The position numbers and the translations under genes were made by a program. Shown here one piece after another: positions 1 to 64,000 of a DNA stretch of 64,000 bases (position 1 is the stretch's first letter; each line of letters starts with the position of its first letter). The notes beneath the pieces are model-generated. The model did no database searches, was not told the DNA's origin, and was given only the letters and a program-made list of their open reading frames with translations. This DNA is from Candidatus Woesearchaeota archaeon (GTDB lineage Archaea; Nanobdellota; Nanobdellia; Woesearchaeales; JABIAG01): assembly GCA_018653365.1 (NCBI GenBank), contig JABIAG010000001.1, positions 452,951 through 516,950 on the forward strand. Direction: 5' to 3'.

Positions 1-2
1 CC

Positions 3-92
3 ACCATCGTTCTTTATTCCCTTGTTGCAACCCTAATTGGATTGTTAGCTGGTAGTATAGTTAGCTATTTCAAATATAGAAAGTTCAGATAA
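3..92 (+). CDS. C-terminal end of a membrane protein (partial)
   Basis: Reading frame 3 is open from the window edge to a TAA at 90-92 and gives 29 residues. They form one hydrophobic helix followed by a basic end (KYRKFR), the usual look of a C-terminal membrane anchor with a cytoplasmic tail. The rest of the gene lies outside the window, so the function is unknown. Its last bases overlap the end of the convergent gene on the other strand. Confidence 0.5.
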   Translation, partial: TIVLYSLVATLIGLLAGSIVSYFKYRKFR

Positions 93-717
93 ATGTTTTC
101 TCACCTAAACTTGAAGGAATATCACCAAACTCACAATCCTTACAGGTTGGATCAAGATTAACCCAATCTCCCTGTCTGTAACGGTTTAGTGCTTCAGGTA
201 ACTGGGCCTGAATGTAAACGTGACCTGGAATGAAAACAAACTTAGTTTGAATACCTACACTTCTCAATAAAGATGAAAGTAAAACTGCATGATCATCACA
301 ATCCCCACTTTGAACCTCTAATGTATAAGCAGGCTCTTTAACAAACTCAAACTTAACAGGGTCATTAACATAATTAATATTATCTCTAGTGAACAAATAA
401 AGTGCTTTAGCATTACAAATTCTATTGCTCTTACAAGAAATACTTGTTATTTTATCTGCAACTTTCTTTATTTCACCATCAACCTTAACATATTGATAGA
501 ACTCCTGAATGCTGTTAATGGAAAAGTTAGTTTGAGAACTTGTACCCTGAAATACCTCTTCAATCGTTGGAATAATGGTTGGAGAGGGATCTAACTTAAC
601 AAAAGTGTTAGGAAGAACTGTTGCAATTATTATTAACGCTAAGAATATGGCTAAAACCCACTTAATTGGACTATGATACCATTTCTTGTCTTCAACCTCT
701 TCTTCAATATGTTCCAT
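85..717 (-). CDS. membrane-anchored transglutaminase-like cysteine protease-fold protein
   Basis: The 210-residue product has an acidic N-terminus, one membrane helix at about 18-35, and an outward-facing domain of the transglutaminase-like superfamily. The catalytic triad is visible: Cys140 in GDCDDHA, His166 in PGHVYI and Asp189 in NLDPTC. The motif GDCDDHAVLLSSLLRSVGI is typical of the family, which includes peptidases and amidases as well as cross-linkers. Four further cysteines (95, 101, 192, 195) could form disulfides outside the cell. The substrate is unknown. A TATA-like CATTTATTAA stretch lies about 30 nt upstream of the ATG. The fold is secure; the biological role is not. Confidence 0.75.
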   Translation of the reverse strand: MEHIEEEVEDKKWYHSPIKWVLAIFLALIIIATVLPNTFVKLDPSPTIIPTIEEVFQGTSSQTNFSINSIQEFYQYVKVDGEIKKVADKITSISCKSNRICNAKALYLFTRDNINYVNDPVKFEFVKEPAYTLEVQSGDCDDHAVLLSSLLRSVGIQTKFVFIPGHVYIQAQLPEALNRYRQGDWVNLDPTCKDCEFGDIPSSLGEKTFI

Positions 718-763
718 AATCAGTTAGTGAAAAGATGTTTAATAAATGTTATTATTAAAAGAA

Positions 764-1030
764 TTACTTAACTTTTTTAGCTTCGGTCTTAAAAGATTCA
801 ACTTGTTTTTTTAATGATTTTATTGCTTTTTTAACAACTGCTTTAGCATCTGTTGCTTCAACCTTCATTCTAGGAACACCTACAAGAGGGTGATCAATTC
901 TATAAGTCGCTAATTTAACATTTTTATCATTAACTAGCTCTTCTTTTAGTAGATTACAGAAACCATGCGAAACACCTTCTATTTCAAAAGTAACTGAATT
1001 CTTTTTATCTTCAATAAATCGTATTTCCAT
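764..1030 (-). CDS. rpo11: DNA-directed RNA polymerase subunit Rpo11 (subunit L)
   Basis: Rpo11 (RpoL) pairs with Rpo3 to form the alpha-like platform on which archaeal RNA polymerase assembles. The product matches the family throughout: an early GVSHGFCNLLKEEL stretch (family form DHTLGNLLREEL), the core DHPLVGVPRMKVE, and a C-terminal helix. I start at the ATG beginning MEIRFIEDKK, giving 88 residues, the normal length. A TATA box lies 21-30 nt upstream of this ATG. A longer frame begins 22 codons earlier, but those codons match nothing in the family and overlap the upstream gene. The aIF2-gamma gene lies directly upstream on the same strand. Confidence 0.9.
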   Translation of the reverse strand: MEIRFIEDKKNSVTFEIEGVSHGFCNLLKEELVNDKNVKLATYRIDHPLVGVPRMKVEATDAKAVVKKAIKSLKKQVESFKTEAKKVK

Positions 1031-1050
1031 TTTTCTTTGTGATGATAACG

Positions 1051-1060
1051 TATTTAAAAA
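1051..1060 (-). promoter_or_regulatory. TATA box of rpo11
   Basis: On the minus strand this reads TTTTTAAATA, 21-30 nt before the ATG at 1030. The spacing implies a leaderless transcript and decides the rpo11 start. The box lies in the short gap between aIF2-gamma and rpo11, so rpo11 probably has its own promoter. Confidence 0.6.
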
Positions 1061-1070
1061 TGTTACTGTT

Positions 1071-2282
1071 TTAATCCTTAATAATTCCATACCCAACTAA
1101 TCTAAATCTGTTTCCCACCTTTCTTGAGATTGTAACTCTAGATTCAACATCAGCACAAACAGGAATTTTAAGTCTACACGACGCAATACCTTTCTTAAGA
1201 TCGGTAACCACCCCAACAGTAGCAGCAGAATTAACATTAAGCATTAAAATCTCTTTATCAGCAATAGGTTTTACATCTTGTTCATCCTTAGTTCCAACAA
1301 CTCTTTTAAGTAAATGAAGCTCAAGTTTGATAGACTCCCAAATCTTAGGTAGTTTACCTGGAGAACCAACAACAGTGCCTGCAAGAGTATCTGATTTAAC
1401 AATAGAGGGGTCTAATGATGTAAGAATAGCAACAGAGCCTCCTGGAATGATTTCTTCAACAGGAGTGGTACCAGACATTAAACCTAATACTTTAGTAATT
1501 AAATGACGAGGTTTGCCCTCAAACTCTTTAGCAGGTAAAATTTCAATTTCATCACCAATTTTGATTTGGCCTTGTTGTAATGCTCCCCCTAGTACTCCCC
1601 CCTTAACTTTATCAGGGAAAATACCTGGTTTGTTAATATCAAAAGATCTAGCAACAAGCATTAAAGGATCCTTCTTTAAATCATTTTTAGGAGTTGGAAT
1701 AACCTCTTGAATAGTTTTCAAAAGTAAATCAATATTTATCTTGTGAAATGCAGAAATAGGAATTATGGGCGCATCCTTAAATGCAGTATCTTTAATATAC
1801 GCTTTTATTTGATTATAATTCTCTAAAGCTTTTTCTTTTGAAACCAAATCAATCTTGTTCTGAATAATTATAACTTTTTTAATTCCCACAATTTCTAGAG
1901 CAGCTAAATGTTCCTTAGTTTGGGGTTGAGGACACTCTTCATTAGCAGCAATTAGAACTAATGCCCCATCCATAATCATTGCACCTGATAACATGGTAGC
2001 CATAAGACTCTCGTGTCCAGGAGCATCAACTAAACTGATATTTCTTACAAATTTAGAACCTGTTTCTTTGAAAGGATATAGTTTAGCCCCTTTCTTGTAT
2101 ATCGAAACGTTAGCATAACCCAATCTTATTGTAATTCCTCTTTTAAGTTCTTCAGAATGAGTATCAGTCCATTTTCCACTTAATGACTGAGTAAGAGTAG
2201 TTTTACCATGATCAACATGACCCACAAGTCCAATGTTAACATCTGGTTGAATATCCTCCTCTTTAACTTCTTTTTTAGTCAT
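1071..2282 (-). CDS. eif2g: translation initiation factor aIF2 gamma subunit (GTPase), zinc-knuckle cysteines missing
   Basis: This is the GTPase core of archaeal initiation factor 2, which with the alpha and beta subunits brings initiator Met-tRNA to the small ribosomal subunit. Of 403 residues, 21-28 are the P-loop (GHVDHGKT), about 48-51 switch I (RGIT), 86-90 DAPGH, and 142-145 NKID. The family signatures AANEECPQPQTKEH and SFDINKPG are present, and two beta-barrel domains follow. The odd point is residues 57-81. Most archaeal and eukaryotic homologues carry a four-cysteine zinc knuckle there, but this segment (around YKKGAKLYPFKETG) has no cysteine. A TATA box 22-31 nt upstream supports the ATG used. 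Confidence 0.93.
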   Translation of the reverse strand: MTKKEVKEEDIQPDVNIGLVGHVDHGKTTLTQSLSGKWTDTHSEELKRGITIRLGYANVSIYKKGAKLYPFKETGSKFVRNISLVDAPGHESLMATMLSGAMIMDGALVLIAANEECPQPQTKEHLAALEIVGIKKVIIIQNKIDLVSKEKALENYNQIKAYIKDTAFKDAPIIPISAFHKINIDLLLKTIQEVIPTPKNDLKKDPLMLVARSFDINKPGIFPDKVKGGVLGGALQQGQIKIGDEIEILPAKEFEGKPRHLITKVLGLMSGTTPVEEIIPGGSVAILTSLDPSIVKSDTLAGTVVGSPGKLPKIWESIKLELHLLKRVVGTKDEQDVKPIADKEILMLNVNSAATVGVVTDLKKGIASCRLKIPVCADVESRVTISRKVGNRFRLVGYGIIKD

Positions 2283-2303
2283 GGTTATGGGGGTGGGTGA
2301 GGC

Positions 2304-2313
2304 ATTTATAAAT
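2304..2313 (-). promoter_or_regulatory. TATA box of the aIF2-gamma gene
   Basis: ATTTATAAAT (its own reverse complement) lies 22-31 nt upstream of the ATG at 2282, the spacing expected for a leaderless archaeal mRNA. Confidence 0.6.
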
Positions 2314-2390
2314 GTTATTAAAGTTTTCTGCTAAACACAGTTGGAATAGAATGGGGTGTATTAAAGTTTAAAAAAATAAAAAATAAAAAG

Positions 2391-2912
2391 CTAATCAAAC
2401 TTATGTTCTAGTGCAAACAAGTTTTCAATAAAGAGTTTCTTTTTTGCTAATGTTCTACCTTGTTTAAGCATAAATCCTCTGGCAACGTTACTATTGGTCC
2501 ATCTTGAGACCGTTAGACTTGCGTCGTTTTTATACCCTTCTTTTTTTAGAAATTCTTCCATGATATCAATAATTTCTTTAGTTAAAAGAGCTTCTGCAAT
2601 TGGATTTAAGTAATACAAATGTTTTTCATTTATCCCTGTGAAACAACTGTGATCAAACATTGCACCATAAACTCCTGCCGCAGGATAAAATACTCTTGCA
2701 TTTTTAATTTCATTATCAACTACAGTCCCCCATATGATGGAATGAGTGTCATCAATTGAATAAAATTTGTATTCTTTTCCCTCTGCTATGTCAGCCTTAC
2801 TTCCGTCAATTGCGCTAAGCCAACTAGGTATGACTTCTTTAAATTCATCCTCTCCTATGCAGTCTATAGCTACACCTGTTAATTGATTAATAACCTTTTT
2901 AATTTCAAACAT
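2391..2912 (-). CDS. hypothetical protein
   Basis: This is a 173-residue soluble protein with no signal peptide or membrane helix. I do not recognise the family. It has a mixed alpha/beta look, with an aromatic central part (KHLYYLNPIAEALL) and a C-terminal stretch RGFMLKQGRTLAKKKLF that vaguely resembles an acetyltransferase end. That is too weak for a call. The start is an ATG with a GGTGAT-like ribosome site about 6 nt upstream and a TTTATATAT box further back. It is transcribed alone, divergent from the SDR gene. Confidence 0.6.
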   Translation of the reverse strand: MFEIKKVINQLTGVAIDCIGEDEFKEVIPSWLSAIDGSKADIAEGKEYKFYSIDDTHSIIWGTVVDNEIKNARVFYPAAGVYGAMFDHSCFTGINEKHLYYLNPIAEALLTKEIIDIMEEFLKKEGYKNDASLTVSRWTNSNVARGFMLKQGRTLAKKKLFIENLFALEHKFD

Positions 2913-2999
2913 TTTGTATCACCTAACCAAATTAACTTTTATTCAATATATAAATATTGCTATTTTGAAATGTCTCTGTTGGAGGTGTTGTAATCATAA

Positions 3000-3009
3000 T
3001 ATTTAAATA
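3000..3009 (+). promoter_or_regulatory. TATA box of the SDR gene
   Basis: TATTTAAATAG-type box about 23-32 nt upstream of the ATG at 3032. It favours that start over a codon seven residues earlier that would lie almost on the box. Confidence 0.6.
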
Positions 3010-3031
3010 GGTGTTTTGCAATAGTTCAAAT

Positions 3032-3718
3032 ATGAGAAGAGAAAAAGTCGTGTTAATAACTGGGGGCAATACTGGCATAGGAAAAGCAACCTGTGAAGAG
3101 TTCTTAAAAAAAGGATATTCAGTATTGATAACTTATCTTTCAGGCAAGGTACAGAAAGGGGTAATGGGTATAAAAGCAGATCTAACAAAGAAAAAAGATG
3201 TTGAACGGGTAGTTAAAATAGTTAAAAAATATGGGTTGGATGTTCTGGTGAATAACGCAGGAATAGTAAAACACTCTAAGCTGAAAAAATTAGATTTGGA
3301 ACAATGGAAAAAAACATTTGAAATAAATTTGTTTGGAATGTATGCACTGACTAAAGCATTAGTTCCTTTAATGAAAAAAGGAAGAATAGTAAACATCTCA
3401 TCTATTCGAGGAGTAATTGGAAGTAATCACGACATGGACTATTCTGCGTCAAAAGCAGGAGTGATTAATTTAACACAATCTTTAGCTAAAGAACTAGCGC
3501 CACACATTTGTGTAAACTCAGTAAGTCCGGGAATAACAAAAACTAAAATGCTAAAGAATTATAATAAAACTAAAATAAGAATAAAGAAATTAACTTTGTT
3601 AAAAAGAGTGGCCAATCCTTCAGAGATAGCAAAAGCAATTGTATTTTTGGGTTCAGAAGATGCTTCTTATATTACTGGACAGAATATTGTTGTAGACGGC
3701 GGATATATAATAAAATAA
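3032..3718 (+). CDS. short-chain dehydrogenase/reductase (FabG-like SDR)
   Basis: The 228-residue product is a classical SDR oxidoreductase that uses NAD(P)H to reduce or oxidise a carbonyl/alcohol substrate. Visible motifs are the cofactor loop TGGNTGIG near the N-terminus, NNAG in the middle, the catalytic Ser in VNISSIRG, and the catalytic YxxxK as YSASK. The C-terminal VDGGYIIK is the usual SDR ending. Length and motif order match 3-oxoacyl-ACP reductase-like enzymes, but SDR substrates cannot be read from sequence. The start is fixed by the TATA box. It converges on rps6e with a 10-nt gap. Confidence 0.85.
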   Translation: MRREKVVLITGGNTGIGKATCEEFLKKGYSVLITYLSGKVQKGVMGIKADLTKKKDVERVVKIVKKYGLDVLVNNAGIVKHSKLKKLDLEQWKKTFEINLFGMYALTKALVPLMKKGRIVNISSIRGVIGSNHDMDYSASKAGVINLTQSLAKELAPHICVNSVSPGITKTKMLKNYNKTKIRIKKLTLLKRVANPSEIAKAIVFLGSEDASYITGQNIVVDGGYIIK

Positions 3719-3728
3719 AAAATAAAAG

Positions 3729-4232
3729 CTATTTAGCTTCTTCCTTTTTTTCTTCAGCTTTAGGCTCTTCTGCTTTTTCCTTAGGCTCAGAACTTTTTGG
3801 TTCTGTTGCTTCTTTAGCAGGAGCTTCTTTAGCTTCTTCTTTAGGAGCGTCTCCTTCTTTAGCTTCACCCTCGGCTTTAGCTTCAGCAAAAATATCCTCT
3901 TTACCGGCTTTAATAACATAAAGATTTAATTGTGCAGTTGCAATAGAAACAGTATTACCTCTAACAGTTTTTCTTTTTCTCATACCCTTACGTTTAATAT
4001 GTGCACCTAAACTATTTGTAACAAGAATACGTTTTCTTTCTTCACCCTGAACGTCCCTTCTCATGGGAAAGCCAGCAGAATCTGAACCTCCTCTGATTTC
4101 AAATTCATAACCCTCTAAACCAATACTAGAACCCTCAAGTTTATCGCCAATTTTTAATCCACGTAAAGCTTTTTCATCTTCAAACTCAATTTGTTTTGCT
4201 TTACCTTTCTTATCTGATATAACTAATTTCAT
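3729..4232 (-). CDS. rps6e: 30S ribosomal protein S6e with a long charged tail
   Basis: S6e is an archaeal/eukaryotic small-subunit ribosomal protein. The first 125 or so residues match the family: GGSDSAGFPMRRDVQGEERKR, then RKGMRKRKTVRGNTV and a short beta strand (AQLNLYVI). The last 45 residues are a low-complexity tail of Glu, Lys, Ala and Pro, longer and more acidic than in most archaeal S6e proteins, and probably disordered. A strong GGAGG ribosome site sits 6 nt before the ATG, unlike most genes here, so this mRNA has a leader. The upstream leader can form a hairpin. Confidence 0.92.
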   Translation of the reverse strand: MKLVISDKKGKAKQIEFEDEKALRGLKIGDKLEGSSIGLEGYEFEIRGGSDSAGFPMRRDVQGEERKRILVTNSLGAHIKRKGMRKRKTVRGNTVSIATAQLNLYVIKAGKEDIFAEAKAEGEAKEGDAPKEEAKEAPAKEATEPKSSEPKEKAEEPKAEEKKEEAK

Positions 4233-4237
4233 TTTTT

Positions 4238-4270
4238 GCCTCCGACACTGTATTTTAGGATAGTTCCTAA
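4238..4270 (-). promoter_or_regulatory. rps6e leader: Shine-Dalgarno site plus hairpin
   Basis: On the minus strand a GGAGGC ribosome site (plus-strand 4238-4243) lies just before rps6e. Upstream is a perfect 6-bp inverted repeat with a 4-nt loop, TTAGGA/TCCTAA at 4255-4260 and 4265-4270. A TTTTTAAATG box lies about 40 nt further upstream, so the hairpin falls inside the transcript. Feedback control by S6e is possible but is only inference. Confidence 0.4.
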
Positions 4271-4371
4271 CAGCTCAGTAAGGTTAAGAATGAATAAATC
4301 ATTTAAAAAGTTAACTGAAATAACGGTTATAAGGGACAAATGCTTTTAAAACACCAAAATTTACATATTAC

Positions 4372-5175
4372 ATGGTGGATGGCAGACATATTCAACCCAA
4401 TACTGTTAGTGATGGGTGGGCCAAAAGATTTGCACGATCTTCCTCTGGATCTTATAAAATAAAACCGCATGTTGATTATGAAAAAATTGCATTAAGTGTG
4501 GTTAAAAAAGTGGGTGATTTAACTTCTGGAATGTTTTTAGTGAATGGATTATTGGGTAGAACGGGAATAGAGCTGATTGCACTAACTGATTTTGAACCTA
4601 ACACTTTGAAATCAATATATGGTTTGTTGAAAGCACATCCTCCCACGGTACAAATGGCATATGCACAAAAACAAAAACTTGATAATGTTTGGTTAAATTT
4701 CAAACAGGATGAACTGCCAGTAACCTTAACAATGATTAACCAGAGAGCAATAGATGCATTAAAAGGATTGAATCTTGATAATACAGGATATGTGAGATGT
4801 ATGGAAACACATGTTGGCGGACAGACAGTAAAAGAAAGAGAGTTATTGCGAAATTTACGTGGAGGAAAGAGAGAGTGTGTATTTCCCTGCAAACAAGTTC
4901 AGGGAGAACTCCATTGCGGACATGGAGTTGCACATTTTGAGGATGGAGAGGTATATGTTGGACAACCATTGTTGCCTTTCTTATTAGGACCTGAAACTTT
5001 GGTGGAAGGAATATTGACTGATGCAGGAGATGAAATAAGAAACAATTTAAGAACGGCATTAAGAAAAACCTATGGTGAAAGTTCTGATAGAGTATCTTTA
5101 GTAAACGCACTTCCACGAATGACTCAATCACGATTAAACGCTTCTACAAGAAAATATCTGACTGAGTTTTTCTAA
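4372..5175 (+). CDS. hypothetical protein
   Basis: This is a 267-residue soluble protein with no membrane helices or signal peptide, and I recognise no family. Its middle holds CVFPCKQVQGELHCGHGVAHF, where three cysteines and two histidines lie close together and might bind a metal. The C-terminus is helical and basic. A TTTTAAAA box lies about 25 nt upstream of the ATG. It is followed by a small hairpin and then the LAGLIDADG gene. Confidence 0.6.
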   Translation: MVDGRHIQPNTVSDGWAKRFARSSSGSYKIKPHVDYEKIALSVVKKVGDLTSGMFLVNGLLGRTGIELIALTDFEPNTLKSIYGLLKAHPPTVQMAYAQKQKLDNVWLNFKQDELPVTLTMINQRAIDALKGLNLDNTGYVRCMETHVGGQTVKERELLRNLRGGKRECVFPCKQVQGELHCGHGVAHFEDGEVYVGQPLLPFLLGPETLVEGILTDAGDEIRNNLRTALRKTYGESSDRVSLVNALPRMTQSRLNASTRKYLTEFF

Positions 5176-5193
5176 TTATGAAAAGTTTTCAAT

Positions 5194-5208
5194 AAATCCG
5201 CAGGATTT
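5194..5208. terminator. short hairpin after the hypothetical gene
   Basis: A perfect inverted repeat, AAATCC and GGATTT with a 3-nt loop, lies 18 nt after the stop codon and is followed by TTTCG. It may be a transcription or processing signal. It is short, and archaeal termination usually needs only a T-tract, so this is tentative. Confidence 0.25.
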
Positions 5209-5257
5209 TCGAAAAAGTGTCATTAAAATTTATTAACGTTCATAACCTTTAATTGCT

Positions 5258-5884
5258 ATGAACGCTAAAAATTTTTATTCACCTTATTTGGCAGAAATTC
5301 TTGGATTGTTGTGTGCTGAAGGCCATCACGCAATAGCTTATTCAAGTTATTGGAGTCTTGATCGCGGTAAACCTCGTTTTCGTAAAAACAAAAGGTCAGA
5401 AAGAATCGAGATTTATAGTAAAGATATAAAACTTTTAAACCATTTTGCGTTTCTTGTAAAAAAACAGTTTGGTTATTTTCCAAACATAACTAAAGATAAT
5501 AAAATATGTATTGCTAGAAAACAGGTTATGCGTGAGATAATTTCGCAAACAGAGCTTGGTGTATTAAATTGGACAGTTCCCGGTTTTGTTTTCACGAGTA
5601 ATAAAAAAACAAAATATGCTTTTATTAGAGGTTATTTAGATGGGGATGGCACGGTAATAAATAATGTTCGTTTTTTCTCTTGTAATAAACCAGGTTTATT
5701 AGCAGTTCAAATATTGTTATTTTCTGTGGGTTTTAAAACAACTTTACAGGGTCCCATCATTAAACCTAAAAGGAAACCTGCTTATGTTCTTCAATTAACC
5801 AGAAAACAAAAAGAAACCTTTTTAAAGATAATAAAACCGATTAGTAAATGTGCGGGTGCTGTGCATCCAGCTATGCGGGGGTAA
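5258..5884 (+). CDS. LAGLIDADG homing endonuclease whose stop codon overlaps a tRNA-Leu gene
   Basis: This 208-residue protein has two LAGLIDADG-type motifs: LAEILGLLCAEGHH near residues 8-21 and FIRGYLDGDGTV near 124-135. In this family these form the helix interface and carry the metal-binding acidic residues of a site-specific DNA endonuclease. Basic stretches such as RKNKRSERIEIYSK between them fit DNA contacts. Such genes usually sit inside archaeal tRNA or rRNA introns. Here the gene lies upstream of a tRNA-Leu and its last codons cover the 5' acceptor strand, with TAA at 5882-5884. No tRNA 5' exon is seen before the gene, so it appears free-standing or left over from an intron. Confidence 0.85.
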   Translation: MNAKNFYSPYLAEILGLLCAEGHHAIAYSSYWSLDRGKPRFRKNKRSERIEIYSKDIKLLNHFAFLVKKQFGYFPNITKDNKICIARKQVMREIISQTELGVLNWTVPGFVFTSNKKTKYAFIRGYLDGDGTVINNVRFFSCNKPGLLAVQILLFSVGFKTTLQGPIIKPKRKPAYVLQLTRKQKETFLKIIKPISKCAGAVHPAMRG

Positions 5885-5897
5885 TTAAAATCTCTAG
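5883..5897 (+). other. possible 15-nt second intron in tRNA-Leu between positions 8 and 9
   Basis: Removing these 15 bases restores U8-A9 directly before the D stem. A weak bulge-helix-bulge can be drawn: acceptor G3-G6 pair with CTCT at the 3' end of the insert (two G-C, two G-U), and G1-C2 pair with G10-C11 as the outer helix. That use of the acceptor strand is unusual, so this is a hypothesis. Confidence 0.35.
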
Positions 5898-5929
5898 AGC
5901 AAAGTCTGGTTAAATGCGCAGGACTTAAG

Positions 5930-5957
5930 AATGCGACACTCAATACTGAGTTGAGAT
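5930..5957 (+). other. tRNA-Leu intron at the canonical 37/38 site
   Basis: Loop bases 32-35 (CTTA) pair with TGAG near the intron 3' end (one U-G wobble). This leaves 3-nt bulges AGA and ATA around the cut sites, as the archaeal splicing endonuclease requires. An inner hairpin ACTCA/TGAGT follows after a larger asymmetric loop, so the motif is of the relaxed type. Confidence 0.75.
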
Positions 5958-6036
5958 ATCCTGTCGCTTAGTGCGTTCGTGAGTTCAAATCTCATCCCCC
6001 GCATTTATTTATTTTTTTAATAAGAATCAAATAAAG

Positions 6037-6762
6037 TTATCTTCTGTTAACTCTTCGCTTACATCGATCATACCGTAACCCAAAATATGTATTAAATTCG
6101 TTAGCAGGCAATAAACTAACTTGTTGCTGTTTATATCTAGCATTTGGATAAAACCTACTGACTAATTCCTTTTTGACCTCAACCCTACTTCTTCCCAGTG
6201 TTAATGTTGGACAAATTTGAAGTGCTTTACATGCATCTAAAAATACTCTTGCTTTTCTGAAAGAATCACAATCAGCATAACTCCAGGGCGTATCAAGACG
6301 AAATTTATTTCTTACGTCCCTTTCAGGCATAACCTCTCCTGCTTTGTAAACTCTAAATCTAAGCATTGCAGGGAGAAATTCTGTTTCAACAACATTCATC
6401 TCTCTGGGTTTTAGGCCTGTTTTTAATTTTTGAAGGGCAGTTTTGAAGACATCATCTGTGTGATCTGTGAGTTCGGTGCGATATTCATAAGAGAATCCTT
6501 CAAATTCAATTGAAATTGTATGATACTGTTGCTTGACTGTTGAAATACGGACAAGACCTGTTAATGGTTCAAGACCGATCTTTGATCTAACTATGTTGTC
6601 TAAGAAGTGGGGGAATTCCTGCTTGCGACGTTCGGCCAATTTTTTACTGGCTAAAATTTCAGCTTGGTATTTAGTAAAATATTCGCGATCAGCAGGACTC
6701 ATAGCAGCAAGCCTGTCTTCTTCATAATCTTGCCATGCACTTTCAAGTTCCTCGGGAGTCAT
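6037..6762 (-). CDS. hypothetical protein
   Basis: The 241-residue soluble product has a highly charged helical N-terminal part (about 1-55), a beta-rich middle around ISIEFEGFSYEYRTEL, and a basic C-terminus ending RCKRRVNRR. No family motif, signal peptide or membrane helix is evident. The basic end could contact nucleic acid, but this is only a guess. It is a single gene between tRNA-Leu and the dehydratase pair, transcribed in the same direction as the latter with a 34-nt gap. Confidence 0.55.
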   Translation of the reverse strand: MTPEELESAWQDYEEDRLAAMSPADREYFTKYQAEILASKKLAERRKQEFPHFLDNIVRSKIGLEPLTGLVRISTVKQQYHTISIEFEGFSYEYRTELTDHTDDVFKTALQKLKTGLKPREMNVVETEFLPAMLRFRVYKAGEVMPERDVRNKFRLDTPWSYADCDSFRKARVFLDACKALQICPTLTLGRSRVEVKKELVSRFYPNARYKQQQVSLLPANEFNTYFGLRYDRCKRRVNRR

Positions 6763-6796
6763 TTAATTATTGAGTAATACGTTTTGGTTTAAAAAA

Positions 6797-8425
6797 CTAA
6801 TCTTCAAACCCAAACAATGCCGCACCTAATGCACCCACTAATTCGGGATGTTTAGGTATGAAAAACTTAGCATTAAACCGCTTGGATAATTCTTTAGTTA
6901 CTCCAATATTTCTGGCAACTCCCCCAGTCATCATAAACTCTTTCTCTGGATTAACTCTGCCTGCTAACGAAACAATTCGTGAAGATATGGCCTTACACAA
7001 ACCTTGAATAATATCTTCCTTGTTCTTGTTTTGAGCAATTAGTGAGATTACTTCAGATTCAGCAAAAACACTACACATACTGCTAATCGTAATATCCTCT
7101 TTTGATTTCAGAGCAAGTTTACCAAAATCATCAATGGGTGTTTCTAAAGTTTTAGCGGATACCTCTAAAAACCTACCTGTACCCGCGGCACACTTATCAT
7201 TCATAGCAAAATTAACAACCTTGCCTGTTTCATCAATATGGATAGCTTTACTATCTTGACCACCAACATCAATAATAGTTCGAATTTTTTTATTAAGAAA
7301 ATTAGCACCCTTAGCATGACAGCTAATTTCAGTAACTTTCTTGTCAGCAAATTCAATAGCGTCCCTACCATAACCCGTAGCAACAATTGTGCTAATGCTT
7401 TCTTTAGTTAGGTTAGCTTTCTTTAAAACCTCAGTAAGGGCTAGATTAGCACTATCTCTACTTTTAGCACCAGTTTTAACACTGACTGAAGAGACTAACT
7501 TTTTGTTCTTATCTAAAATAACAATGTTGGTTGAAGTAGAACCTGAATCAATTCCTAATGTAAATTCTTTTTCTTTAGTTATCATTTTAGTCTCTCCATT
7601 TAATGATTCCATGAATGCATGGAGTCGAGTTTTTAATTGTCCCTCGCTTTTTTCAGTATAATCCGTCTCAATCTTTAAAATAGGTTTTTTAATATTTTTT
7701 ATCTTCATATATTCAAAATTATAAAAATCACAAAACTTAACCGTGTGATAAATTACGCCATCAATTAATTCTTGGTTCTTTTCTAGGGACTCATATCTCT
7801 TGCTAACATCGGCCATCCTTAAACAAGGAAACGAATTAAACAATTGAGCAACATACCATTCAAACACTTTAGTTTTTGGAGGATTACTAAACTCAGAATG
7901 GTCTCCAGTACAGGTAAAGTTAAACATGACATTACACTCTTTTTCAATCATCTTAATTAAAGAATCATTAGCTCTAGCACCTAACAAGGCTATATTGATC
8001 TTGCCTTTTGTGATCGTTTTTGTTTCTTTCTTGTTTAATATTCTGGCTAGTTCATTAACACTAAACCGTTTTTTAGAATATTTTTCATAAGCTTTAATGA
8101 ACTTTAAGATTTCATCTTTGAACAGATCTACAGAACATTGATTATGTTTGTTAGGGAGGTCAATTAAATGAATAAACTTAAGTTTATCTTTTAAGATATC
8201 ATACAATCTTCTAATACTATCACAACAATTAACTAATACTAATTCTTTAACCTTGTTAGCAAGGCAGTATTCCAAAACTGCTTTGGCATAAAAACAAACA
8301 TTGGTGTGCATTAATGCATCTGCATTATCAAAAGCAGAAACAGAGGGATCTAGTTTAATGGCTTTAGTTCTAAACGATTCAATGATTTCAACAGGGGTGT
8401 ACTTACAAATATAATAAAGGGTCAT
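6797..8425 (-). CDS. fusion of a dehydratase-like domain and an ATP-dependent activator (HgdC/BadFG ATPase family)
   Basis: Residues about 289-542 are an ASKHA-fold ATPase of the 2-hydroxyacyl-CoA dehydratase activator family. Visible are the phosphate loop LGIDSGSTSTN near 290, IDVGGQDSK near 385 and TGGVARN near the end. The two cysteine sites that in this family hold the intersubunit [4Fe-4S] cluster are present as CAAGTGRF and SMCSVFAESE. Activators use ATP hydrolysis to push a low-potential electron into a partner cluster protein. The first 280 residues resemble the partner itself (VNCCDSIRRLYDIL is close to the CDSxRRLYD motif of the dehydratase subunits). The downstream cluster-protein gene order overlaps: its start shares ATGA with the preceding gene's stop. 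Confidence 0.82.
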   Translation of the reverse strand: MTLYYICKYTPVEIIESFRTKAIKLDPSVSAFDNADALMHTNVCFYAKAVLEYCLANKVKELVLVNCCDSIRRLYDILKDKLKFIHLIDLPNKHNQCSVDLFKDEILKFIKAYEKYSKKRFSVNELARILNKKETKTITKGKINIALLGARANDSLIKMIEKECNVMFNFTCTGDHSEFSNPPKTKVFEWYVAQLFNSFPCLRMADVSKRYESLEKNQELIDGVIYHTVKFCDFYNFEYMKIKNIKKPILKIETDYTEKSEGQLKTRLHAFMESLNGETKMITKEKEFTLGIDSGSTSTNIVILDKNKKLVSSVSVKTGAKSRDSANLALTEVLKKANLTKESISTIVATGYGRDAIEFADKKVTEISCHAKGANFLNKKIRTIIDVGGQDSKAIHIDETGKVVNFAMNDKCAAGTGRFLEVSAKTLETPIDDFGKLALKSKEDITISSMCSVFAESEVISLIAQNKNKEDIIQGLCKAISSRIVSLAGRVNPEKEFMMTGGVARNIGVTKELSKRFNAKFFIPKHPELVGALGAALFGFED

Positions 8426-9672
8426 TTTAACATCTCCAAAAACGCTTCTACTCGAGTTTTTAGTTGGTGAGATTGGGTGTTTCTTCTATCCGCACCATCA
8501 CCATCAATTGATAAAAATTTAATGTTATTTTTTTCTAGGGAATCTCTAAGTAAGCTAATTCCCCCCATGGATTGTTTACAACCCCAATGACAAAAATTAA
8601 TTAGGGCATCAGCATTAAGATATTTAGACAGGGTAGTAATAGTTTTAACTCTGCGTTCATAATCTCCATTAAACATATTTAAAAGCATTTTTTTAGCTAA
8701 TGAATTTAAGGGGTTTTCAACATCTAATTCATCTAAATAATCATAAGTAAAATCATCAACTAATAATTGGTGTTCTTCATTTAAGTTGAAAAATTCTTTG
8801 AGATCTTTTTGATAATAAGGAAGAACATGACTCCACATAATCCTTTTACCTGTAGACTCAGGAAAAGATTTAATGTCTTCAGCCATCATTTTGTAAAACT
8901 TTAAGGTTTCTTTTTTACCAATAAACGCGTGAGAAATCATAAATTTAAACATTTCTGCAGTAAGTGTATTTGGAAAGTATTTAGTTTTAAGCTCTTTCAA
9001 AAATAATTTAAAATATTTTTTAGACTCATTTTCTATTTGAAGAACATCTTTTAATTTAGATAAGTCTAATTTTTTATTTGTACTTTTCTCAAGTAAAGCT
9101 ATGAACTCTTTAAGTTGACTAACAACATATTCTTCATTCTTTCTTGAATATTCATGAGGTAAATCAAACACATATAATGGAAGGTTATATTTTTCTGCAG
9201 TATGTCTAAAACTACTAATGTTAGCATCACAAATCGCAGAGGTTGTTGCCGCCAATAATGGTTTGGGTAAAATTTCTTTTTCTATTGCACCTAAAAACGC
9301 TTTATGATAACTACATAATGTTTCAGAAACTCCTGTTTTTTCAGCATGATCAATGTAATGATCTTCAATTTGAAATCCTCCCAAAAAAGAAGAAAATCCC
9401 TCAACAAATAAGGGATGCAAGTCTAGAGCATGTAATATTTCAACAGGAGCTAATAAATTAACAAAAACGGTTCGAGAGGGATCACTTAAAGATTTCAAAA
9501 TAAATTTAGTTCCAATATATTGTAAGTACTGTAATGACTTAGGAATTTTTTTATCAGGAAACTTCTTTAGCTTAAAACATTGAAGCTTTAATCCTGTTTT
9601 AATCATACTCAAAACCTTTTCTGGGTTTTGCTTCTTTTTAATGCTATTAGCATATGATTTTGCGAGGTCCAT
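8422..9672 (-). CDS. 2-hydroxyacyl-CoA dehydratase D-component (HgdB/double-cubane) family protein
   Basis: The 416-residue product belongs to the family that includes dehydratase, benzoyl-CoA reductase and double-cubane-cluster subunits. The signatures NLLAPVEILHALDLHPLFVEG, a conserved Cys in SETLCSYHK, TSAICDANI, and the C-terminal GDGADRRN...LKTRVEAFLEML match it. Cysteines in these contexts bind the iron-sulfur cluster. It is the first gene of a two-gene operon; its stop overlaps the start of the activator fusion by 4 nt, so they surely work together. No CoA-transferase or other fermentation gene lies nearby, so a reductase of the double-cubane type is as likely as a true dehydratase. 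Confidence 0.82.
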   Translation of the reverse strand: MDLAKSYANSIKKKQNPEKVLSMIKTGLKLQCFKLKKFPDKKIPKSLQYLQYIGTKFILKSLSDPSRTVFVNLLAPVEILHALDLHPLFVEGFSSFLGGFQIEDHYIDHAEKTGVSETLCSYHKAFLGAIEKEILPKPLLAATTSAICDANISSFRHTAEKYNLPLYVFDLPHEYSRKNEEYVVSQLKEFIALLEKSTNKKLDLSKLKDVLQIENESKKYFKLFLKELKTKYFPNTLTAEMFKFMISHAFIGKKETLKFYKMMAEDIKSFPESTGKRIMWSHVLPYYQKDLKEFFNLNEEHQLLVDDFTYDYLDELDVENPLNSLAKKMLLNMFNGDYERRVKTITTLSKYLNADALINFCHWGCKQSMGGISLLRDSLEKNNIKFLSIDGDGADRRNTQSHQLKTRVEAFLEMLK

Positions 9673-9727
9673 AAACCCTGGGTGAATTAATCAATTATAA
9701 AGATATCGATATTATTGATATTAATAG

Positions 9728-9735
9728 TTTTATAA
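9728..9735 (+). promoter_or_regulatory. TATA box for the gene at 9759
   Basis: TTTTATAA lies 24-31 nt before the ATG at 9759. This supports that ATG over an in-frame GTG two codons earlier. Confidence 0.5.
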
Positions 9736-9758
9736 GCCGATTTAAGTTCTAGGTGAGC

Positions 9759-10076
9759 ATGGGCAGAAATACAGAATCTTGGGAAGTAGCAGCATTAAAA
9801 CCTCGACCAATGAAAGGAAAAGATTTTAGACCTGCAAAACTTGAAGAACTAAAAGAAATGTTGGGAGCTTGTAATTTTGAATTAGATTGGCAAACTGGAA
9901 TAGATCATTTAGTTGCTCGTGTTTGGCATGTAAGACAGATGAACCTAGTAAAACCGCAACACGTATGGTTTTTTTACAACAGACCCACAAATAAAATGCA
10001 CATGTACATTATAAACAATTCCGCAGTTGGTAGAGATCAGGTTTATACCTCTCCTGATCTAGAATCTAGTGCATAA
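9759..10076 (+). CDS. hypothetical protein
   Basis: This is a 105-residue small soluble protein without a recognised domain. The first half is helical and charged, and the second half is beta-rich with several aromatics (HVWFFYNRP, MHMYIINN). The TATA spacing selects the ATG. The next gene, on the same strand 32 nt on, has its own TATA box and shares no clear similarity. Both lie between the dehydratase operon and tRNA-Thr. Confidence 0.5.
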   Translation: MGRNTESWEVAALKPRPMKGKDFRPAKLEELKEMLGACNFELDWQTGIDHLVARVWHVRQMNLVKPQHVWFFYNRPTNKMHMYIINNSAVGRDQVYTSPDLESSA

Positions 10077-10108
10077 ACGTTATAAAATAAAATGAATTCT
10101 TCTTAAAT

Positions 10109-10426
10109 ATGGCAGACGATCAAGACTGGGATGTTGTGCGTGAAAGACTAGCTGAACAAATAGAACGGAATGAAAACCCTGATTCTGAATTGGAAGACAT
10201 GTTTAAACCACCCGTAGAAACAAGAGAACAAGTTTACGCTCTTATTTGCAGAATAAACGAAGAAATGCAAAGATTTGGCCCTAAAAGAAGATTGAAAGAA
10301 TTAGAAAAACAACACGGGCCTTTTTCACAAGAACATGTTCTTCCTGACGTAAAATATGTCGTCCACAAACCTAGTGCTAGATTGTTAATGTTTGCAAATG
10401 GGAGTTTGTATACTGGAAGACGGTAG
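10109..10426 (+). CDS. hypothetical protein
   Basis: This is a 105-residue acidic, mostly helical protein with no recognised family, signal peptide or membrane helix. A TTATAAAAT box at about 10080-10088 gives leaderless spacing to the ATG. The C-terminal part has a short beta hairpin-like pattern (VKYVVHKPSARLLMFANG). The function cannot be inferred. Confidence 0.5.
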   Translation: MADDQDWDVVRERLAEQIERNENPDSELEDMFKPPVETREQVYALICRINEEMQRFGPKRRLKELEKQHGPFSQEHVLPDVKYVVHKPSARLLMFANGSLYTGRR

Positions 10427-10431
10427 AAAAG

Positions 10432-10440
10432 TTTTTAAAT
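10432..10440 (+). promoter_or_regulatory. TATA box of tRNA-Thr
   Basis: TTTTTAAAT lies 25-33 nt upstream of the tRNA-Thr 5' end, the usual spacing for archaeal stable RNA genes. Confidence 0.55.
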
Positions 10441-10464
10441 GTAACATAAGTTCTTTTTTCTTAT

Positions 10465-10536
10465 GCCTCCGTGGCTTAGTGGTATAGCGTTGCATTGGTA
10501 ATGCAGAGGTCCCGAGTTCAAGTCTCGGCGGAGGCC
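10465..10536 (+). tRNA. tRNA-Thr (anticodon GGU)
   Basis: A complete cloverleaf is visible. Acceptor GCCTCCG pairs with CGGAGGC, the D arm is GCTT...AGC with GG in the loop, and the anticodon stem TTGCA/TGCAG encloses the loop U-U-GGU-A-A. The T arm is CCGAG/CTCGG around TTCAAGT. There is no intron and CCA is not encoded. The anticodon specifies threonine. Confidence 0.92.
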
Positions 10537-10594
10537 TATTTATTCTTTTAATTAGAAGCTCGTTGATGATCTAAAACTCTTTGTTCGATAACCT

Positions 10595-10604
10595 TTTTAA
10601 ATAT
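10595..10604 (+). promoter_or_regulatory. TATA box of the Hsp70-like gene
   Basis: TTTTTAAATA lies 20-29 nt before the ATG at 10624. It argues against an in-frame GTG three codons upstream. Confidence 0.5.
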
Positions 10605-10623
10605 TCATTAGTTAGTGGGCTTA

Positions 10624-11856
10624 ATGAGATATGGGCTTGATTTTGGAACTTCAAATTCATCAATGTCGTTTAATGATGGGGAAGAAGTAGTTATGATTCC
10701 TTTAGAATCTTCAGGCGAAAGATTAACCCTTCCAAGTGCATGGTTTTTTGATGATGAACAGAAAATTTGTCATATTGGCAGGTCTGCAATTCGAAAACTT
10801 GGATCTGGAACTCGTGGCAGATATATGCAGTCAATTAAACGATTTATTGGAGATAAATCTATTGAAGGTACTAATGTAAATGGAAAATTTATGACGTTTA
10901 AAGATATTATTGGTGCACTTATTTCTGATGTTAAACATACTGCGGATCAATTTGTTGGACAAGATGTGAGATCAGTAAGAATTGGTATGCCCTTCAAATT
11001 TTCTTCTTCTGGTTCAAATGAATTGGCTCTGGAAAGGATTGCAGGAGCTGCACATGACGCAGGTTTTGAAGAAGTTGATTTCATGTTAGAACCTTTGGCA
11101 GCAACATATGCATTAAAGAGTTCAGTTACTTCAAGATCAAAAGTTTTAACTTTGGATATTGGTGGTGGGACTACTGATCTGTCAGTAGTTGAATTGTACC
11201 CTGAAGGCCAGAACGAAGATAGAGTCTTATATTCTTCCGGAGTGGTTGTGGGGGGAGATGACTTTACAAGTGAAATAATGCGTAATAAGTTATTGCACTA
11301 TTTTGGTTATGGTTCTATGATTAAAACAGGGCCTGAAACTTTAATCCCTTTTCCTTCAAATTTGATTACTGGAATCACTCATTGGTATAGTGCTTTAAGA
11401 TTGGCAAGAGATAAAACTTTTAGGAACTCTTTGAGCTCAGTTAAACATATGGCTGTTGATAAAGAAAAAATCGAAGCCTTGGAGGCGATAATTTATGGTA
11501 AGCAGGGGGTAAAACTATTTGAAGCAGTAGAAATTGCAAAAAAAGAATTATCTGATGACCCTGATACTGCAATATTATTTTCTTTTGAACAAGTAGATAT
11601 TTATGAAATTTTACGTAGAACTGAATTTGAACAATTTATTTCACCACACGTTGATAAAATAAATGACGCAATCCTTGATGTTAAGAGACAAACAGGCATT
11701 GATGATGTTGATTATGTGATGTTGGTTGGTGGATCTTCTCAAATTCCTCTTTTTAGACGAGTACTAAATTCTCATTTTTCTTCTGCGGAGTTGGTTGAAA
11801 ATAATCAAGTTACTTCAGTTGCATATGGTTTAAGTCATGCAGAATATCAAGTTTAA
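10624..11856 (+). CDS. Hsp70-like ATPase lacking a substrate-binding domain (YegD-like)
   Basis: The 410-residue product has the actin/Hsp70 ATPase fold: phosphate-1 loop YGLDFGTSNSS at the N-terminus, phosphate-2 loop LDIGGGTTDLSVVE near the middle, and adenosine motif MLVGGSSQIPLFRRVL near the C-terminus. True DnaK proteins have about 610 residues with a peptide-binding domain. This one ends after the ATPase domain, like bacterial YegD. It may be a stand-alone chaperone-like ATPase, but the partner is unknown. A central helical insertion (about residues 230-300) replaces part of subdomain IIB. No DnaJ or GrpE gene is nearby. Confidence 0.82.
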   Translation: MRYGLDFGTSNSSMSFNDGEEVVMIPLESSGERLTLPSAWFFDDEQKICHIGRSAIRKLGSGTRGRYMQSIKRFIGDKSIEGTNVNGKFMTFKDIIGALISDVKHTADQFVGQDVRSVRIGMPFKFSSSGSNELALERIAGAAHDAGFEEVDFMLEPLAATYALKSSVTSRSKVLTLDIGGGTTDLSVVELYPEGQNEDRVLYSSGVVVGGDDFTSEIMRNKLLHYFGYGSMIKTGPETLIPFPSNLITGITHWYSALRLARDKTFRNSLSSVKHMAVDKEKIEALEAIIYGKQGVKLFEAVEIAKKELSDDPDTAILFSFEQVDIYEILRRTEFEQFISPHVDKINDAILDVKRQTGIDDVDYVMLVGGSSQIPLFRRVLNSHFSSAELVENNQVTSVAYGLSHAEYQV

Positions 11857-11875
11857 TGTGAGAACTTGTTTGTTT

Positions 11876-12484
11876 TTAATTGTATTGTTGGCCTGTTCTA
11901 GAGCTTAAATGCGATAAACATAATTGTAATACGTCTTCTTTTCCTAAATATGAGGTATCTATTAAAACGGGATTAAATGGTTCTGCCATACGTAACAAAT
12001 TTGATTCTAATGCTGAATCCTCAAGTGTTTTTAAGTCTACCCTTGAAGTATCTGTTTTAGTTTCTAGTCTTGCTCTCTTAACCTCAGACGATGCTTGAAG
12101 AAGAAACATAAGGTCTGGGATTACTATTTTATGTTTACCCATTTCTCTCATAAATGCTTGATAACCTTGGTTAGATCGATATGTTCTTGTGTAAGCCACT
12201 TTTGAAGGAGCATATCTATCAAAAACTATAACTTTGCCTGCCTCTGCTTCCATAGAATGTCTTATTGTATAAACTAAATCATCCAAAAAAAGTAAGTCTT
12301 CATCTAATGAACTTACCTTGCCCATTTGGGCAATAATTTGAGCTCTATTAGCTACGGAAGGGATTAATTTAACATAAGTACTTGCAATACCGTTGCTTTG
12401 TAATCTGCTTACAATTCCTTTTGCAAGGACTGTTTTTCCAGTACAAGTATTACCTTCTATGCCAATTGTGATAGTTTCATTCAT
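11876..12484 (-). CDS. P-loop nucleoside/nucleotide kinase (thymidylate kinase-like)
   Basis: The 202-residue product begins with a phosphate loop GIEGNTCTGKT, has the DR motif of deoxynucleoside and thymidylate kinases in VIVFDRYAPS (about residue 90), and a lid-like basic stretch (KRARLETKTDTSRVD). This layout fits the thymidylate kinase/deoxynucleoside kinase group, which phosphorylates nucleosides or nucleoside monophosphates. The canonical tmk start GxDGxGKST is not followed closely, so the substrate may differ. It is a single gene converging on the Hsp70-like gene. Confidence 0.7.
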   Translation of the reverse strand: MNETITIGIEGNTCTGKTVLAKGIVSRLQSNGIASTYVKLIPSVANRAQIIAQMGKVSSLDEDLLFLDDLVYTIRHSMEAEAGKVIVFDRYAPSKVAYTRTYRSNQGYQAFMREMGKHKIVIPDLMFLLQASSEVKRARLETKTDTSRVDLKTLEDSALESNLLRMAEPFNPVLIDTSYLGKEDVLQLCLSHLSSRTGQQYN

Positions 12485-12542
12485 GGGGAAATTAAGAATC
12501 GAACTTGTTTATATAAATCTTCTTAAATAACTTAGAAATTTG

Positions 12543-12956
12543 TTAACATAAAGACTTTTTTATGTCTAGTGCTGCAGTTATTTCCTTCTTTAACCATTCG
12601 GGAAAGTCTTCTTTTAAAATTTGTTCAGGATCTATCCACTTAAATTCAGTGTGTTCTTCACTCAATGTTTCAATTCCACTTAAAAATTTACAATAGAAAG
12701 TAACACCCACCAATTGAAACTCTTTTTCTTTTTTAATTAATGTCCAACAATGTGATGGTTTAATAATTTCTATTTCAATGCCAGTTTCTTCTTTGACTTC
12801 TCGTCTTAAAGCATCTTCGGGCGTTTCACCAAACTCCAATCTCCCACCTGGGATGTCAACAGTGTTAGGATTGATATCTTCTTTATCACTTTTAGTAATT
12901 AAAAGAACTTTTTCTTCTTTAAAAATTATAGCTTTTGTTGCAAATCCGATTTCCAT
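12543..12956 (-). CDS. Nudix hydrolase
   Basis: The 137-residue product carries a full Nudix box (G-x5-E-x7-REVxEExGI), running from GGRLEFGE to EETGI at about residues 38-60. Nudix enzymes cleave nucleoside diphosphates linked to another group. It is the last gene of a four-gene minus-strand operon, 5 nt after the second radical SAM gene. It could clean up or activate a nucleotide product of that pathway, or be a housekeeping enzyme. The substrate cannot be read from sequence. Confidence 0.88.
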   Translation of the reverse strand: MEIGFATKAIIFKEEKVLLITKSDKEDINPNTVDIPGGRLEFGETPEDALRREVKEETGIEIEIIKPSHCWTLIKKEKEFQLVGVTFYCKFLSGIETLSEEHTEFKWIDPEQILKEDFPEWLKKEITAALDIKKSLC

Positions 12957-12961
12957 TTTTA

Positions 12962-14518
12962 TTATTTCGTTTTTTTAGATGGTCTTAGATTAATAAAAGA
13001 CCAAGGAAGTTTTCCTCTTATTTTAGTAAAGTATTTGTCGGTGTTTATTAAGTTTTCGATGTCTTTTCTTTTTGGATTAATTCCCAGAGCTGAATAAATC
13101 TTCTCTAAAAGCATTCCTTCTTTTTCAGACCCTCGTACAAGTATTGCTTCTAATAAAAGAAGTGTTTCATCCATATAATCAATTTTTATTTTTTTGAGAG
13201 CGCTTTTTATTTTATTTATATGTATTAAGTACTTGTCGACTTTTAATTGAGCATCACGTTCAAAATCAGTGTGGGGCTTTTTAATGTGACAGTTTATTGT
13301 AAGTTCAATCGTGGTTTTTTCTGAATTATTTGAATCCAAGATCTCTCGAGTTTTCTTTACCATTTTAATAATTTCTTGTCGATCTTTAGATGTTTCATTG
13401 GAAAATCCAATTATGAAAAAAAACTGAATAGTCTTATATTTATTTTTTGCTGCTAACCGTACACAATCATAAATTTGTTTATTTGTTATTTGTTTATTAA
13501 TTTTATTTCGTAGATTTGCAGATGCAGTTTCTGGAGCGATGGTAAGCTTATCGTTTTTAACGAACTTTAGTATGTCTTTCTTTTGAATTAAACGATCGGC
13601 CCTTTGTGATCCACTTTTAATAGAAAAGCCTAATTCTTTTAACTTTTCGTATATTTTTTTGGCATTTGGATGATCACAAGATGATGGCGAAATTAACCTA
13701 ATGTTTTTGCAAAATGAGATTTGTTTTTTAGCAATCTTTAGAATTTTATTTATTGAGCGCATTCTTGCTTCTTTGAAACTATGGCTTAAAATACAAAATT
13801 TGCAGTTATGTTGACATCCCCGTTGAATTTCAAGAAATAACGTATTTGGAAACTTTGAAAAAGGAGTGGTTATGTGTGAGGTTAAGTTAGTATTTAAGCT
13901 TGCAGTTTGTGCTTTTTTTACTTTGGTGTTGTATCCTGGTACGTAAACTCCTTGGACGGAACTAATCTTTTTTAGAAAATCGTGCTTTTTTAATTTGTTT
14001 TTATATGCTTTTAATATTTTTGGCAAAACGTCTTCAGCTTCTCCAATTACAAATGCGTCAAAAATGTTTTTTAATGGTTCTGGGTTGTAGGTAGGACAAA
14101 TCCCTCCTGCGATTAATATTGGAAAGCCACGTTTAGCTTTGTTTAGTTGAATGCCAGATAAGTTAAGTAAATCTAATAACTTTAAATAATTGCCTTCATA
14201 GTTAAGACTGAAAAGAAGAAGTTCCATTTTATTTATTGGACTATTTGTTTCTTGTGTGAGAACAGGTATTTTACTTCTTTTGTGTAAATCTATCAAATCA
14301 GGATAATAAAACCGTTGACAAAAAAAGTCTTCATATTCATTAATCTTAAAGTAAATATATTGAAATCCAATTGTGTGTATGGCATATTTATATTCTGATG
14401 CAAATCCGAGTCCTATTTTAAATTGTGCTTTTGTTTTGTTTTTAAGATTTAGTGTGTTGCCCTTTTCTACTTGTAATAATTTCTTATTGTATTCTTTTAT
14501 CTTAATTAAATCCGTCAT
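12962..14518 (-). CDS. radical SAM enzyme with a B12-binding-like N-terminal domain
   Basis: This is a 518-residue protein. The N-terminal 200 residues resemble the cobalamin-binding-like Rossmann domain of YgiQ/TsrM-type radical SAM proteins (ILIAGGICPTYNPEPL, then FVIGEAEDVLPKI). The canonical [4Fe-4S] site CxxxCxxC is in RGCQHNCKFCILSH near residue 240, and TIAPETASANLR later resembles radical SAM family strand motifs. The C-terminal part is helical. Such enzymes methylate or rearrange unreactive carbons or thiolate tRNA. Its start overlaps the stop of the amidohydrolase gene by 4 nt, so it is translationally coupled to that gene and to the SPASM enzyme upstream. Confidence 0.85.
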   Translation of the reverse strand: MTDLIKIKEYNKKLLQVEKGNTLNLKNKTKAQFKIGLGFASEYKYAIHTIGFQYIYFKINEYEDFFCQRFYYPDLIDLHKRSKIPVLTQETNSPINKMELLLFSLNYEGNYLKLLDLLNLSGIQLNKAKRGFPILIAGGICPTYNPEPLKNIFDAFVIGEAEDVLPKILKAYKNKLKKHDFLKKISSVQGVYVPGYNTKVKKAQTASLNTNLTSHITTPFSKFPNTLFLEIQRGCQHNCKFCILSHSFKEARMRSINKILKIAKKQISFCKNIRLISPSSCDHPNAKKIYEKLKELGFSIKSGSQRADRLIQKKDILKFVKNDKLTIAPETASANLRNKINKQITNKQIYDCVRLAAKNKYKTIQFFFIIGFSNETSKDRQEIIKMVKKTREILDSNNSEKTTIELTINCHIKKPHTDFERDAQLKVDKYLIHINKIKSALKKIKIDYMDETLLLLEAILVRGSEKEGMLLEKIYSALGINPKRKDIENLINTDKYFTKIRGKLPWSFINLRPSKKTK

Positions 14519-15726
14519 TGAACTAATTCCTCAAAATTTGAAATTATGTTCTTAGTTTTTGTAAAAACAAACTCTCCATCAATCATTCTTTTACTTGGGA
14601 TGTGTGGACCTGCAAAAATAAGATTTGAAAGGACATTTTTTATGGGATGAAGGTTTGGTTTGTTAATCTCAAAAAAGTTTAGATCTGCATATTTGCCTTC
14701 TTTAATGACTCCATTATTGAATCCTAATGTCTTTGCAGGATTTTTTGTAATCATATTAAAAAGAGCTTTAGGACTTATGTTTGCAGAACGATTTAAAAGA
14801 AATGTAAATTTGCATGCTTCAAGAAGAGATGCAGAATCATTTGTAGCTAATCCGTCAGTTCCAATACATATGTTAATTCCTTTTTTTTGCATTGTACTTA
14901 TGTCTGGAAGGCCTGTGTTTAAACAGGCATTAGAGGTTGGACAAAGGGTTACATTTGCTTTCTTATTAGCTATAGTTGTCAAATCTTTTAAAGAACAATG
15001 ATTTAAATGTACCAGGTTTGTTTGTGCCCTGATTAATCCATATTTGTCAAGAAGTTCAATTTCTGTTAAATGCGTTTTGTTTATTGTTCTTTGCATTTGT
15101 TTCTTTGTTTCACCAACATGGATTGTTAACATTATCTTCTTGTTTTTTGTTAATATCTTTGATACTTGTTTTAATCTTTCTTCGTCTATTTTATCTAGTG
15201 AATGAATCCATAGGCCCACTTTTACTTTCTGTGTTTTGTTCTTTGTGAGAACTTCTTCGTTTTGTAAGGTTTCTTCAAATAGATCATTTTTGTAATATTT
15301 AATTAGTTTTTTAGATTTCATTAAAGGATAACTTAGTAATCCGCGAAGGGGGGTTTTTTTCATTGCTTTCCATCCTCGTGCGCAACTAATGGTTGAAGTT
15401 CCAGTCTCAATTGATTCTGCTATTGATAATTGTGAAATGGTTGTATGTACTTTTTCTTCGGATGAAGCAACGCTCTCAGTGTAGGAAAGGTATGCCTTTA
15501 ACGAATCTCGGGGAGCAAACCCTCGATATATAGTTTCACCAAGATGAAAGTGAGCATTTACAAAACTCGGTGAGATTAAATACTTTTCTCCGTTTATTAC
15601 TTGATCTGTTTTAGTTTGAGAAAGTTTACCTAACTTTTTTATTTTTCCTTTTTCAATTCGAATATCTGAGTTTACTAATTGGTTATTCTCATCTATATAT
15701 GTCGCATTTTTTATTAGGTATGTCAT
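14515..15726 (-). CDS. amidohydrolase, related to 5'-deoxyadenosine/SAH/chlorohydrolase-type deaminases
   Basis: The 403-residue product is a metal-dependent amidohydrolase. Ligands are visible as HFH in NAHFHLGE near residue 60, His in TIHVGETK near 200, a later His in LVHLNHCS, and Asp in IGTDGLATND near 290. The sequence follows the TRZ/ATZ and SAH/MTA/5'-deoxyadenosine deaminase branch. The context is informative: it lies between two radical SAM genes with ATGA overlaps on both sides. Radical SAM enzymes release 5'-deoxyadenosine, an inhibitor, and DadD-type deaminases remove it. A role as that cleanup enzyme, or as a pathway deaminase, is inferred. Confidence 0.85.
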   Translation of the reverse strand: MTYLIKNATYIDENNQLVNSDIRIEKGKIKKLGKLSQTKTDQVINGEKYLISPSFVNAHFHLGETIYRGFAPRDSLKAYLSYTESVASSEEKVHTTISQLSIAESIETGTSTISCARGWKAMKKTPLRGLLSYPLMKSKKLIKYYKNDLFEETLQNEEVLTKNKTQKVKVGLWIHSLDKIDEERLKQVSKILTKNKKIMLTIHVGETKKQMQRTINKTHLTEIELLDKYGLIRAQTNLVHLNHCSLKDLTTIANKKANVTLCPTSNACLNTGLPDISTMQKKGINICIGTDGLATNDSASLLEACKFTFLLNRSANISPKALFNMITKNPAKTLGFNNGVIKEGKYADLNFFEINKPNLHPIKNVLSNLIFAGPHIPSKRMIDGEFVFTKTKNIISNFEELVQ

Positions 15727-16790
15727 TTTGCTTTAATTATTAGGGTGCATAAATAATCTTCATGAACTAATTTCTTTTTTGGTATTTTTTTTATGTTTAT
15801 ATCTGCTAAGGGATTCTTTTTTATTTTTGCAAGTTTGTAACAAAGTGAATCTGGAGCATCAAAAGTTTTACTTTTGAAATAAGCTCGACTGGCACATCCA
15901 CCTTTACAAATCGTATAATGTTCACAGTCAGTGCAAAAATCAAGTTTTCTATTATTGAATTCAATAAAACTTTTCGTGTTGGCAAGGTCTTTTTCGTGTC
16001 CTGCAATAATTGGATCTTGGATTGTATTCTTTGTTAGATAAACACAGGGGACTATAGTTTTTTTTGGAGTTATTCTAAAGGATCTCTTTCCGCACGGACA
16101 ACCATCTGCTTTAATATTTAAAAGAGCAGCTAAATAAGGATCTGGAACTGCGATTAAATTACTTCGTTCTAATAAATATCTAAATGCTTGGTGTGCTTTT
16201 TTTGGTGTTAAACTAAGTGATTTGTTAGTTGCACCTCTTCCTGTTGGTCTAAACAGGTTAATTCTTAAGTTACAATTATATTTTTTAGATAATGTAAGAA
16301 AGCCATCTAATATGCGTTTAGTGGTGTTTTTAGATGTGAAACATATAACTATGCTAAATGGAATTTTGTATTGTTTTAATAAGTCCAAAGCATCAATTGC
16401 GTCATCCCAAGCGGTGTTACTTCCTCTAAACCAATTATGCTTTTTTTTGTTTGGAAAGTCGAGCGAAACATCAACATCATTCATATATTTTTTAACTAAG
16501 CTTATTGTTTCTTTATTAACACTCCATCCATTTGTAGTAATCCCTTGTTTTATGCCTTTAAGATGCGCATATTTGACAATCTCCCAAAAGTCTTTCTTTA
16601 ATCCACATTCGCCTGTACCATAATTTAACGAACGAACATTTAATTCAGATAACCAATTAATAACCTTCTTAGCTTCAGAAGTGTTAATTTCATCAATGCT
16701 CTTTTTAGCGGAAGAGTTATAACAATGTAAACAGCTTAAATTACAAGCATTGGTTAATCCCCATCCCACGCTCCAATTGGTTTTTTTCAT
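15723..16790 (-). CDS. radical SAM/SPASM enzyme
   Basis: The 355-residue product has the radical SAM cluster motif CNLSCLHCY near residue 17 and, in place of the usual GGEP, GTGECGL near 60. A C-terminal SPASM domain has the cysteine pattern CPCG, CTDCEHYTICKGGC and a late Cys, which normally bind auxiliary [4Fe-4S] clusters. SPASM enzymes modify peptides or build cofactors (PqqE, AhbD). This is the first gene of the operon SPASM - amidohydrolase - radical SAM - Nudix, joined by 4-nt overlaps. I see no clear precursor peptide: the 50-residue ORF upstream is a two-helix membrane protein. A TATATAAAT box lies about 20 nt upstream. Confidence 0.88.
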   Translation of the reverse strand: MKKTNWSVGWGLTNACNLSCLHCYNSSAKKSIDEINTSEAKKVINWLSELNVRSLNYGTGECGLKKDFWEIVKYAHLKGIKQGITTNGWSVNKETISLVKKYMNDVDVSLDFPNKKKHNWFRGSNTAWDDAIDALDLLKQYKIPFSIVICFTSKNTTKRILDGFLTLSKKYNCNLRINLFRPTGRGATNKSLSLTPKKAHQAFRYLLERSNLIAVPDPYLAALLNIKADGCPCGKRSFRITPKKTIVPCVYLTKNTIQDPIIAGHEKDLANTKSFIEFNNRKLDFCTDCEHYTICKGGCASRAYFKSKTFDAPDSLCYKLAKIKKNPLADINIKKIPKKKLVHEDYLCTLIIKAK

Positions 16791-16829
16791 AGGTTAGAAT
16801 TCTTTGATAAAATATATAAATGTTGTTGT

Positions 16830-16982
16830 TCACTTTAATTTAGGCATGATGAAGTGAGCATATACTGCTGCTATAACAATAACTAACCAGAATAATAGTG
16901 TGTTGATCTTCTGAAAAGCAAATAATGCAATATTAGCTATAACAATAACAATCACCATAATAGAAATAACTTTCTTTATCAT
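16830..16982 (-). CDS. small two-helix membrane protein
   Basis: A 50-residue frame runs from an ATG at 16982 to TGA at 16830. It encodes two hydrophobic helices separated by QKINT and ends in basic MPKLK. It begins 24 nt after the CTP synthase stop on the same strand, so it is probably co-transcribed with it. Two tidy helices and clean ends suggest a real gene. The function is unknown. Confidence 0.5.
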   Translation of the reverse strand: MIKKVISIMVIVIVIANIALFAFQKINTLLFWLVIVIAAVYAHFIMPKLK

Positions 16983-17006
16983 AATCAGGGAGTATTTTGT
17001 TACTAT

Positions 17007-18710
17007 TTAATTCTTTTCATTACACGCCCTAATAAAACCTAAAAATAGTGGTGCGGGATCACTTAATCTTGATTTGAATTCGGGATGTGCTTGAGTAGCC
17101 ATGAAAAACTTATGATCTGGAAGTTCAATAAACTCCATTAGTTTTGTACCATCCTCTCTGATGTGATGTCCTGAAAAACAAATACCCTTTTGTACTAAAT
17201 TAGGAATGAATTTCGGGTTAACCTCATAACGATGACGGTGACGTTCTAAAATTACGTTCTCACTTTCTAACTTACCTAATCTAAATTCCTCTTTTAATTC
17301 TAATACTTGTTGTTTGTCCGTTTCTAATCTTCCAGTTTCTTTGTAAAGCTGAAATGTTTTTGAAGAGGGGTTTAAAATAGCAGCATACGCTCCCAATCTC
17401 ATTGTGCCCCCTTTTTCAGTTACCTCTTTTTGAGAATCAAGAATATCAATAATTGGATAGGGAGTTTTATTGTTGACCTCCATAGTATTAGCAAATTGTA
17501 AACCGCAAACATTTCGGGCATATTCAATTAAGGCTAATTGCATACCATAACATAATCCAAGAAAGGGAATGTTGTTTTCTCTAGCAACCTGGATAGCTCT
17601 GATCTTACCCTCAACACCGCTACTACCAAATCCGCCAGGAATAAGAATTCCATCATATTCTTTTAAATCATTTTCATCAAATGTTTTAGCATCAACCCAT
17701 TCAATGTCAACACCAACATTCAAGTGCGCACCCGCATGTTGTAGTGCTTGGCTAATTGAATAATACGAGTCTTTTAGTGTGAACTTACCTACATTTAGAT
17801 ATTTGCCCACCATAGCAATTTTAACCTGATCTTTTGGATTGGTTATCTTATTTACTAAATCTCTCCACTCACTCCAATCTGGTTTAGTTTTAGGCATTAA
17901 ATGAAGCTTTTCTAAAACTTTCAAATCAAGATTTTCCTCATCCAAATTTAACGGAATAACATATAGTGTATTGGCGGTTCCCTTACCAATCACATCAGGC
18001 ATGGAAATAACATCTTCGGGATTAAGATTGCTGTAATCACTAATCTTCTTTTTTCTTATTGCATCAAGAGTTGTCTGTCCACGACAAAAAACAAGATCTG
18101 GCCGGATTCCTGCCTCTCTTAACATTCGAATTGCTAATTGTGTGGGTTTTGTTTTCATCTCTTCAATGTGAGAAGGGACTGGAAGATAACTAACTAAAAC
18201 ATAAATAATATTTTCTTTACCAATATCCTTTTCTAAGCTACTCATGGCATTTAGAAATGGAATGTTTTCATAATCTCCAACTGTGCCCCCAATTTCAATC
18301 ATAGCAATATCAAAATCTTTAGAAGCAACTTTGACCCTTCTTTTTATTTCATCAGGAACATGAGGAATAGCTTGAACTGTCTCACCTAAAAAATCTCCCT
18401 TTCTTTCTTTATCAATTAAAGTTTTATAAATTTGTCCAGAAGTAATATTATTTTCTTTAGGAATGCCTATGCCCAGAAAACGTTCATAATTACCTAGATC
18501 CTGATCAATTTCTCCACCATTATCAGTAACCCAAACCTCTCCGTGTTCAGTAGGCCGCATAGTGCCTGCATCACAATTCAAATAAGGATCTATCTTAAGG
18601 GCAGTAACAGAAAAACCATGCTTTTGAAGCATTTTACCCATAGAAGCAGTAGCAACACCTTTACCAACCCCGCTAATCACTCCCCCAACAACTACAATAT
18701 ATTTTGTCAT
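17007..18710 (-). CDS. pyrG: CTP synthase
   Basis: CTP synthase makes CTP from UTP, ATP and glutamine. The N-terminal synthetase domain begins VVVGGVISGVGKGVATASMG with its P-loop. The glutaminase domain shows the nucleophile elbow GLCYGMQLAL and a late His-Pro-Glu in ATQAHPEFKSR. At 567 residues it is slightly longer than the usual 535-550. I start at the ATG at 18710 because AGGGGTG 4-10 nt upstream is a good ribosome site; an in-frame GTG two codons earlier lies inside that site. It is divergent from the GHMP kinase gene. Confidence 0.95.
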   Translation of the reverse strand: MTKYIVVVGGVISGVGKGVATASMGKMLQKHGFSVTALKIDPYLNCDAGTMRPTEHGEVWVTDNGGEIDQDLGNYERFLGIGIPKENNITSGQIYKTLIDKERKGDFLGETVQAIPHVPDEIKRRVKVASKDFDIAMIEIGGTVGDYENIPFLNAMSSLEKDIGKENIIYVLVSYLPVPSHIEEMKTKPTQLAIRMLREAGIRPDLVFCRGQTTLDAIRKKKISDYSNLNPEDVISMPDVIGKGTANTLYVIPLNLDEENLDLKVLEKLHLMPKTKPDWSEWRDLVNKITNPKDQVKIAMVGKYLNVGKFTLKDSYYSISQALQHAGAHLNVGVDIEWVDAKTFDENDLKEYDGILIPGGFGSSGVEGKIRAIQVARENNIPFLGLCYGMQLALIEYARNVCGLQFANTMEVNNKTPYPIIDILDSQKEVTEKGGTMRLGAYAAILNPSSKTFQLYKETGRLETDKQQVLELKEEFRLGKLESENVILERHRHRYEVNPKFIPNLVQKGICFSGHHIREDGTKLMEFIELPDHKFFMATQAHPEFKSRLSDPAPLFLGFIRACNEKN

Positions 18711-18811
18711 GTTCACCCCTATTTCTTACTTTCTTAGAATCTTTAAAATGTTTATGAAACTAAAACACTCACTTTAGCAAACTTTTTAAACCCAACAAAA
18801 GTCCGTAGTTT

Positions 18812-19861
18812 ATGAAAGAAATAATTTGTTCTGCACCTGGAAGAATGGCATTAGTTGGAAACCCATTTGATATTTATGGGGGTATGACTATTTCTATGAC
18901 CCTAAAAGATTTACGAAGCATAGTGCATGTTAAAAAAGCAGAAGAACAAATAATTCATTCAGATATTTTCAGACCTGGAAATCAAAGAACTTCACAACGA
19001 AGACAATTAGAACTAGCAACAATAGAAACATTAGACTTGCAACATCACAAATTCGAATATTATGACGGTTCCAATATGCCTTATGAATCCGCACTGGCAC
19101 GTTCAACCGCAGTAGTTGTAGCAATGATAAGAGCATTCAGCAAGCTATTTGGAAGAGGAGTAGTAGATAATTATGAGTTAGCAGAACAAGCATGGGCAAC
19201 AGAACGAAAATTAGGGGTTTGTGGCGGACAAGAAAGATATGCAATTGCTTTTGATTATGAAGAACTATCCCAAGAAGAATCAATTCATTTATTGGCAGAT
19301 ATAAAAGCAGGAAAGAAAAAGTTAAGCACACGACCCGGAAAATTATTCTTTATGGACTTTAAAGGAAGAGAAGATCATTATTTTAACGGACATAATTATG
19401 CTAAGATTGAAGAACTGCCTTTGCCTGAAGTAAACTTTGCAATAGCATTCCAACCTGAGGGTGCAAGATTAAACTCGTTTAGTGTTCACCAAAAACTAAG
19501 AGAAAAATATGTTAGTGGGGGAAAAGAGTTAATTGATGGACTAAGAGACCGATCAAATACAATAGTAAAAAAAGCATATGAAAATTTTGTTAATGGATTT
19601 GATGTTAATATTCTTGGGGAGTGTATGAAAGACTCATTAAAGATAAGAATGGCAATGCAAGACTTATTGTTGGCAGATGAATTAAAAGGACAACCTCTCT
19701 GTGAAGAAACACTTAAAATGATTGCAGTGGCAGAAGAGTTAAACTTAATAGGTTATAATCAACCAGGATCAAAATCACTTTGTTTTATTTATGCCAAGGA
19801 AGAAGATATAAAAGCATTTGTTGATAAGGGATATCAGGTTATTAAAGTATGCAATTCTTAA
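18812..19861 (+). CDS. GHMP-family small-molecule kinase
   Basis: The 349-residue product has the GHMP layout. Motif 1 is SAPGRMALVGNPFDIYGG at the N-terminus, where sugar kinases have APGRxxLIGEHxDYxGG. A degenerate ATP loop is ALARSTAVVVAMI, followed by GVCGGQERYAIAF (family GGxxDQ-like), and C-terminal motif 3 is NQPGSKSLCF. The family includes galactokinase, glucuronokinase, mevalonate and homoserine kinases. The GNPFDIYGG form suggests a sugar kinase rather than mevalonate kinase. The substrate is not determined. A TTTTTAAAC box lies about 25-30 nt upstream of the ATG. Confidence 0.8.
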   Translation: MKEIICSAPGRMALVGNPFDIYGGMTISMTLKDLRSIVHVKKAEEQIIHSDIFRPGNQRTSQRRQLELATIETLDLQHHKFEYYDGSNMPYESALARSTAVVVAMIRAFSKLFGRGVVDNYELAEQAWATERKLGVCGGQERYAIAFDYEELSQEESIHLLADIKAGKKKLSTRPGKLFFMDFKGREDHYFNGHNYAKIEELPLPEVNFAIAFQPEGARLNSFSVHQKLREKYVSGGKELIDGLRDRSNTIVKKAYENFVNGFDVNILGECMKDSLKIRMAMQDLLLADELKGQPLCEETLKMIAVAEELNLIGYNQPGSKSLCFIYAKEEDIKAFVDKGYQVIKVCNS

Positions 19862-19889
19862 GTAATTATTCAGGAAAAACTAAGGAAAA

Positions 19890-19898
19890 GTTTTTAAA
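19890..19898 (+). promoter_or_regulatory. TATA box of tRNA-Val
   Basis: GTTTTTAAA lies 24-32 nt upstream of the tRNA-Val 5' end, with A-rich sequence just before it. Confidence 0.5.
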
Positions 19899-19921
19899 GG
19901 TTAAAATTTAGGAATATTTAC

Positions 19922-20005
19922 GGGCTTATGGTCTAGCGGTATGACGTCGCCTCGACAATGCATTCGAAGTGGCGGAAGTCCCCGGTTCAAATCCGGGTAG
20001 GCCCA
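19922..20005 (+). tRNA. tRNA-Val (anticodon GAC) with a 12-nt intron
   Basis: Acceptor GGGCTTA pairs with TAGGCCC (one G-U), with discriminator A. The D arm is GTC/GAC with GG in the loop, the anticodon stem TCGCC/GGCGG, and the T arm CCCGG/CCGGG around TTCAAAT. Body and anticodon match archaeal tRNA-Val(GAC). The anticodon loop is 19 nt, fitting a 7-nt loop plus a 12-nt intron at 37/38. Position 33 is C rather than the near-universal U; the same base pairs in the splicing helix. Confidence 0.85.
19958..19969 (+). other. 12-nt tRNA-Val intron with a minimal bulge-helix-bulge
   Basis: Loop bases 32-35 (TCGA) pair perfectly with TCGA in the intron. This leaves 3-nt bulges CAA and AGT around the two cut sites and only a 5-nt loop (TGCAT) inside. 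This is close to the smallest structure the splicing endonuclease could recognise. Confidence 0.7.
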
Positions 20006-20063
20006 TGAAATGCTCAAGAACAAAAGTTTTTGACGCCCATAAACGGGAGAGTGAGGTGAATAT

Positions 20064-21152
20064 TTGAAAAGCAATAATCAGAAACATAGACTGATTTTTT
20101 TCTATGCAACGTTTTTCGTATTAATACTGCTCTCAATTTATTTTCTTCTACCATTCTTCAAATCAGTGCTAATAGCAATGATTCTAGCATTTATATTTCG
20201 TCCAGCATACAAGTGGTTAAGTAAAAAAACCAAAAAAGAGAGACTGTCTGCAGTGTTGATAACAATATTGGTGTTGTTGATAATCCTTGTACCCTTCGGA
20301 TTTGTTATAAATGAAGTAATAAAAGAATCAACAGTAACTTTTGTATCACTAAAACAAAAACTTGCTGCCCCTCAAACATGTAGTGAACAAGATAGTAGAG
20401 TTTGTACCCTTTGGAATTCGGCAAGAGGATTACTGGCTGAACCAAGAATAAAATTTTATATAACTGATTCCTTAGAAAAAGGAACATCATTCATAACAGA
20501 AAAATTATCTGCATTTGTAGTCTCAATACCTCAATTAATCTTGGGTATATTTATTACAATAATCTCCTTCTTTTATTTTTTGAAAGATGGTGATAAATTC
20601 TTAAAAAAAGTAAATGCAATACTGCCCTTGAAAAAAGCTAATCGAAACTTATTGTATGACAAGTTTGTTAACATAAGTAAAGCAATAGTATTTGGATATT
20701 TTATAACTGCGTTAATTCAGGGAGCAACAGCACTAGTTGGATTTTATATTGTAAACATATTCTTTTCAGCAACAGGAATTCCAACAATTGGTACACCTTT
20801 ACTCTGGGCAGCAGTTCTAGCACTATTCTCAATGATACCTGTATTAGGTTCAGCCTTTGTATGGGTGCCGTTATCTGCAGCAATACTTATTGAGGGTTAC
20901 TTTCAAAATAATTCAAAAATAGTATGGGGGGGAATATTCTTATTTTTCTATGGTTTGATACTAATATCTCAAATAGATAATGTAATTCGACCAATAATCT
21001 CTGGAAGAAGAGCACACATACACCCTTTAGTAATCTTCTTAGGTATATTTGGAGGACTAGTAACCTTTGGAGTAATTGGAATCGTAATCGGACCAATTTT
21101 GCTAGCATTATTACTTATTTACATAAAGTTATACGAGGAAGGAAATTTATGA
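20064..21152 (+). CDS. AI-2E family transporter (PerM/TqsA-like membrane protein)
   Basis: The 362-residue product has about eight membrane helices with the family arrangement: two N-terminal helices, a soluble segment with a CSEQDSRVCTLW pair of cysteines, and a block of helices at the C-terminal half (YFITALIQGATALVGFY, FSMIPVLGSAFVWVP, VIFLGIFGGLVTFGVIGIV is in the same region). Family members export small molecules or exchange ions; the substrate here is unknown. The start is TTG at 20064, chosen because GAGGTGA lies 5-11 nt upstream. Its stop overlaps the AMP phosphorylase start by 4 nt. Confidence 0.82.
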   Translation: MKSNNQKHRLIFFYATFFVLILLSIYFLLPFFKSVLIAMILAFIFRPAYKWLSKKTKKERLSAVLITILVLLIILVPFGFVINEVIKESTVTFVSLKQKLAAPQTCSEQDSRVCTLWNSARGLLAEPRIKFYITDSLEKGTSFITEKLSAFVVSIPQLILGIFITIISFFYFLKDGDKFLKKVNAILPLKKANRNLLYDKFVNISKAIVFGYFITALIQGATALVGFYIVNIFFSATGIPTIGTPLLWAAVLALFSMIPVLGSAFVWVPLSAAILIEGYFQNNSKIVWGGIFLFFYGLILISQIDNVIRPIISGRRAHIHPLVIFLGIFGGLVTFGVIGIVIGPILLALLLIYIKLYEEGNL

Positions 21153-22642
21153 ATTTTAAAGTAAAAGACCTTGATATTGCATCTGGCGGAATCATGGTTG
21201 TGGTTGTAAACCAAGAAGACGCAATAAATTTAGACTTACACCATGGAGATAGGGTTGGAATAATCTATGGTAAAAAGCACGCACATGTAATAATAGATAT
21301 TGCAGAAAGCAAAAAAACAATACCTCTGGGAGAAATCGGATTATTTGAAGAAGTTTTAGATCATTTAGGAGTTAAGAAAGGAAAGAAAGTTAAACTTGTA
21401 TTAGAAGAAAAACCAATTTCAGTACACTATATTAAAGAAAAATTAAAAGGAAAAAAATTAGAAGCATATAAAATTCACGAAATTGTCAAAGATATAGTTG
21501 CAGGGAGACTATCTAACATTGAACTAACCTATTTTGTAGCTGGAAGTTTTGCTCGTAAATTAAGTTCTAAAGAAACAGTAGCATTAACTAAAGCAATGAT
21601 AGATACTGGAGAAACATTAAAAGTTAGAAGTAAAATTATTGTAGATAAACATTGTACTGGCGGAGTTGCAGGAAATAGAACAACAATGATTGTTGTCCCA
21701 ATAATTGCTGCTGCGGGTCTGAAAATGCCAAAGACTAGTTCTAGAGCAATAACCTCTCCTGCAGGAACTGCAGATACCATGGAAGTGTTAACCCCTGTTA
21801 ACACCTCTAAAGAAAGAATGGAAAAAATTGTAAGTAATATAAATGGATGTATAATGTGGGGAGGAGCAATGAATTTAGCCCCTGCAGATGATAAAATTAT
21901 CAAAGTTGAACGTCCATTACGAATAGACGCAGAAGGACAAATGCTTGCTTCTATATTAGCAAAGAAAGGAAGTGTGGGAGCAACACATGTATTGATAGAC
22001 ATTCCAATTGGAAAAGAAACTAAAATTCATAATCTACGTAAAGCGAAACATCTGGGGAAAAGGTTTGTTGACATTGGGAAAAAGTTGGGAATGAAAGTTA
22101 ACTATATGACCAGCAATGGAAACGAACCAATTGGAAATGGAATCGGGCCTGCTCTAGAAGCAAAAGATGTTCTAAAAGTATTACAACGATCTGATTCAAG
22201 ACCATTCGATTTGGAAAGGAAGTCTGTAATGATGGCGGGTCGCATTTTAGAAATGGCTGGAAAATGTAACAAAGGAAAAGGAATAGAATTAGCACAATCA
22301 ATCCTAGATTCTGGAAAAGCAGGACAAAAAATGAAAGAAATTATCAAAGCACAAGGCGGCAAAATTGTGAAATCTTCAGATATTAGAGTTGGTCGGGAAA
22401 CTTATGATTTAGTTGCTGACAAATCTGGAAAGATAAAAGATATTGAAAATCACATAATTTCAAATGTAGCACGATTTGCTGGAGCTCCAGCAGACAAAGG
22501 GGCAGGGTTATACTTACACGTACATGAAGGCGATAAAGTTAAGAAAGGAGATAAAATATTAACAATACATGCAGATAGCAAAGAGAAGTTGAAGTTTGCA
22601 AAAAAAGTATTATTTTCAAATAAAGGAGTACTGATTAAATAA
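21149..22642 (+). CDS. deoA: AMP phosphorylase
   Basis: The 497-residue product belongs to the archaeal AMP phosphorylase branch of the thymidine phosphorylase family. It converts AMP and phosphate to ribose-1,5-bisphosphate and adenine in the archaeal AMP salvage pathway with R15P isomerase and form III RuBisCO. The N-terminal domain of about 90 residues (LDIASGGIMVVVVNQEDA) is specific to the archaeal form. The phosphate/nucleoside sites are visible in DKHCTGGVAGNRTTM and SSRAITSPAGTADTMEVL, and MWGGAMNLAPADD follows. The other two pathway genes are not in the window. It overlaps the AI-2E gene by ATGA. Confidence 0.92.
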   Translation: MNFKVKDLDIASGGIMVVVVNQEDAINLDLHHGDRVGIIYGKKHAHVIIDIAESKKTIPLGEIGLFEEVLDHLGVKKGKKVKLVLEEKPISVHYIKEKLKGKKLEAYKIHEIVKDIVAGRLSNIELTYFVAGSFARKLSSKETVALTKAMIDTGETLKVRSKIIVDKHCTGGVAGNRTTMIVVPIIAAAGLKMPKTSSRAITSPAGTADTMEVLTPVNTSKERMEKIVSNINGCIMWGGAMNLAPADDKIIKVERPLRIDAEGQMLASILAKKGSVGATHVLIDIPIGKETKIHNLRKAKHLGKRFVDIGKKLGMKVNYMTSNGNEPIGNGIGPALEAKDVLKVLQRSDSRPFDLERKSVMMAGRILEMAGKCNKGKGIELAQSILDSGKAGQKMKEIIKAQGGKIVKSSDIRVGRETYDLVADKSGKIKDIENHIISNVARFAGAPADKGAGLYLHVHEGDKVKKGDKILTIHADSKEKLKFAKKVLFSNKGVLIK

Positions 22643-22648
22643 GAATAA

Positions 22649-22658
22649 TATTTAAATA
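22649..22658 (+). promoter_or_regulatory. TATA box of the exported-protein operon
   Basis: TATTTAAATA lies 24-33 nt before the ATG at 22682. It rejects the TTG codons just upstream as starts. Confidence 0.55.
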
Positions 22659-22681
22659 GGAAGGGTTCTAGATTGTTGTTA

Positions 22682-24775
22682 ATGAAACATGCTAAACTTT
22701 TTGTTCTGGTTCTCACAATTTCTTTAGGAATTGTGCTTAACTCTCTTTTTGTTGTTTCGTTTGTTTGTAATGGAGATGTTGAATGTTCTTATGGTGACGC
22801 ATCAACCTGTTTTAGGGAAGATGGAAGTTGCAATGCATGGAGTGTATGTTTGTGCGGAATGGATGCTACTCATGCTCCAACTACAACCTGGCAGGTATGG
22901 CCCAATGCAAACATGGATTGTGATAAAGATGGGGCTTGGATAGGTAGTGATTGTGGTGCTCCAGGACCAGATTGTGACGATGCTAATAGCGCAATAACAG
23001 GTCCGGGAGTGGATGATGATGGAAATAGTGCAACCAATTCTTGTGATGATGATGGAGATGGATATTATGATGAAACAATCGGAGGGACAGATTGTGATGA
23101 TAACGATGCTCAAAAAAATCCTTCTATGACTTGGTATTTTGATGGCGATGGTGACGGTTATTGGGGGAATAAAAACCCTTGCGAACCGGGATCGGGCTCT
23201 GGTTGGAGTTTAGCAACATTATCCGTTAGAGATCAAGATTGTGATGATAGTGATGTGACTGAACATCCAGGGGTGTTGTGGGTTCAAGATGAAGATGACG
23301 ACGGCCATATAGTTGACACAAACCTTTGCGAAAGAGGTACTGGATCTGGATGGAGAGTTAGCGCAGCTAGTGATGAAATGAATGATTGTATAGATACCAA
23401 TCCTGCATATCATAAATTTGAATACTGGGGATTGAATGCTGATGGTGATGATTATTATGGAACTTGTGTTTTAAGTTGTGGACATCCAACCTTAGCTTAT
23501 GAAAAAATATCTCACGCACAATATTCAGGTATAGAATGCGATGATTGTGATGATGGAGATAGTACCGAGTATCCTGGTGTTAACTGGGTTCAAGATCAAG
23601 ATAATGATGGCTGGGTGATTGGAGTCAATAGGTGTGAACGAGGGGCAGGACCTGGATGGCGAGTACACCAATCTGGAGACCAGGGAATAGATTGTGAGGA
23701 TAGTAATGCAGCAATATATCCAGGAATTGTTAATCCTTTAGATGAGTGCGAAATTTGTGATGCTAGTGGAGGATTTGTATTTCATAATGGCAACAATCAA
23801 GGTAAAGATGGAGATTGTTATTATTGTGATTCTGTAACAAGTTCAAAAGTCGTATTAAGTGGGGCAGGATCACCTTATGAAAGCGGTGACGGAGATTGCC
23901 TAGTTTGTGATGGAGGAGATGTTCCTACCGCAGATCCTGCAGGGATTGGAGATTCAGCAGCAATAGACTGTAAAAAGTGTGCAGCAGATGGATCATTAAC
24001 TGCGAATGATGATACTGAAGACCCTGGGATATGTAAAGAATGTTCTGGGGGCGTAATAGTTCCAGAGAATTCTGAAAACCCTATGGGTGATGGTGATTGT
24101 AAAAAATGTGATGGGGGAAATTTAGGAAATGATGATGGTGATACTGGAGTTACAATCCCTTGCAAAAAATGTTTGGGAGGGGGATTAATTCCCAAAAGTG
24201 ATGGTGAAATTTGTGGAACAGATAAGGCGTGTTGTTCAGGAACTTGTTATGATGAGGATACTGCTTTATGTTGTTCTGGAAGTGTAAAACAAAAGTCTGG
24301 TGATAGTAGTTGTGGAGCATGTGATAATAATTGTCTAATGAATCAAGGGATTGAATGTAACAAACACTATCCTACAAACTGTAAAGTATCTAGTGGTTTA
24401 TTTGCCTCATCTTATGCATGTAGAGAATGTACAGGAGGAGCATTAGCAACTGTAGAATGTGGTCAAGATCACAACTGTGTATTTGGCCAGTGTGTAGATT
24501 CAATTCCTAGTACTATTTGGGCCTGTTTAACAAGTGGACCATATTATGTTGGTTTGTCATCACCAGTACTAGACCCTAGCGTTTTAAGTGATGTTTGTAA
24601 AGGACAGATTCCTGCTTATAATCCAACCTGTGAAGAGTGGGTTGTTTCTGCTGCAAACCTTATTGTCCCTGTTTTACCAAGTTTAACTTATAAAGTGGCC
24701 TGTGAAATTAAAGACCTCAAATGTGGAACACCTTTGCCTTCAGAATGTACTACTACTTGTATGGTGACACCTTAA
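22682..24775 (+). CDS. exported Cys/Asp-rich protein with MopE-type metal-binding repeats
   Basis: The 697-residue product begins with an export signal (about 1-26). The first half repeats a module of the form DCDDxDxxxxPGxxWxxDxDxDG, with a later C and GxGxGW, at least four times. This is the putative metal-binding repeat of the MopE type, rich in calcium-loop-like DxDxDG strings. The second half is a cysteine-rich run of CxxC pairs (CKKC, CKEC, CDGG) spaced about 20-30 residues, likely disulfide-bonded. It is first in an operon of three exported proteins. A surface or matrix protein binding Ca or Cu is likely; the role is inference. Confidence 0.75.
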   Translation: MKHAKLFVLVLTISLGIVLNSLFVVSFVCNGDVECSYGDASTCFREDGSCNAWSVCLCGMDATHAPTTTWQVWPNANMDCDKDGAWIGSDCGAPGPDCDDANSAITGPGVDDDGNSATNSCDDDGDGYYDETIGGTDCDDNDAQKNPSMTWYFDGDGDGYWGNKNPCEPGSGSGWSLATLSVRDQDCDDSDVTEHPGVLWVQDEDDDGHIVDTNLCERGTGSGWRVSAASDEMNDCIDTNPAYHKFEYWGLNADGDDYYGTCVLSCGHPTLAYEKISHAQYSGIECDDCDDGDSTEYPGVNWVQDQDNDGWVIGVNRCERGAGPGWRVHQSGDQGIDCEDSNAAIYPGIVNPLDECEICDASGGFVFHNGNNQGKDGDCYYCDSVTSSKVVLSGAGSPYESGDGDCLVCDGGDVPTADPAGIGDSAAIDCKKCAADGSLTANDDTEDPGICKECSGGVIVPENSENPMGDGDCKKCDGGNLGNDDGDTGVTIPCKKCLGGGLIPKSDGEICGTDKACCSGTCYDEDTALCCSGSVKQKSGDSSCGACDNNCLMNQGIECNKHYPTNCKVSSGLFASSYACRECTGGALATVECGQDHNCVFGQCVDSIPSTIWACLTSGPYYVGLSSPVLDPSVLSDVCKGQIPAYNPTCEEWVVSAANLIVPVLPSLTYKVACEIKDLKCGTPLPSECTTTCMVTP

Positions 24776-24776
24776 A

Positions 24777-25529
24777 ATGAAAAAAGAAATAATGTTAACA
24801 TTGATGATTTTGTTAGTTTTACCTTTAGCTAGTGCGTCATTAGATGAATTTATGAGTGATACGTCTTCAATAGAGGTTCTTTACCAAGGAACTGATTCAG
24901 AAATAATGAACGTAATTGATGATTTTGGACTTGGCTTGGTAACAGAATTAGACACAACTAAAAAAACAATAGTGATTAACGCAGACGAAATTTTATCTGT
25001 TGATTCAGTCTCATTACATCTAGTTGCTCCAAGAACTATTTCGTATATGGAAGAAGATGCAAATCTAATAAAAATATATTTAAAAGAACTGCCAGAAATT
25101 GAAGGACAATCAAACATAAATGAAAAACACGAAATCCTAACCGAATTTTTTTCATTTCTTAATGCACCCGACACAAAAGTGTTTATGCTAGAATTTGAGG
25201 CTAGTGGACTAACCAAATATGCTGAACAAGATTGCGAACAATTAAATGCGGTGGGTATTTATCAAAAAGAAGCATTTAACCTTGCGGGTAATGTACTAGA
25301 AGAAAAATGTGATGAAGAAGATTCTAATAAACTATATGAGTTAAGTTGTAATAATAACCAAGTCGGCTTTAATATAATTCAGTGTGTTAATGGATGTACG
25401 GGGGGAAAATGCAAAAAAGGCAAAACTTTTGGAACATTTTCTTCTTTAGTGGCAAGATTATTAATGAGAACAGAGTCACACTCAAGAACAGAACTAGTGG
25501 ATGAGATAAAAGAATGGTTAAACAAATAA
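24777..25529 (+). CDS. exported protein of unknown function
   Basis: The 250-residue product starts with a clear signal peptide (MKKEIMLTLMILLVLPLASA). The body is acidic, with a run of beta strands, then a four-cysteine cluster between residues 157 and 212 ending GCTGGKCKKGK, and a helical C-terminus. No domain is recognised. It starts 1 nt after the previous stop and overlaps the next gene by 16 nt, so it belongs to the same exported-protein operon. Confidence 0.65.
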   Translation: MKKEIMLTLMILLVLPLASASLDEFMSDTSSIEVLYQGTDSEIMNVIDDFGLGLVTELDTTKKTIVINADEILSVDSVSLHLVAPRTISYMEEDANLIKIYLKELPEIEGQSNINEKHEILTEFFSFLNAPDTKVFMLEFEASGLTKYAEQDCEQLNAVGIYQKEAFNLAGNVLEEKCDEEDSNKLYELSCNNNQVGFNIIQCVNGCTGGKCKKGKTFGTFSSLVARLLMRTESHSRTELVDEIKEWLNK

Positions 25530-26782
25530 TATTAATTACAGTGTTAAGTATGCTAGTTTTCCTTAGTGCTTGTAATTTTGGAAGTGCAGTATTTCAACAA
25601 CAACCCCTAGTTACACGAACAATAATTGGAACCACGGTAACACTTCAAATAAAAGACTCTGTTAATGAAAACATAATAATTGCAGAACAACTTCCCTCAG
25701 GCGTAACTGCTTCAGAATTCAGTATAAACCCGGTAATAAACGAGGACGATATTCTGGTTTGGATTCTTTCAGAACAAGCCCCTATAATGGTTGGGGGGAT
25801 TGGAGTCGCATACAAGCCAGTTCCTAAAATAACTTATGAAATAAGTATGGGGGAAGAAATAACAGGAAAATGGGGATTACTTGATTCAGAAATAGAGGGA
25901 GTAATTCCAACAATAATCTCTCAAGAATCTAAACTTCAAAAGATAGATGAAATAAAAATAACAGGAACTAAAAACGTTGAAGTAAAAGTAAAAGGAAAAG
26001 AATTAAATGAGATAACTGAAGAAGAAACAATAGAAATTTATGACGAAAACAAAAAATTAGTGGAGTTTGGTCATGATTTTTCAGAAGCTTCAATTGATTT
26101 GTCTGAGGTTGCAATAGAAAAAACTGTAAACTCTCTTGTTGTAAATTTTTCAGACCAGTTGAGTGAGGGCGAAACAAAAACCCTCTATGTAGAAAATAAT
26201 AATTTTGTAACTTTGTGTGTTAAAGATGCACCAATACAATCAGAAACTGAAATTAATGCTGCTTGTACTGGTGATGAAGAGTATGATTTTACACAATGTC
26301 TTTCAACAGGAAGTTTAAGAGTTAATGGAATAAATTGTACACTGGACTCTGGCATTATAAAAATAGAAAATTTAACCCATTCTGGCGTTAAAGGAACTGT
26401 TGCAGTGGTCGCTTCTCCAATTGGAAATGGTGGAAGTGGTGGCGGAGGCAGCGGAGGCGGCGGAAGCAGTGAAGCAGAAGTCGTTGTTGAAGTTTGTAAA
26501 GAAGATTGGATCTGTGAAGGATTTAAGAAGTGTGTTGATGGAATGCAAACACAAAGATGTTTTGATGGAAATAATTGTGGAACAACACTACGTCAACCTT
26601 TATTGGAAAAGGAGTGTCAAGAAGAAGTTAAACCGATTGAAGTTGTGGCTGAACCTTTAGTTGAGGTTGTTTCTGAACCTGAAATAGAACAATATAGTAA
26701 GTCAAATAAGTTAATTCCCATCTTGATTATTCTTGGGGTAATTGTGGTAATAATTATAATTTATATTAAAAAAAGAAAATAA
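25514..26782 (+). CDS. membrane-anchored lipoprotein-like surface protein
   Basis: The 422-residue product has a signal sequence ending in a lipobox-like LSAC (about residues 17-20), a beta-rich extracellular body, a flexible Gly/Ser linker (GGSGGGGSGGGGSS) near residue 305, and a small disulfide module. That module has the pattern CxxDWxC...KCVDGxQTxxC...NNCGTT, common on DPANN surface proteins. A C-terminal membrane helix (IPILIILGVIVVIIIIYI) with KKRK ends it. It is thus anchored at both ends or at the C-terminus, and may hold the two other exported proteins of the operon at the cell surface. Confidence 0.7.
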   Translation: MVKQIILITVLSMLVFLSACNFGSAVFQQQPLVTRTIIGTTVTLQIKDSVNENIIIAEQLPSGVTASEFSINPVINEDDILVWILSEQAPIMVGGIGVAYKPVPKITYEISMGEEITGKWGLLDSEIEGVIPTIISQESKLQKIDEIKITGTKNVEVKVKGKELNEITEEETIEIYDENKKLVEFGHDFSEASIDLSEVAIEKTVNSLVVNFSDQLSEGETKTLYVENNNFVTLCVKDAPIQSETEINAACTGDEEYDFTQCLSTGSLRVNGINCTLDSGIIKIENLTHSGVKGTVAVVASPIGNGGSGGGGSGGGGSSEAEVVVEVCKEDWICEGFKKCVDGMQTQRCFDGNNCGTTLRQPLLEKECQEEVKPIEVVAEPLVEVVSEPEIEQYSKSNKLIPILIILGVIVVIIIIYIKKRK

Positions 26783-26783
26783 A

Positions 26784-27134
26784 TTATTTTTCTTCTAATA
26801 AAGCAATAATACGATCTAATTTTCTATTAATATCACTTAGATCTGGACCTTTACTAGAACCTGGTCCTTTGCCTTCTTTTCTGAAACAATCACTACAGAA
26901 AACAGGTTTGTTAGAAGTTGGTTTAAATGGTACTTCACAACTTTCACCACATCCATCACAAGTAACACGAGTTTTTTCAAAATCTCGTCTGTTGCTACTA
27001 TTACGACTAGAATCCCTTCTTGGACGGTCCTCAAAGTCTCGACTTCTACCTCTGTTGCCTCTATCTCCTCTATCTTCAAAGTCTCGGCCTCTGCCGCCTC
27101 TGTTATTTCCTCTTGGTCCTTCAAATCGTGCCAT
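26784..27134 (-). CDS. CxxC zinc-finger protein with an RGG-like N-terminus
   Basis: This is a 116-residue protein. Residues 1-55 are Arg/Gly/Asp-rich, resembling RGG boxes that bind RNA and probably disordered. Then comes a treble-clef or ribbon zinc site (TCDGCGESCEVPF, later VFCSDCF) and a short C-terminal coiled coil (LSDINRKLDRIIALLEEK). Proteins with CEVPFKPT...CSDC are common in DPANN archaea and CPR bacteria. An RNA-binding role is likely but unproven. It converges on the lipoprotein gene with a 1-nt gap. Confidence 0.7.
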   Translation of the reverse strand: MARFEGPRGNNRGGRGRDFEDRGDRGNRGRSRDFEDRPRRDSSRNSSNRRDFEKTRVTCDGCGESCEVPFKPTSNKPVFCSDCFRKEGKGPGSSKGPDLSDINRKLDRIIALLEEK

Positions 27135-27208
27135 AAGAATGATAAAAACAGGGTGAGTTTATAAAGTTATCCGGAAGAGGTGGTAAAAAATCGCTTCTTT
27201 TAATTAAA

Positions 27209-28282
27209 CTAACAATTTGCTTGAACCATATCACCTAATCGGTTAACAATATGGTCGATTAATTCTTTAGATTTTGTCTCATTTACTTTCTTTGTGGGAT
27301 CCCAATCTATTCCCGGACCAGAATTGCCCTCCATAAAATACAGGTTGCCATTATTACTTTTTATGAAATCTAGGGCATATAGCGAGTGTTCTAAATTCAT
27401 CTTTTCATCCAATTTACTCTTTATTCTTTTAATTGCTTTTAGAACATTCCAGGGAATTATGCCGTTTGGCATGTAAACTAAATTGCCTCCTTGGTGTTCG
27501 TTACACTTGAAATTGCCTTTTTTTGCAACTCTTATATATGTTTGAAGGATTTTATTGTTCATTAAAATAATACGTAAGTCAATAAACCCATTATATTCGT
27601 TAAAAACAAAGCCCTTTTCACAATTAATAAATGGTTGAAGAACAAAAGAGGTTGAGGACTTTTCTTTTTGATTCTCTTTGTAATGCTCAATGATCTTTTC
27701 AAATCCGGATTTAGCAAAATCAATTTTATAAATTTTAAATCCTCCTGCACCCAAATTATCTTTTAATATGTATTTATCACTAAAATCTTCAGAATTCTCA
27801 TGATCTTGTAATATACTATCAAGTTTGACTTTAGCTTCTTTAATATCTTCTAGGGAAGAACTAGTTATTTCAACAGAAGGAATTGCAATTTTTTTAAACT
27901 CCTTATAGGTATATAATTTGTTTTGAAATAAAGTTTTCATCTTACGATTGCTAAAAGTAGTAATAGATTTAGAAGCAGTAAGCAACCTTAATCTATTCTT
28001 TTGTTTGTCTGTAGTTGGGGAAAACTTATCAAAAAGTGTTTCTGAATAGGCTTGACACTCATGTTTAATCCACTTTTTATCAAACGTCCAAAAACTTTGA
28101 AACAAACCCGGACCAATAATATCTTTAGATGTTGTGAATGCTGCTTTAATTCCCTTTTTTTTACACTGTAATAAAAGATAGCTGTAACTATCGTTATATC
28201 CTGCACATCTACTTTTCAAAGAGAACGGAGTTGGTTCCTCATCTCTTGCGCTAAATGTATCCTGTTTAGAATAAACAACCAT
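27209..28282 (-). CDS. ATP-grasp domain protein
   Basis: The product is about 357 residues. The ATP-grasp fold is seen in YILKDNLGAGGFKIYKI (glycine-rich loop near 195-210), IDLRIILMNNK with a later Arg in YIRVAKKGNF, and the metal-binding end LYFMEGNSGPGID. ATP-grasp ligases join a carboxylate to an amine or thiol through an acyl-phosphate. The N-terminal domain would choose the substrate, which is unknown. I use the ATG at 28282 because a TTTATAG box sits about 37 nt upstream; a TTG nine codons earlier is possible but too near the box. Confidence 0.75.
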   Translation of the reverse strand: MVVYSKQDTFSARDEEPTPFSLKSRCAGYNDSYSYLLLQCKKKGIKAAFTTSKDIIGPGLFQSFWTFDKKWIKHECQAYSETLFDKFSPTTDKQKNRLRLLTASKSITTFSNRKMKTLFQNKLYTYKEFKKIAIPSVEITSSSLEDIKEAKVKLDSILQDHENSEDFSDKYILKDNLGAGGFKIYKIDFAKSGFEKIIEHYKENQKEKSSTSFVLQPFINCEKGFVFNEYNGFIDLRIILMNNKILQTYIRVAKKGNFKCNEHQGGNLVYMPNGIIPWNVLKAIKRIKSKLDEKMNLEHSLYALDFIKSNNGNLYFMEGNSGPGIDWDPTKKVNETKSKELIDHIVNRLGDMVQANC

Positions 28283-28426
28283 AACATCAAACTTATTGGT
28301 TTTAATCAAATCTTTCTATAAACGCCTCAATAAGAGTATGTGGGGGCTGTTTATAAGCTTTCTGAAAAATAGGGGGTTAATTGCTTTTTAATAAGTATTA
28401 AATATAAGTAAACTATTTTATTTAAT

Positions 28427-28885
28427 ATGAACAAAATATGGAAACTAATCATATCTTTAGTACTGCCATTTATTGCAAGTGCGATTGGAGGATTATTTAC
28501 TGTTAGTTCTGTTTCAACATGGTATGTAGATTTAGTTAAACCCTCATTTAACCCTCCAAGTTGGCTTTTTGGTCCAGTATGGACAATATTATACTTATTA
28601 ATGGGAATAGCACTTTATTTAGTTTGGACTAAAAAATTCAATAAACAAGCATTTACACTTTTTGGAATTCAATTAGTTCTTAATGCACTATGGTCAATTC
28701 TATTTTTTGGATTAAAACAACCCCTTCTAGCATTTATAGAAATAATAATCTTGTGGGTAATGATCTTGGTTACAATAATTTATTTTTATAAAATAAATAA
28801 AAATTCGGCTTATTTGTTAATACCTTATTTGCTGTGGGTTAGCTTTGCAGCAATTCTTAATTTAGCAATATTTATTTTAAACTAA
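28427..28885 (+). CDS. tspO: TspO/MBR family membrane protein
   Basis: The 152-residue, five-helix membrane protein matches TspO throughout. The conserved WYVDLVKPSFNPPSWLFGPVW is present, followed by TILYLLMGIALYLVW, NALWSILFFGLKQP and a C-terminal WVSFAAILNLAIF. TspO proteins bind tetrapyrroles and sterol-like ligands and take part in stress responses or porphyrin handling. Its ATG follows a TTAAATATAAG box. The DenV-like gene begins 1 nt after its stop, suggesting joint transcription. Confidence 0.92.
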   Translation: MNKIWKLIISLVLPFIASAIGGLFTVSSVSTWYVDLVKPSFNPPSWLFGPVWTILYLLMGIALYLVWTKKFNKQAFTLFGIQLVLNALWSILFFGLKQPLLAFIEIIILWVMILVTIIYFYKINKNSAYLLIPYLLWVSFAAILNLAIFILN

Positions 28886-28886
28886 A

Positions 28887-29309
28887 ATGGTCAGAATAAA
28901 TCTAATAAACCCCGAAAACCTAGCAGATCAACACTTAATCGCAGAATATAATGAGATACTAATGTTGTTAGGTTATGTTAAAAAATATCCTTCGTTGGGA
29001 GACCTTCCTTTAAAATATAAGTTAGGAAAAGGACACGTACTGTTTTTTAAGAATAAACTTACGTATATTAAAAAAAGACATGAGCTAATAAAAAAAGAAA
29101 TGAAAAAAAGAGGTTTTGCTACAAATATTACCATAAATCTTAACAAATTTAATAAAAAACTAGTTAATGATTGGAAGCCGGTCAAAGATGATGTAAATAT
29201 TATCAAAAAAAGAATAATAACCAAAATAGAACTAAAACCTAACTTTTATCGATATTACGGGGTGCATAAATCTAAAAAATTCTTTATCGAATTAGTCAAA
29301 AAAGGTTGA
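28887..29309 (+). CDS. pyrimidine dimer DNA glycosylase (T4 endonuclease V-like)
   Basis: The 140-residue product aligns along its whole length with T4 endonuclease V (138 residues). Shared are MxRINL at the start, LADQHLxAEYxE, GHVxFFxxKLxxxxKR, KKRGF and the C-terminal FYRYYG. T4 DenV removes thymine dimers using the N-terminal alpha-amine and Glu23. Glu23 is kept here; residue 2 is Val rather than Thr, whose amine could still act after Met removal. Arg22 and Arg26, which contact DNA in the phage enzyme, are Asn and Met. It is probably a UV-repair enzyme, perhaps virus-derived, co-transcribed with tspO. Confidence 0.85.
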   Translation: MVRINLINPENLADQHLIAEYNEILMLLGYVKKYPSLGDLPLKYKLGKGHVLFFKNKLTYIKKRHELIKKEMKKRGFATNITINLNKFNKKLVNDWKPVKDDVNIIKKRIITKIELKPNFYRYYGVHKSKKFFIELVKKG

Positions 29310-29315
29310 GTGAAA

Positions 29316-29804
29316 TCATTTTTTAATCTTATTAATAATTAAGTTAATGGTTTTTATAATGGAATTCTTTTCTGTATTTATTTCAATGTCTTCTTTATCG
29401 GGGTAAGCATGTTTGTTATGCATTTCCTCAACTAATTTAGGTCTGATATATTTCTTTTGTCGGATTCGATCGCGCTTTTTGGCCTCAGTTAGGGTGCAAT
29501 GTAAGTAAAAAGAAATTATTCGGTGCTTTTTGTCTACTCTTTTCTTAACTGTGGGTGCTCTTAACTCTTGAAGAATTATGTTGATGTTATGTTTTAATAA
29601 TCCCTTAGCAATGAGAAAAACAGCTTCTTTGCTTAATTCTTTGGCAAGGTTTGAATTTTTGGTTTTAATATTTTTTAACATAACATCTTTGATGTAAGCT
29701 CGGTCAACTAAAACGTAATTTGGAAGTTTATCTTTTAGTTTAGAAACAATAGTGCTCTTACCACTACCCATAGGGCCATGAATCACAATAATATTTGCCA
29801 TCAT
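29316..29804 (-). CDS. small P-loop kinase-like protein
   Basis: The 162-residue product starts with HGPMGSGKST, a clear Walker A loop. LVDRAYIKDVM follows as a likely acceptor-site strand, then basic lid-like residues (KKRDRIRQKKYIRPK) about two-thirds in. Size and layout fit AAA_33/gluconate- or shikimate-kinase-like small kinases. The substrate is unknown. It converges on the glycosylase gene with a 6-nt gap. Confidence 0.7.
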   Translation of the reverse strand: MMANIIVIHGPMGSGKSTIVSKLKDKLPNYVLVDRAYIKDVMLKNIKTKNSNLAKELSKEAVFLIAKGLLKHNINIILQELRAPTVKKRVDKKHRIISFYLHCTLTEAKKRDRIRQKKYIRPKLVEEMHNKHAYPDKEDIEINTEKNSIIKTINLIINKIKK

Positions 29805-29913
29805 ATAATTTGATTAAGTGAGTTTAAATACTTTTTGTATGGACTTTTTATTTATTTAGTTCAACACGTTTAGTAAGTTCAATAGCATTCGCTAAAAAAC
29901 TGTTTGTAAGACT

Positions 29914-30105
29914 TTAAGCTCTTTTTAATCGTTTTTCAACCAAAAGTTTAATTAATTTGTCTGTAAGCTTAAACTCTGCTCTTGCTTCTATCAAAACTTC
30001 ATAAAAAACATCCAAAGGAACTATTATGCTTTCAGTATAATCTTCAATTTTGATTAAGGGATCACCTTTGAATCTTCCATTAATTTTAATTTTCTTACGT
30101 CCCAT
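29914..30105 (-). CDS. small basic hypothetical protein
   Basis: This is a 63-residue basic protein with a beta strand (SIIVPLDVFYEVLIEARAEF) followed by two helices, the rough outline of a ribbon-helix-helix DNA-binding protein. No family is recognised. A CATTTATATAA box about 30 nt upstream of the ATG supports a real gene. Confidence 0.45.
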   Translation of the reverse strand: MGRKKIKINGRFKGDPLIKIEDYTESIIVPLDVFYEVLIEARAEFKLTDKLIKLLVEKRLKRA

Positions 30106-30200
30106 TTCACATCAACCAGTATAACAATAAGAAAAGATTATATAAATGTTTCTATTTTATAAAAGGGATTATGAATGGGTGTATTTGAGTGATAACTTCT

Positions 30201-30929
30201 TTAAGGTTTGGTTACTTTCCATAAAAGATCAAAGTATTTGCGGTATGAATCTGCTGCGATTTTTTCATCGATAAGAACTCCAAATGGTTTAGGTAAGTAT
30301 ACAAGTATTGCTACCCTATTGCCACAGATTACTGTTTCAGTCATTTGTTCAAATACTTGTTTTGTAGTTCGGACTTCAGTTAAGGGGTACTCATTCATGA
30401 TGGGAACCCAATGTTTTATTGAGGCGTTAAAAATTAATTGGGCTTTGATTTTTTTTTCATAACGTTTAGTGTGGAAGTTCTTCCAAAAAAAATCTCCAAA
30501 AAGGTCAATGCTTGTTTGGTTGCCTCCATATGCTACGTACTTTTTTGCATCAGTGTCGAGCATATGGTGGAGAAGTTCTTTAGCTCCTTTAAAGCCTTGA
30601 TAAACAATAACTTGTGGTTTAGATTCGGATGCTTTAATTCTTGCTTGTAATTCGGGAATAATGCTTTGTAGATTTGCACGTTTTTCTTCTAAATGTGTTA
30701 GAAGTAAATTTGGGTCAACTGCTTGATAATTTTTCTTTTTACTAACTAAAGTGTAAGTAAGTAGGCCCTTACCGGTTAATGAATGCAATGCTCTGTGAAT
30801 TGTAGTATTTTGGAGCCCTGTTTTTTCCATGATGTCGCCTGCACTTGATGAACCTAAGTCAATTAAAGCAAGAAAAACTTTGATTTCTATTTGTGTTAAG
30901 CCAATATCTTGAAGTATTGAGGTATCCAT
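30201..30929 (-). CDS. TrmB-family transcriptional regulator
   Basis: This 242-residue protein has an N-terminal winged helix of TrmB type: LQDIGLTQIEIKVFLALIDLG, then AGDIMEKTGLQNTTIHRALHSLTGKGLL. A coiled linker around residues 75-100 joins it to a C-terminal effector domain (VIVYQGFKGAKELLHHML, later AVYGG-like and ILVYLPKPFGVLIDE). TrmB proteins sense sugars or other small molecules and bind near promoters. It is divergent from the LivK-type gene, and the shared 97-bp gap holds a direct repeat, so it probably controls itself and that gene. Confidence 0.85.
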   Translation of the reverse strand: MDTSILQDIGLTQIEIKVFLALIDLGSSSAGDIMEKTGLQNTTIHRALHSLTGKGLLTYTLVSKKKNYQAVDPNLLLTHLEEKRANLQSIIPELQARIKASESKPQVIVYQGFKGAKELLHHMLDTDAKKYVAYGGNQTSIDLFGDFFWKNFHTKRYEKKIKAQLIFNASIKHWVPIMNEYPLTEVRTTKQVFEQMTETVICGNRVAILVYLPKPFGVLIDEKIAADSYRKYFDLLWKVTKP

Positions 30930-30973
30930 ATTAAACTAATATTGTGCTTACTTAAATATCTTTCTATTCACGT

Positions 30974-30993
30974 ACACAAATGTGGACACAAAT
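30974..30993. promoter_or_regulatory. direct repeat in the trmB-livK divergent promoter
   Basis: ACACAAAT occurs at 30974-30981 and 30986-30993, 12 bp apart, about one helix turn. It lies just before the TTATATG box that precedes the binding-protein gene. This is a candidate operator for the divergent TrmB regulator. Confidence 0.35.
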
Positions 30994-31026
30994 AGTTATA
31001 TGTGCCGTCTCTTTCTAGTAGTTAAA

Positions 31027-32133
31027 ATGAAACATAAAAATATTTTATATATATTTATTGTGCTGAGTTTAATCGCGGTTACTTTTTTTGTATTTCAAAA
31101 CAACCCAGACTCACAAAACATTAAAATTGGAGCATTATTAATTTTAACTGGTACTGGCGCTGAATGGGGTCAACACTCAGTTCAAGGAATAGATTTAGCT
31201 GTTGAAGAAATAAATGCTCGAGGGGGAGTTTTAGGAAAACAATTGCAAATTGTTTACGAAGACAATCCAAATGATGATGGAAACAGCGCATTAACATCAT
31301 TAAACAAATTAATTCAAGATGATGTTCAAATAGTGGTGGGAACTACCTGGTCTGGTTCAGGACTGGCAACAGCACCTGCAGCTTGTGAAAATAAACTTCT
31401 TATGATCTCGCCAACATTGGGAGTTGCAGGTTTTAATGAGGAATGCGATTACATATTCAACTTATGGCCACATGACAAATACATAAACGAACAATATGGC
31501 GCATATATCTATCAACAAGGGTATAATAAAATAGCAATCATAGGTTCACAACAAATATGGGAAAAAGAGCAAGCAGATGCAATTAAGAAAGGATTTGAAG
31601 AAGCCGGAGGCGAAGTTGTTATCTTTGAAAATGGACTACCAAATCAAAAGGATTTCAGAACAGATGTTCTAAAGATAAAAAGTTCTGAAGCGGAAGCAAT
31701 AGCAATTACTAGAAACTTTGGAGTTTCTTTGCTAAGTAAAGATATCAAAAAAGCAGGTCTGGAACTTCCAATATATACTGCACATCTAGACGCAAGTTAT
31801 CTAGTTGAAGCCGAAGGTAGTTTAGAGGGAGCATATTCAAGTAATGCATTCTTACCTACAGAAGAGTTTAAAACAAAATTCCAAGGAATATATGGTGTAG
31901 AACCTGAAATAGGTGCAGACTCTTCATATGATACAATCATGTTTATTGCTCAAGCAATTGAAAGCACACAATCTACTGACCCAACTGTCTTAAAAGATTA
32001 TATGAACGCTGTTGAAGTATTTGAGGGTGCATCTGGAAAGCTCATATTTGATGACAAGGGCGGAGTGGACAAGACTGGTTACGTGACAGTTGCAAAAGGA
32101 GATCAACTAGTATTCCTGGAGAACATCCAATGA
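31027..32133 (+). CDS. LivK-type periplasmic (extracellular) solute-binding protein
   Basis: The 368-residue protein has one N-terminal membrane segment (YIFIVLSLIAVTFFVF) acting as signal or anchor and a type I binding-protein fold of the branched-chain amino acid (Leu/Ile/Val-binding) family: IKIGALLILTGTGAEWGQHSVQGIDLAVEEINARGG, then IVVGTTWSGS and DSSYDTIMFIAQAI. No ABC permease or ATPase gene is nearby, so it may serve a distant transporter or act as a sensor. I start at MKHKN because a box 25-35 nt upstream fits. It overlaps the following methyltransferase gene by ATGA. Confidence 0.85.
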   Translation: MKHKNILYIFIVLSLIAVTFFVFQNNPDSQNIKIGALLILTGTGAEWGQHSVQGIDLAVEEINARGGVLGKQLQIVYEDNPNDDGNSALTSLNKLIQDDVQIVVGTTWSGSGLATAPAACENKLLMISPTLGVAGFNEECDYIFNLWPHDKYINEQYGAYIYQQGYNKIAIIGSQQIWEKEQADAIKKGFEEAGGEVVIFENGLPNQKDFRTDVLKIKSSEAEAIAITRNFGVSLLSKDIKKAGLELPIYTAHLDASYLVEAEGSLEGAYSSNAFLPTEEFKTKFQGIYGVEPEIGADSSYDTIMFIAQAIESTQSTDPTVLKDYMNAVEVFEGASGKLIFDDKGGVDKTGYVTVAKGDQLVFLENIQ

Positions 32134-32855
32134 AGACCAAAGCAAATGCGTTCAAAGGTAAAATAAGTAAGGGATATGATATTTTAAAGAAAAATATTTT
32201 CCCAAACTATTTTGATTTACAAAAAATTGTGGCATTGGAGTTAAAGAAGAATCTTAAATCAAAACCTCATTTACTAGATATTGGTCTGGGTACTGGAGTT
32301 TCTACAGAAACCGCATTTTCAGTTAACAAAAATGCACACATTACTGCTGTTGATAATTCAGCGGAAATGACCAAACAGGCGAAACATACGCTACTTGAAT
32401 GTATAACTGAGGGAAAATTATTAGTAGTTACAAATGATGCACTAAAGTTTCTTAAAACAGCAAAAACCGCTTCATTTGATGCAATTTTCTCAGTATTAAC
32501 CATACATAACTTCACAAACAGTTACAAGAAAAAAGCGTTAAAAGAAATTTACAGAGTGATGAAAAAAGAAGCAATCTTTGTAAATGCAGATAAAATCGCA
32601 CAAAACAACATAAACGAACATCAAAAACACTTCAAAGACAAACTCGAGCTTATCAGAACGGAATTCTCCAAAGAGAACAGACAAGATTTAGTAAAAGAAT
32701 GGACCGATCACTATCTTGTTGATAACAAACCTAATATAAAGATAAACGAAAAAGAACTTAGAACGTTGATGGAAGATGCAGGTTTTACTTCTATAAAAAA
32801 AATATATCGCGAAGGTATGGATGCCATTATTATTGCAAAAAAGACAGTTGATTAA
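32130..32855 (+). CDS. class I SAM-dependent methyltransferase
   Basis: The 241-residue product has the class I methyltransferase fold: motif I LLDIGLGTGVSTE near 48, acidic motif II ITAVDNS, and a later FDAIFSVLTIHNF strand typical of motif IV in small-molecule methyltransferases. The C-terminal GFTSIKKIYREGMDAIIIAKK also fits. It overlaps the binding-protein gene by 4 nt. The substrate is unknown; it may act on the ligand brought in or on the binding protein. Confidence 0.8.
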   Translation: MKTKANAFKGKISKGYDILKKNIFPNYFDLQKIVALELKKNLKSKPHLLDIGLGTGVSTETAFSVNKNAHITAVDNSAEMTKQAKHTLLECITEGKLLVVTNDALKFLKTAKTASFDAIFSVLTIHNFTNSYKKKALKEIYRVMKKEAIFVNADKIAQNNINEHQKHFKDKLELIRTEFSKENRQDLVKEWTDHYLVDNKPNIKINEKELRTLMEDAGFTSIKKIYREGMDAIIIAKKTVD

Positions 32856-32950
32856 ATTTATAAACCTTCTTATTTTGTTAATTAATGACTAGAAAATAGT
32901 TTGTAACCCAAAACGATAAATTTAAAAATTAACTAAGTATTGAAAAAATA

Positions 32951-33313
32951 ATGATTGAACAATTAATCTTGATTGCATTGGGATTTATTGCCTTTTTCGC
33001 AACAGGAATAGACGATACTATTGCGTATGCAGGTTCTTATTTAAGTAATAAAAGAGAAATAAATAGAAGATTGATCTCTTTTGGAATAATTTTAGGAACT
33101 CTTGTTGCTTTAGGAATTTCAATCTTTGCAGGAAAACTGATGTTAAACGTTCCGTCAAGACACTTAATTGGAGGAGCAGTTCTGATAACTTTAGGTTTAG
33201 TATCATTCACTAGCTCTTGGAGAGGCACAAAACTAACAGAATCTCATACAAAAAGAGTAGAAAAACACCTAGAAAAATCCTTAAACAAAACATATTTCGC
33301 CAAACCCAGATAA
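32951..33313 (+). CDS. N-terminal half of a frameshifted CadD-family transporter
   Basis: The 120 residues contain three membrane helices and the CadD hallmark FFATGIDD near residue 18. CadD proteins, linked to cadmium resistance, have about 205 residues with two copies of this unit. The frame stops at 33313, and the second copy continues at once in the -1 frame. Joining the two near 33305 would give about 201 residues, the normal size. A one-base change in the AAACCC run, a sequencing error, or two separately made halves could explain this. A TTTAAAAA box precedes the ATG. Confidence 0.65.
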   Translation: MIEQLILIALGFIAFFATGIDDTIAYAGSYLSNKREINRRLISFGIILGTLVALGISIFAGKLMLNVPSRHLIGGAVLITLGLVSFTSSWRGTKLTESHTKRVEKHLEKSLNKTYFAKPR

Positions 33314-33555
33314 TCTTATTGGGATTTGTTCTTTTCTTTGCAACAGGAATAGACGATATACTTGCTTATTCAAATTTAATGATGATTGAAGGATCCTGGT
33401 GGACAATATGTGTTGGAGTACTCATAGCAACATTTGTTTCTTTATTCATAGCACACCTGTTAGAAGAAAAACTAGAAAAATTCCCACACCCAGAAAAAAT
33501 AGGTGGCACAATAATCATCCTAATGGGAATTTTATTGGCATTACAGATTCTATAA
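33217..33555 (+). CDS. C-terminal half of a frameshifted CadD-family transporter
   Basis: The homologous part begins near 33300 (QIILLGFVLFFATGIDD) and has three membrane helices, ending GGTIIILMGILLALQIL. It repeats the unit of the first half. Upstream codons in this frame (from a TTG at 33217) are a shadow of the first half and match nothing, and no good ribosome site precedes the homologous part. It therefore reads as the second half of one broken gene. Confidence 0.55.
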   Translation: MERHKTNRISYKKSRKTPRKILKQNIFRQTQIILLGFVLFFATGIDDILAYSNLMMIEGSWWTICVGVLIATFVSLFIAHLLEEKLEKFPHPEKIGGTIIILMGILLALQIL

Positions 33556-33602
33556 TTGATTTCTTAAAAGCTTTAGAGAATAATAATGTTGTTGGAAGTA
33601 AG

Positions 33603-33624
33603 ACGCCACCGCCCGACGTCGAAC
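33603..33624. repeat. partial copy of the tRNA-Ser 3' end: candidate left attachment site
   Basis: ACGCCACCGCCC at 33603-33614 is identical and in the same orientation to the 3' end of tRNA-Ser at 60883-60894. TCGAAC also recurs after the same 4-nt gap (33619-33624 and 60899-60904), so 18 of 22 positions match. No cloverleaf can be drawn here, so it is not a working tRNA. A tyrosine recombinase gene sits next to the intact tRNA. These are the expected marks of an element inserted at a tRNA 3' end. The rest of 33556-33799 holds no gene I can support. Confidence 0.5.
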
Positions 33625-33799
33625 GTGCAGTTCATATCCGCAACTAATTCCTGCTTCTTATAACGTAACTAACCCGTAGGTGATATAAATAATCTTCCAT
33701 TTTGCGATGAGAGGTTCTAGTCAATGATTGAGCCATCTCATCATAATAAAAACAAGATTTAAATACTTTGTAGCCCTGAAAGGTACTTGAAGATTAAAT

Positions 33800-34639
33800 A
33801 TGAAAGTTATCTTAAGTAGAAAAGGGTTCGATTCAGGTTACGGTGGTTATCCTAGTTTAATTCTTCCAGATTGTAAATTGATATCGCTTCCGATTCCTTC
33901 AAAGGATTCAACAAGATATTCTGATTTAAAATTAAATAAACAACAGACATATTTTGATTTAATGAAAGAAATAAAACCCGCAATTAAATATAACAAACAA
34001 TGGCATGAATTAACAAAAGATACAGAATGTCATTTAGATCCAGATATTTATACTTCTGTTTTAGAAAGAAGTAAAGAATGGAAAGCTTGTTTTGGACAAG
34101 TTGGAGGATCACAAACGCATTTAATGAATCAAAATGTTAAAGAAGGAGATTTGTTTTTGTTTTTTGGTTGGTTTAAACAAACCCGTTTGAAAGATAAAAA
34201 ACTATGTTTTGATAAATTGGCCCATGATTTACATGTTATTTTTGGCTATTTTCAAATCGGCGAAATAATACATACTAACCAGCAGACCCAAATTTCTAAA
34301 TGGTTAAAGTCTCACCCGCATATGTTAGAAAAATATAATAACAAAAAACAAAATACTATTTATATCGCAAGAAACACATTAACCTGGAATGATAAACTGC
34401 CTGGTGCAGGTACTTTCAAATTTAATCAAGATCTAGTTTTAACTAAAAAAGGCTTTTCACGTTCAAGGTGGAAGCTATCCGATTTCTTTGAGAATGTAAA
34501 CATAAGTCATCATTCTAAAAAGTCTTGGAAACATGAAGGATACTTTCAATCTGCAGGTATCGGACAAGAATTTGTGATTGAAGACAATGTTCTAATTGAA
34601 AACTGGGCTAAAAACTTAATAAAAAACAATACAGTTTAG
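33800..34639 (+). CDS. Nmad3 (nucleotide modification associated domain 3) family protein
   Basis: The 279-residue product begins ILSRKGFDSGYGGYPSLI and continues LPIPSKDS, FGQVGGSQTHLMNQ, EGDLFLFFGWF and NTIYIARNTL. This pattern matches the Nmad3 family as I recall it, which was predicted from phage and mobile-element neighbourhoods to act in making modified nucleotides or DNA. Here it is the first gene inside the proposed element, which also carries DNA methyltransferases. No experimental activity is known to me. A TTTAAATAC box lies about 40 nt upstream. Confidence 0.7.
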   Translation: MKVILSRKGFDSGYGGYPSLILPDCKLISLPIPSKDSTRYSDLKLNKQQTYFDLMKEIKPAIKYNKQWHELTKDTECHLDPDIYTSVLERSKEWKACFGQVGGSQTHLMNQNVKEGDLFLFFGWFKQTRLKDKKLCFDKLAHDLHVIFGYFQIGEIIHTNQQTQISKWLKSHPHMLEKYNNKKQNTIYIARNTLTWNDKLPGAGTFKFNQDLVLTKKGFSRSRWKLSDFFENVNISHHSKKSWKHEGYFQSAGIGQEFVIEDNVLIENWAKNLIKNNTV

Positions 34640-34650
34640 AAATACATCGT

Positions 34651-34923
34651 TCATTTATCCTGAAGATAAAAACACTTTTCACAAAACGATTTAACATCTT
34701 TCTTTTCATAATCATCACAATGTACGGTAGCGGGCTCCCCACAATTACATGTGGGTTTTGCCGTTTTCCAAGTTTCCTCAAAGATTCTTTGACATTCTGG
34801 ATTATTACACACCATATCTTCTATATCTACATGCATAAGCTCAAACTCTTCATTAATGGGCGTAGTAACAGTTACATCGGTTTTAAACATTTTTCTACAC
34901 ACTTGACATTCTAACTTTCGCAT
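34651..34923 (-). CDS. small zinc-ribbon protein
   Basis: The 90-residue product contains nine cysteines in paired form: CQVCRK at the start, CNNPEC in the middle, then CNCGE, HCDD and FCEKCF. This suggests two zinc-binding sites. No enzyme motif is seen. It forms a pair with the next cysteine-rich gene 36 nt upstream on the same strand. Confidence 0.55.
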   Translation of the reverse strand: MRKLECQVCRKMFKTDVTVTTPINEEFELMHVDIEDMVCNNPECQRIFEETWKTAKPTCNCGEPATVHCDDYEKKDVKSFCEKCFYLQDK

Positions 34924-34959
34924 TTTTATATAAAACCCCTCATTATTACATAGAACATA

Positions 34960-35169
34960 TTATTTCACAAACCTTGTTTGGTCTAAACACTTTTTACACT
35001 TAATAATTATTTTGCCATTTTTAATAAAGGGTGTTGGATATTTTACTTTCTTACCACAATTATGGCAAATTTCCCAATTTCCAGGCATTTCTTCATACTT
35101 TTTTTCACACTCAGAACTACATAAGAACTTTTCGGTTTCTTTTCCACAAATAAAACATTTTGATTTCAT
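34960..35169 (-). CDS. small zinc-ribbon protein
   Basis: The 69-residue product has CFICGKETEKFLCSSEC at the N-terminus, a pattern like the TRASH/MYM-type zinc site, then CHNCGKK and CKKCLDQ as a second ribbon. It is basic overall and may bind DNA, RNA or a metal. It is divergent from the ribbon-helix-helix gene and upstream of another zinc-ribbon gene. Confidence 0.55.
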   Translation of the reverse strand: MKSKCFICGKETEKFLCSSECEKKYEEMPGNWEICHNCGKKVKYPTPFIKNGKIIIKCKKCLDQTRFVK

Positions 35170-35249
35170 TTTATTGATTTAATAATGTTTGACTAAATAA
35201 ATATTGTTGTATTAGAATGCCGAAAAGCTTAAATACTAGGTGCTATCAT

Positions 35250-35579
35250 ATGCTATACGTGACTGTTCAAATGAATATGCGACTATCAGAAAAACTCATT
35301 TCAGATATAGACTTTGTAGCTCAAATATTGGGCGTTACAAGAAGTGAATGGCTAAAAGTAAAATTCGCAGAATTTGTAAAAGAACAAAAAGAAATACTAT
35401 TAGAAGAACTAGAAATGAAATTCGTAAGAGAACAAATAACCGAAACCGAATTTAAGAAAAAAGCAGGATACGCTCCAACTAAAGCAATGATGTATGCACA
35501 AAAACAAATAAAACAAGCAGCACAAAACTATCTCTCCGATATGACAAACAAAGCATTAAAAAGAAAATATGGCTATTGA
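35250..35579 (+). CDS. ribbon-helix-helix-like small protein
   Basis: The 109-residue product starts with a strand and two helices (VQMNMRLSEKLISDIDFVAQILGVTRSEWLKVKF), the layout of a ribbon-helix-helix DNA-binding domain as in CopG or antitoxins. A long helical tail follows. A CTTAAATA box lies about 18-22 nt upstream; GTG or ATG codons slightly downstream are also possible starts. The next small gene begins 12 nt after its stop. It could be the regulator or antitoxin of a small module, but no toxin is recognised. Confidence 0.5.
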   Translation: MLYVTVQMNMRLSEKLISDIDFVAQILGVTRSEWLKVKFAEFVKEQKEILLEELEMKFVREQITETEFKKKAGYAPTKAMMYAQKQIKQAAQNYLSDMTNKALKRKYGY

Positions 35580-35591
35580 ATGGGATGAAAA

Positions 35592-35780
35592 ATGGAATTA
35601 AAAGATAAAGTAGCAATCATGACTGATGAGGGTATTCATAATATTGTGATGTCTGCGTGTAAGAAGTTTAATTTAAGTTTTGAAGAAGCTAATGATTTAG
35701 TGGGTGATTGGATACGTTATTCTTATGATCTAAAAAGAGCAGAAGAAGAAAAAAATAAGGGAGTTTTAAAAAGTTTTTAA
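35592..35780 (+). CDS. small hypothetical protein
   Basis: This is a 62-residue acidic helical protein with no recognised family. It begins 12 nt after the ribbon-helix-helix gene, with a GGGATGAAAA-like site before its ATG, so the two are likely co-transcribed. Confidence 0.4.
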   Translation: MELKDKVAIMTDEGIHNIVMSACKKFNLSFEEANDLVGDWIRYSYDLKRAEEEKNKGVLKSF

Positions 35781-35797
35781 TAAGAGAGGTCCTAATA

Positions 35798-35902
35798 ATT
35801 AAACTAACTAAACTAAGTAAAGAATTAGAAGCTGAAATGCCAGAAGAAATTAGAAAATTAAGAATGTTCTATTTTGAGGAAATTGAAGGAAAACTCTATT
35901 AA
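35798..35902 (+). CDS. possible 34-residue gene with a non-standard start
   Basis: An open frame follows the ribosome-site-like GAGAGGTCC, but the only codon at the right distance is ATT. It would encode about 34 mostly helical residues (IKLTKLSKELEAEMP, then a Met-Phe-Tyr-Phe run). It may be a decayed gene end or a very small gene of the upstream pair. Evidence is weak. Confidence 0.2.
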   Translation: MKLTKLSKELEAEMPEEIRKLRMFYFEEIEGKLY

Positions 35903-35924
35903 TCCTGGTTGGTTGTAGAAAGTA

Positions 35925-35932
35925 TTTTAAAT
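35925..35932 (+). promoter_or_regulatory. TATA box of the methyltransferase at 35954
   Basis: TTTTAAAT lies 22-29 nt before the ATG at 35954. It argues against a start 15 codons earlier, which would precede the box. Confidence 0.5.
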
Positions 35933-35953
35933 GTGGAGTGTTATTTATGCACG

Positions 35954-36643
35954 ATGGTTATAAAAACGGTTTCAATAAAACAAGCATATAAGCAATGGGC
36001 AGGTAAGTATGAACAAGATTTGCCTTACCTTTTTGAAAGTGAAAGTGAAAAGATAATGCCTCTACTTGGAAATGTTAAAGGAAAAAGAATTCTTGATTTA
36101 GGTTGTGGTACGGGACGATATAGCATTGCGCTTGCCAAAAAAGGCGCAATTGTAACAGCTGTTGACTTTTCTGAAGAAATGTTGTCTATGGCTAAAGATA
36201 AAGCTAAAAATGCTAAAGTTAAGATTGATTTTAAGTGTATTGATTTGAAAAAGAAATTTCCATTTAAAAAAGAAAGCTTTGATATTGTTTTATCAATGTT
36301 AGTTCTTGGACATTTCAAGAATTTAGAACCTATGATAAATAAAATTTCAAAAGTTCTTAAACTCGATGGAACATGTATGATTTCAACATTCAATCCAAAT
36401 AAAGAAGGCGGGAAAATGGCACTTGTTCAAAGTCTCGGGCTTGACGCAAGAAAGTATTCACAAACAAAAGAAGAATACATTAATGCTATAAAAAAAGCCA
36501 AACTTTCACTTGAAAAGTATTTGGAAATAAAATTCTCAAAGCAGGCGGTATTTAATGCAAAGAAAGATGGTGTAAACCTTAAACCTTACAGCCATAAACC
36601 CTTTCTAATAGCTTTTAAAATAAGAAAGAAGATTAACTTTTAA
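35954..36643 (+). CDS. class I SAM-dependent methyltransferase
   Basis: The 229-residue product has clear motif I RILDLGCGTGRYSIAL near 47, motif II IVTAVDFSEEML and a motif IV-like FDIVLSMLVLGHF. This is the layout of small-molecule or ubiquinone/menaquinone-type methyltransferases, not of DNA methylases (no NPPY or PCQ). Its 3' end overlaps the convergent MFS gene by 11 nt. The substrate is unknown. It is cargo of the proposed element. Confidence 0.8.
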   Translation: MVIKTVSIKQAYKQWAGKYEQDLPYLFESESEKIMPLLGNVKGKRILDLGCGTGRYSIALAKKGAIVTAVDFSEEMLSMAKDKAKNAKVKIDFKCIDLKKKFPFKKESFDIVLSMLVLGHFKNLEPMINKISKVLKLDGTCMISTFNPNKEGGKMALVQSLGLDARKYSQTKEEYINAIKKAKLSLEKYLEIKFSKQAVFNAKKDGVNLKPYSHKPFLIAFKIRKKINF

Positions 36644-37808
36644 CTTCAGAAGCTAATCTTACTGGAAAGAATAAACCAATAAGAATAAAGACTGCACAAC
36701 CAATAAAGACTATTGGCAAACTTATTGTAGCAAGTCCTGCTAAAGTTCCAATAATCATAATATCAAACAAGGAATCCAATCCAGAGAATAAAGACAATAC
36801 TGTTGATCTGCTCTTGGTAATATAATCATTTGCTACTTGTGTCATAATGGGGGTTCTTAACCTTCTTAGTACGAATAATGCCACAAATACGATTAAAGCT
36901 ACAATAAGAATATTTCCTAAAAATGCGGCTGCAAGAAACGCAACAAGATTTAAAATAGCAATTGAATAAATCAAAGTTTTAGTTTTAAACTTATTCTCAA
37001 ACCATTCGATTTTGTTAAGAACAAAGTAAACGAACAGATAAGATAAAGCGTAAATTAAACCAAACCACATAACCGCAACCCCCGCATTAGTTAAGAATGG
37101 TTGAGCCATTTCTCTAAAAGCCCAGAAAGGAATATAAATAAACATTTGACCAATTGCCATTAAAAAATAAGGCGATTTTCTTATGAATCTAAAACCTTCC
37201 TTAAGATGTTCATAAGGATGAATCAATCTTGAAAGTTCATGAGATTTAGGAGTTGTTAACTTAAATAATAAACCAAGCTTTACAAGACTAAAAACAATTC
37301 CTAAAACAATTACAATAATAAACTGCATTTCAGTCAAATCTTTAGCAATGTACGCCCCAAAGATAACTGCAATAGCTAAAGCAATCTGAGGAGCAGAAGT
37401 TATCTTGCCCCAAACCTTACTCATAGTATGTTTCTTTCCTATCTCTTCCAACGACTCATAAATTAAAGCATCTTTCACACCTGAATGGAAAGTAGTTGAA
37501 ATACCAACCAAAGCCGCAATCAAATAAAACATCCATTTATCAAAAGCAAAAATCAATAACACTATGGATAAAATAAATATTAATTGCGAAACGATTAAAG
37601 AAGCTTTATGGCCATATTTATCAGCAAAGGTTCCAGTAGGAACTTCAAAAATCAATGAAAAAACAACATCAATAACAAACAATATTAAAATATCCGACAA
37701 GGTCAAACCCCTATGCAAATAGAATAAAGTCAATACCGGGACTAAAAAGCTAATACTACCAAAAAACGAAGCCCAAAAATATATTTTTGGGTTATCTTTA
37801 ACCGCCAT
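36633..37808 (-). CDS. MFS transporter
   Basis: The 391-residue protein has about twelve membrane helices. The MFS loop motif after helix 2 is visible as GTFADKYGHKASLI, and the centre carries a cytoplasmic linker (TTPKSHELSRLIHPYEHLKEG). Such proteins are proton-coupled exporters or importers; the drug/metabolite efflux type is the most likely by layout. The substrate is unknown. It is convergent with the methyltransferase gene. Confidence 0.85.
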   Translation of the reverse strand: MAVKDNPKIYFWASFFGSISFLVPVLTLFYLHRGLTLSDILILFVIDVVFSLIFEVPTGTFADKYGHKASLIVSQLIFILSIVLLIFAFDKWMFYLIAALVGISTTFHSGVKDALIYESLEEIGKKHTMSKVWGKITSAPQIALAIAVIFGAYIAKDLTEMQFIIVIVLGIVFSLVKLGLLFKLTTPKSHELSRLIHPYEHLKEGFRFIRKSPYFLMAIGQMFIYIPFWAFREMAQPFLTNAGVAVMWFGLIYALSYLFVYFVLNKIEWFENKFKTKTLIYSIAILNLVAFLAAAFLGNILIVALIVFVALFVLRRLRTPIMTQVANDYITKSRSTVLSLFSGLDSLFDIMIIGTLAGLATISLPIVFIGCAVFILIGLFFPVRLASEVKS

Positions 37809-37842
37809 ACCGCTAATATTCTAATATTAAGTATTTAAATCT

Positions 37843-38001
37843 TTATCCAAAACCTCTTCTTAACAACTCTTTCTTAACACTCATTCTAATAAAAGAAGAA
37901 ACAGAAATGTTTTCTCCACATATATCTTGTATTTTTTCCCATAATTCAAGAGATATGCTTATACTTCTCGATCTAGTCCGTTTTCTAACTCTTTCAAGCA
38001 T
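37843..38001 (-). CDS. ribbon-helix-helix protein, 52 residues
   Basis: A frame from ATG 38001 to TAA 37843 encodes a very basic start (LERVRKRTRSRS), a strand SISISLELWEKI and two helices ending KKELLRRGFG. This fits the CopG/MetJ/Arc ribbon-helix-helix fold. It overlaps the end of the upstream 65-residue gene by 43 nt in another frame, so the two are translationally coupled and may form a heterodimer or a regulatory pair. Confidence 0.55.
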   Translation of the reverse strand: MLERVRKRTRSRSISISLELWEKIQDICGENISVSSFIRMSVKKELLRRGFG

Positions 38002-38156
38002 TTTAGTATCTCCTCCAATTTGGTTGTTAGTGAAGATTCCATTAAGGCCATAAAACGAATATAATCACTTTTCTTAACAAAACCAAGCTTTTCAGCTCTT
38101 AATTGGATTTCTCTTTCTTGTTCTTCAGAAAGCAATAACTCATATCTTTTCTTCAT
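37959..38156 (-). CDS. ribbon-helix-helix-like small protein
   Basis: The 65-residue product begins RYELLLSEEQEREIQLRAEKLGFVKKSDYIRFM, a strand and two helices as in ribbon-helix-helix proteins of plasmids, followed by a short helical tail. A GTTTAAATAA box sits about 25 nt before the ATG. It is the first gene of a pair with the 52-residue gene and resembles the 68-residue gene at the other end of the element in layout. Confidence 0.55.
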   Translation of the reverse strand: MKKRYELLLSEEQEREIQLRAEKLGFVKKSDYIRFMALMESSLTTKLEEILKCLKELENGLDREV

Positions 38157-38224
38157 AATAATAAGAATATCTAACTTTTATTTAAACCCCTCACGAGTGT
38201 CTTTCCCAGAGTTTCTACCCCCGT

Positions 38225-38416
38225 TTACTTTATTATGAATTTTTCAGTACTATCTGCTGGGTTTTTATCAAGAAGCATCAATAAAGCATTTCTTCCATTT
38301 AAATCAATAAGATAATAATGTAAACAATCGCCTTTTTTAATAAGTTTCCTAAAATAAGCTCTTTTGCCAATGTTAGAAAGTGGTAACTTTTCTTCTCTTG
38401 GATTCTTAATTTCCAA
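38225..38416 (-). CDS. small hypothetical protein
   Basis: The 63-residue basic protein starts at a TTG with GGGAG about 6 nt upstream and ATTTATAG further back. It has a beta-rich centre (CLHYYLIDLNGRNALLMLL). No family is recognised. It lies between VirB4 and the ribbon-helix-helix pair. Confidence 0.4.
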   Translation of the reverse strand: MEIKNPREEKLPLSNIGKRAYFRKLIKKGDCLHYYLIDLNGRNALLMLLDKNPADSTEKFIIK

Positions 38417-38611
38417 CCAACTCCCGCAAATTTAGCTATAAATGTCATGATTATGAAACAAGATGAACTGCTATGACAGTTTACCCTTTTTGAATAGCCT
38501 CTTTTTTACGTCAAAATCATTAATTTTAACAATTATTAAAGAACCAAGAATAGTTTATAAAGAACACCTTATACTTACTCAATTTGATTATTAAACTACT
38601 TGATGGAAATG

Positions 38612-38689
38612 TTGTGCGCTTACTTGTGCGGTTTAATTTTAACAATACAGAAGCTCAGGGCCAATAATTCGCTACTTTGTGCGGTTTAA
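38612..38689. repeat. short direct repeats around the end of the VirB4 gene
   Basis: TTGTGCGGTTTAA occurs exactly at 38624-38636 and 38677-38689, and a shorter relative TTGTGCGCTTA at 38612-38622. The third copy covers the last codons of the VirB4 gene. A 7-bp hairpin around 38464-38483 lies in the same gap. Such repeats may bind a plasmid-type replication or partition protein, or mark recombination. No gene other than the small one above is seen in 38417-38671. Confidence 0.4.
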
Positions 38690-41689
38690 ATTGCTATTAA
38701 TAACAGAGTTTTTTTGACCGCTAAATTGTAACTGCACAAATTCCTTTATTTCATGACGCAATAACATTTTTAGACCGTGCTTGGCAAAACTGTTTTTGAT
38801 TCTATTTCCTGTTAATATAATATAAGCACGCTTCCCATAATCTCTTACTATATTCTCAAACTTTTCTTTTTTGTTCTTTCTATTTTCTCTTAAACATATG
38901 CCGGTTTCAACTTCTAAACCTATCTTTTGTCCTAATTTATTCTTAAAAACAACATCGGGTTTCTTAGTCTGATAACATTTAACCTCTTTTGTATACTTTC
39001 TTATCTCTTCTGCAATTATTGCAACTAAAAAAGTATGTTCAGCAGATTCAGGATGATTAGGCTTAACATAATAAGGAAAAGGACCGGATTCAAGATTATG
39101 ACACTTCATAAGCACATAATTGTGATTATTCAACATATTAATTTGTAAAGGAGTTAAACCTTTAGCTCCATGAAATGGCTTGTTAATGTCAATATTAGCT
39201 TTTTCATCTTCCTTATCATCCTTTACTTTAGGCAGTTTAGCCTCACCTAAGCTTATAAGCTCATTAGGATTGGTGGTTATTAGTTTATGCTCCTCTTCAC
39301 TCGCAACTACCTTTAATTCTTGATGATCATTATCCATAATTAAAACACCATCTCCGGGCATGGCAGATAACAAATAATCTTGTTCTGGCTGACTTAAATT
39401 AAATGTTGTTGCTACACTTCTTATTACCGCTGGTTTTTGTCTTAGAAGAAAAGTATAAGAAGTATTAGAAAGAACAGCATGACCTGCCTTTGAAGCAACT
39501 AAATCAGCAACATCCTGAGTAATCATCAACAACCCCAAATTATGCTTTCTACACGTCTTAACAATTTCAAAAATATAACTTGATTCTTTAGCAGTCTGCA
39601 ATAAAGACCAAGCTTCATCAATAACAAAAACCTTCTTTCTATTTGTACCTTTCATCTTCATATAAACATAATCAAGAACTAAATACATAACAACGGGTTT
39701 GACCTGTTTAGGCATGTTACCAATATTAAAACACAAAAAATTATTATCAAAGTTAATTCTGGTTTTTCTATCAAGAAAACCAAAAACACCCCGTTCAGTG
39801 TACATCTGCAAACGATTAAGTAATGCTCGATAAGTTACTTTTTCCTGCTGAACAGAAGCCTTTTCTAACTTACTTAAAGTTAAAAAAAGATCAGACATTA
39901 TTGGTGGTTCATGACTATTATAATCATCTCTTGTTATCCCACAGTTCTCATAAGTTAAGTCAATAGCTCTATCAAGAATAGACTTTTGTAATTCATTAAG
40001 GTCCTTAAACATTATTTGAAATAAATCCATCAAACTAAGCCTTTTTTCAAGATACTCATGCCCCATAAGATCCAACGGATTAATAATAGTTTCAGAATCC
40101 TTAGAAATAGTTATACACTCACCACCATAATGCTGTGTAATAGCCAAATACTCCCCCTGAGGATCAATAATTATGATATCTGTTCCATTCATAAACTGTC
40201 TTGCAATAAGAAGCTTAGTAAAATAACTCTTACCACCTCCCGATGTTGAAAGAACAAGACCATTAGCATTAGCTAAGTTGAAGATGTTTTTAATTAATGG
40301 AATGCCATTCTTATTTAACCCTAATAAAATGCCATCATTATCAATATTTAAAAAAGGACTTGAAAAAGGAAAAAAAGCAGCTAATCCTTTTGTGTGAATA
40401 TTTCTTGTAAGTTTTAAAGCATTATTAGCTAAAGGAAGCATACTAGTATAACTCTCCATCATCTGAAACAAAGGAGGCTTATTCTGAATCATCAAAGAAT
40501 CTAACTCAGCTTTAACCTTTTTAGAAAGCAAATCAATCTCTTCCTTATCTCTGCCCTTACACATAACATATAAAGAAACATCAAAAAGCTTCTGCTGACC
40601 CTTTTGTAAATCTGTTAAAATTTCCTTTGTAGCTTTGAACTTAATATCCAAACTTGGATTAAGAATACCTTTTTGAGAATCAACATACAAATCAGCTTGT
40701 TGCTTTTGCAAATCCCTATTTAACTGAATCATCATCATGTCAATTGGATACGGTTGAATATGAATACTAATATCATATTTATCCCCCGAACCAATAATTC
40801 TGTCTAAAAAACCTTTTTCAACAGAACTAGGATAACCAAAAACTGCGATGAGTTTACAAAATAAGTTATCAATAGCAAAATGATCTGGGAAGAATTTAAC
40901 TTCATTAGGAGAAAACAAGAAATGGGCAACTTCCTTAATCTCTTTTTCAACCTTCTTATCTTTCATAACAGCAAACAACTTAATAAGAGAATTATCAGTT
41001 AATCTCTTTACTTTTAAACCAATATTAGAAAGCTTCTCAGCACAAACATCAGCTTGTACCTCAATATTATCTTTTTCCCTTATTATTATGTAAAAATTCC
41101 TATTCTGAACACCATTAACTTCAATAGACCTTTCTATAAACTGCTTATATGATTCAAATAACGAGTTTGATCTTTCAGTATTTGCAAGCTTGCCAATATG
41201 TTCAAAATGATCTTTCAAAGAAATAGGATTAGTAGTAATATGGATTTGGATAGGAAAATCTAAACTGTTTAAAAACTTCTGAAATCCAATAAGAATAGCT
41301 TCCTTCTCATCATCGGTCTTAAGCATAAAATTCATAGGAATAACTTCCAAAATAGCAAGCTTGCTCTTAGACTGAATTATAGTATTATTTCGTATAGCTT
41401 TAATATCAACTATGCTCTGAAGAATCTGACTTAAAACACTTACTTTAGGATTCTTCTTATAATTATAAAAGTTTTTAAGCTTATTTTTCCCATCAAAAAA
41501 CATAAAAAAAGCAGCAGTACAAAGAATAAATAAAATAATCGTGCTTGTCACTTCCACAGACAAACCAGACTTAAAAGCAATAATAAAACAGATTAAGAAT
41601 GTGGGTAGAGCATAAACAAGTTGAGAGAAGGTTAAACCAAACAAAATCTTCTCCTTATGCTGAAGCGGAGGAGGGATGTCGTAAGCCAT
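38672..41689 (-). CDS. virB4: VirB4-family secretion ATPase fused to a PrgI/VirB3-like N-terminus and a nuclease-like C-terminus
   Basis: The 1005-residue protein has three parts. Residues 1-90 resemble PrgI/VirB3: DIPPPLQHKEKILFGLTF, then two membrane helices. Residues about 100-830 are a VirB4/TraC-type ATPase with Walker A STSGGGKSYF near 480, Walker B VFVIDEAW near 690 and DVADLVASKAG after it. Residues about 850-1005 show a possible PD-(D/E)xK core: KPDVVF near 910, then LEVETG near 925 followed by a Lys/Arg-rich helix. VirB4 ATPases power type IV secretion and conjugation. The nuclease-like tail is unusual. Upstream on the same strand are a lipoprotein, SNase and CxxC gene. Confidence 0.85.
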   Translation of the reverse strand: MAYDIPPPLQHKEKILFGLTFSQLVYALPTFLICFIIAFKSGLSVEVTSTIILFILCTAAFFMFFDGKNKLKNFYNYKKNPKVSVLSQILQSIVDIKAIRNNTIIQSKSKLAILEVIPMNFMLKTDDEKEAILIGFQKFLNSLDFPIQIHITTNPISLKDHFEHIGKLANTERSNSLFESYKQFIERSIEVNGVQNRNFYIIIREKDNIEVQADVCAEKLSNIGLKVKRLTDNSLIKLFAVMKDKKVEKEIKEVAHFLFSPNEVKFFPDHFAIDNLFCKLIAVFGYPSSVEKGFLDRIIGSGDKYDISIHIQPYPIDMMMIQLNRDLQKQQADLYVDSQKGILNPSLDIKFKATKEILTDLQKGQQKLFDVSLYVMCKGRDKEEIDLLSKKVKAELDSLMIQNKPPLFQMMESYTSMLPLANNALKLTRNIHTKGLAAFFPFSSPFLNIDNDGILLGLNKNGIPLIKNIFNLANANGLVLSTSGGGKSYFTKLLIARQFMNGTDIIIIDPQGEYLAITQHYGGECITISKDSETIINPLDLMGHEYLEKRLSLMDLFQIMFKDLNELQKSILDRAIDLTYENCGITRDDYNSHEPPIMSDLFLTLSKLEKASVQQEKVTYRALLNRLQMYTERGVFGFLDRKTRINFDNNFLCFNIGNMPKQVKPVVMYLVLDYVYMKMKGTNRKKVFVIDEAWSLLQTAKESSYIFEIVKTCRKHNLGLLMITQDVADLVASKAGHAVLSNTSYTFLLRQKPAVIRSVATTFNLSQPEQDYLLSAMPGDGVLIMDNDHQELKVVASEEEHKLITTNPNELISLGEAKLPKVKDDKEDEKANIDINKPFHGAKGLTPLQINMLNNHNYVLMKCHNLESGPFPYYVKPNHPESAEHTFLVAIIAEEIRKYTKEVKCYQTKKPDVVFKNKLGQKIGLEVETGICLRENRKNKKEKFENIVRDYGKRAYIILTGNRIKNSFAKHGLKMLLRHEIKEFVQLQFSGQKNSVINSNLNRTK

Positions 41690-41742
41690 AAAATAAAACT
41701 GATTAAATTATATAATAAGGGGTTTAATAGAAATTACGTGAT

Positions 41743-42435
41743 TTATTGTATAATCTTCTCGCTTAAATCTCCTGCTTTATTAACAATATAACCTTTTGCT
41801 ACCCAATACATACTACTCATTACTGTAGATACGCAGGTAGGACAGGTTCGTGCAAAGGTGGTAAGTCCAAATGTTCGCGAAAAGCTTCCCACACCAGAAA
41901 AAACAAGTTTATGAACTCCCCCACTAGTTATTAACATCAATTCCACTGTGAAAGAAACTGACTTCTTTAAAACTAAGTCAACAGAAGAAGAATCAGTTTT
42001 ATCAAGAGAATAACAAGCTCCTACAAGTTCATTATAATTATCTACTAAAGGTGCATAACGATTTAAATTATTATTAAACTTGTGATAATTATCTGAAGCC
42101 TTACCAAAAAGCTTCATCTCTTTGTCAATTTTATCATTATATACGTTAATTACAAAATTTAACTTATCAACCATTAATTTATAATCTTCATAGGAATAAA
42201 ATTCTTTAACATCAAGCTTTTTTAGATTGGCTTTTTTAATGGGATTTGCTATACTTTTTGCTAAATCATATTTAAGTTCAAACTGCGCACTTTCGTTTTT
42301 CTTAAGATCTGATAAATAATCTTTGGAAGAATCTACGATTTTAACAATGTTACCAGTCACTTTATTGTGTTCTTTCTCTGTACATGCAATTAATAAAAAC
42401 AGCAAAAACAGAACGAAAATAATCGATAACCTCAT
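41743..42435 (-). CDS. lipoprotein of the VirB4 operon
   Basis: The 230-residue product has a signal peptide ending in lipobox LIAC near residue 18. The rest is helical and charged, with one hydrophobic stretch near the C-terminus (VSFTVELMLITSGG and CVSTVMSSMYWVA). I choose the ATG whose first bases overlap the SNase stop (ATGA). Its position between SNase and VirB4 suggests a component of the secretion apparatus, comparable in place to a VirB7- or VirB5-like factor. No sequence similarity to those is visible. Confidence 0.65.
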   Translation of the reverse strand: MRLSIIFVLFLLFLLIACTEKEHNKVTGNIVKIVDSSKDYLSDLKKNESAQFELKYDLAKSIANPIKKANLKKLDVKEFYSYEDYKLMVDKLNFVINVYNDKIDKEMKLFGKASDNYHKFNNNLNRYAPLVDNYNELVGACYSLDKTDSSSVDLVLKKSVSFTVELMLITSGGVHKLVFSGVGSFSRTFGLTTFARTCPTCVSTVMSSMYWVAKGYIVNKAGDLSEKIIQ

Positions 42436-42716
42436 CGTCCTTTGTTTTTGCAACCTCTCGCTCTCATCCTTTGGTTTATTGACCCATCTTTGTTTGACAT
42501 ATTACCCACTTGTCGTCCATACCTGTCTTTTGCGACTGGTTTCCAAATAACAACCCCTTTGCTTCTTCCAGTCATACTTGCAACACGTCTTGTTGCTTTA
42601 CTTCCACCGAATTGATGTCTTTCGGGAGCACGAACATTATTTAATCTAAATTTTGTTCCATCAGTAAATGTGCCCGAATCTCCATCAATCCAATGATCAA
42701 CTCTTTTTCTTATCAT
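42432..42716 (-). CDS. short SNase/thermonuclease-like nuclease
   Basis: The 94-residue protein keeps the core of the staphylococcal nuclease fold: DGDSGTF near the N-terminus, FRLNNVRAPE (the catalytic Arg and Glu in RLxxxxAPE) and AKDRYGRQVG (the second catalytic Arg). It is shorter than the usual 130-150 residues and ends soon after this motif. A strong GGAGG site precedes the ATG. It overlaps the lipoprotein gene and would be co-made with VirB4. A DNA-trimming role in transfer or entry is inferred. Confidence 0.75.
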   Translation of the reverse strand: MIRKRVDHWIDGDSGTFTDGTKFRLNNVRAPERHQFGGSKATRRVASMTGRSKGVVIWKPVAKDRYGRQVGNMSNKDGSINQRMRARGCKNKGR

Positions 42717-42728
42717 TTTAGACCTCCG

Positions 42729-42905
42729 TTACCTTTTTGAGTTTCCAATACACCAATGACAATTATCAAAACCAGCAGCATGTGCTTGTTGAAGTGTATA
42801 AAAACCTTCTTTATGTTCTTCTTTTATTTCATTTAGTTGACATTGTTTTTTTTCATTGTCAATATCATGAACTTCCATTGTGTTTTTATTTCCTAAATAT
42901 TTCAT
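42729..42905 (-). CDS. 58-residue CxxC protein
   Basis: A frame from ATG 42905 to TAA 42729 encodes MEVHDIDNEKKQCQLNEI (after nine codons) and ends HAAGFDNCHWCIGNSKR. The pattern VHDxDNEKxxCQ...AHxxGFDNCxxCxG is one I have seen as a small conserved protein in DPANN archaea, with three cysteines and histidines likely binding zinc. It is the first gene of the operon CxxC - SNase - lipoprotein - VirB4, 12 nt before the SNase gene. Confidence 0.6.
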   Translation of the reverse strand: MKYLGNKNTMEVHDIDNEKKQCQLNEIKEEHKEGFYTLQQAHAAGFDNCHWCIGNSKR

Positions 42906-43010
42906 TTTTTATCACCTTAAACAAAATTAATTTTAAGACATAATTAGTTTTCTGAAGTTATTGGCGAATATTTGTATCAATTGCGAGTATTATTACCAAA
43001 TAATAATAAA

Positions 43011-43021
43011 AATTATAAATA
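43011..43021 (+). promoter_or_regulatory. TATA box of the HTH gene at 43042
   Basis: AATTATAAATA lies 21-31 nt upstream of the ATG at 43042. It excludes an upstream start 27 codons earlier. Confidence 0.5.
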
Positions 43022-43041
43022 ACCACATATTCTTAAATAAA

Positions 43042-43716
43042 ATGATGAAAAAAGATATGATTAGAAATGCTCTTACGAGTTTTAAAAATTTGTCAAAAAG
43101 TCAAGCAGATGCATTGATAATCATAATAAAACAACAAAAAAAATTGACTAAAACTGAAATAGTTAATCTTTTGGATAAAGAGAATATATCTAATAAACAA
43201 ACTGCTTATCGATTGCTAAATGAATTAGTAACGAGAAAAGTTCTTTTTATAGACAATAATTATTATCAACCAATAAATACGCGAATGCTGATTGATGATT
43301 GCAATAACTCATTAACGTTAATGGAAACTGAAATAGAAGGATTGGAAATTACTGCAGATTGGGAGAAGTCTGATCCAAGTAATAGAGCCAAAATAATAGT
43401 TCAAGAACATGAAATTATACACGAAATTTATGGGATACAAAGCCAAAATTGTGATATGTATTATTACTATAAAGAAAATGATAATAATTTGAGTTTTTGG
43501 AAAACTCTTAAGGAACGATTTAATGGTATTAAACTCGAAAAAGGTACATATAATTGTATAGTATTCATAAATAAAGACAATAAACCTTTTGAGTCGGGAG
43601 TAATAATATTGTCGAAGAGAGTTACAAAACAGGGTGCAAACCAGTATTATGGTAGTCTAATTTTTGATGAAGAACTACCTAAGAAGTTTATGAAAAAGAG
43701 GGGAAAAGATGAATAA
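43042..43716 (+). CDS. winged-helix protein of unknown function
   Basis: The 224-residue product has an N-terminal winged-helix domain (SKSQADALIIIIKQQ, then TKTEIVNLLDKENISNKQ and YRLLNELVTRKVLF). A C-terminal domain of about 130 residues is rich in Tyr and beta strands (MYYYYKEND, YNCIVFIN, GVIILSKR). The second domain is not recognised and may be an effector-binding or TrmB-like part. It overlaps the next gene by 8 nt, forming a two-gene unit beside the restriction-modification operon. Confidence 0.6.
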   Translation: MMKKDMIRNALTSFKNLSKSQADALIIIIKQQKKLTKTEIVNLLDKENISNKQTAYRLLNELVTRKVLFIDNNYYQPINTRMLIDDCNNSLTLMETEIEGLEITADWEKSDPSNRAKIIVQEHEIIHEIYGIQSQNCDMYYYYKENDNNLSFWKTLKERFNGIKLEKGTYNCIVFINKDNKPFESGVIILSKRVTKQGANQYYGSLIFDEELPKKFMKKRGKDE

Positions 43717-44146
43717 AACATTAAAAATAAATGAGTTAATTATACTTGTAGTGGGATTTATTGGCTGTGTTTATGGGAGAACATTTATACAAAAGCTCTT
43801 TTTTTTGATTGAGAATGAATTATTTAAAGATATGGATTTAAATTATATTAAATATCATTATGGCCCCTATAGTACTGAATTAAGAGATGCAGTTGAAGCA
43901 TTGAAGAGAAAAGAACTTATTAAAGATGTGTGCATCATAATGGATGGACATGTGGGACACTGTTATGAGTTAACGGAAAAAGGCAAACACAAATTTACTT
44001 CTTTAGATACTAAAACTAGTCGAGTGGCATCAAAGCTTAATTCTTTTTGTGATAGATATAAAGAGTATAAACCTAGTGAGTTATTAAGATTAGTATATTC
44101 CAAATATCCGCTTTGGACAGTGAATAGTGTGCTGGTAAACAACTAA
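43709..44146 (+). CDS. YwgA/SocA-like (Panacea-type) protein
   Basis: The 145-residue product has the pattern VYGRTFIQKLFFLIENE, then YIKYHYGPYSTELRDAVEALKRKELI, as in YwgA and phage-associated SocA-like (Panacea) proteins. There a winged helix of this form neutralises toxins or adapts proteolysis. It is paired by an 8-nt overlap with the HTH protein, so the two may form a toxin-antitoxin or regulatory pair. Its end meets the convergent DUF2779 gene (4-nt overlap). Confidence 0.6.
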   Translation: MNKTLKINELIILVVGFIGCVYGRTFIQKLFFLIENELFKDMDLNYIKYHYGPYSTELRDAVEALKRKELIKDVCIIMDGHVGHCYELTEKGKHKFTSLDTKTSRVASKLNSFCDRYKEYKPSELLRLVYSKYPLWTVNSVLVNN

Positions 44147-45582
44147 TTAATTTTTTTTAATTTTTTAATAATCCAAACCATTCCTTCAGTATCTAAACCG
44201 CAATACTTTAATAGGTTTTTTCTAATTTCTTCTTTGTTTTCTAGTTTAGGCTTAATATGACTATAAAAGTATAACATACTTGCATCTGAACCATTATTAA
44301 TTTCAAGTTCTGAATAACTTTTTCCAGTAATTGCAGGTAAAACTTTCTTTATTGAGTAAGACCCTTTTTGAGATTTATTATAATAATCAAACGCTCTAAA
44401 CGGATCTGCTAAATCAACAATCCTATTTATTGCTTGTTCAAGCCAATCTTTATGTTCTGGAAAATCTTCAGCTAGTTTTTTCATAACACTTATCTCAAAT
44501 GATTTATTAAATACTATAATATCTCCTGTGCCTTCTAGATCTGTTTTCATTTGATCTAATAACTTAAATCGTGGGTCTTTAGTTCCTTCTGCTAAAAACT
44601 CTTTATGCTCTATTGCACCATCTTCTTGTTCAATATGCAACGAATATTGAAAAGGCATCTTCTGATAAGGCCCAGACTTATCAAAAATAGGAACTGCAGT
44701 ATCAAAAGTTTCAAAATCAAAATGAAACAAAGGATAATTCAAATCATCCAAAAACAACCTGGCCTTTTCTTTATTAACCTGAACTTTATTAGTTTTAACA
44801 GCTTCAATCATAATCTTATCCTTCTCTGAAAGCTTGGTACCCTGTGGAATATCCTCTAAATCTTTGATGCCCTCTTCTAATAATTTCCAATAAACTCTCC
44901 AATTAGTGAGTTGTAAAACATTATTCTCTGGAAGAGTTGCCCAACAATTTTTTTTCAAAGGACAATCATAAGGTTTATTGCAGTACATAGAAATATGCAT
45001 TTCGGGGGACTTATCTTGATTAATAACATCCATAAACAATTTAGATTTTTCTTCAATATCATTAATTAAACTAACTTTTTCCGTTACTTCTTCAACAATA
45101 GCTAATTCTTTGGAGTTTATTTCACCGTTTTTTACATAGTCTTTATTTAAGTAAATTAAAAAGCATTTATTTATTTTTAATCCACATTTTTCTATTACAT
45201 GTTTTTGAAATGCCAAATCAGGGATATGTGGGGGTTTAGCTTTAGAAGTTGATTTAATTTCATACAAATCCCAACCCTCTTTTGTGGGTATTATTAAGTC
45301 AGATCTTACAAATAAATCATCAATCATAAAGCTTGCTTCAAATATGGTGTTGCTTTGTTCAATTAACTGTTTTGTTTTAATTAAATTCTCTTTGAAGTCA
45401 AGCCCTTTTAGATCTTTCGCATCAGGATATAATTTCTTAACATATTCTTCAAACTCATAACCTTGACTAAACTTATGTTCATCAGAAAGAGTAATCTCAG
45501 GAAGAAGCTTTTTATTAGCATGCCATAATAACCTATGACACTGCAAACCATTTAAGTATTTGGATTTAGTTAGTAGTGTCAT
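44143..45582 (-). CDS. DUF2779 nuclease: Cas4-like PD-(D/E)xK domain plus RNase H-like exonuclease domain
   Basis: The 479-residue product starts LTKSKYLNGLQCHRLLW, typical of DUF2779. Its first 220 residues look like a Cas4/RecB nuclease: RSDLIIPTKEGWDLYEIKSTSKAK supplies the D and ExK, with a cysteine cluster (CNKPYDCPLKKNCW) near 200-215. The second half has HFDFETFDTAVP and YCGLDTEGM, the acidic strands of a DEDD exonuclease. It is the last gene of the restriction-modification operon, 6 nt after the Trypco2 gene. It may finish degradation of DNA cut by the type I enzyme. Confidence 0.78.
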   Translation of the reverse strand: MTLLTKSKYLNGLQCHRLLWHANKKLLPEITLSDEHKFSQGYEFEEYVKKLYPDAKDLKGLDFKENLIKTKQLIEQSNTIFEASFMIDDLFVRSDLIIPTKEGWDLYEIKSTSKAKPPHIPDLAFQKHVIEKCGLKINKCFLIYLNKDYVKNGEINSKELAIVEEVTEKVSLINDIEEKSKLFMDVINQDKSPEMHISMYCNKPYDCPLKKNCWATLPENNVLQLTNWRVYWKLLEEGIKDLEDIPQGTKLSEKDKIMIEAVKTNKVQVNKEKARLFLDDLNYPLFHFDFETFDTAVPIFDKSGPYQKMPFQYSLHIEQEDGAIEHKEFLAEGTKDPRFKLLDQMKTDLEGTGDIIVFNKSFEISVMKKLAEDFPEHKDWLEQAINRIVDLADPFRAFDYYNKSQKGSYSIKKVLPAITGKSYSELEINNGSDASMLYFYSHIKPKLENKEEIRKNLLKYCGLDTEGMVWIIKKLKKIN

Positions 45583-45588
45583 TTTGAT

Positions 45589-45912
45589 TTATCGAAGTCT
45601 TTTCTTCATATGTTCAGCTGCTTGCTTTTCAGCTTCTGCTGTTGCTATTTTTGCTGCTTTTTGTGCTTCTGCAACTTCACCTTTTGGACTTATTGAAAGA
45701 TTTACTTTTTGAACTTGTTCAGCCTCAACTTTTGCACCAAAATTAACTATCTGAATATCTAATCCTCCGCCAACTTTTCCTTTTACTACGGCGGACAATT
45801 CTAATTTAATAGGTTCGGATAGTTCCCAATCAGCCCCCAATCCTTCAACAGTCGATTCTTTTGTTTTCTTAATAAAATCTGCCAAAGAAGTTTCAACTTT
45901 ATCTTCACTCAT
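45589..45912 (-). CDS. Trypco2-domain protein
   Basis: The 107-residue product matches, as I recall it, the trypsin-co-occurring domain 2: ADFIKKTKES, then PIKLELSAVVKGKVGGGLDIQIVNFGAKVE and VNLSISP. In other genomes this domain occurs with proteases and conflict-system effectors. Here its start overlaps the hsdM stop by 4 nt and the DUF2779 gene follows, so it is an integral part of the type I operon. The C-terminal 25 residues are an Ala/Lys/Glu helix. No enzymatic residues are visible. Confidence 0.65.
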   Translation of the reverse strand: MSEDKVETSLADFIKKTKESTVEGLGADWELSEPIKLELSAVVKGKVGGGLDIQIVNFGAKVEAEQVQKVNLSISPKGEVAEAQKAAKIATAEAEKQAAEHMKKRLR

Positions 45913-47408
45913 TTTTCATCTCCACTTAAATCATCAGAAATTGATTTTAACTCTTCCAATGCACTTTCCAAGTCATCAACTAACTCTTGTGCAATTATGT
46001 TTGGTTCTGGAAGATTATCCAAGTCATCTAAACTCTTATCTTTAATCCAGAATAAGTCTAGATTCGTTTTATCTCGTTTTAGAATTTCTTCATAAGTATA
46101 TTTTCTCCATCTTGCGTCTGGACTTTCTTTCGAATAAAGTTCTTTTCTTTCGTGTCTGTTATCTGGATTGTAACATTCAATAAATTCTTTTAAGTCATTA
46201 TATTTAAATGGATTTTCTTTTGGTGTAAAGTGCATATTCGTTCTTAAATCATAGAACCATATTTCTTTTGTTTGTGCATCTGGAGATGCTCCTTTCTTTT
46301 CAAAGAATAGAACATTTGCCTTTACTCCTGGTTTATAAAATATTCCTGTTGGTAATCGCAAAATAGTATGTAAATCACAAGTTTCCATAATCTTCTTTCT
46401 TACTGTTTCAGAACCTCCTCCTTCAAATAATACATTATCTGGAAGAACAACGGCGGCGACACCCTTTATTTTTAGAATGCTTCTAATGTGTTGTAAAAAG
46501 TTTATTTGCTTGTTACTTGAAGTTACCCAAAAATCATCTCGTAAGACATTCAAGTCTTTTGTTTTCGCTTCACCTTCATCTGTAACGAATTTTTCAGAAG
46601 ACTTTTTCCCAAAAGGTGGATTTGTTAAAACCATATCAAATATCGGACCAGGATTTTCTTTTAATGCGTCAGATCCTGCATCAATAGGACTTTCATCACT
46701 TGCAAGTCCGTGAAGATAAATGTTCATAACGCAAAGACGTGCAGCCATAGGTACAATTTCGACACCAGAAAAGCTTCCTGACTTTAATTTAATTAGTTGA
46801 TCTCTATCTAATTTATAATGTTTCAATATAAAATTATAAGCAGAAAGTAAGAATCCTCCAGTTCCACAACAAGGGTCGTGAATTTTGTATGTTTCTTTTC
46901 CAGGAGGTTGTGGTTTCATAACTTTAACCATTGCATCAATTAACGGTCTTGGAGTGAAATACTGTCCAGCTCCACCTTTAACATCAGAAGCATTCTTTTC
47001 TAAAAGTCCTTCATAAGCATCTCCTTTTGTATCTGTATCGAGAGAAAGCCAGTTTTCTTTTGCAATAAGTTCTACAATGAGTTTTTTTAGTTTAGCAGGA
47101 TCTTGAATTTTATTTTGCGATTTTCTAAATATAACTCCTACAATTCCTTTTTCTTTTCCAAGAGAATTCAGCGTTTTTAGATATTGTTGTTCTAATTCAA
47201 CACCATCTTTGCTCAATAAAGTTTCCCAATTATATTCATTTGGAATCTTTGATTTTTTATTGAAGGGAGGTTTTGTTCGTTCGTCGTCCATCTTTAAGAA
47301 AAGAAGAAATGTTAATTGTTCTACATAATCACCATAAGATAAACCATCATCTCGTAGAATACCACAATAATTCCATAATTTATTTACTATTTGTTTTGGA
47401 TCAGTCAT
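45909..47408 (-). CDS. hsdM: type I restriction-modification methyltransferase subunit HsdM
   Basis: The 499-residue product is an N6-adenine DNA methyltransferase. SAM motif I is DPCCGTGGFLLSAY near 179, and catalytic motif IV NPPFGKKS near 264. The N-terminal helical domain (QIVNKLWNYCGILRDDGLSYGDYVEQLTFLLFLKM) is the HsdM_N domain that binds HsdS. It modifies the host copy of the recognition site and, with HsdS and HsdR, forms the restriction complex. It overlaps hsdS and the Trypco2 gene at its two ends. Confidence 0.95.
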   Translation of the reverse strand: MTDPKQIVNKLWNYCGILRDDGLSYGDYVEQLTFLLFLKMDDERTKPPFNKKSKIPNEYNWETLLSKDGVELEQQYLKTLNSLGKEKGIVGVIFRKSQNKIQDPAKLKKLIVELIAKENWLSLDTDTKGDAYEGLLEKNASDVKGGAGQYFTPRPLIDAMVKVMKPQPPGKETYKIHDPCCGTGGFLLSAYNFILKHYKLDRDQLIKLKSGSFSGVEIVPMAARLCVMNIYLHGLASDESPIDAGSDALKENPGPIFDMVLTNPPFGKKSSEKFVTDEGEAKTKDLNVLRDDFWVTSSNKQINFLQHIRSILKIKGVAAVVLPDNVLFEGGGSETVRKKIMETCDLHTILRLPTGIFYKPGVKANVLFFEKKGASPDAQTKEIWFYDLRTNMHFTPKENPFKYNDLKEFIECYNPDNRHERKELYSKESPDARWRKYTYEEILKRDKTNLDLFWIKDKSLDDLDNLPEPNIIAQELVDDLESALEELKSISDDLSGDEK

Positions 47409-48621
47409 TATTATTATATCTCACTAACTTGCCATCAAAGGCAGATTTTAAAATTGATTTTCGAAAAGTTTCAACTTTAAGTAAAGATGCATTAACAGTT
47501 TCTTCGAGTTTATCTATAACTGAAAATTGAATCTCTATTTCTTGAACGACTTGTTCTCGAACCGAACTATCTGGTGTGGGAAATATCATGTTTGTAAGTA
47601 TATTTAAGTTGATATTCTTTTGAGCAGTTGCAGATGCTTTATTATCCAAAATTTGTTGAACAAAGTCTAAATAATATTTAACAAATAAAGTTGTGTATTT
47701 ATCTTTTGAACAAAATCCTACAACGCTGTCGGGAAAACACGCATCAATATCTAATACTGCGGTTTTTGCAATGTTTGCTGCAATAGTTATACAAAGAGTT
47801 CCTTTTGACCATAGTTTACTTTGTTTTAAACCTATTTCATTGTATGTTTTAGAATAGTTATTTAACTTCCCCCCATTTGCACGTGATATTTCTCCGGTTT
47901 GAACAAAAGGATATTTGCCGTTAAATAAAACAGGATCATTTCTTGGTCTGTGTTTTGATTTTCCCCTCCCAAAAGTTCCTAAACTTGATAATGGCCCCGT
48001 ATCCCAATTTAATGGTATTTTCAATATAAAATTGAATAAATTTATTTCTTGAAATTCTTCTTTTGAAAACCTACCTCCCTCGAAAGATGATCTTAAAATA
48101 CTTTTTCTATAAATTTCAAGTTTTTTCTTAATTGTTTGCAAACTCTTAATGGCAGAATCTAATCTTGTAAATTGTATTTCAATCTCCCCAACAAGATGTT
48201 TTTGCTTTGGTAAATCAATCTTTTTATTTTTATTTATGGGAAATATAAAATCAAGATTTTGATATACTGATATATAATATCGTTTGTGCGTACTTGAATT
48301 TATTTGTTTAGAAGCCATTTGATAATAAACATATTTTATAGATACATCCGTTCGTTTTAATTTTAATATTTTCATTGCACTTGACTTTACTTTGAAAGGA
48401 AAATCAACAAACTTTAAATTAGTTGTAAAATCATCAAAAATAATAACTGGCACATTTTCATAAATACCTTCTGTGTCGTCTGTATACCCTTTGATAAATC
48501 CTTTATTAGCAGTTAAAACGGGTATGTTTGTTTTCTCTTTTTTTATTGGACTTGTAACTATAAATGGGTTTGGCTGGTCATAATCCAAGACTTCTTTTAA
48601 TTTTAAAGTTTCACATTCCAT
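47401..48621 (-). CDS. hsdS: type I restriction-modification specificity subunit HsdS
   Basis: The product is about 406 residues with the two target-recognition domains and two conserved helical spacers of HsdS. Two similar ends recur: QKHLVGEIEIQFTRLDSAIKSLQ...KLEIYRKSILRSSFEG at the middle, and EQVVQEIEIQFSVIDKLEE...VETFRKSILKSAFDGKL at the C-terminus. These are the coiled coils that set the spacing of the bipartite DNA site. I use the ATG at 48621, 4 nt after the hsdR stop; a GTG at 48633 is possible. Confidence 0.9.
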   Translation of the reverse strand: MECETLKLKEVLDYDQPNPFIVTSPIKKEKTNIPVLTANKGFIKGYTDDTEGIYENVPVIIFDDFTTNLKFVDFPFKVKSSAMKILKLKRTDVSIKYVYYQMASKQINSSTHKRYYISVYQNLDFIFPINKNKKIDLPKQKHLVGEIEIQFTRLDSAIKSLQTIKKKLEIYRKSILRSSFEGGRFSKEEFQEINLFNFILKIPLNWDTGPLSSLGTFGRGKSKHRPRNDPVLFNGKYPFVQTGEISRANGGKLNNYSKTYNEIGLKQSKLWSKGTLCITIAANIAKTAVLDIDACFPDSVVGFCSKDKYTTLFVKYYLDFVQQILDNKASATAQKNINLNILTNMIFPTPDSSVREQVVQEIEIQFSVIDKLEETVNASLLKVETFRKSILKSAFDGKLVRYNNND

Positions 48622-48625
48622 ATCT

Positions 48626-51385
48626 TCACACACTCAACTCATTTAGTTCTTCGATTATTCCATTCAATCTGTCTCCAAAGACTTGATGTGCTTTTCCAAG
48701 CCCACCCATTTGGGCAAGTGTTCCTAATTCAAAGTCGTCTGTTGTGATTTCAACTGATTCTGAAATGTGTTCTTTGATTTTTTCAAGCCAGTTCAATTGT
48801 TCTTGACTAAATGAAACTCCCATTGCTTTTTGTTTAGAAAGCCAGTTTGAAAACCTTTCATTAACTGTTACAACATATGGTTCTAATGTTTCATCTTTAC
48901 CAAGTTCAAATCTTAATAATGATACGAAATCTACTGGTTTTCCTTTTGCTGAACCGTGGACTTTTCCATCTTCTAATTGTTTGTAAGCACTCCATAGTTT
49001 TGGAGATGTTAAACTATAAGGGGGTGTTCTAATCTTTTCAACCATTTCTTTAAGGTCAGAATACTTCAAATTCTTATTATTGTAGAATGCTTGGATAATG
49101 GTTAGTTCATCTTTGTTTTCTTCAATAAACTTCTCAAACGATTGAATAGTTTGTTTCGCCTTCTCTGTCGATTCTTCTGAGAAACCTGTTTCTAAGACTT
49201 CATCAACTGAAACGTTATCAATTATTACTTCTGTTTCTTTCTTAATCTCTGGAAGTCTTGTTAGTAGTTCTCCGTGATTTAAGAATTCTGTAATTGCAAC
49301 ATTTCTGGATTCTGCACAAACTTCATTTAATTGATCTGTTGTAACGTCATCTCCAAACTTTTCTCTTGCTTTTGTAAGATTATTATCCGGGTTGATTGCT
49401 TCAACAAATAACTTTGCAAAGAATTTCAAGTCTGCTCCGCCTGATAATTTTTCTATCTCTGCTTTTTGTGTGTCATTTAGTTTCTTTTGTAATCGAGATA
49501 ATCTGCTTGCCATTGAAGACAAGTCTTCATCTGTTGGGTCGCCATATCTGATATTTTGTAATAATTTTTCAAATGAAACTCCAAGTTTTTGTTCTAATGG
49601 CTTACTTTCTGATAACTCGTGATCTGCATCTGTGACACCAACTGCATCTACAATTATGAAATGGTCTTTTGCCATTGCATCAGGAGTTACAGCCTTAAAG
49701 TCATCATTGGGTATTACTCGGACTCCTCGTCCTTTCATCTGCTCAAAATAATTGCTGCTGTGAATATCTCTCATAAAGAATACTACTTCCAATGGTTTAA
49801 TGTCCGTTCCTGTTGCAATCATATCAACTGTAACAGCAATTCGTGGGTAGAAACTATTTCTAAATTGTTGAATTAAATTCTTTGGAGTTTCTCCTTCTGT
49901 TTTGTAAGTGATTTTAACAGCAAACTTATTTGATTCTCCAAATTCTTCTCTAACTATTTGAACTATTTCTTCTGCGTGATTATCATCTTTTGCAAAAATA
50001 AGAGTTTTAGGCATTACTGTTCTACCTGGAAATATTTCTGTGAATAATTTGTCCTTGAAAGTTCTAACGATGGTTCTAATTTGATTGGTTGCAACTACTG
50101 ACCTATCTAGTTTTGAACTATCATAGACTTCTGCTTCTTCAAGTGTTTCCCATCGTTTTCTTCTGGTTCTTTTATCTCTTTTTTGAATAACAGTTCCAGC
50201 ATCAATAGTAGAACCATCTTCTGTAATTTTAGTTTTAATTCTATACACACCAAAATCAACATTTACTCCATCTGCAACTGCTGCTTCGTGTCCATACTCC
50301 ATAACCATATTTTGATTAAAGAACCCGATAGTGTGCATTGATGGTGTTGCTGTAAGTCCAAGTAAGAAGGAATCAAAATAATCTAATACTTGTTTCCATT
50401 GGTTATAGATTGAACGATGGCACTCATCAACAATAACTATGTCAAATTCTTCGATAGGAATCTTTTCATTATATTCAACTTTTTTCATTTCGTCAGGACC
50501 TGTTTCAAAACCAGACCTTTCTTCTGCTGATTCGTCAAGTTCTTCTCCTCGAAGCATAGAATAAACTCTTTGTATAGTTGAAATACATACTTTACTTGAA
50601 CTATCAATAAAGTTACTTGTTAATCTTTGAACGCCATATATTTCTGTAAATTTACGACCATCATCTGGTGTTGTGAATTTTTGGAATTCTGTTTCTGTTT
50701 GTTCTCCTAAATTTCCTCTATCTACGAGGAATAATATTCTTTTTGCTTTGGCATTTTTTAGAAGCCTGTAACAAATATTAACTGCTGTGTAAGTTTTACC
50801 GCTTCCAGTTGCCATTTGAAGCAATGATTTTGGTTTCCATAAAGCGAGAGAACTTTCTGTATTGATAATTGCTATTTTTTGGGCAGGCCAAAGAGTATCA
50901 TTATTTAATTCATGAGTTGTTGATAACCGTTTCCTAAAAGTTTCACGACCTTCTTCAAGCCAGTTCTCACAAGTTTCCGGTCTATGAAAACTAAATACTG
51001 CTCTACTTTGAGGTTTTGGATCCCAAAGATTTGTAAAATGAGTTTCCGAACCTGATGTTTCATATACAAAAGGGAGAGGTAATGGGACACTTTTGAATTG
51101 TTCTGGAAACCCTTCAGCATATCTGCTTGACTGGATTTCCTTTCCAGTTAATGTTTCGCCTTCTTTTTTAGCTTCAATAATTCCACAAGCAATGCCATTT
51201 ACAAATAGAACATAATCTGCTTCGCCAACACCTTGTCCCATATGAAAGTATTCTACCGCTATGCCTTTCGCGGCCCTTATGTTGGCATTTTTAAAATCTT
51301 GAATAATCCAACCTGCTTTTTTTAGCATTGGATTAATAACTTTATGGCGCGCTTTATCTTCGGGAGTATGGATATATTCAGTCAT
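48626..51385 (-). CDS. hsdR: type I restriction enzyme HsdR subunit
   Basis: The 919-residue product has an N-terminal PD-(D/E)xK nuclease core (GEADYVLF, then GIIEAKKEG near 75), and SF2 helicase motifs: MATGSGKTYTAVN near 195, DECHRS near 321, TATPS shortly after, and a later RGVRVIP (motif VI region). It translocates and cuts unmodified DNA. The C-terminal 200 residues are helical and bind the methyltransferase core. It is the first gene of the minus-strand operon hsdR-hsdS-hsdM-Trypco2-DUF2779. The 218-bp gap before it, shared with the cytosine methyltransferase gene, is very AT-rich and must hold both promoters. Confidence 0.95.
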   Translation of the reverse strand: MTEYIHTPEDKARHKVINPMLKKAGWIIQDFKNANIRAAKGIAVEYFHMGQGVGEADYVLFVNGIACGIIEAKKEGETLTGKEIQSSRYAEGFPEQFKSVPLPLPFVYETSGSETHFTNLWDPKPQSRAVFSFHRPETCENWLEEGRETFRKRLSTTHELNNDTLWPAQKIAIINTESSLALWKPKSLLQMATGSGKTYTAVNICYRLLKNAKAKRILFLVDRGNLGEQTETEFQKFTTPDDGRKFTEIYGVQRLTSNFIDSSSKVCISTIQRVYSMLRGEELDESAEERSGFETGPDEMKKVEYNEKIPIEEFDIVIVDECHRSIYNQWKQVLDYFDSFLLGLTATPSMHTIGFFNQNMVMEYGHEAAVADGVNVDFGVYRIKTKITEDGSTIDAGTVIQKRDKRTRRKRWETLEEAEVYDSSKLDRSVVATNQIRTIVRTFKDKLFTEIFPGRTVMPKTLIFAKDDNHAEEIVQIVREEFGESNKFAVKITYKTEGETPKNLIQQFRNSFYPRIAVTVDMIATGTDIKPLEVVFFMRDIHSSNYFEQMKGRGVRVIPNDDFKAVTPDAMAKDHFIIVDAVGVTDADHELSESKPLEQKLGVSFEKLLQNIRYGDPTDEDLSSMASRLSRLQKKLNDTQKAEIEKLSGGADLKFFAKLFVEAINPDNNLTKAREKFGDDVTTDQLNEVCAESRNVAITEFLNHGELLTRLPEIKKETEVIIDNVSVDEVLETGFSEESTEKAKQTIQSFEKFIEENKDELTIIQAFYNNKNLKYSDLKEMVEKIRTPPYSLTSPKLWSAYKQLEDGKVHGSAKGKPVDFVSLLRFELGKDETLEPYVVTVNERFSNWLSKQKAMGVSFSQEQLNWLEKIKEHISESVEITTDDFELGTLAQMGGLGKAHQVFGDRLNGIIEELNELSV

Positions 51386-51603
51386 CTTGATTGGCCTTTA
51401 ATTGTTTTTTTCATATAAATTTTAAATTGTTTATAATTTAATATTGTGTGTGTTTTCAAATTTTATTCATAATTAACCATTTTGTGACCTGTGATGAATA
51501 TTAATCCTTGAGATTTATAAATATTTACTGTTTTTAGCGTTTCGTTCTTCTTCCGTAGTTTTTGTTAAACTGCTATAAATAAAACCATAATATTTCTTAA
51601 TTC

Positions 51604-52674
51604 ATGAAAAAATGCAGAGCTTGCGATAAAGAACTTGAAAAAAACGAATTTGATTTTTGTTCTACTTGTTTAAAATTTCATGATAAGAACTACAATAAAC
51701 AAAAGAAAAAAGAGCTTTATAACAAATATGAAGAAATTCATAAACCAAAAGTAATAGATTTATTTGCAGGTTGTGGAGGATTAAGTTACGGATTTCACAG
51801 TGCAGGTTTTAATGTTGTTGGATTCATAGAAAAATGCAAGACAGCAATTGACACTTTTAAAAAGAACTTTCCTAATGCCATTCATATAGGAACAGATATT
51901 AAACAAGTAAAAAACTCAGAACTTCTAAAATACAAAAACAAAATTGACATAATTACTGGAGGACCGCCATGTCAAGGGTTTAGTTTTTGCGGAAAAAGAA
52001 ATCCAAAAGATAAAAGAAATCAGTTATACAAAGAATTCATAAGAATAATTTCTATAATCAACCCCAAAATTGTTGTTATTGAAAACGTTCCAGGAATAAA
52101 GAGTATGAAAGACCTGGATAAAAGAAGCATTCTCGATAAAATACTTAAAGAATTAATAAGTTTAGACTATTCTGTAAGCCATAAACTTCTTGTTGCTTCA
52201 GATTTTCAAGTTCCACAAAACCGAAAAAGGTTAATCATAATAGCAAAGAAAAATGAATTCTTCCCAGAACCTTCAAAAAATAAGGTAACTGTTATTGAAG
52301 CAATAAAAGATCTGCCAAAAGAAGGATCTGATTTAAATGGACATGTTTTATTTCAAACAACACAAAAAGTAATCGAAAAGATAAAAAACACCAAACAAGG
52401 TGGCAAACTTTCTGACAAATACAACTTTTGCAGACAAAGATTATATGCTAACAAACCTTCAAAAACAATAACAACAGAACCCATATTCATTCATCCAGTA
52501 CATGACAGATTCTTAACACCAAGAGAACTAGCAAGACTCCAAAGCTTTCCAGATTCTTTTGTATTTATGGGAACTAAAACTTCGATACTTAAACAAATTG
52601 GAAATGCGGTTCCACCAAAACTTGCTTTTGCAATTGCTCAAAAGATAAGAGAGGTTCTAGAAAATGATAACTAA
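51604..52674 (+). CDS. dcm: DNA (cytosine-5) methyltransferase with an N-terminal zinc finger
   Basis: The 356-residue product is a C5-cytosine methylase. Motif I is DLFAGCGGLSYGFHSAGF, motif IV GGPPCQGFS with catalytic Cys near 122, motif VI VIENVPG, and the C-terminal motifs RELARLQSFP and QIGNAVPP are present. The first 30 residues add a zinc-finger-like CRACDKELEKNEFDFCSTC, not usual for this family. It heads an operon of overlapping genes that continues to VirB2- and VirB6-like proteins. It may protect the element from restriction or mark its DNA. Confidence 0.93.
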   Translation: MKKCRACDKELEKNEFDFCSTCLKFHDKNYNKQKKKELYNKYEEIHKPKVIDLFAGCGGLSYGFHSAGFNVVGFIEKCKTAIDTFKKNFPNAIHIGTDIKQVKNSELLKYKNKIDIITGGPPCQGFSFCGKRNPKDKRNQLYKEFIRIISIINPKIVVIENVPGIKSMKDLDKRSILDKILKELISLDYSVSHKLLVASDFQVPQNRKRLIIIAKKNEFFPEPSKNKVTVIEAIKDLPKEGSDLNGHVLFQTTQKVIEKIKNTKQGGKLSDKYNFCRQRLYANKPSKTITTEPIFIHPVHDRFLTPRELARLQSFPDSFVFMGTKTSILKQIGNAVPPKLAFAIAQKIREVLENDN

Positions 52675-52966
52675 AGAAACCTTTGTTGTTTTCGTATTCT
52701 TTGTAATAATCTTTCCCTTAAGTGCGGCGCTATGGTACAAATCTGGAGTGAATTTTGCAGAATTGTTAATCGTGTATGCAATTAATACTGCCATAATTCT
52801 TCTCTACATTAGCGTCGCACTTATCACCCATAAATTACGATTAAAAAAACAAAAACCATTGATTGAACCAGAATATGATGAGTTTGAGGACGAATTAGAA
52901 TGTGAAGATAAAGAATTTGAGGGTTTTCGCAATCTTTTCTGTAATGCAGAAGGAGGAAAAAAATGA
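52664..52966 (+). CDS. small two-helix membrane protein
   Basis: The 100-residue product has two membrane helices (TFVVFVFFVIIFPLSAALW and LLIVYAINTAIILLYISVAL) and an acidic cytoplasmic tail (EPEYDEFEDELECEDKEFEG). It overlaps the methyltransferase gene by 11 nt and the next gene by 4 nt. The arrangement recalls small inner-membrane parts of type IV secretion systems, but no specific family is recognised. Confidence 0.6.
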   Translation: MITKETFVVFVFFVIIFPLSAALWYKSGVNFAELLIVYAINTAIILLYISVALITHKLRLKKQKPLIEPEYDEFEDELECEDKEFEGFRNLFCNAEGGKK

Positions 52967-53412
52967 ATGAACAAAAACCTGAAGAAAGTTTGAGTTTTAG
53001 TAGAACGTTTCAACCAGAAGATCTTGATGTAATGGTTGATAGAACTTTAGCATTATTTGACACTGGCGATTTACAAGAAAGTAATGAGTTAGCAGTTTAC
53101 AATATGCATAACCTTTTGCAAAATGTAGCAGAATACGCAAAAAGTGTTAGTAGAAAACTATCTGGAAGAGAAATAACCTTAATGCAAAACTCAGCAGGAG
53201 TAATGGTAACATTAGCTGAAAAAGCAAGAGAAGTACAAACACCACAAGACTATTTGAGAGGAGTGGCCGAACTAATGGATGAAAGCGTTGTAGGAACAAA
53301 TCATGCAAGAAACAGTATAAACTTACAACAAGGAAGCCTGGGAGAATATCGGTTTTCTACAGATGTGAGAGAACAAGTTGAAGGAATGAAAGCCCAAGGT
53401 GTGTTAGAATGA
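52963..53412 (+). CDS. hypothetical protein of the VirB-like operon
   Basis: The 149-residue soluble, largely helical protein has no recognised domain. It overlaps both neighbours by ATGA, so it is made together with the membrane proteins around it and may be a cytoplasmic part of the apparatus. Confidence 0.55.
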   Translation: MNEQKPEESLSFSRTFQPEDLDVMVDRTLALFDTGDLQESNELAVYNMHNLLQNVAEYAKSVSRKLSGREITLMQNSAGVMVTLAEKAREVQTPQDYLRGVAELMDESVVGTNHARNSINLQQGSLGEYRFSTDVREQVEGMKAQGVLE

Positions 53413-54428
53413 AAGACGCAAGACAAGAAGCAGATGAGCTTCTTGAACAATTTTCCCATAGGTTAAAGCAATATACTGCTAAAGACAACATTACCGTAGA
53501 TGATTGTGATGATTTTATGGCTGATGTTGGCAAGTTTGGTATTGCTATAACCTCATTGTTAAAAGATTTAGGGTTTAGTAATGGACAAATAAATGATTTT
53601 AAATCAGAACATTTAGATGATTTGCTAAGGTCTAGTGATGTAAGTTATGACCAAGTTGTAAATGATCCAAGATTTAGAAACCTTTTTTTTGGTGAAAAAA
53701 TAAGACCTGGAAGTCATAAATTACTTACAACACTAACAAGTTTAGTTTTAGGTAGTTCATTATTAACAAATGTCCTACTTTACAATAGACTACCTCAAGA
53801 AACAATAGGAAAAACACGCACTGAATATAAAACAGTTTATCTAAACCCCTTTCAATCACGACTTTTTGACACAGTTTATCGACTCAGCAGTAAACAAATA
53901 AGAAGACGACCTTTTGTTTCTCGTGGAGATTGGAATCAACAAGTAAAAAGTTATGCAAATTTTCTCTTTGATAAACCACAAGAAAAAGACCTTGAAATTG
54001 TAGATAAAATACTGCGTAATTATGTAAAAAACAGGTTAAAAGGCGAAGAATCAGAACAAAGCTTAGATGAAGTTATTGATTCATATGGTGGAGAAACACT
54101 TACTGCCAACTATGTTTTTGATCAAAGATCTGATTGGACAACTTACATGAAACATATGGAAGTTCAAAGATTAAAAGAAAAATTAGAAGATTACCTTGAT
54201 ACGGAAGGAGAATTGAAACTTAGAGGACATTGGCGAACAGCGGTCTGGAAGTTTTCAGAAAAGTTTTATGACGATTATTACCTTGATGCCAATAAACGGT
54301 TAGAAGTAACCGACCTTCTTTTACGTGAATTACATGGAAGCTACCAACATGAAAAAATAACTATGGTCCCAGCAACCATTTGGTTAGGTCAAGGATTCGT
54401 AATCAAATATTCTGGAGGTAAACAATGA
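53409..54428 (+). CDS. hypothetical protein with one short hydrophobic segment
   Basis: The 339-residue protein is charged and helical with a single short hydrophobic stretch near residue 118 (LTTLTSLVLGSSLLTNVLLY), which may cross the membrane. No enzyme motif is seen. Overlaps of 4 nt on each side place it in the operon between the methyltransferase and the VirB2/VirB6-like genes. A structural part of a transfer channel is a reasonable inference from context only. Confidence 0.55.
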   Translation: MKDARQEADELLEQFSHRLKQYTAKDNITVDDCDDFMADVGKFGIAITSLLKDLGFSNGQINDFKSEHLDDLLRSSDVSYDQVVNDPRFRNLFFGEKIRPGSHKLLTTLTSLVLGSSLLTNVLLYNRLPQETIGKTRTEYKTVYLNPFQSRLFDTVYRLSSKQIRRRPFVSRGDWNQQVKSYANFLFDKPQEKDLEIVDKILRNYVKNRLKGEESEQSLDEVIDSYGGETLTANYVFDQRSDWTTYMKHMEVQRLKEKLEDYLDTEGELKLRGHWRTAVWKFSEKFYDDYYLDANKRLEVTDLLLRELHGSYQHEKITMVPATIWLGQGFVIKYSGGKQ

Positions 54429-54745
54429 AAATAGCCTTGCTCTTTTTGTTTTTGTTATTAATGCCAGTTGTATTAGCAGAAATCGATTTTGACCAAGAAT
54501 TAACAGATGAGGAAGAAGAACAATTTGACGCAATACTTGCCCCAGTAATGAAAATCTACAGTTTCATAAGGTACGCAGCAACAGTTATTGGAGTTTTAAT
54601 GCTGGTGTTTGCAGGAATAACCTTTGTAACTGCAGGTGGAGAAATGGCCAAAAAAGAAAAAGCTAAGAACATAGCAACAGGAGTAATAATTGGCCTTATT
54701 GTAATCTGGGTAGCACCATTAATCGTCAAATATGTTTTTGGCTAA
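54425..54745 (+). CDS. VirB2/TrbC-like pilin or channel protein
   Basis: The 106-residue product has a cleavable signal peptide (ALLFLFLLLMPVVLAE), an acidic linker, and two membrane helices separated by a short basic loop: GVLMLVFAGITFVTAGGEMAKKEKAKNIATG and VIIGLIVIWVAPLIVKYVF. The FxTAGG...KxExAKN loop is typical of VirB2/TrbC-type proteins. These form the conjugative pilus or line the transfer channel. It overlaps the upstream gene by ATGA and lies 2 nt before the VirB6/TrbL-like gene. Confidence 0.75.
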   Translation: MKIALLFLFLLLMPVVLAEIDFDQELTDEEEEQFDAILAPVMKIYSFIRYAATVIGVLMLVFAGITFVTAGGEMAKKEKAKNIATGVIIGLIVIWVAPLIVKYVFG

Positions 54746-54747
54746 AC

Positions 54748-56793
54748 ATGAAAAAAGCACTATTTGTTTTACTTTTAATAATAATCCCTTTAGCTAACGC
54801 TTTTGAATGTGAAACAACAACAGATAAAAATTATTGTGAAATTATACAAAGTTCTTCTTTAAGCGAAGTTGATAAAGACTCTTTTTATTCTGCTTTGCTT
54901 TATACCAATCATTCAGAACCAGATCATCGTTTTATAGAAGATTATAACCTTAATGTTATAGTTAATGATTCTCCTTTCGATGCTGAAGTTAAAAGCTCCA
55001 AATATATAAAGAATGCTTGGGTTTCTATATTTAGTGTTTTTCCTTCTGTTTATGAAAACACAACATTATATGTTCCAAACAAAATTAACGTATTAAGTAG
55101 TTATGATTATGAAATTGATTTACCAAATGATTATAGTGGTTCTTACCCTGATACAAGTAATGGAGATTGTGCAAGAACATATGACCTTGTAAAGAACGAA
55201 TACAGGTTTAAACAATCATTTAATGACGAACTTAAAAGTTCAAACAAACTAATAGAAGTTGACGTTAATATAGACGGCCAATTAAAAGCAGAGCTATCAA
55301 TAGAAACAGAAGTAAAGATAAGTCAGTATCACTGGAAAAGATACTGTTGTGTAAGAGGAAAAGACGGTTGTAAAGAATACTGCCACAAATGCGACCAGTA
55401 CAAAACAAGTTATGAAACAGATAATGTTGAAGTAGAAGAAACAAAAGATATAACTTTATACATCAAAGATCCAAGTATAAAAATAAACTTTCTTGATTCT
55501 TATTACAATACAACAAAAGGTAATTTTACAGCTTCAGATTATACAAGCTTTATTATTAACTTTCCAAAATCATATGTTAAAAACAATTTGTACCGTTACG
55601 AAGTCATTTTTGAAAAAAAGCCACTATACTTTGCATATTTAAAAGCAAAAGAAATTAACCAAACAACACATAAAAACCTTTATCTCTCAGATAACACATT
55701 CTTTGTAAATAACGCAAGTTATTGTAATTATGTTATACAAGATTATTTTTCTAAAACTGAAGGTTTTGTTAATGTAGAAGTTGAAAGACAAGAATTAAAA
55801 AAATTAGAAACCGAAGAAAGAAACTTCAAGATTGCATTGCTCTTTAAGATTTTAATTCTTATTGGTATTTGTTACGTTGTTTATGTTATACTTCGTTCCA
55901 AATTCAAAAAAGTTGGAATATTTGTTTTATTAATTCTAATTTGTTTGCCAACAGTATTAGCAGAAGAAGAATGCGGATTAACAAACCTAGCATCATGCAT
56001 CCCAGAAAAAATGTATGAATACTTCATTCACATACTCAATTTGCCATTAGCACCCCTTCTAGGGACCGTTTCTTCATTACTTACAGCAAACCCCTCAACA
56101 AACATCTTTTATCATCTGTGGGCAATTATGAGATATATTATAAGCTTCTTTTACGTATTCATCTTTATTTATGCAGGATACATTTTCTTAACTTCAAACG
56201 CAAACCCCATAAAAAGAGCACAAGCAAAAGAACTATTAAAAAACACATTCATAATGATTGTACTGATCCAAGGATCTTTTTACTTATATGATTTAATATT
56301 ATATTTAAGTAGTGTTATGAACAGTACAATAATCGGGATGATAGATCCTCACTTTTTCATGCTTACAGCGGATAATCTATTAAATATTGGTTTGGAACTT
56401 GTATTCTCGGGAACTTATCTAATTGTGTTACTTTTCACAGTCATCTTATTGACCCTTCGCTTCATGCTAGTAAGCTTTGGAGTAGTACTCTTGCCCTTAA
56501 GCATATTTTGTTACTTCCTACCACCACTAAAACAATATGGAAAGTTTTTGCTGCACTTATTGGGTAGCTTCATATTCGTAACATTCTTAGACCTCTTGAT
56601 AATTTTAGGATGCTCAATGCTAATCAATGTTCCACTATTTGAAAACTTCAAAATAGTAGTAATGATAGTATGCTTCATCCTCGTTGATTACACATTAATA
56701 TTACTAATAAAATTTGCAATGAACGGAGCAAGTAACAACCCCATTAAAGAAGACCTTGGTCAGGCTATGAAATACGTGGCGTTGTTGGTTTGA
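54748..56793 (+). CDS. VirB6/TrbL-like membrane protein with an internal signal-peptide-like segment
   Basis: The 681-residue protein has an N-terminal signal peptide, an extracellular domain of about 340 residues with a cysteine cluster (YCCVRGKDGCKEYCHKCDQ near 200), and a membrane helix near 370. A second signal-like segment (GIFVLLILICLPTVLAEE) lies near 388-405. The last 270 residues then have about six helices, as in VirB6/TrbL channel proteins. It looks like two proteins fused end to end, and signal peptidase could separate them. It follows the VirB2-like gene, as in type IV secretion operons. Confidence 0.7.
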   Translation: MKKALFVLLLIIIPLANAFECETTTDKNYCEIIQSSSLSEVDKDSFYSALLYTNHSEPDHRFIEDYNLNVIVNDSPFDAEVKSSKYIKNAWVSIFSVFPSVYENTTLYVPNKINVLSSYDYEIDLPNDYSGSYPDTSNGDCARTYDLVKNEYRFKQSFNDELKSSNKLIEVDVNIDGQLKAELSIETEVKISQYHWKRYCCVRGKDGCKEYCHKCDQYKTSYETDNVEVEETKDITLYIKDPSIKINFLDSYYNTTKGNFTASDYTSFIINFPKSYVKNNLYRYEVIFEKKPLYFAYLKAKEINQTTHKNLYLSDNTFFVNNASYCNYVIQDYFSKTEGFVNVEVERQELKKLETEERNFKIALLFKILILIGICYVVYVILRSKFKKVGIFVLLILICLPTVLAEEECGLTNLASCIPEKMYEYFIHILNLPLAPLLGTVSSLLTANPSTNIFYHLWAIMRYIISFFYVFIFIYAGYIFLTSNANPIKRAQAKELLKNTFIMIVLIQGSFYLYDLILYLSSVMNSTIIGMIDPHFFMLTADNLLNIGLELVFSGTYLIVLLFTVILLTLRFMLVSFGVVLLPLSIFCYFLPPLKQYGKFLLHLLGSFIFVTFLDLLIILGCSMLINVPLFENFKIVVMIVCFILVDYTLILLIKFAMNGASNNPIKEDLGQAMKYVALLV

Positions 56794-56847
56794 TTATATT
56801 TGTTAGTTCTTGAATAAACATTAGTGTTATTTTAATTAAACATAAAG

Positions 56848-56854
56848 TTTATAA
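56848..56854 (+). promoter_or_regulatory. TATA box for the gene at 56877
   Basis: TTTATAA lies 23-29 nt before the ATG at 56877. An ATG 18 nt earlier would be only about 5-11 nt from the box. Confidence 0.45.
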
Positions 56855-56876
56855 GGCTATGTTGGATTCTGTTATT

Positions 56877-57275
56877 ATGTTAAATTTCATAAATGAACTG
56901 ATTATTAATAATGTAGATACTTTTGCAGTTATGTGCACAACATTATTTCTTATTATAATCGGAACGCCTCTGATTTCTTTCAAAGGGGGCATTCCCCGGA
57001 TTGCTGGAGTTATAATTAGAAAAGGAAAATCAATCGCAGTAGCAGTCCTGTTAGCAATCATTATTTTTTTTGTAATTGCTCCTCTTTTAAATCTATTATT
57101 TAGATCTCTGATAAAGGCTTTTGTTGATTTTACAATACCTGTATTGATTGTTTTTGCAGGTCTAACTTTATGGGAGTGGGATAAAAAGATGCGATGGGAT
57201 TATAAATGGTATTGGATCCCAGTTCTATTGGTAGGTATTTTGTTTGTTATCCTTGAGATATTTTTAATAAATTAA
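56877..57275 (+). CDS. four-helix membrane protein
   Basis: The 132-residue product has about four membrane helices with a basic loop (GGIPRIAGVIIRKGKS) and a C-terminal WEWDKKMRWDYKWYW region rich in tryptophan. No family is recognised. It has its own TATA box and lies after the VirB6-like gene, so it is in the element but possibly separate from that operon. Confidence 0.55.
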   Translation: MLNFINELIINNVDTFAVMCTTLFLIIIGTPLISFKGGIPRIAGVIIRKGKSIAVAVLLAIIIFFVIAPLLNLLFRSLIKAFVDFTIPVLIVFAGLTLWEWDKKMRWDYKWYWIPVLLVGILFVILEIFLIN

Positions 57276-57396
57276 TAATACCCAAAGTTTGTTAATTAAA
57301 TAATACGTAATACTGAAAAGAATAATGTATTTAGATATGAAAAGGCGAAGCCTCTTTTAGTTAATACATTAAGGGGAGTTCCTTTTATAAAATAGA

Positions 57397-57406
57397 AATA
57401 TTTATA
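57397..57406 (+). promoter_or_regulatory. TATA box of the DUF4365 gene
   Basis: AATATTTATA lies 26-35 nt before the GTG at 57432. The TTG at 57414 would be too close. Confidence 0.45.
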
Positions 57407-57431
57407 GTCCACATTGAATATCTTGATTATT

Positions 57432-59243
57432 GTGAAGAGACCGCTTAATCATGTTAAAGAAACAGAATCTTTTGCCTATGTGGAAGATACTTTAAAAGAA
57501 TGGGTGCCCAACAGATTAAATAATGATTATGGGATAGACTATGATATTCAAATATTTGAAAAAGAAGAAGGAACAGAATTAAATTTTGGAGCTCAAATAA
57601 AATCAACAGAATCATCAAATGTTGATAAAGAACACTACAAATATAGTTTAGATACAGAACACATTGACTATTTCTTCAAACAAAATAGGCCCATACTCTT
57701 AATAGTATATGATATTCCTAGTAAAAATGCTTTCTGGGTAGTAATGCAAGATTATGTATGGGATGTCCTAAATAAAGAAAATCCTAATTGGTTAAATCAG
57801 AGATCATCAACAATCAAACTACCGCTTAGGAATCTGTTAACAGATAAGAAAGCAATCAAAATAGCTGTAAAGTCCTGTTTTAAACGAATCGCAGTAAAAA
57901 ACTTCCATAATTTATCAATAGAAGATGGGTTGGGGCTAAATGAAACTTTAGAAGACATTGAAAAACTTAAAGCATTTGAAGAAAAAACTGAATATGTTCT
58001 AAACAATAAAAAAATACTCCTAGCACAAAAACTAGCAATTACTGGTGATTATGAGACTGTATTCAAAAAATTAAATGAAGTTTACTCACAACAAAAAAAT
58101 GATATTGCACATTTAAGAGCAATTATTGCACTTGTAACATATAGTAATATTGCAATAGAAGAAGAAAACAAGAAATTAGTTCAATTAGCAGACGAAGGTC
58201 TAAAAATAGCAGAACTGCTTGATGAGAAAATCGGGTTTGCAATACTATTAGTCTATCGAGCACAAGCATTACACTTAACGCTCACAAGAAGAATAACAGA
58301 AAGTCTATATGCAAAAAAAGCAATGGGGCACATGGATATTGCATATATTATAAACTTAGAATCAGATAAAAAGATAAAAGAATTAAATGAAGCACTCACT
58401 AAAGTAAGCCTTGAAGTAAGGGAAGCATTTAAAATCTTAATACAATCGCAAGATTACTTTACTCTCGCATATCTATTAACAATTAATTTACATATGACTA
58501 CGATGACAATACAGCAGATAAGTGTGATTGTAGGGAAGGATAAATTCATAGATGAAATAAAACAAAAGGATATTCTAGCACAACATCTGATTAATTTGAT
58601 AAAGGTATTCAATGACGAAACGCTTGAAATAAATATTAGAGAATCTGTAGCAAATTATTATTATTATACAAGGGGTGCAGAAGATGCACTAATAGTAATA
58701 GAACCTGCTTTAAAGATAGCAGAAAAATTAAAAGACCAACCACAATTCAAAAAGATTAAAATGATGATTAATACTTTCAAAGCCAGACCCGATCCATATC
58801 AGGTAGAAGATAGAAAATTTGAAGAACTTTCGATAAAAGAAGTAAAAGAACTAACTATAAAGCATATAGAGTTAATGGGAGAAAATCTAAGTGATGGTTC
58901 AGACAATAGTAGTGCATTAAACTGGGGATTAAAAGATATGGATCCTGAACCCTATCTTAAGACTTGCGAAGAGCTTCATATTCATTATTCAAGCACAAGT
59001 TACTTAGGACAAATGACTGGAGTTCATTCAATAGGATTTAAATTATTGTGGTGCAAACAGGGCCAGGTAACTGTTGATCAACACTTAAATAGCGCATTTG
59101 AAATTCACAAAGAAAAGTACTGTAAAGATTGTACACATAAAAAACCAAGATCAAAGGATTGGACCTGTAAATGGGGATGGTTCTGGAAGAGAGAAATACC
59201 CAAGCCTATGCAAGACTTCAAAGAAAATATGAAGAAATGGTAA
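57432..59243 (+). CDS. DUF4365 nuclease-like protein with a helical-repeat region
   Basis: The 603-residue product begins with a DUF4365-type domain: NNDYGIDYDIQIFE, then FGAQIKST, a D...QxK core related to PD-(D/E)xK nucleases. Residues about 160-460 are helical and resemble TPR-like repeats. The C-terminus has HxxC-type residues (HKEKYCKDCTHKK and WTCKWGW) that may bind zinc. DUF4365 proteins occur in defence islands and mobile elements, so an anti-phage or anti-plasmid role is plausible. The GTG start is chosen from TATA spacing. Confidence 0.65.
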   Translation: MKRPLNHVKETESFAYVEDTLKEWVPNRLNNDYGIDYDIQIFEKEEGTELNFGAQIKSTESSNVDKEHYKYSLDTEHIDYFFKQNRPILLIVYDIPSKNAFWVVMQDYVWDVLNKENPNWLNQRSSTIKLPLRNLLTDKKAIKIAVKSCFKRIAVKNFHNLSIEDGLGLNETLEDIEKLKAFEEKTEYVLNNKKILLAQKLAITGDYETVFKKLNEVYSQQKNDIAHLRAIIALVTYSNIAIEEENKKLVQLADEGLKIAELLDEKIGFAILLVYRAQALHLTLTRRITESLYAKKAMGHMDIAYIINLESDKKIKELNEALTKVSLEVREAFKILIQSQDYFTLAYLLTINLHMTTMTIQQISVIVGKDKFIDEIKQKDILAQHLINLIKVFNDETLEINIRESVANYYYYTRGAEDALIVIEPALKIAEKLKDQPQFKKIKMMINTFKARPDPYQVEDRKFEELSIKEVKELTIKHIELMGENLSDGSDNSSALNWGLKDMDPEPYLKTCEELHIHYSSTSYLGQMTGVHSIGFKLLWCKQGQVTVDQHLNSAFEIHKEKYCKDCTHKKPRSKDWTCKWGWFWKREIPKPMQDFKENMKKW

Positions 59244-59375
59244 TCAAGGAATTCAATTATTCTTTTAAAATTGTCTCCTTTCCGTTTTCTAGACATTTTC
59301 AAAGATTGTAACTAACAGTTATTATACGTAATTATTATTAAACGCTTTTATTAACGTGTTTTGTTTAGTTAGGTT

Positions 59376-59582
59376 ATGCCTAAAAATCACACCATTAGAT
59401 TTAGAATAACAAAAGATCAACATGAACAGATTAAGTATTTAGCTAATAAAAACGGATTCTCATATGTTTCTGATTTTGTGAGAACTGTGCTTTTTTCAAA
59501 GAATGAACTAATAGAATCTAAAATTATTGAAACTAATAAAATAGTGAAAAAATTATTAGAGGTTAACAATGGAAGATTCTGA
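59376..59582 (+). CDS. ribbon-helix-helix protein (CopG/MobC-like)
   Basis: The 68-residue product begins NHTIRFRITKDQHEQIKYLANKNGFSYVSDFVRTVLF, a strand-helix-helix layout typical of plasmid CopG and MobC-type proteins, with a short coiled tail. A small gene overlaps its end. It lies next to the recombinase and may regulate it or act in DNA mobilisation. Confidence 0.6.
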   Translation: MPKNHTIRFRITKDQHEQIKYLANKNGFSYVSDFVRTVLFSKNELIESKIIETNKIVKKLLEVNNGRF

Positions 59583-59652
59583 AGACATACCCGAATGGAT
59601 CAAAATATTAAAAAAAATGGAGCAAAAAATAGAACTAGAAAACTCCCTTTAA
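59569..59652 (+). CDS. possible 27-residue gene next to the recombinase
   Basis: A short frame from ATG 59569 overlaps the end of the ribbon-helix-helix gene and has GAGGTT 6 nt upstream. It encodes an acidic helix (SEDIPEWIKILKKMEQKIE). It also overlaps the recombinase stop region on the other strand. A coupled small partner is possible; evidence is modest. Confidence 0.3.
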   Translation: MEDSEDIPEWIKILKKMEQKIELENSL

Positions 59653-60807
59653 CTCTTTTAACCTTTCAAAAAACAATTCTTTTATCTTAGGATCTTCTAA
59701 CATTTTAGCCATCATATCATCAGCATGCTTTCTCTCAGTATCCATTTCCATAGCATACTTAAGATCCAATATTCCACCACACTTATTACAATGCTTAGAA
59801 TCATAACTGTTTATAGTATCACACCTTGGACACACTCTCGGCCTTTCCTGAACTAATTCTTTATCAGATTCGACCTCAATCCCATTCATCTTAAGAATAG
59901 CGCTATCAACAGCCTTTCCACTCATATGAACATAAGTTGAAGGCATTTTACTCCCCTGAATCCAACCAAAATACTGATTCATCTGAAACTCCGTCAAATG
60001 ATTAGCCATAAAAGTAGCACGCGAATGCCTAAACAAATGAGGATTACTCCTCTTCTTCATACCTGCTTTTTTAAATAAGTCTCTTAACATCTTACACATG
60101 GCAGGATAAACCATCCCCTGGTTCTGCCTTCGATTCCCAAAATTAATCCAAACTGGAGCAGAAGGATCATCTTTAGCAGGGTGTACGTTCAACCAAGTAG
60201 AAAGATGAGGAGTGCTGGCAATTAAACGAATCTTTCTTGACCCAGTCTTTCCACTAATAGACAAAACCAGCCCATGCTTATCAAAGACCACATTTTTAAT
60301 ACAAATATTTCCTAACTCACTTATTCTTGCACCACTCTCCCATAACATAGAAACCAAAGCCTTATTTCTTGGATGATCCGCAAGTTTAATTAACTTTTGA
60401 ACCTCTTCTTCAATTAATAAATCTCCTTCCGAAGGTAACTTTTGTTCAGACCTACTAATTCTTATGTTAATCCAATCTACTAATTCAGGACGTTCAAACC
60501 AAACATAAAACCTTCTCAACATTACTTTGTAAGTTTGTTTGGTCCAACCCGAATAAGTCTGTTGCTGAATCCCACTAACAAGCTCTTTTATGTCATCTTT
60601 TGAAACCTTATCAAAATCTTTGTTAAGTCTTTTTGCAAGAAGTTTTAATTTATTCAAATAATTAATTAATCTGGGTTTAGAAAGACTCTCTAATACCAAA
60701 TCTCCATGAAACTTTAGTATTAATTCCTTGTTGCTAGCAGAAAGATCTCCATCCTTAATTGCATTTATTGCTGCTTCATATTTTTTGTCATAACCATGTA
60801 TGTCCAT
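59635..60807 (-). CDS. tyrosine recombinase/integrase with a C-terminal zinc ribbon
   Basis: The 390-residue protein has a SAM-like core-binding domain (about 1-130) and a catalytic domain with the Arg in ESGARISELG (about 156), HLFRHSRA (about 258), and Tyr in PSTYVHMSG (about 288). A zinc ribbon CPRC...HCNKCGG (about 325-340) and a helical tail follow; this ribbon is seen in archaeal XerA-like integrases. It catalyses strand exchange between attachment sites. The gene stands 77 nt from the 3' end of tRNA-Ser, the classic position for the integrase of a tRNA-integrating element. The start is fixed by GAGGT before the ATG and a TTTTTAAAA box. Confidence 0.88.
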   Translation of the reverse strand: MDIHGYDKKYEAAINAIKDGDLSASNKELILKFHGDLVLESLSKPRLINYLNKLKLLAKRLNKDFDKVSKDDIKELVSGIQQQTYSGWTKQTYKVMLRRFYVWFERPELVDWINIRISRSEQKLPSEGDLLIEEEVQKLIKLADHPRNKALVSMLWESGARISELGNICIKNVVFDKHGLVLSISGKTGSRKIRLIASTPHLSTWLNVHPAKDDPSAPVWINFGNRRQNQGMVYPAMCKMLRDLFKKAGMKKRSNPHLFRHSRATFMANHLTEFQMNQYFGWIQGSKMPSTYVHMSGKAVDSAILKMNGIEVESDKELVQERPRVCPRCDTINSYDSKHCNKCGGILDLKYAMEMDTERKHADDMMAKMLEDPKIKELFFERLKELKGVF

Positions 60808-60846
60808 TTTATTACCTCTAGAAGCAGTTTTTAAAAAGTTTGTAGC

Positions 60847-60864
60847 CCGCAAAGGGGCTTGCGG
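60847..60864. repeat. GC-rich inverted repeat between integrase and tRNA-Ser
   Basis: CCGCAA and TTGCGG flank a 6-nt loop. An alternative hairpin GCCC/GGGC overlaps it. It is the only GC-rich patch in this gap and may be an integrase arm-binding site or a transcription stop. The flanking GATTCCAACTG also resembles the tRNA T-arm at 60896-60906 (10 of 11). Confidence 0.4.
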
Positions 60865-60883
60865 ATTCCAACTGTGAGTTTTA

Positions 60884-60989
60884 CGCCACCGCCCAGATTC
60901 GAACTGGGATATCCTTGCGGAAACTGGCTAACTTGATTAGTAATGATAACACTCAAGGCCAGCGCAATACCAGGTTATGCGACGGTGGC
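60884..60989 (-). tRNA. tRNA-Ser (anticodon UGA) with a 22-nt intron; probable integration site
   Basis: On the minus strand acceptor GCCACCG pairs with CGGTGGC, with discriminator G as in serine tRNAs. The D arm is GCA/TGC with GG in its loop. The anticodon stem CTGGC/GCCAG holds C-U-UGA-G-A. A variable arm with TCC/GGA marks type II, and the T arm is CCCAG/CTGGG around TTCGAAT. An intron splits the loop after position 37. The recombinase gene starts 77 nt from its 3' end, and part of that end recurs at 33603. Confidence 0.9.
60930..60951 (-). other. tRNA-Ser intron at the 37/38 site
   Basis: Loop bases CTTG (32-35) pair perfectly with CAAG near the intron 3' end, leaving 3-nt bulges AGT and TTA around the cut sites: a bulge-helix-bulge motif. 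The inner part is a single-stranded loop of 15 nt. Confidence 0.75.
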
Positions 60990-61011
60990 ATAATGGTAGT
61001 AGAATTAGATT

Positions 61012-61021
61012 ATTTTATAAA
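61012..61021 (-). promoter_or_regulatory. TATA box of tRNA-Ser
   Basis: ATTTATAAAA on the minus strand lies 23-32 nt before the tRNA-Ser 5' end. Confidence 0.5.
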
Positions 61022-61133
61022 TGTTTTTACACGCCTCTGGAGTAACGGAAACACACCTCCTCGGTAAATAGCAAAGCTTTATATACAACTTATTTTTATA
61101 ATATAAAAAGGTTATGTTGTTGTGGGGGGGAAT

Positions 61134-62051
61134 ATGGCAGATTATGTAAAAAAATGTCCTGAATGTGGTGGAGTAAACTTATTTCTTAATCGTGAAAAAG
61201 GTGAGATTGTATGTAGAGACTGTGGACTTGTTGTAGAAGAGAAAATGGTTGATTTTGGTCAAGAATGGCATGAATCAGAACCAGAAGACGCAGCAAAAAA
61301 AAGAAGAACTGGTGCACCAATGACTTACACTCAATTCGATAGGGGATTGGGAACAGAAATTGGACAAAGGGGAGACGTCTACAAACTTGGAGACAAAAAC
61401 AGAAGTAAGTTTATGCGTCTAAGAAAATGGCAATCAAGAATTTCTACTGCTATTGAAAGAAACCTAAAATTGGCACTAGCAGAATTAAAAAGAGTAGCAT
61501 CATACTTAAAATTGCCTTCATCTGTAGAAGAGGAAGCAGCAAGAATATACACGCTAGCAGTACAAAGAGGATTAGTTAGAGGCAGATCTATGGAAAGTGT
61601 TGTAGCAGGATCATTATATGCTGCATGTAGAAGACACGAAGTACCGCGTACATTAGATGAACTCTCTGAAGCTTCTGGAATAGATAAGAAGGAAATAGGT
61701 CGTACTTACAGATTTGTAACAAGAGAATTAGGAATATCAATAATGCCATCTAATCCAATAGATTACATAGCAAGATTTTCATCCTCTCTAAAACTAAGTC
61801 CAGAAACTCAATCTAAATCAATAAAGATATTAGAAAGAGCACAAGCACAAGAATTAACATCTGGAAGAGGACCAACAGGAATTGCAGCAGCAGCACTATA
61901 CGTATCTGCTTTAATACACGGAGAGAAAAGAACTCAACGTGAAGTAGCAGATGTAGCTGGAGTTACAGAAGTAACCATAAGAAACCGTTACAAAGAACTG
62001 TTGGAAGAACTTAACCTAGAAAAGGATGTTAAGAAAGGAAAGAAAAAATGA
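61134..62051 (+). CDS. tfb: transcription initiation factor B (TFB)
   Basis: The 305-residue product is the archaeal TFIIB homologue that bridges TBP-DNA and RNA polymerase. It has an N-terminal zinc ribbon (CPECGG then CRDCGLV), the B-reader/linker region (DFGQEWHESEPEDAAKKRRTGAP), and two cyclin folds (SVEEEAARIYTLAVQRGLVRGRSMESV and GPTGIAAAALYVSALI, ending GVTEVTIRNRYKELLEEL). I start at the ATG at 61134 with a GGGGGG ribosome site 3 nt upstream; a GTG four codons earlier is possible. It overlaps the following gene by ATGA. Confidence 0.95.
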   Translation: MADYVKKCPECGGVNLFLNREKGEIVCRDCGLVVEEKMVDFGQEWHESEPEDAAKKRRTGAPMTYTQFDRGLGTEIGQRGDVYKLGDKNRSKFMRLRKWQSRISTAIERNLKLALAELKRVASYLKLPSSVEEEAARIYTLAVQRGLVRGRSMESVVAGSLYAACRRHEVPRTLDELSEASGIDKKEIGRTYRFVTRELGISIMPSNPIDYIARFSSSLKLSPETQSKSIKILERAQAQELTSGRGPTGIAAAALYVSALIHGEKRTQREVADVAGVTEVTIRNRYKELLEELNLEKDVKKGKKK

Positions 62052-62299
62052 GCAAAAAAACAATTGAAATAAAAGCTGGAGTGACTGAAAAAGGAGTTTT
62101 GGAAAGGGTAACTATTGATCTAGATGGAGTAAGGTTACAAGTCGCAGCAGCGGCAGTACTTGGGTTGATATGTAATAAATGTATGAAATTTGATAAAAAA
62201 GATGCGCGTAATGCTTTGCATGCGTTTAAGACCCTGAATGGTTTGAGTCCAGATGGCATTGAACTTCATCGAACTCTTAAGCAATTTGCTGAAGATTAA
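62048..62299 (+). CDS. small hypothetical protein co-transcribed with tfb
   Basis: The 83-residue product begins with a beta strand pair (KKTIEIKAGVTEKGVLERVTIDLDG) and a helical second half. No family is recognised. The 4-nt overlap with tfb suggests coupled expression, so a role in transcription is possible but only by association. Confidence 0.55.
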   Translation: MSKKTIEIKAGVTEKGVLERVTIDLDGVRLQVAAAAVLGLICNKCMKFDKKDARNALHAFKTLNGLSPDGIELHRTLKQFAED

Positions 62300-62394
62300 A
62301 GTTTTACTAAATTTAATCTTGTAATTGTAGCTCCTCTACTTAATTGATCAGGTCTTCCGGGAGTTGGATGTTCTTTAACTACATATGGCTTCAT
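62296..62394 (-). CDS. possible 32-residue gene after the kinase gene
   Basis: A frame starts 1 nt after the kinase stop (TAATATG) and encodes PYVVKEHPTPGRPDQLS followed by a basic strand TRLNLVKL. The tight coupling favours a small gene, but no homologue is known to me and it overlaps the end of the convergent gene by 4 nt. Confidence 0.35.
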   Translation of the reverse strand: MKPYVVKEHPTPGRPDQLSRGATITRLNLVKL

Positions 62395-62395
62395 A

Positions 62396-62968
62396 TTAAA
62401 AAAGAATCTTTTGTAATTTATCAAGAGTTTTATTCTCTTTATACTTTTTTAGCGAGCGGATTAACTTCTTAGTTCTTTTTACTAACTTTTTACTAACCAT
62501 GAATTGAACTAGTTGAGTAACGTTCTTTGGACTATTGGAATAATGACAACGCTCAAAATCAATTAAAACAGGTTGATTATACTTCTTAATAATAACGTTT
62601 TTCAGAGGACGATGAAATTCTTCTTTGTTAATGCCTAATTTATCTAAAATATGAGCTTGTTTGAATAACTTTTTCAAAATAGTTTTGATTTTTGTTGTAT
62701 TGTTGGTTTTAAGAACCTCTTTGAAAGAGGGTCCTTCCTGAAATTCGTAAACAAAATATGTGTTGGTATTCTTTAGTAATTTAGGTCCGATGTTGTACAT
62801 GTTAAGAATTTTCAAGAATATGATTTCGTTCTGTATTCTCTTTTTAGCTTTAGATTTTGGGTTTTTTTTCTTAATAGCTATTGACTTGCCTTTGAGTTTT
62901 CCAGTGTAAATATGGCCTCTATTGCCCTTAGCAAAGAACTTAATATTAGTTATGCCTTTAATTTTCAT
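62396..62968 (-). CDS. RIO/Bud32-like predicted kinase (COG2112 type)
   Basis: The 190-residue product has a glycine loop FAKGNRGHIYTG, the ATP-binding Lys in IAIKKK, a helix C Glu in QNEIIFLK, a divergent catalytic loop FHRPLKNVIIKK and the metal-binding Asp in LIDFERC. The usual HxD catalytic Asp is not in place. The pattern HRPLKNV...IDFE matches a small archaeal group of predicted Ser/Thr kinases as I recall it. Activity as a true kinase is uncertain. It may modify ribosome or tRNA factors. Confidence 0.7.
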   Translation of the reverse strand: MKIKGITNIKFFAKGNRGHIYTGKLKGKSIAIKKKNPKSKAKKRIQNEIIFLKILNMYNIGPKLLKNTNTYFVYEFQEGPSFKEVLKTNNTTKIKTILKKLFKQAHILDKLGINKEEFHRPLKNVIIKKYNQPVLIDFERCHYSNSPKNVTQLVQFMVSKKLVKRTKKLIRSLKKYKENKTLDKLQKILF

Positions 62969-63035
62969 GGTGTGTGTAGAGTGTAATGCTATATGAAAGT
63001 ATTGTTGTTACTGCTAAGTGGTGTTAAAACAAAAC

Positions 63036-63044
63036 ATTTATATA
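63036..63044 (+). promoter_or_regulatory. TATA box for the gene at 63067
   Basis: ATTTATATA lies 23-31 nt before the ATG at 63067. It excludes a TTG six codons earlier. Confidence 0.5.
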
Positions 63045-63066
63045 GTGGTTGGACTATTCTAATGTT

Positions 63067-63567
63067 ATGACATCAAACAAACAAAGAAAAAGACGTGGAA
63101 AGGGACAACGAAAAAGATTTGAAGATTTAGGTCCTAAAAAAGTTAGATTAGCTGGACGTGTAACTCCACAAGTATTTTTAAGTCCTATTCTAAGACATGC
63201 AAGAGCTGGAAACGATTTTACTGGTGCATACGAACAACCTACGTTAACTGCTAGAAAACTGGGAGTTGATGTCGAAGGAATCCCTGGAAGAGAAACAGGA
63301 TTAACAATGCATACCTCTGATTATGTTGCACCAAAAGAGGGATTGACTGTTGGTGGAGAGGCATTTCCATATGAACAAAGTGGAAAAGCACTAACCGTAG
63401 AAGTAGGTCCTGTACAAGATGTACTGCACTTAACTACCGCTAAAGGAACAAGAAATTTTGGTAATTCTGACCGAGCTAGACGTACAGGTCAATTATTTGA
63501 TGATCAAGTAAGAGAGGCAAGAAAGTTGGCATTACAAGAAATGCAATCTGATCCTGCATACGCATAA
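63067..63567 (+). CDS. hypothetical basic protein
   Basis: The 166-residue product has a very basic N-terminus (NKQRKRRGKGQRKRFE) and a neutral body rich in Gly and Thr with no hydrophobic helices. The basic start suggests RNA or DNA contact. No family is recognised. It has its own TATA box. Confidence 0.5.
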   Translation: MTSNKQRKRRGKGQRKRFEDLGPKKVRLAGRVTPQVFLSPILRHARAGNDFTGAYEQPTLTARKLGVDVEGIPGRETGLTMHTSDYVAPKEGLTVGGEAFPYEQSGKALTVEVGPVQDVLHLTTAKGTRNFGNSDRARRTGQLFDDQVREARKLALQEMQSDPAYA

Positions 63568-63568
63568 A

Positions 63569-63576
63569 TTTTATAA
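63569..63576 (+). promoter_or_regulatory. TATA box of the last, partial gene
   Basis: TTTTATAA lies 25-32 nt before the ATG at 63601, directly after the previous gene's stop. Confidence 0.5.
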
Positions 63577-63600
63577 ACTTCTTATTATTTTCTTTAATTT

Positions 63601-64000
63601 ATGCCTTATAGAGAAATCGACTTAAATCATTTAAGAGATACATCTAATGAAGAGGTAGTAAGCTTTCTACAAAATGGAGTTGGACAATTAGCAACAGGAT
63701 ATATTGACGGTTACGTTTTAGCAATGGGGCCAACCCCTGATGAATACTTTCAACAAGCACATTTTTCTGAACAACCTACACAAAAAACAGTGGTAAATAA
63801 AGAACTTGCACTTGCAGCAATAGAATGCATGGGAAATGAAACAGGAGCAGTTTATAGTCTTGGTAAATCATTAAATCATCGGGGAACAGCAATAATCTTT
63901 GAGGGTCAACGCAGACAAGCATATGCTAATTTTAGAAAAGTTCGCACACTAGAGGGAAGAGAGGTTGGACACTTAATGTTCATACAAGCAGAAGAATTTT
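63601..64000 (+). CDS. hypothetical protein (cut by the window end)
   Basis: An open frame from ATG 63601 runs to the window edge without a stop (133 codons). It begins PYREIDLNHLRDTSNEE and has a mixed alpha/beta look. No family is recognised. The TATA spacing supports the start. Confidence 0.55.
   Translation, partial: MPYREIDLNHLRDTSNEEVVSFLQNGVGQLATGYIDGYVLAMGPTPDEYFQQAHFSEQPTQKTVVNKELALAAIECMGNETGAVYSLGKSLNHRGTAIIFEGQRRQAYANFRKVRTLEGREVGHLMFIQAEEF

What the first reader, a model, noticed from the sequence alone, without database searches (positions are those of the whole stretch)
33603..60989. About 27-kb integrated element between a tRNA-Ser 3' fragment and tRNA-Ser plus integrase
A tyrosine recombinase gene lies 77 nt from the 3' end of tRNA-Ser(UGA). 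27 kb to the left, a 12-bp exact copy of that tRNA 3' end (18 of 22 over a longer stretch) occurs in the same orientation. Everything between is of accessory type: Nmad3, ribbon-helix-helix and zinc-ribbon small proteins, VirB4, VirB2/VirB6-like proteins, type I restriction-modification, C5 methyltransferase, DUF4365. Housekeeping genes resume outside on the right. Few integrative elements with a type IV-like apparatus are described for DPANN-like archaea. Observed: repeats and genes. Inferred: that they form one element.
Basis: partly seen in the sequence, partly recalled or inferred. Interest (0 to 1): 0.88.

Follow-up and report, generated by a model that had tools for sequence, protein, structure and literature searches.

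The report
Woesearchaeal tRNA-integrated conjugation-like element
A 27-kb piece of mobile DNA sits at a serine tRNA gene of a tiny woesearchaeal archaeon; it carries its own integrase and a small DNA-transfer machine whose motor is fused to a nuclease-like domain, and it belongs to a family spread through this archaeal group that seems not to have been described.

Summary
ACGCCACCGCCC occurs only at 33603 and 60883, in the same orientation (0.00 expected); an 11-nt core occurs twice in the whole 1.09-Mb genome. tRNA-Ser(UGA), with a 22-nt intron, is at c60883-60990. The same test on 15 other elements with related integrases gives 12 tRNA-3'-end copies of 11-19 bp, all on the same strand. In three order-level relatives TFB and tRNA-Ser(UGA) lie beside homologs of window genes 20064-22642, which here are 38 kb away: an interrupted ancestral site.

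It is an ICE-like element. VirB2-VirB6-VirB4 recurs in related DPANN loci, wholly inside tRNA att repeats in several. In the window the operon looks split by a ~15-kb inversion.

No relaxase or VirD4-type coupling protein was found. Instead VirB4 carries a C-terminal wHTH plus PD-(D/E)xK-like domain (H885, D912, E926, E928, K943 invariant in 43/43; AF2 pLDDT 92.5). Among 4656 bacterial plasmid matches none covers 80% of the query. The domain also occurs separately, 14 of 19 beside integrases.

Integration is well supported; transfer and the nuclease's role are inferred.

The parts
33603..33614 (+). distal att copy (12 bp of the tRNA-Ser 3' end), left boundary
60883..60894 (+). proximal att copy, the 3' terminus of tRNA-Ser (gene on - strand)
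60883..60990 (-). tRNA-Ser(UGA) with 22-nt intron, integration target
   Evidence: ARAGORN with introns allowed
59635..60852 (-). tyrosine recombinase (integrase), intact, with C-terminal zinc ribbon
   Evidence: Phage_integrase E 4e-14; R176, K202, W297, Y307 invariant in 29/29, H272 25/29, R275 28/29, zinc-ribbon cysteines 28/29
59376..59582 (+). NikA-like ribbon-helix-helix protein; relaxosome accessory or excision factor (inferred)
   Evidence: PF21983 30.5 bits, cut-off 27; homologs in several related elements
38672..41689 (-). VirB4 ATPase: N-terminal PrgI (VirB3-like), P-loop_TraG motor, C-terminal wHTH + PD-(D/E)xK-like domain (residues about 838-1005)
54425..54745 (+). VirB2-like pilin
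   Evidence: T4SS_pilin PF18895 E 7e-11; alignment A4
54748..56793 (+). VirB6-like channel: beta-rich N-terminal half fused to membrane C-terminal half
   Evidence: weak T4SS_pilin; Foldseek to TrwI/VirB6 8rt9 and 8rtd prob 1.00
56859..57275 (+). membrane protein, 138 aa, downstream of virB6
   Evidence: no family
52664..54428 (+). three ORFs (100, 149, 339 aa) upstream of virB2; two have hydrophobic segments (read from sequence); the 339-aa one has no homolog in the other 144 genomes searched
51604..52674 (+). C5 cytosine DNA methyltransferase, just upstream of the virB2-virB6 block; also beside virB2 in the closest related elements
   Evidence: PF00145 E 2e-75
45909..51385 (-). type I restriction-modification hsdM, hsdS, hsdR
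44143..45582 (-). DUF2779 / Cas4-like / RNase H-like nuclease protein
   Evidence: PF11074 E 7e-44
45589..45912 (-). Trypco2-like small protein
   Evidence: sub-threshold PF19631
42961..44146 (+). 251-aa wHTH-like protein plus SocA/Panacea-like (toxin-antitoxin-type) protein
   Evidence: sub-threshold SocA_Panacea; PADLOC PDC-M19A E 2e-13
41743..42716 (-). putative lipoprotein (236 aa) and staphylococcal-nuclease-like ORF (94 aa)
   Evidence: PF00565 E 3.5e-5
57414..59243 (+). DUF4365 protein, candidate defence
   Evidence: PF14280 E 1e-21; PADLOC
33800..34639 (+). Nmad3 nucleotide-modification-associated protein
   Evidence: PF18754 E 1e-71
34651..38416 (.). accessory block: two zinc-ribbon small proteins, two small ORFs, SAM methyltransferase, MFS transporter, RHH protein, small ORF
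41690..56800 (.). inferred internal inversion: re-inverting this stretch restores the canonical virB2-virB6-virB4 order on one strand
   Evidence: canonical order in related loci; no exact inverted repeat longer than 16 nt in the element

Best explanation
An integrative, conjugation-like element of a woesearchaeal (DPANN) archaeon. Its tyrosine integrase recombines a short core (about 12 bp) in the circular element with the 3' end of tRNA-Ser(UGA), so the tRNA stays intact and a 12-bp copy marks the far end. The element encodes a minimal MPF_FATA-like transfer apparatus: VirB2 pilin, VirB6 channel and VirB4 motor with a fused VirB3-like segment. Proposed transfer: the excised circle is processed and pumped to a neighbouring cell. 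No relaxase or VirD4-type coupling protein was found, so the nuclease-like domain fused to VirB4, perhaps guided by the NikA-like RHH protein, is the likeliest DNA-processing step. Cargo is mostly restriction-modification and candidate defence genes. Shown: att repeats, target use by the integrase family, interrupted ancestral synteny, T4SS genes inside att-bounded segments, conserved fusion. Inferred: excision, transfer, nuclease activity and role.
For: Att repeat unique in window and genome. Related integrases sit at the 3' end of many different tRNAs; 13 of 16 integrase-tRNA loci, including this one, have an 11-19 bp same-strand copy of the tRNA 3' terminus 5-27 kb away, none on the opposite strand. 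Interrupted site: TFB / tRNA-Ser(UGA) / AMP-phosphorylase-like / AI-2E-transporter neighbourhood compact in three relatives. Integrase catalytic residues conserved. VirB2/VirB6 cluster members beside VirB4 in 46 of 54 loci, sporadic in 23 of 145 genomes counting this one, fully inside att repeats in G038, G041 and G111 and in part in G013. VirB6 fold. VirB4 C-terminal domain. Separate versions beside integrases. No relaxase PF03432 in 145 genomes; no VirD4-family match in this genome, and in the order only one substantial match, in a genome without a VirB4 match.
Against: No reads, no circular junction, no same-family genome with an exactly empty site; the relatives are order-level. In this copy the virB operon is broken by an inferred inversion, so it may be transfer-defective. 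Foldseek scores for the VirB4 C-terminal domain are modest (best E 2e-3, TM-scores about 0.3-0.4), and the canonical ExK lysine is replaced by ExE with a conserved lysine further on, so catalysis is unproven. Two of the 16 integrase-tRNA loci (G026:C27, G099:C26) show no att copy although 26-34 kb was available. The VirB4 matches to MPF_FATA-type NCBIfam models are below their curated cut-offs. Patescibacterial T4SSs of related type also lack relaxases and have been interpreted as non-conjugative (PMC12102498).
Confidence: 0.75

Rival explanations
1. An integrated element whose T4SS has been co-opted for symbiont-host contact or protein secretion, as proposed for Patescibacteria, rather than for moving its own DNA.
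For: DPANN archaea are typically symbionts (general knowledge); no relaxase or coupling protein; published Patescibacteria interpretation (PMC12102498).
Against: Patescibacterial VirB4 was reported in 2,417 of 3,035 assemblies (PMC12102498), whereas here it is sporadic (23 of 145) and lies inside integrase-tRNA-att segments. A nuclease-like domain on the motor suggests a DNA substrate.
Confidence: 0.15
2. A decayed, immobile remnant: real past integration, but the internal inversion and cargo insertion have ended transfer in this copy.
For: VirB4 separated from VirB2-VirB6 by about 13 kb on the opposite strand, unlike nearly all related loci.
Against: Integrase, VirB4, VirB6 and VirB2 are all open and conserved at active-site positions; both att copies are intact.
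Confidence: 0.25
3. The fused nuclease-like domain is not for donor processing but acts on incoming DNA or excludes competing elements (entry exclusion or defence at the membrane).
For: Many separate versions have N-terminal hydrophobic segments (read from sequence) and the cargo is rich in restriction genes; weak Pfam similarity to CoiA nuclease.
Against: The fusion is present in all 43 long VirB4 sequences aligned, and 14 of 19 separate versions sit next to integrases, pointing to a core element function.
Confidence: 0.25
4. The two repeats are coincidental and the region is just a chromosomal accessory island.
For: Only 12 bp; base composition hardly differs from the flanks.
Against:: unique in the genome, ends at the tRNA 3' end, same pattern in 12 other elements, interrupted synteny.
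Confidence: 0.02

Closest known systems
Putative integrative-conjugative elements of Thaumarchaeota (PMC6563490)
   Same: Archaeal integrated elements with conjugation genes, no relaxase detected; R-M S subunits, zinc-ribbon and CopG/RHH proteins are among the common cargo of thaumarchaeal integrated elements.
   Different: Other host phylum; the passages read here do not mention a VirB4-nuclease fusion (full text not read). Here VirB2-VirB6-VirB4 is a compact, conserved operon in related loci.
Ced and Ted DNA-transfer systems of Crenarchaeota (PMC9905601)
   Same: Reduced T4SS of three parts: VirB2-, VirB6- and VirB4-like; no relaxase; HerA-NurA proposed to make the single strand.
   Different: Described as domesticated derivatives of the T4SS, whereas this one is on an integrative element; here a nuclease-like domain is fused to VirB4.
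MPF_FATA T4SS and ICEs of Firmicutes and Mollicutes (Mbov_0397, CD1110 families)
   Same: Best NCBIfam matches of VirB4 and of the pilin-like parts; PrgI component.
   Different: Scores below the curated cut-offs; PrgI is part of the VirB4 polypeptide here; no relaxase, no coupling protein; bacterial plasmid VirB4 matches do not cover the C-terminal domain.
T4SS of Patescibacteria (PMC12102498)
   Same: VirB4/PrgI/VirB6/VirB2 set, relaxase mostly absent, small-genome organisms.
   Different: Reported in most assemblies rather than sporadic; no integrase-tRNA-att context is mentioned in the passages read, and the word nuclease does not occur in the text.
tRNA-targeting archaeal tyrosine integrases (unsplit, pNOB8-type; from general knowledge)
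   Same: Full-length integrase beside the intact tRNA, att formed by the tRNA 3' end.
   Different: Divergent family with a conserved C-terminal zinc ribbon and use of many different tRNAs.
NucS/EndoMS, Hjc and other PD-(D/E)xK nucleases
   Same: Fold of the VirB4 C-terminal domain; invariant D912, E926, E928.
   Different: Fused to a VirB4 motor with a preceding wHTH; ExE plus a later lysine instead of ExK.

Membership tests
Integrative element at a tRNA gene | att direct repeats, one being the tRNA 3' end, with an integrase next to it | tested here: met
Integrative element at a tRNA gene | uninterrupted ancestral site in relatives | tested here: met
   at order level and by synteny only; an exact empty site in a close relative could not be tested
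Integrative element at a tRNA gene | excision to a circle | not testable with these tools
   no reads
ICE (bacterial definition) | VirB4 plus mating-pore proteins | tested here: met
ICE (bacterial definition) | relaxase (MOB) | tested here: not met
   none by Pfam among the main ORFs of this element (HsdM typed with PADLOC) or in ten ORFs of a related complete element; PF03432 in 0 of 145 genomes; other MOB families not searched genome-wide
ICE (bacterial definition) | VirD4/TcpA coupling protein | tested here: not met
   PF02534: no match in this genome; TcpA not searched separately
ICE (bacterial definition) | self-transfer | not testable with these tools
   needs co-culture
MPF_FATA T4SS class | VirB4 assigned to the class by profile | tested here: inconclusive
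   best two models are of that type but below cut-off
MPF_FATA T4SS class | PrgI (VirB3-like) component | tested here: met
   PF12666 27.1 bits, cut-off 27, at the N terminus of VirB4
VirB6 family | VirB6 fold | tested here: met
   TrwI 8rt9_F and 8rtd_L prob 1.00, TM (target) 0.52-0.53; model confidence only moderate (pLDDT 71.8)
PD-(D/E)xK nuclease superfamily (VirB4 C-terminal domain) | core fold and conserved acidic residues | tested here: inconclusive
   fold hits dominated by PD-(D/E)xK nucleases at modest scores; D912, E926, E928 invariant
PD-(D/E)xK nuclease superfamily (VirB4 C-terminal domain) | catalytic activity | not testable with these tools
   needs biochemistry
Replication-relaxation family (PF13814) | Pfam match of the C-terminal domain | tested here: not met
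   not among the Pfam families listed for A2 and no match in this genome
SSV-type split integrase | integrase gene cut by the att site | tested here: not met
   gene intact, att lies in the tRNA

The most novel reading that the evidence does not exclude
In these DPANN elements a nuclease domain fused to the VirB4 motor replaces the relaxase and coupling protein, so that one polypeptide cuts the element's DNA and feeds it to the channel; smaller integrative elements without a T4SS carry the same nuclease as a separate, often membrane-anchored protein beside their integrase, as a ticket to be mobilised by the complete elements. This would supply a missing DNA-processing enzyme of archaeal conjugation.
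Probability: 0.3. Interest if true: 0.87.

Novelty: new variant of a known kind. Interest (0 to 1): 0.7.

Why it matters
How archaeal conjugative elements prepare DNA for transfer without any recognisable relaxase is an open question (PMC9905601, PMC6563490). A widespread DPANN element family in which the VirB4 motor carries a conserved nuclease-like domain, also found as a separate protein beside integrases, gives a concrete candidate that can be tested in vitro. It also suggests that tiny-genome archaea have their own integrative transfer elements that carry restriction and defence genes.

Tried and rejected
Default ARAGORN and Rfam miss tRNA-Ser because of its intron. No relatives in viral contigs. 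Replic_Relax (PF13814) considered for the VirB4 C-terminal domain and not supported. Searched for inverted repeats at the inferred inversion breakpoints: none longer than 16 nt in the element. The longer 18/22 repeat similarity: judged incidental, since other family members match only over 11-19 bp. VirB2 profile against solved structures gave no pilin. An integrase profile built from the closest homologs failed to find more divergent integrases; Pfam did. Low-probability Foldseek hits of the VirB6 N-terminal half to viral envelope proteins were disregarded (prob about 0.2). A first attempt to list integrase residues timed out and was rerun.
Full report
Observation. The 12-bp repeat ACGCCACCGCCC lies at 33603 and 60883 in the same orientation. 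With up to one mismatch there is no other match in the window and the shuffle expectation is 0.00; the 11-nt core occurs exactly twice in the 1.09-Mb genome, which lies in three contigs. ARAGORN with introns allowed finds tRNA-Ser(UGA) at c60883-60990 with a 22-nt intron; the default search and Rfam miss it. The repeat is exactly the 3' end of this tRNA. The integrase at 59635-60852 (-) reads away from the tRNA and is intact.

Is it more than chance? I searched the integrase in 145 genomes, all but the window's own at order level: 67 have homologs. Of the 30 best loci most lie at the 3' end of a tRNA, and of many kinds: Ser, Thr, Glu, Arg, Gly, Cys, Met, Gln, Leu, Tyr, Phe (some of these intron-containing calls may be misnamed). 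For 16 integrase-tRNA loci I looked for a further copy of the tRNA 3' terminus on the element side. Thirteen, including this one, have an exact copy of 11-19 bp around the tRNA end, 5-27 kb away; none has one on the opposite strand, and simulated sequence reached the observed length in 0 or 1 of 200 trials in each of those. Of the three without a copy, one is cut off by a contig end. So a 12-bp repeat is what this integrase family normally leaves.

Interrupted site. In relatives G066 and G044 TFB and tRNA-Ser(UGA) have the same divergent arrangement as in the window, and just beyond the tRNA 3' end come homologs of window genes 21149-22642 (an AMP/pyrimidine-nucleoside-phosphorylase-like protein, 50-57% identity) and 20064-21152 (AI-2E family transporter), in the same order and orientation; in G142 the same neighbours are present but the tRNA is inverted. 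In the window these genes are 38 kb from the tRNA. The att-bounded 27.3 kb accounts for most of that; a further 11 kb (22.6-33.6 kb) of other genes lies outside the left att copy. This is an empty-site test by synteny at order level, not an exact empty site.

Gene content. Pfam, NCBIfam and PADLOC give VirB4 (38672-41689), T4SS pilin (54425-54745), a VirB6-like protein (54748-56793), NikA-like RHH proteins, type I R-M, C5 methyltransferase, Nmad3, DUF2779, SocA-like and DUF4365 proteins. The VirB6 assignment rests on an AlphaFold model of moderate confidence (pLDDT 71.8) that matches TrwI/VirB6 of the R388 T4SS with probability 1.00.

The family. A scan of 84,980 species genomes with a VirB4 alignment finds 53 loci. 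All but one come from records titled as Woesearchaeota, Pacearchaeota, Nanoarchaeota (or Nanoarchaeia, Nanoarchaeum) or unnamed archaea; the exception is titled as a bacterium and is probably mis-binned. In most, virB2, virB6 (one gene or two) and virB4 follow one another on one strand; virB2/virB6 cluster members occur in 46 of 54 loci counting the window. Presence is sporadic: 23 of 145 genomes. In G038, G041 and G111 the integrase and the whole T4SS lie between the tRNA and its att copy; in G013 the integrase, VirB2 and VirB6 do, without a VirB4 match. In the window VirB4 is 13 kb from VirB6 and on the opposite strand; re-inverting 41.7-56.8 kb would restore the usual order, so I infer an internal inversion. 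No flanking repeats mark it. This copy may therefore be damaged.

DNA processing. Beyond the motor, VirB4 ends in about 170 residues present in all 43 long sequences aligned, with H885, D912, F915, E926, E928, G930 and K943 invariant. AlphaFold gives pLDDT 92.5: a winged-helix-like start followed by an alpha-beta-beta-beta-alpha-beta core. The best Foldseek matches are NucS/EndoMS, with Can2/Card1, Hjc, Cas4-like and other PD-(D/E)xK nucleases below them, at modest scores (best E 2e-3, TM about 0.3-0.4); Pfam gives only weak CoiA-nuclease similarity. I therefore call it nuclease-like. None of 4656 plasmid records with a VirB4 match covers 80% of the query, and the best-listed matches stop at or before residue 829. 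A profile search of 371 genomes of the phylum finds the domain in 50, also as separate proteins. Of 19 such loci read in detail 14 have a tyrosine integrase within 1.7 kb, 13 of them within 500 bp; many of these proteins begin with hydrophobic segments, and one of the 19 is a truncated VirB4. No relaxase PF03432 occurs in 145 genomes, VirD4-type PF02534 has no match in this genome, and a complete 16.7-kb related element shows no relaxase in ten ORFs scanned. I did not search every relaxase family genome-wide. NurA is widespread in the order and present, weakly scoring, in this genome, so the HerA-NurA route proposed for Ced/Ted (PMC9905601) is also open to it.

Mechanism. Shown: target, repeats, interrupted neighbourhood, T4SS inside att-bounded segments, conserved fusion. 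Inferred: excision, export of the element, and that the fused domain prepares the DNA. The main rivals are a T4SS used for host contact, as argued for Patescibacteria (PMC12102498), a decayed copy, and a nuclease acting on incoming DNA. The sporadic, integrase-linked distribution favours a transfer function for the element itself.

Comparison and novelty. It works like an ICE, but two defining features of bacterial ICEs (relaxase, coupling protein) were tested and not found, so I do not file it as a canonical ICE; thaumarchaeal putative ICEs are described with the same absence of relaxases (PMC6563490). I found no paper describing such elements in DPANN archaea in the held open-access library; subscription papers and preprints were not searched. 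Rating: new variant of a known kind, interest 0.7.

Noticed in passing
window 32951-33555: A TerC/cadmium-transporter-like gene just left of the att copy is split into two overlapping frames, its N-terminal half matching one part of the TerC profile and its C-terminal half the next: a frameshift or assembly error.
   Followed up: partly
window 22673-26782: Three consecutive ORFs (700, 250, 422 aa) without Pfam match, in the stretch with the highest GC and GC skew in the window; they lie in the extra 11 kb not seen at the tRNA-Ser site of relatives.
   Followed up: no
L202, L207, L208, L210, L212, L216, L217: Recurrent three-gene locus: a small integrase of about 170-200 aa next to or overlapping the separate nuclease-like gene, with a convergent integrase-like gene on the other side that may be XerA.
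   Followed up: partly
G111:C15 132732-134930; G071:C4 128003-129432; G001:C22 54462-54552: Several spaced copies of the same tRNA 3' end beyond the integrase: possible att arrays or stacked insertions.
   Followed up: no
L140: A record titled Cloacimonadota bacterium carries the archaeal T4SS operon with 50% identical VirB4: probably a mis-binned contig.
   Followed up: no
L161:12933-14042: An ORF that reads like a reverse transcriptase lies beside VirB4 in an element with a 15-bp att copy; not tested.
   Followed up: no
window 19922-20005: tRNA-Arg(UCG) with an 11-nt intron, missed by the default tRNA search.
   Followed up: no

What the first reader, a model, noticed from the sequence alone, without database searches (positions are those of the whole stretch)
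38672..41689. VirB4 ATPase with fused VirB3/PrgI-like and nuclease-like domains
One chain carries a two-helix PrgI/VirB3-like start, a full VirB4 ATPase and a C-terminal region with D...ExE and following basic residues, like a PD-(D/E)xK nuclease. A nuclease fused to a transfer motor could cut DNA as it is moved and may replace a relaxase, which I do not find in the element. The fusion is read from sequence; the nuclease assignment is my pattern recognition.
Basis: partly seen in the sequence, partly recalled or inferred. Interest (0 to 1): 0.75.

Follow-up and report, generated by a model that had tools for sequence, protein, structure and literature searches.

The report
DNA-transfer motor fused to a nuclease
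In tiny, mostly uncultured archaea, the motor protein of a DNA-transfer machine carries a built-in DNA-cutting domain that may be the long-missing archaeal counterpart of the enzyme that starts bacterial conjugation; the fusion and the fold are well supported, the cutting role is inferred.

Summary
The ORF at 38672-41689 (-) is one 1005-aa chain: a PrgI/VirB3-like two-helix start, a complete VirB4 ATPase, a disordered linker, and a C-terminal domain with a confident PD-(D/E)xK nuclease fold (pLDDT 91). Residues H885, D912, E926, E928, G930 and K943 are invariant in 59 sequences.

The fusion is a conserved family, not an oddity. All 22 uninterrupted VirB4s of this family in 279 genomes of the phylum carry the domain. 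The genes sit in integrase-bearing elements with a VirB2-like pilin and a VirB6-like channel. No coupling protein or known relaxase family was found.

New here: the same domain also occurs without the motor. In 19 such genes, 17 have a predicted N-terminal membrane anchor and 16 lie directly beside a tyrosine recombinase (7 of 226 other genes do). The domain has switched between the two settings at least seven times. That resembles ICE/IME pairs, where integrase plus relaxase is the minimal mobilisation kit. Of the families I compared, its profile fits MOBC relaxases best, themselves PD-(D/E)xK proteins (hhalign 79%, 0/100 shuffles), but it fails MOBC membership tests.

Best reading: a MOBC-like initiator nuclease for conjugative transfer in DPANN archaea (about 0.58). 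DNA cutting is not demonstrated.

The parts
38672..41689 (-). PrgI/VirB3 - VirB4 - PD-(D/E)xK fusion protein, 1005 aa
41456..41665 (-). PrgI/VirB3-like two-helix membrane part (residues 9-78)
   Evidence: PF12666 27.1 bits; separate ORF in five relatives; helices 21-40 and 45-64
39278..41416 (-). VirB4 body (residues 92-804)
   Evidence: NCBIfam CD1110 model residues 92-787 and Mbov_0397 model residues 9-804; Foldseek R388 VirB4
40226..40249 (-). Walker A motif of the VirB4 ATPase (STSGGGKS, residues 481-488)
   Evidence: S483, G484, G486, K487, S488 invariant in 24 relatives
39197..39268 (-). disordered linker between motor and nuclease domain (residues 808-831)
   Evidence: pLDDT below 50; length varies among relatives
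38720..39178 (-). C-terminal PD-(D/E)xK nuclease-like domain (residues 838-990)
39035..39049 (-). E881-x3-H885 in the first core helix; H invariant in 59 of 59
38954..38956 (-). D912 of the (P/A)D motif, invariant
38900..38914 (-). E926-x-E928-T-G930, the ExE variant of (D/E)xK, invariant E, E and G
38861..38863 (-). K943, invariant lysine in the following helix
54425..54745 (+). VirB2-like T4SS pilin, 106 aa
   Evidence: PF18895 T4SS_pilin E 7e-11, over cut-off; cluster c3 beside VirB4 in 14 relatives
54748..56793 (+). VirB6-like channel protein fused to a secreted N-terminal part, 681 aa
   Evidence: clusters c2/c4 precede VirB4 in most relatives; VirB6 name inferred from membrane topology and position
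59635..60852 (-). tyrosine recombinase (integrase) of the presumed element
   Evidence: PF00589 E 4e-14; XerA-like in NCBIfam
45909..51385 (-). type I restriction-modification cargo between VirB4 and the other T4SS genes
   Evidence: PADLOC MTase_I and REase_I; R-M genes also beside VirB4 in relatives
42432..42716 (-). small SNase-like protein that recurs beside related elements
   Evidence: PF00565 24.6 bits; cluster c15 in L006, L012, L113

Best explanation
The protein is the motor of a minimal, monoderm-type conjugation system on an integrated element of a DPANN archaeon (Nanobdellota/Woesearchaeota-like). Its C-terminal PD-(D/E)xK domain is proposed to do the relaxase's job. It would recognise and nick the excised element and hand the strand directly to the VirB4 hexamer, which pumps it through the VirB6/VirB2 channel. 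This would make both a separate relaxase and a VirD4 coupling protein unnecessary. The membrane-anchored version, made beside an integrase, would let smaller elements without a T4SS be mobilised in trans by a resident system. Shown here: the fusion, the fold, the invariant active-site-like residues, the neighbourhood, the missing coupling protein and missing known relaxase families, the integrase link, and the repeated switching between settings. Inferred: catalysis, strand and site specificity, the hand-over to VirB4, and transfer itself.
For: (1) Fold: pLDDT 91; top PDB and viral-library hits mainly PD-(D/E)xK. (2) H, D, ExE, G and K invariant in 40 VirB4-fused and 19 motorless sequences. 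(3) All 22 uninterrupted high-scoring VirB4s of the family in 279 genomes carry the domain; the diverged VirB4 of G063, in a housekeeping-gene neighbourhood, lacks it. (4) Conserved setting: T4SS pilin, VirB6-like protein, PrgI-VirB4, integrase and R-M cargo. (5) No TraG-D_C coupling protein in 20 carrier genomes. PF02534 gave only short matches: the VirB4s themselves, very large ORFs, and two ORFs that I read as HerA-like. No MOBP or MobA/MobL relaxase in them (one weak stop-interrupted MOBP-like match), and no PF13814 hit over cut-off in 20 relatives. (6) 16 of 19 motorless copies are direct neighbours of a tyrosine recombinase, against 7 of 226 other genes in the same stretches; several overlap it by a few bases, and 17 of 19 have predicted N-terminal TM segments. 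(7) The tree needs 9 changes between settings, at least 7 forced by well-supported branches. (8) MOBC profile comparison: hhalign 79%, score 39.5, shuffled maximum 25.5; Hjc 24.7, HsdR N-terminus 11.6. A MOBC HMM puts 17 domain-bearing ORFs in its top 20 of 1260.
Against: No biochemistry. Individual scores to MOBC are weak (best 13.8 bits), and hhalign stays under 95%. The lysine lies 15 residues after ExE, in the next helix, whereas MOBC has ExExTxK, and a full winged helix is missing. Pfam's weak matches are to CoiA_nuc (10 of 29 members, best E 4e-4), not Replic_Relax. I found no attachment repeats or oriT, so element borders and mobility of this copy are not shown. In the window the VirB4 gene is about 13 kb from, and opposite to, the pilin and channel genes, so this copy may be rearranged. 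Not all relaxase families were searched.
Confidence: 0.58

Rival explanations
1. DNA uptake or exchange rather than conjugative export: the system imports DNA like the archaeal Ced/Ted machines, and the domain trims or degrades incoming DNA, as the competence protein CoiA is thought to act on DNA, either for repair or as a nucleotide source.
For: The weak Pfam matches of the domain are to CoiA_nuc. Ced/Ted are archaeal VirB4/VirB2-type importers without relaxases (PMC9905601). DPANN cells are thought to scavenge from hosts (general knowledge).
Against: Patchy presence in 30 to 41 of 279 genomes, integrases and R-M cargo point to mobile elements. The motorless form pairs with integrases, which uptake does not explain.
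Confidence: 0.16
2. The domain serves the recombinase, not the T4SS: it is a junction-processing or strand-end nuclease used with the tyrosine integrase during excision and integration, tethered to the membrane or to VirB4 to couple excision to transfer.
For: 16 of 19 motorless genes are direct neighbours of tyrosine recombinases, several with overlapping reading frames. There is weak profile similarity to the Hjc Holliday-junction resolvase, 0 of 100 shuffles.
Against: Tyrosine recombinases resolve their own junctions (general knowledge). The fused form follows VirB4 in all 22 uninterrupted cases. Similarity to MOBC is higher than to Hjc.
Confidence: 0.13
3. Defence or exclusion: a VirB4/HerA-like pump with a nuclease that destroys competing DNA, in the manner of HerA-DUF4297 or SIR2-HerA systems.
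For: Nuclease-HerA pairs are known defence systems and appear lower in the fold search. The element carries R-M and other defence genes.
Against: PrgI, pilin and VirB6 neighbours and the VirB4 N-terminal domain mark a T4SS. R388 VirB4 scores far better than HerA in the fold search (4e-28 against 2e-11). PADLOC matches only ATPase models.
Confidence: 0.07
4. The domain keeps the fold but has lost catalysis, and only binds the element's DNA or another T4SS part.
For: The second motif is ExE rather than ExK. The usual lysine position is not basic, and the invariant lysine lies in the next helix.
Against: D, E, E, K and H are invariant across 59 divergent sequences in two settings. MOBC relaxases share ExE, as does BamHI (general knowledge).
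Confidence: 0.06

Closest known systems
MOBC relaxases (TraX of pAD1/pAM373, MobC of CloDF13; Pfam PF13814 Replic_Relax)
   Same: PD-(D/E)xK-type relaxase rather than HUH (PMC12857230). Conserved His, (P/A)D, ExE in the same order. Best profile match of those tested, 79% with 0 of 100 shuffles.
   Different: Here fused to VirB4 or membrane-anchored, with no coupling protein found. Lysine in the next helix instead of ExExTxK; no complete N-terminal winged helix; no PF13814 match.
VirB4 of monoderm ICEs (Mbov_0397 family of mycoplasma ICEs, CD1110 family; MPF_FATA class)
   Same: PrgI-VirB4 arrangement and ATPase; NCBIfam model aligned over residues 9-804.
   Different: The known model ends where the archaeal nuclease domain begins. 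No VirD4 partner found in the archaeal genomes.
Archaeal Ced/Ted DNA-exchange systems and archaeal ICEs or conjugative plasmids
   Same: Archaeal VirB4-driven systems without a known relaxase (PMC9905601, PMC6563490, PMC12857230).
   Different: No nuclease fused to the motor is reported in the papers read. Ced/Ted are proposed to use HerA-NurA to make single strands. Most thaumarchaeal ICEs carry VirD4.
Patescibacteria T4SS
   Same: VirB2-like pilin, VirB3/PrgI, VirB4, VirB6; mostly without a relaxase (PMC12102498).
   Different: That survey found no VirB3-VirB4 fusion and reports no nuclease fusion; the Patescibacteria T4SS is chromosomal rather than element-borne.
CoiA nuclease-like domain (PF06054)
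   Same: Nearest Pfam model to the isolated domain: 11 of 59 members match, best E 4.5e-4.
   Different: Weak matches only; CoiA is a competence protein without a T4SS motor.

Membership tests
PD-(D/E)xK nuclease superfamily | alpha-beta-beta-beta-alpha-beta core fold | tested here: met
   AF2 model pLDDT 91.2 with this element order; Foldseek hits mainly superfamily members, best probability 0.95 in PDB and 1.00 in the viral library, though E above 0.001
PD-(D/E)xK nuclease superfamily | invariant acidic residues D...(D/E)x(K/E) plus a lysine | tested here: met
   D912, E926, E928, K943 invariant in 59 of 59; ExE variant, lysine in the next helix
PD-(D/E)xK nuclease superfamily | metal-dependent DNA cleavage | not testable with these tools
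   needs purified protein
MOBC relaxases | match to PF13814 Replic_Relax | tested here: not met
   not among listed families for 29 or 59 members; none over cut-off in genomes
MOBC relaxases | His - D - ExE order of the catalytic region | tested here: met
MOBC relaxases | ExExTxK: lysine four residues after the second E | tested here: not met
   all MOBC rows have it; window has C932 there, invariant lysine is K943
MOBC relaxases | N-terminal winged helix | tested here: inconclusive
   only a strand-helix-strand-strand piece, residues 839-875, precedes the core; low-threshold hhalign pairs it with the end of the MOBC winged helix
MOBC relaxases | nicks oriT | not testable with these tools
   needs an assay; no oriT found
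VirB4 ATPases of T4SS | VirB4 N-terminal and P-loop domains with Walker motifs | tested here: met
Integrative and conjugative element | T4SS genes plus integrase in one island | tested here: met
   window: pilin, VirB6-like, VirB4, tyrosine recombinase; relatives similar
Integrative and conjugative element | recognised relaxase and coupling protein | tested here: not met
   none by PF03432, PF03389, PF13814, PF12696; PF02534 only short matches judged not to be coupling proteins
Integrative and conjugative element | attachment-site repeats at the borders | tested here: inconclusive
   no convincing pair in 33-64 kb
Nuclease-HerA defence systems | HerA-type ATPase with a separate nuclease partner and no T4SS genes | tested here: not met
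   VirB4 body and T4SS neighbours

The most novel reading that the evidence does not exclude
A previously undescribed, archaeal-specific class of relaxase: a MOBC-like PD-(D/E)xK initiator fused to the VirB4 motor, which also takes over the coupling-protein role. A parallel class of integrase-linked mobilisable elements would carry the same domain on a membrane anchor and hitch rides on it.
Probability: 0.5. Interest if true: 0.88.

Novelty: new variant of a known kind. Interest (0 to 1): 0.77.

Why it matters
How archaeal conjugation starts is an open question. Surveys from 2011 to 2025 report that archaeal conjugative elements have VirB4 and usually VirD4 but few or no recognisable relaxases, and suggest unknown relaxases, double-stranded transfer or HerA-NurA processing (PMC3158045, PMC6563490, PMC9905601, PMC12857230). 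A nuclease domain built into VirB4, with named invariant residues, gives a specific candidate that can be mutated. It would also be a T4SS in which motor, coupling protein and relaxase are merged in one chain, and it would provide a profile for finding conjugative and mobilisable elements in DPANN archaea, where gene transfer is poorly understood.

Tried and rejected
Sequence search of the domain profile against PDB: nothing significant; best nuclease was Cas4 at E 1.2. Window C-terminus against plasmid and phage records: no match. VirB4 alignment against viral contigs: no relative; the 59-row domain alignment was too diverse for that tool. CoiA_nuc in 30 related genomes: absent, so CoiA could not serve as a profile control. 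First MOBC comparison with 10 sequences gave only 14%; broadening MOBC to 21 sequences raised it to 68-79%, so the figure depends on profile depth. HsdR N-terminus as a second PD-(D/E)xK control: no similarity. Attachment repeats by exact and inexact search: nothing convincing; one script stopped on an index error after the relevant part had run. VirB4s that seemed to lack the domain proved to be contig-end truncations (G094, G186), broken copies (G137, G245) or a diverged chromosomal system (G063). 'Chance fusion or assembly artefact' rejected: 28 relatives share it in independent assemblies. 'Defence HerA' set low after the full-length fold search.

Full report
What is there. The ORF at 38672-41689 on the minus strand is one uninterrupted chain of 1005 residues. 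Pfam finds PrgI at residues 9-78 (27.1 bits, cut-off 27.0) and the VirB4/TraG P-loop domain at 472-775 (98 bits), and nothing in the C-terminal 167 residues. NCBIfam aligns a mycoplasma ICE VirB4 model over residues 9-804, E 6e-98, below its equivalog cut-off. So the PrgI-VirB4 fusion has precedent, and everything after about residue 804 is extra. AlphaFold2 on the family alignment gives two N-terminal helices (21-40, 45-64), a VirB4 body, a disordered linker (808-831) and a separate C-terminal domain. The full model's best structural matches are R388 TrwK/VirB4 (E 4e-28), far ahead of HerA.

The C-terminal domain. It is conserved in all 28 relatives, found in public Nanoarchaeota, Woesearchaeota and Pacearchaeota assemblies, whose contigs reach it. 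Five relatives encode the PrgI part as a separate overlapping or abutting ORF. The domain alone models at pLDDT 91.2 and pTM 0.86. Top PDB hits are NucS/EndoMS, Can2, YaeQ, Hjc, EcoT38I and Card1. Named viral-library hits are Mrr, endonuclease I, MmcB-like and VRR-NUC proteins. No single match passes E 0.001; the case rests on their agreement. Pfam's weak matches point the same way: CoiA_nuc in 10 of 29 members, then AHJR-like and HSDR_N_2. In 59 sequences H885, D912, E926, E928, G930 and K943 never vary. This is the PD...ExE form, with the lysine in the next helix.

How general. A profile of the domain hits 41 of 279 genomes sampled from the phylum. A profile of the VirB4 body hits 30. I cross-read the two lists: all 22 high-scoring, uninterrupted VirB4s carry the domain. 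The apparent exceptions are contig-end truncations (G094, G186), broken copies (G137, G245), and G063, a diverged VirB4 beside glmS and a ribosomal protein gene, without integrase in the 12 kb examined, which lacks the domain.

Neighbourhood. Around the relatives the recurring genes are a small pilin, a secreted or membrane protein, a polytopic VirB6-like protein, PrgI and VirB4, with tyrosine recombinases and restriction-modification cargo. The window has the same parts: T4SS_pilin at 54425-54745 (E 7e-11), a VirB6-like protein at 54748-56793, a tyrosine recombinase at 59635-60852, and type I R-M genes between them and VirB4. In L003, the closest relative, pilin, VirB6-like gene and VirB4 are collinear. 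In the window VirB4 lies on the other strand about 13 kb away, so this copy is rearranged.

What is missing. In 20 genomes with the domain (nearly all with the VirB4 fusion) there is no TraG-D_C coupling protein. PF02534 gave only short matches: the VirB4s themselves, very large ORFs, and two ORFs that I read as HerA-like. MOBP and MobA/MobL relaxases are absent apart from one weak, stop-interrupted match, and PF13814 gave nothing over cut-off in 20 relatives. Other relaxase families were not searched.

A second form. Nineteen genes carry the domain without VirB4. Seventeen have predicted N-terminal membrane segments. Sixteen have a tyrosine recombinase as direct neighbour, several overlapping it by a few bases, against 7 of 226 other genes in the same stretches. 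Pfam confirmed integrase for six of seven recombinases tested. A tree of the domain needs nine changes between the two settings, seven forced by well-supported branches. In genome G157 the motorless copy is close kin of VirB4-fused copies and coexists with one. This looks like the ICE/IME relation in bacteria, where mobilisable elements carry an integrase and a relaxase and borrow a resident transfer machine; that reading is an inference.

Which nuclease family. MOBC relaxases (TraX, MobC) belong to the PD-(D/E)xK superfamily, and TraX's active site was confirmed by mutagenesis (PMC12857230; the primary paper was not held). I collected 21 MOBC sequences from plasmids, many typed MOBC by MOB-suite. 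Two were checked and match PF13814. They share His, (P/A)D...F and ExE with the archaeal domain. hhalign gives 79% and score 39.5, with 0 of 100 column-shuffled controls reaching it (maximum 25.5). Hjc gives 24.7, also above its shuffles, and the HsdR N-terminus 11.6. A MOBC HMM run over 1260 ORFs from these loci puts 17 domain-bearing ORFs in the top 20 (Hjc 6, HsdR 2), but best scores are only 13.8 bits and some ORFs are near-duplicates, so the printed probability is optimistic. MOBC membership fails on PF13814 and on the ExExTxK lysine. I therefore say it works like a MOBC relaxase, not that it is one.

Mechanism. Most likely the domain nicks the excised element and passes a strand to the VirB4 ring to which it is tethered, and the membrane-anchored form does the same in trans for smaller elements. 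Catalysis, site specificity and transfer are inferred. Rivals are DNA uptake processing, recombinase assistance, defence, and a non-catalytic DNA-binding role; the evidence for each is listed separately.

Novelty. The papers I could search report no relaxase for archaeal conjugative systems and call it an open question (PMC3158045; PMC6563490; PMC9905601; PMC12857230). The Patescibacteria survey found no VirB3-VirB4 fusion and mentions no nuclease (PMC12102498). My searches for a VirB4-nuclease fusion found none, but subscription papers and preprints were not covered. I rate it a new variant of a known kind.

Noticed in passing
window 42432-42716 (-): A 94-aa SNase-like protein (PF00565) has close homologues near the nuclease-domain genes of L006, L012 and L113, so it may be an element gene of its own.
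   Followed up: partly
L099, L101, L105, L107-L110, L116 (motorless form); L016, L023 (VirB4 form): Reverse transcriptases resembling diversity-generating retroelement RTs lie within a few genes of the nuclease-domain gene, often next to it.
   Followed up: no
window 57414-59243 (+): A 609-aa protein with an N-terminal DUF4365 / PDC-M02A candidate defence domain sits between the T4SS genes and the integrase.
   Followed up: partly
window 38617-38639 and 38670-38692: Imperfect direct repeat around TTGTGCGGTTTAA, the second copy spanning the stop codon of the fusion gene; possible recombination or transfer site, or chance.
   Followed up: no
L135 (G063:C3:104000-116000): A diverged T4SS with an apparently split VirB4 and no nuclease domain lies among housekeeping genes (glmS, ribosomal protein, RadB-like), like a domesticated version.
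   Followed up: partly
window 41743-42453 (-): 236-aa lipoprotein-like gene directly upstream of the fusion gene, without any Pfam match.
   Followed up: partly
window 42961-44146 (+): Pair of small genes, a helix-turn-helix-like protein and a SocA/Panacea-like antitoxin (just under cut-off), resembling a toxin-antitoxin or defence pair.
   Followed up: no
G252:C31 (L130), G157:C9 (L132): ORFs of 4200-4600 aa with weak T4SS ATPase matches, reminiscent of the giant VirB4-domain proteins of nanohaloarchaea.
   Followed up: no
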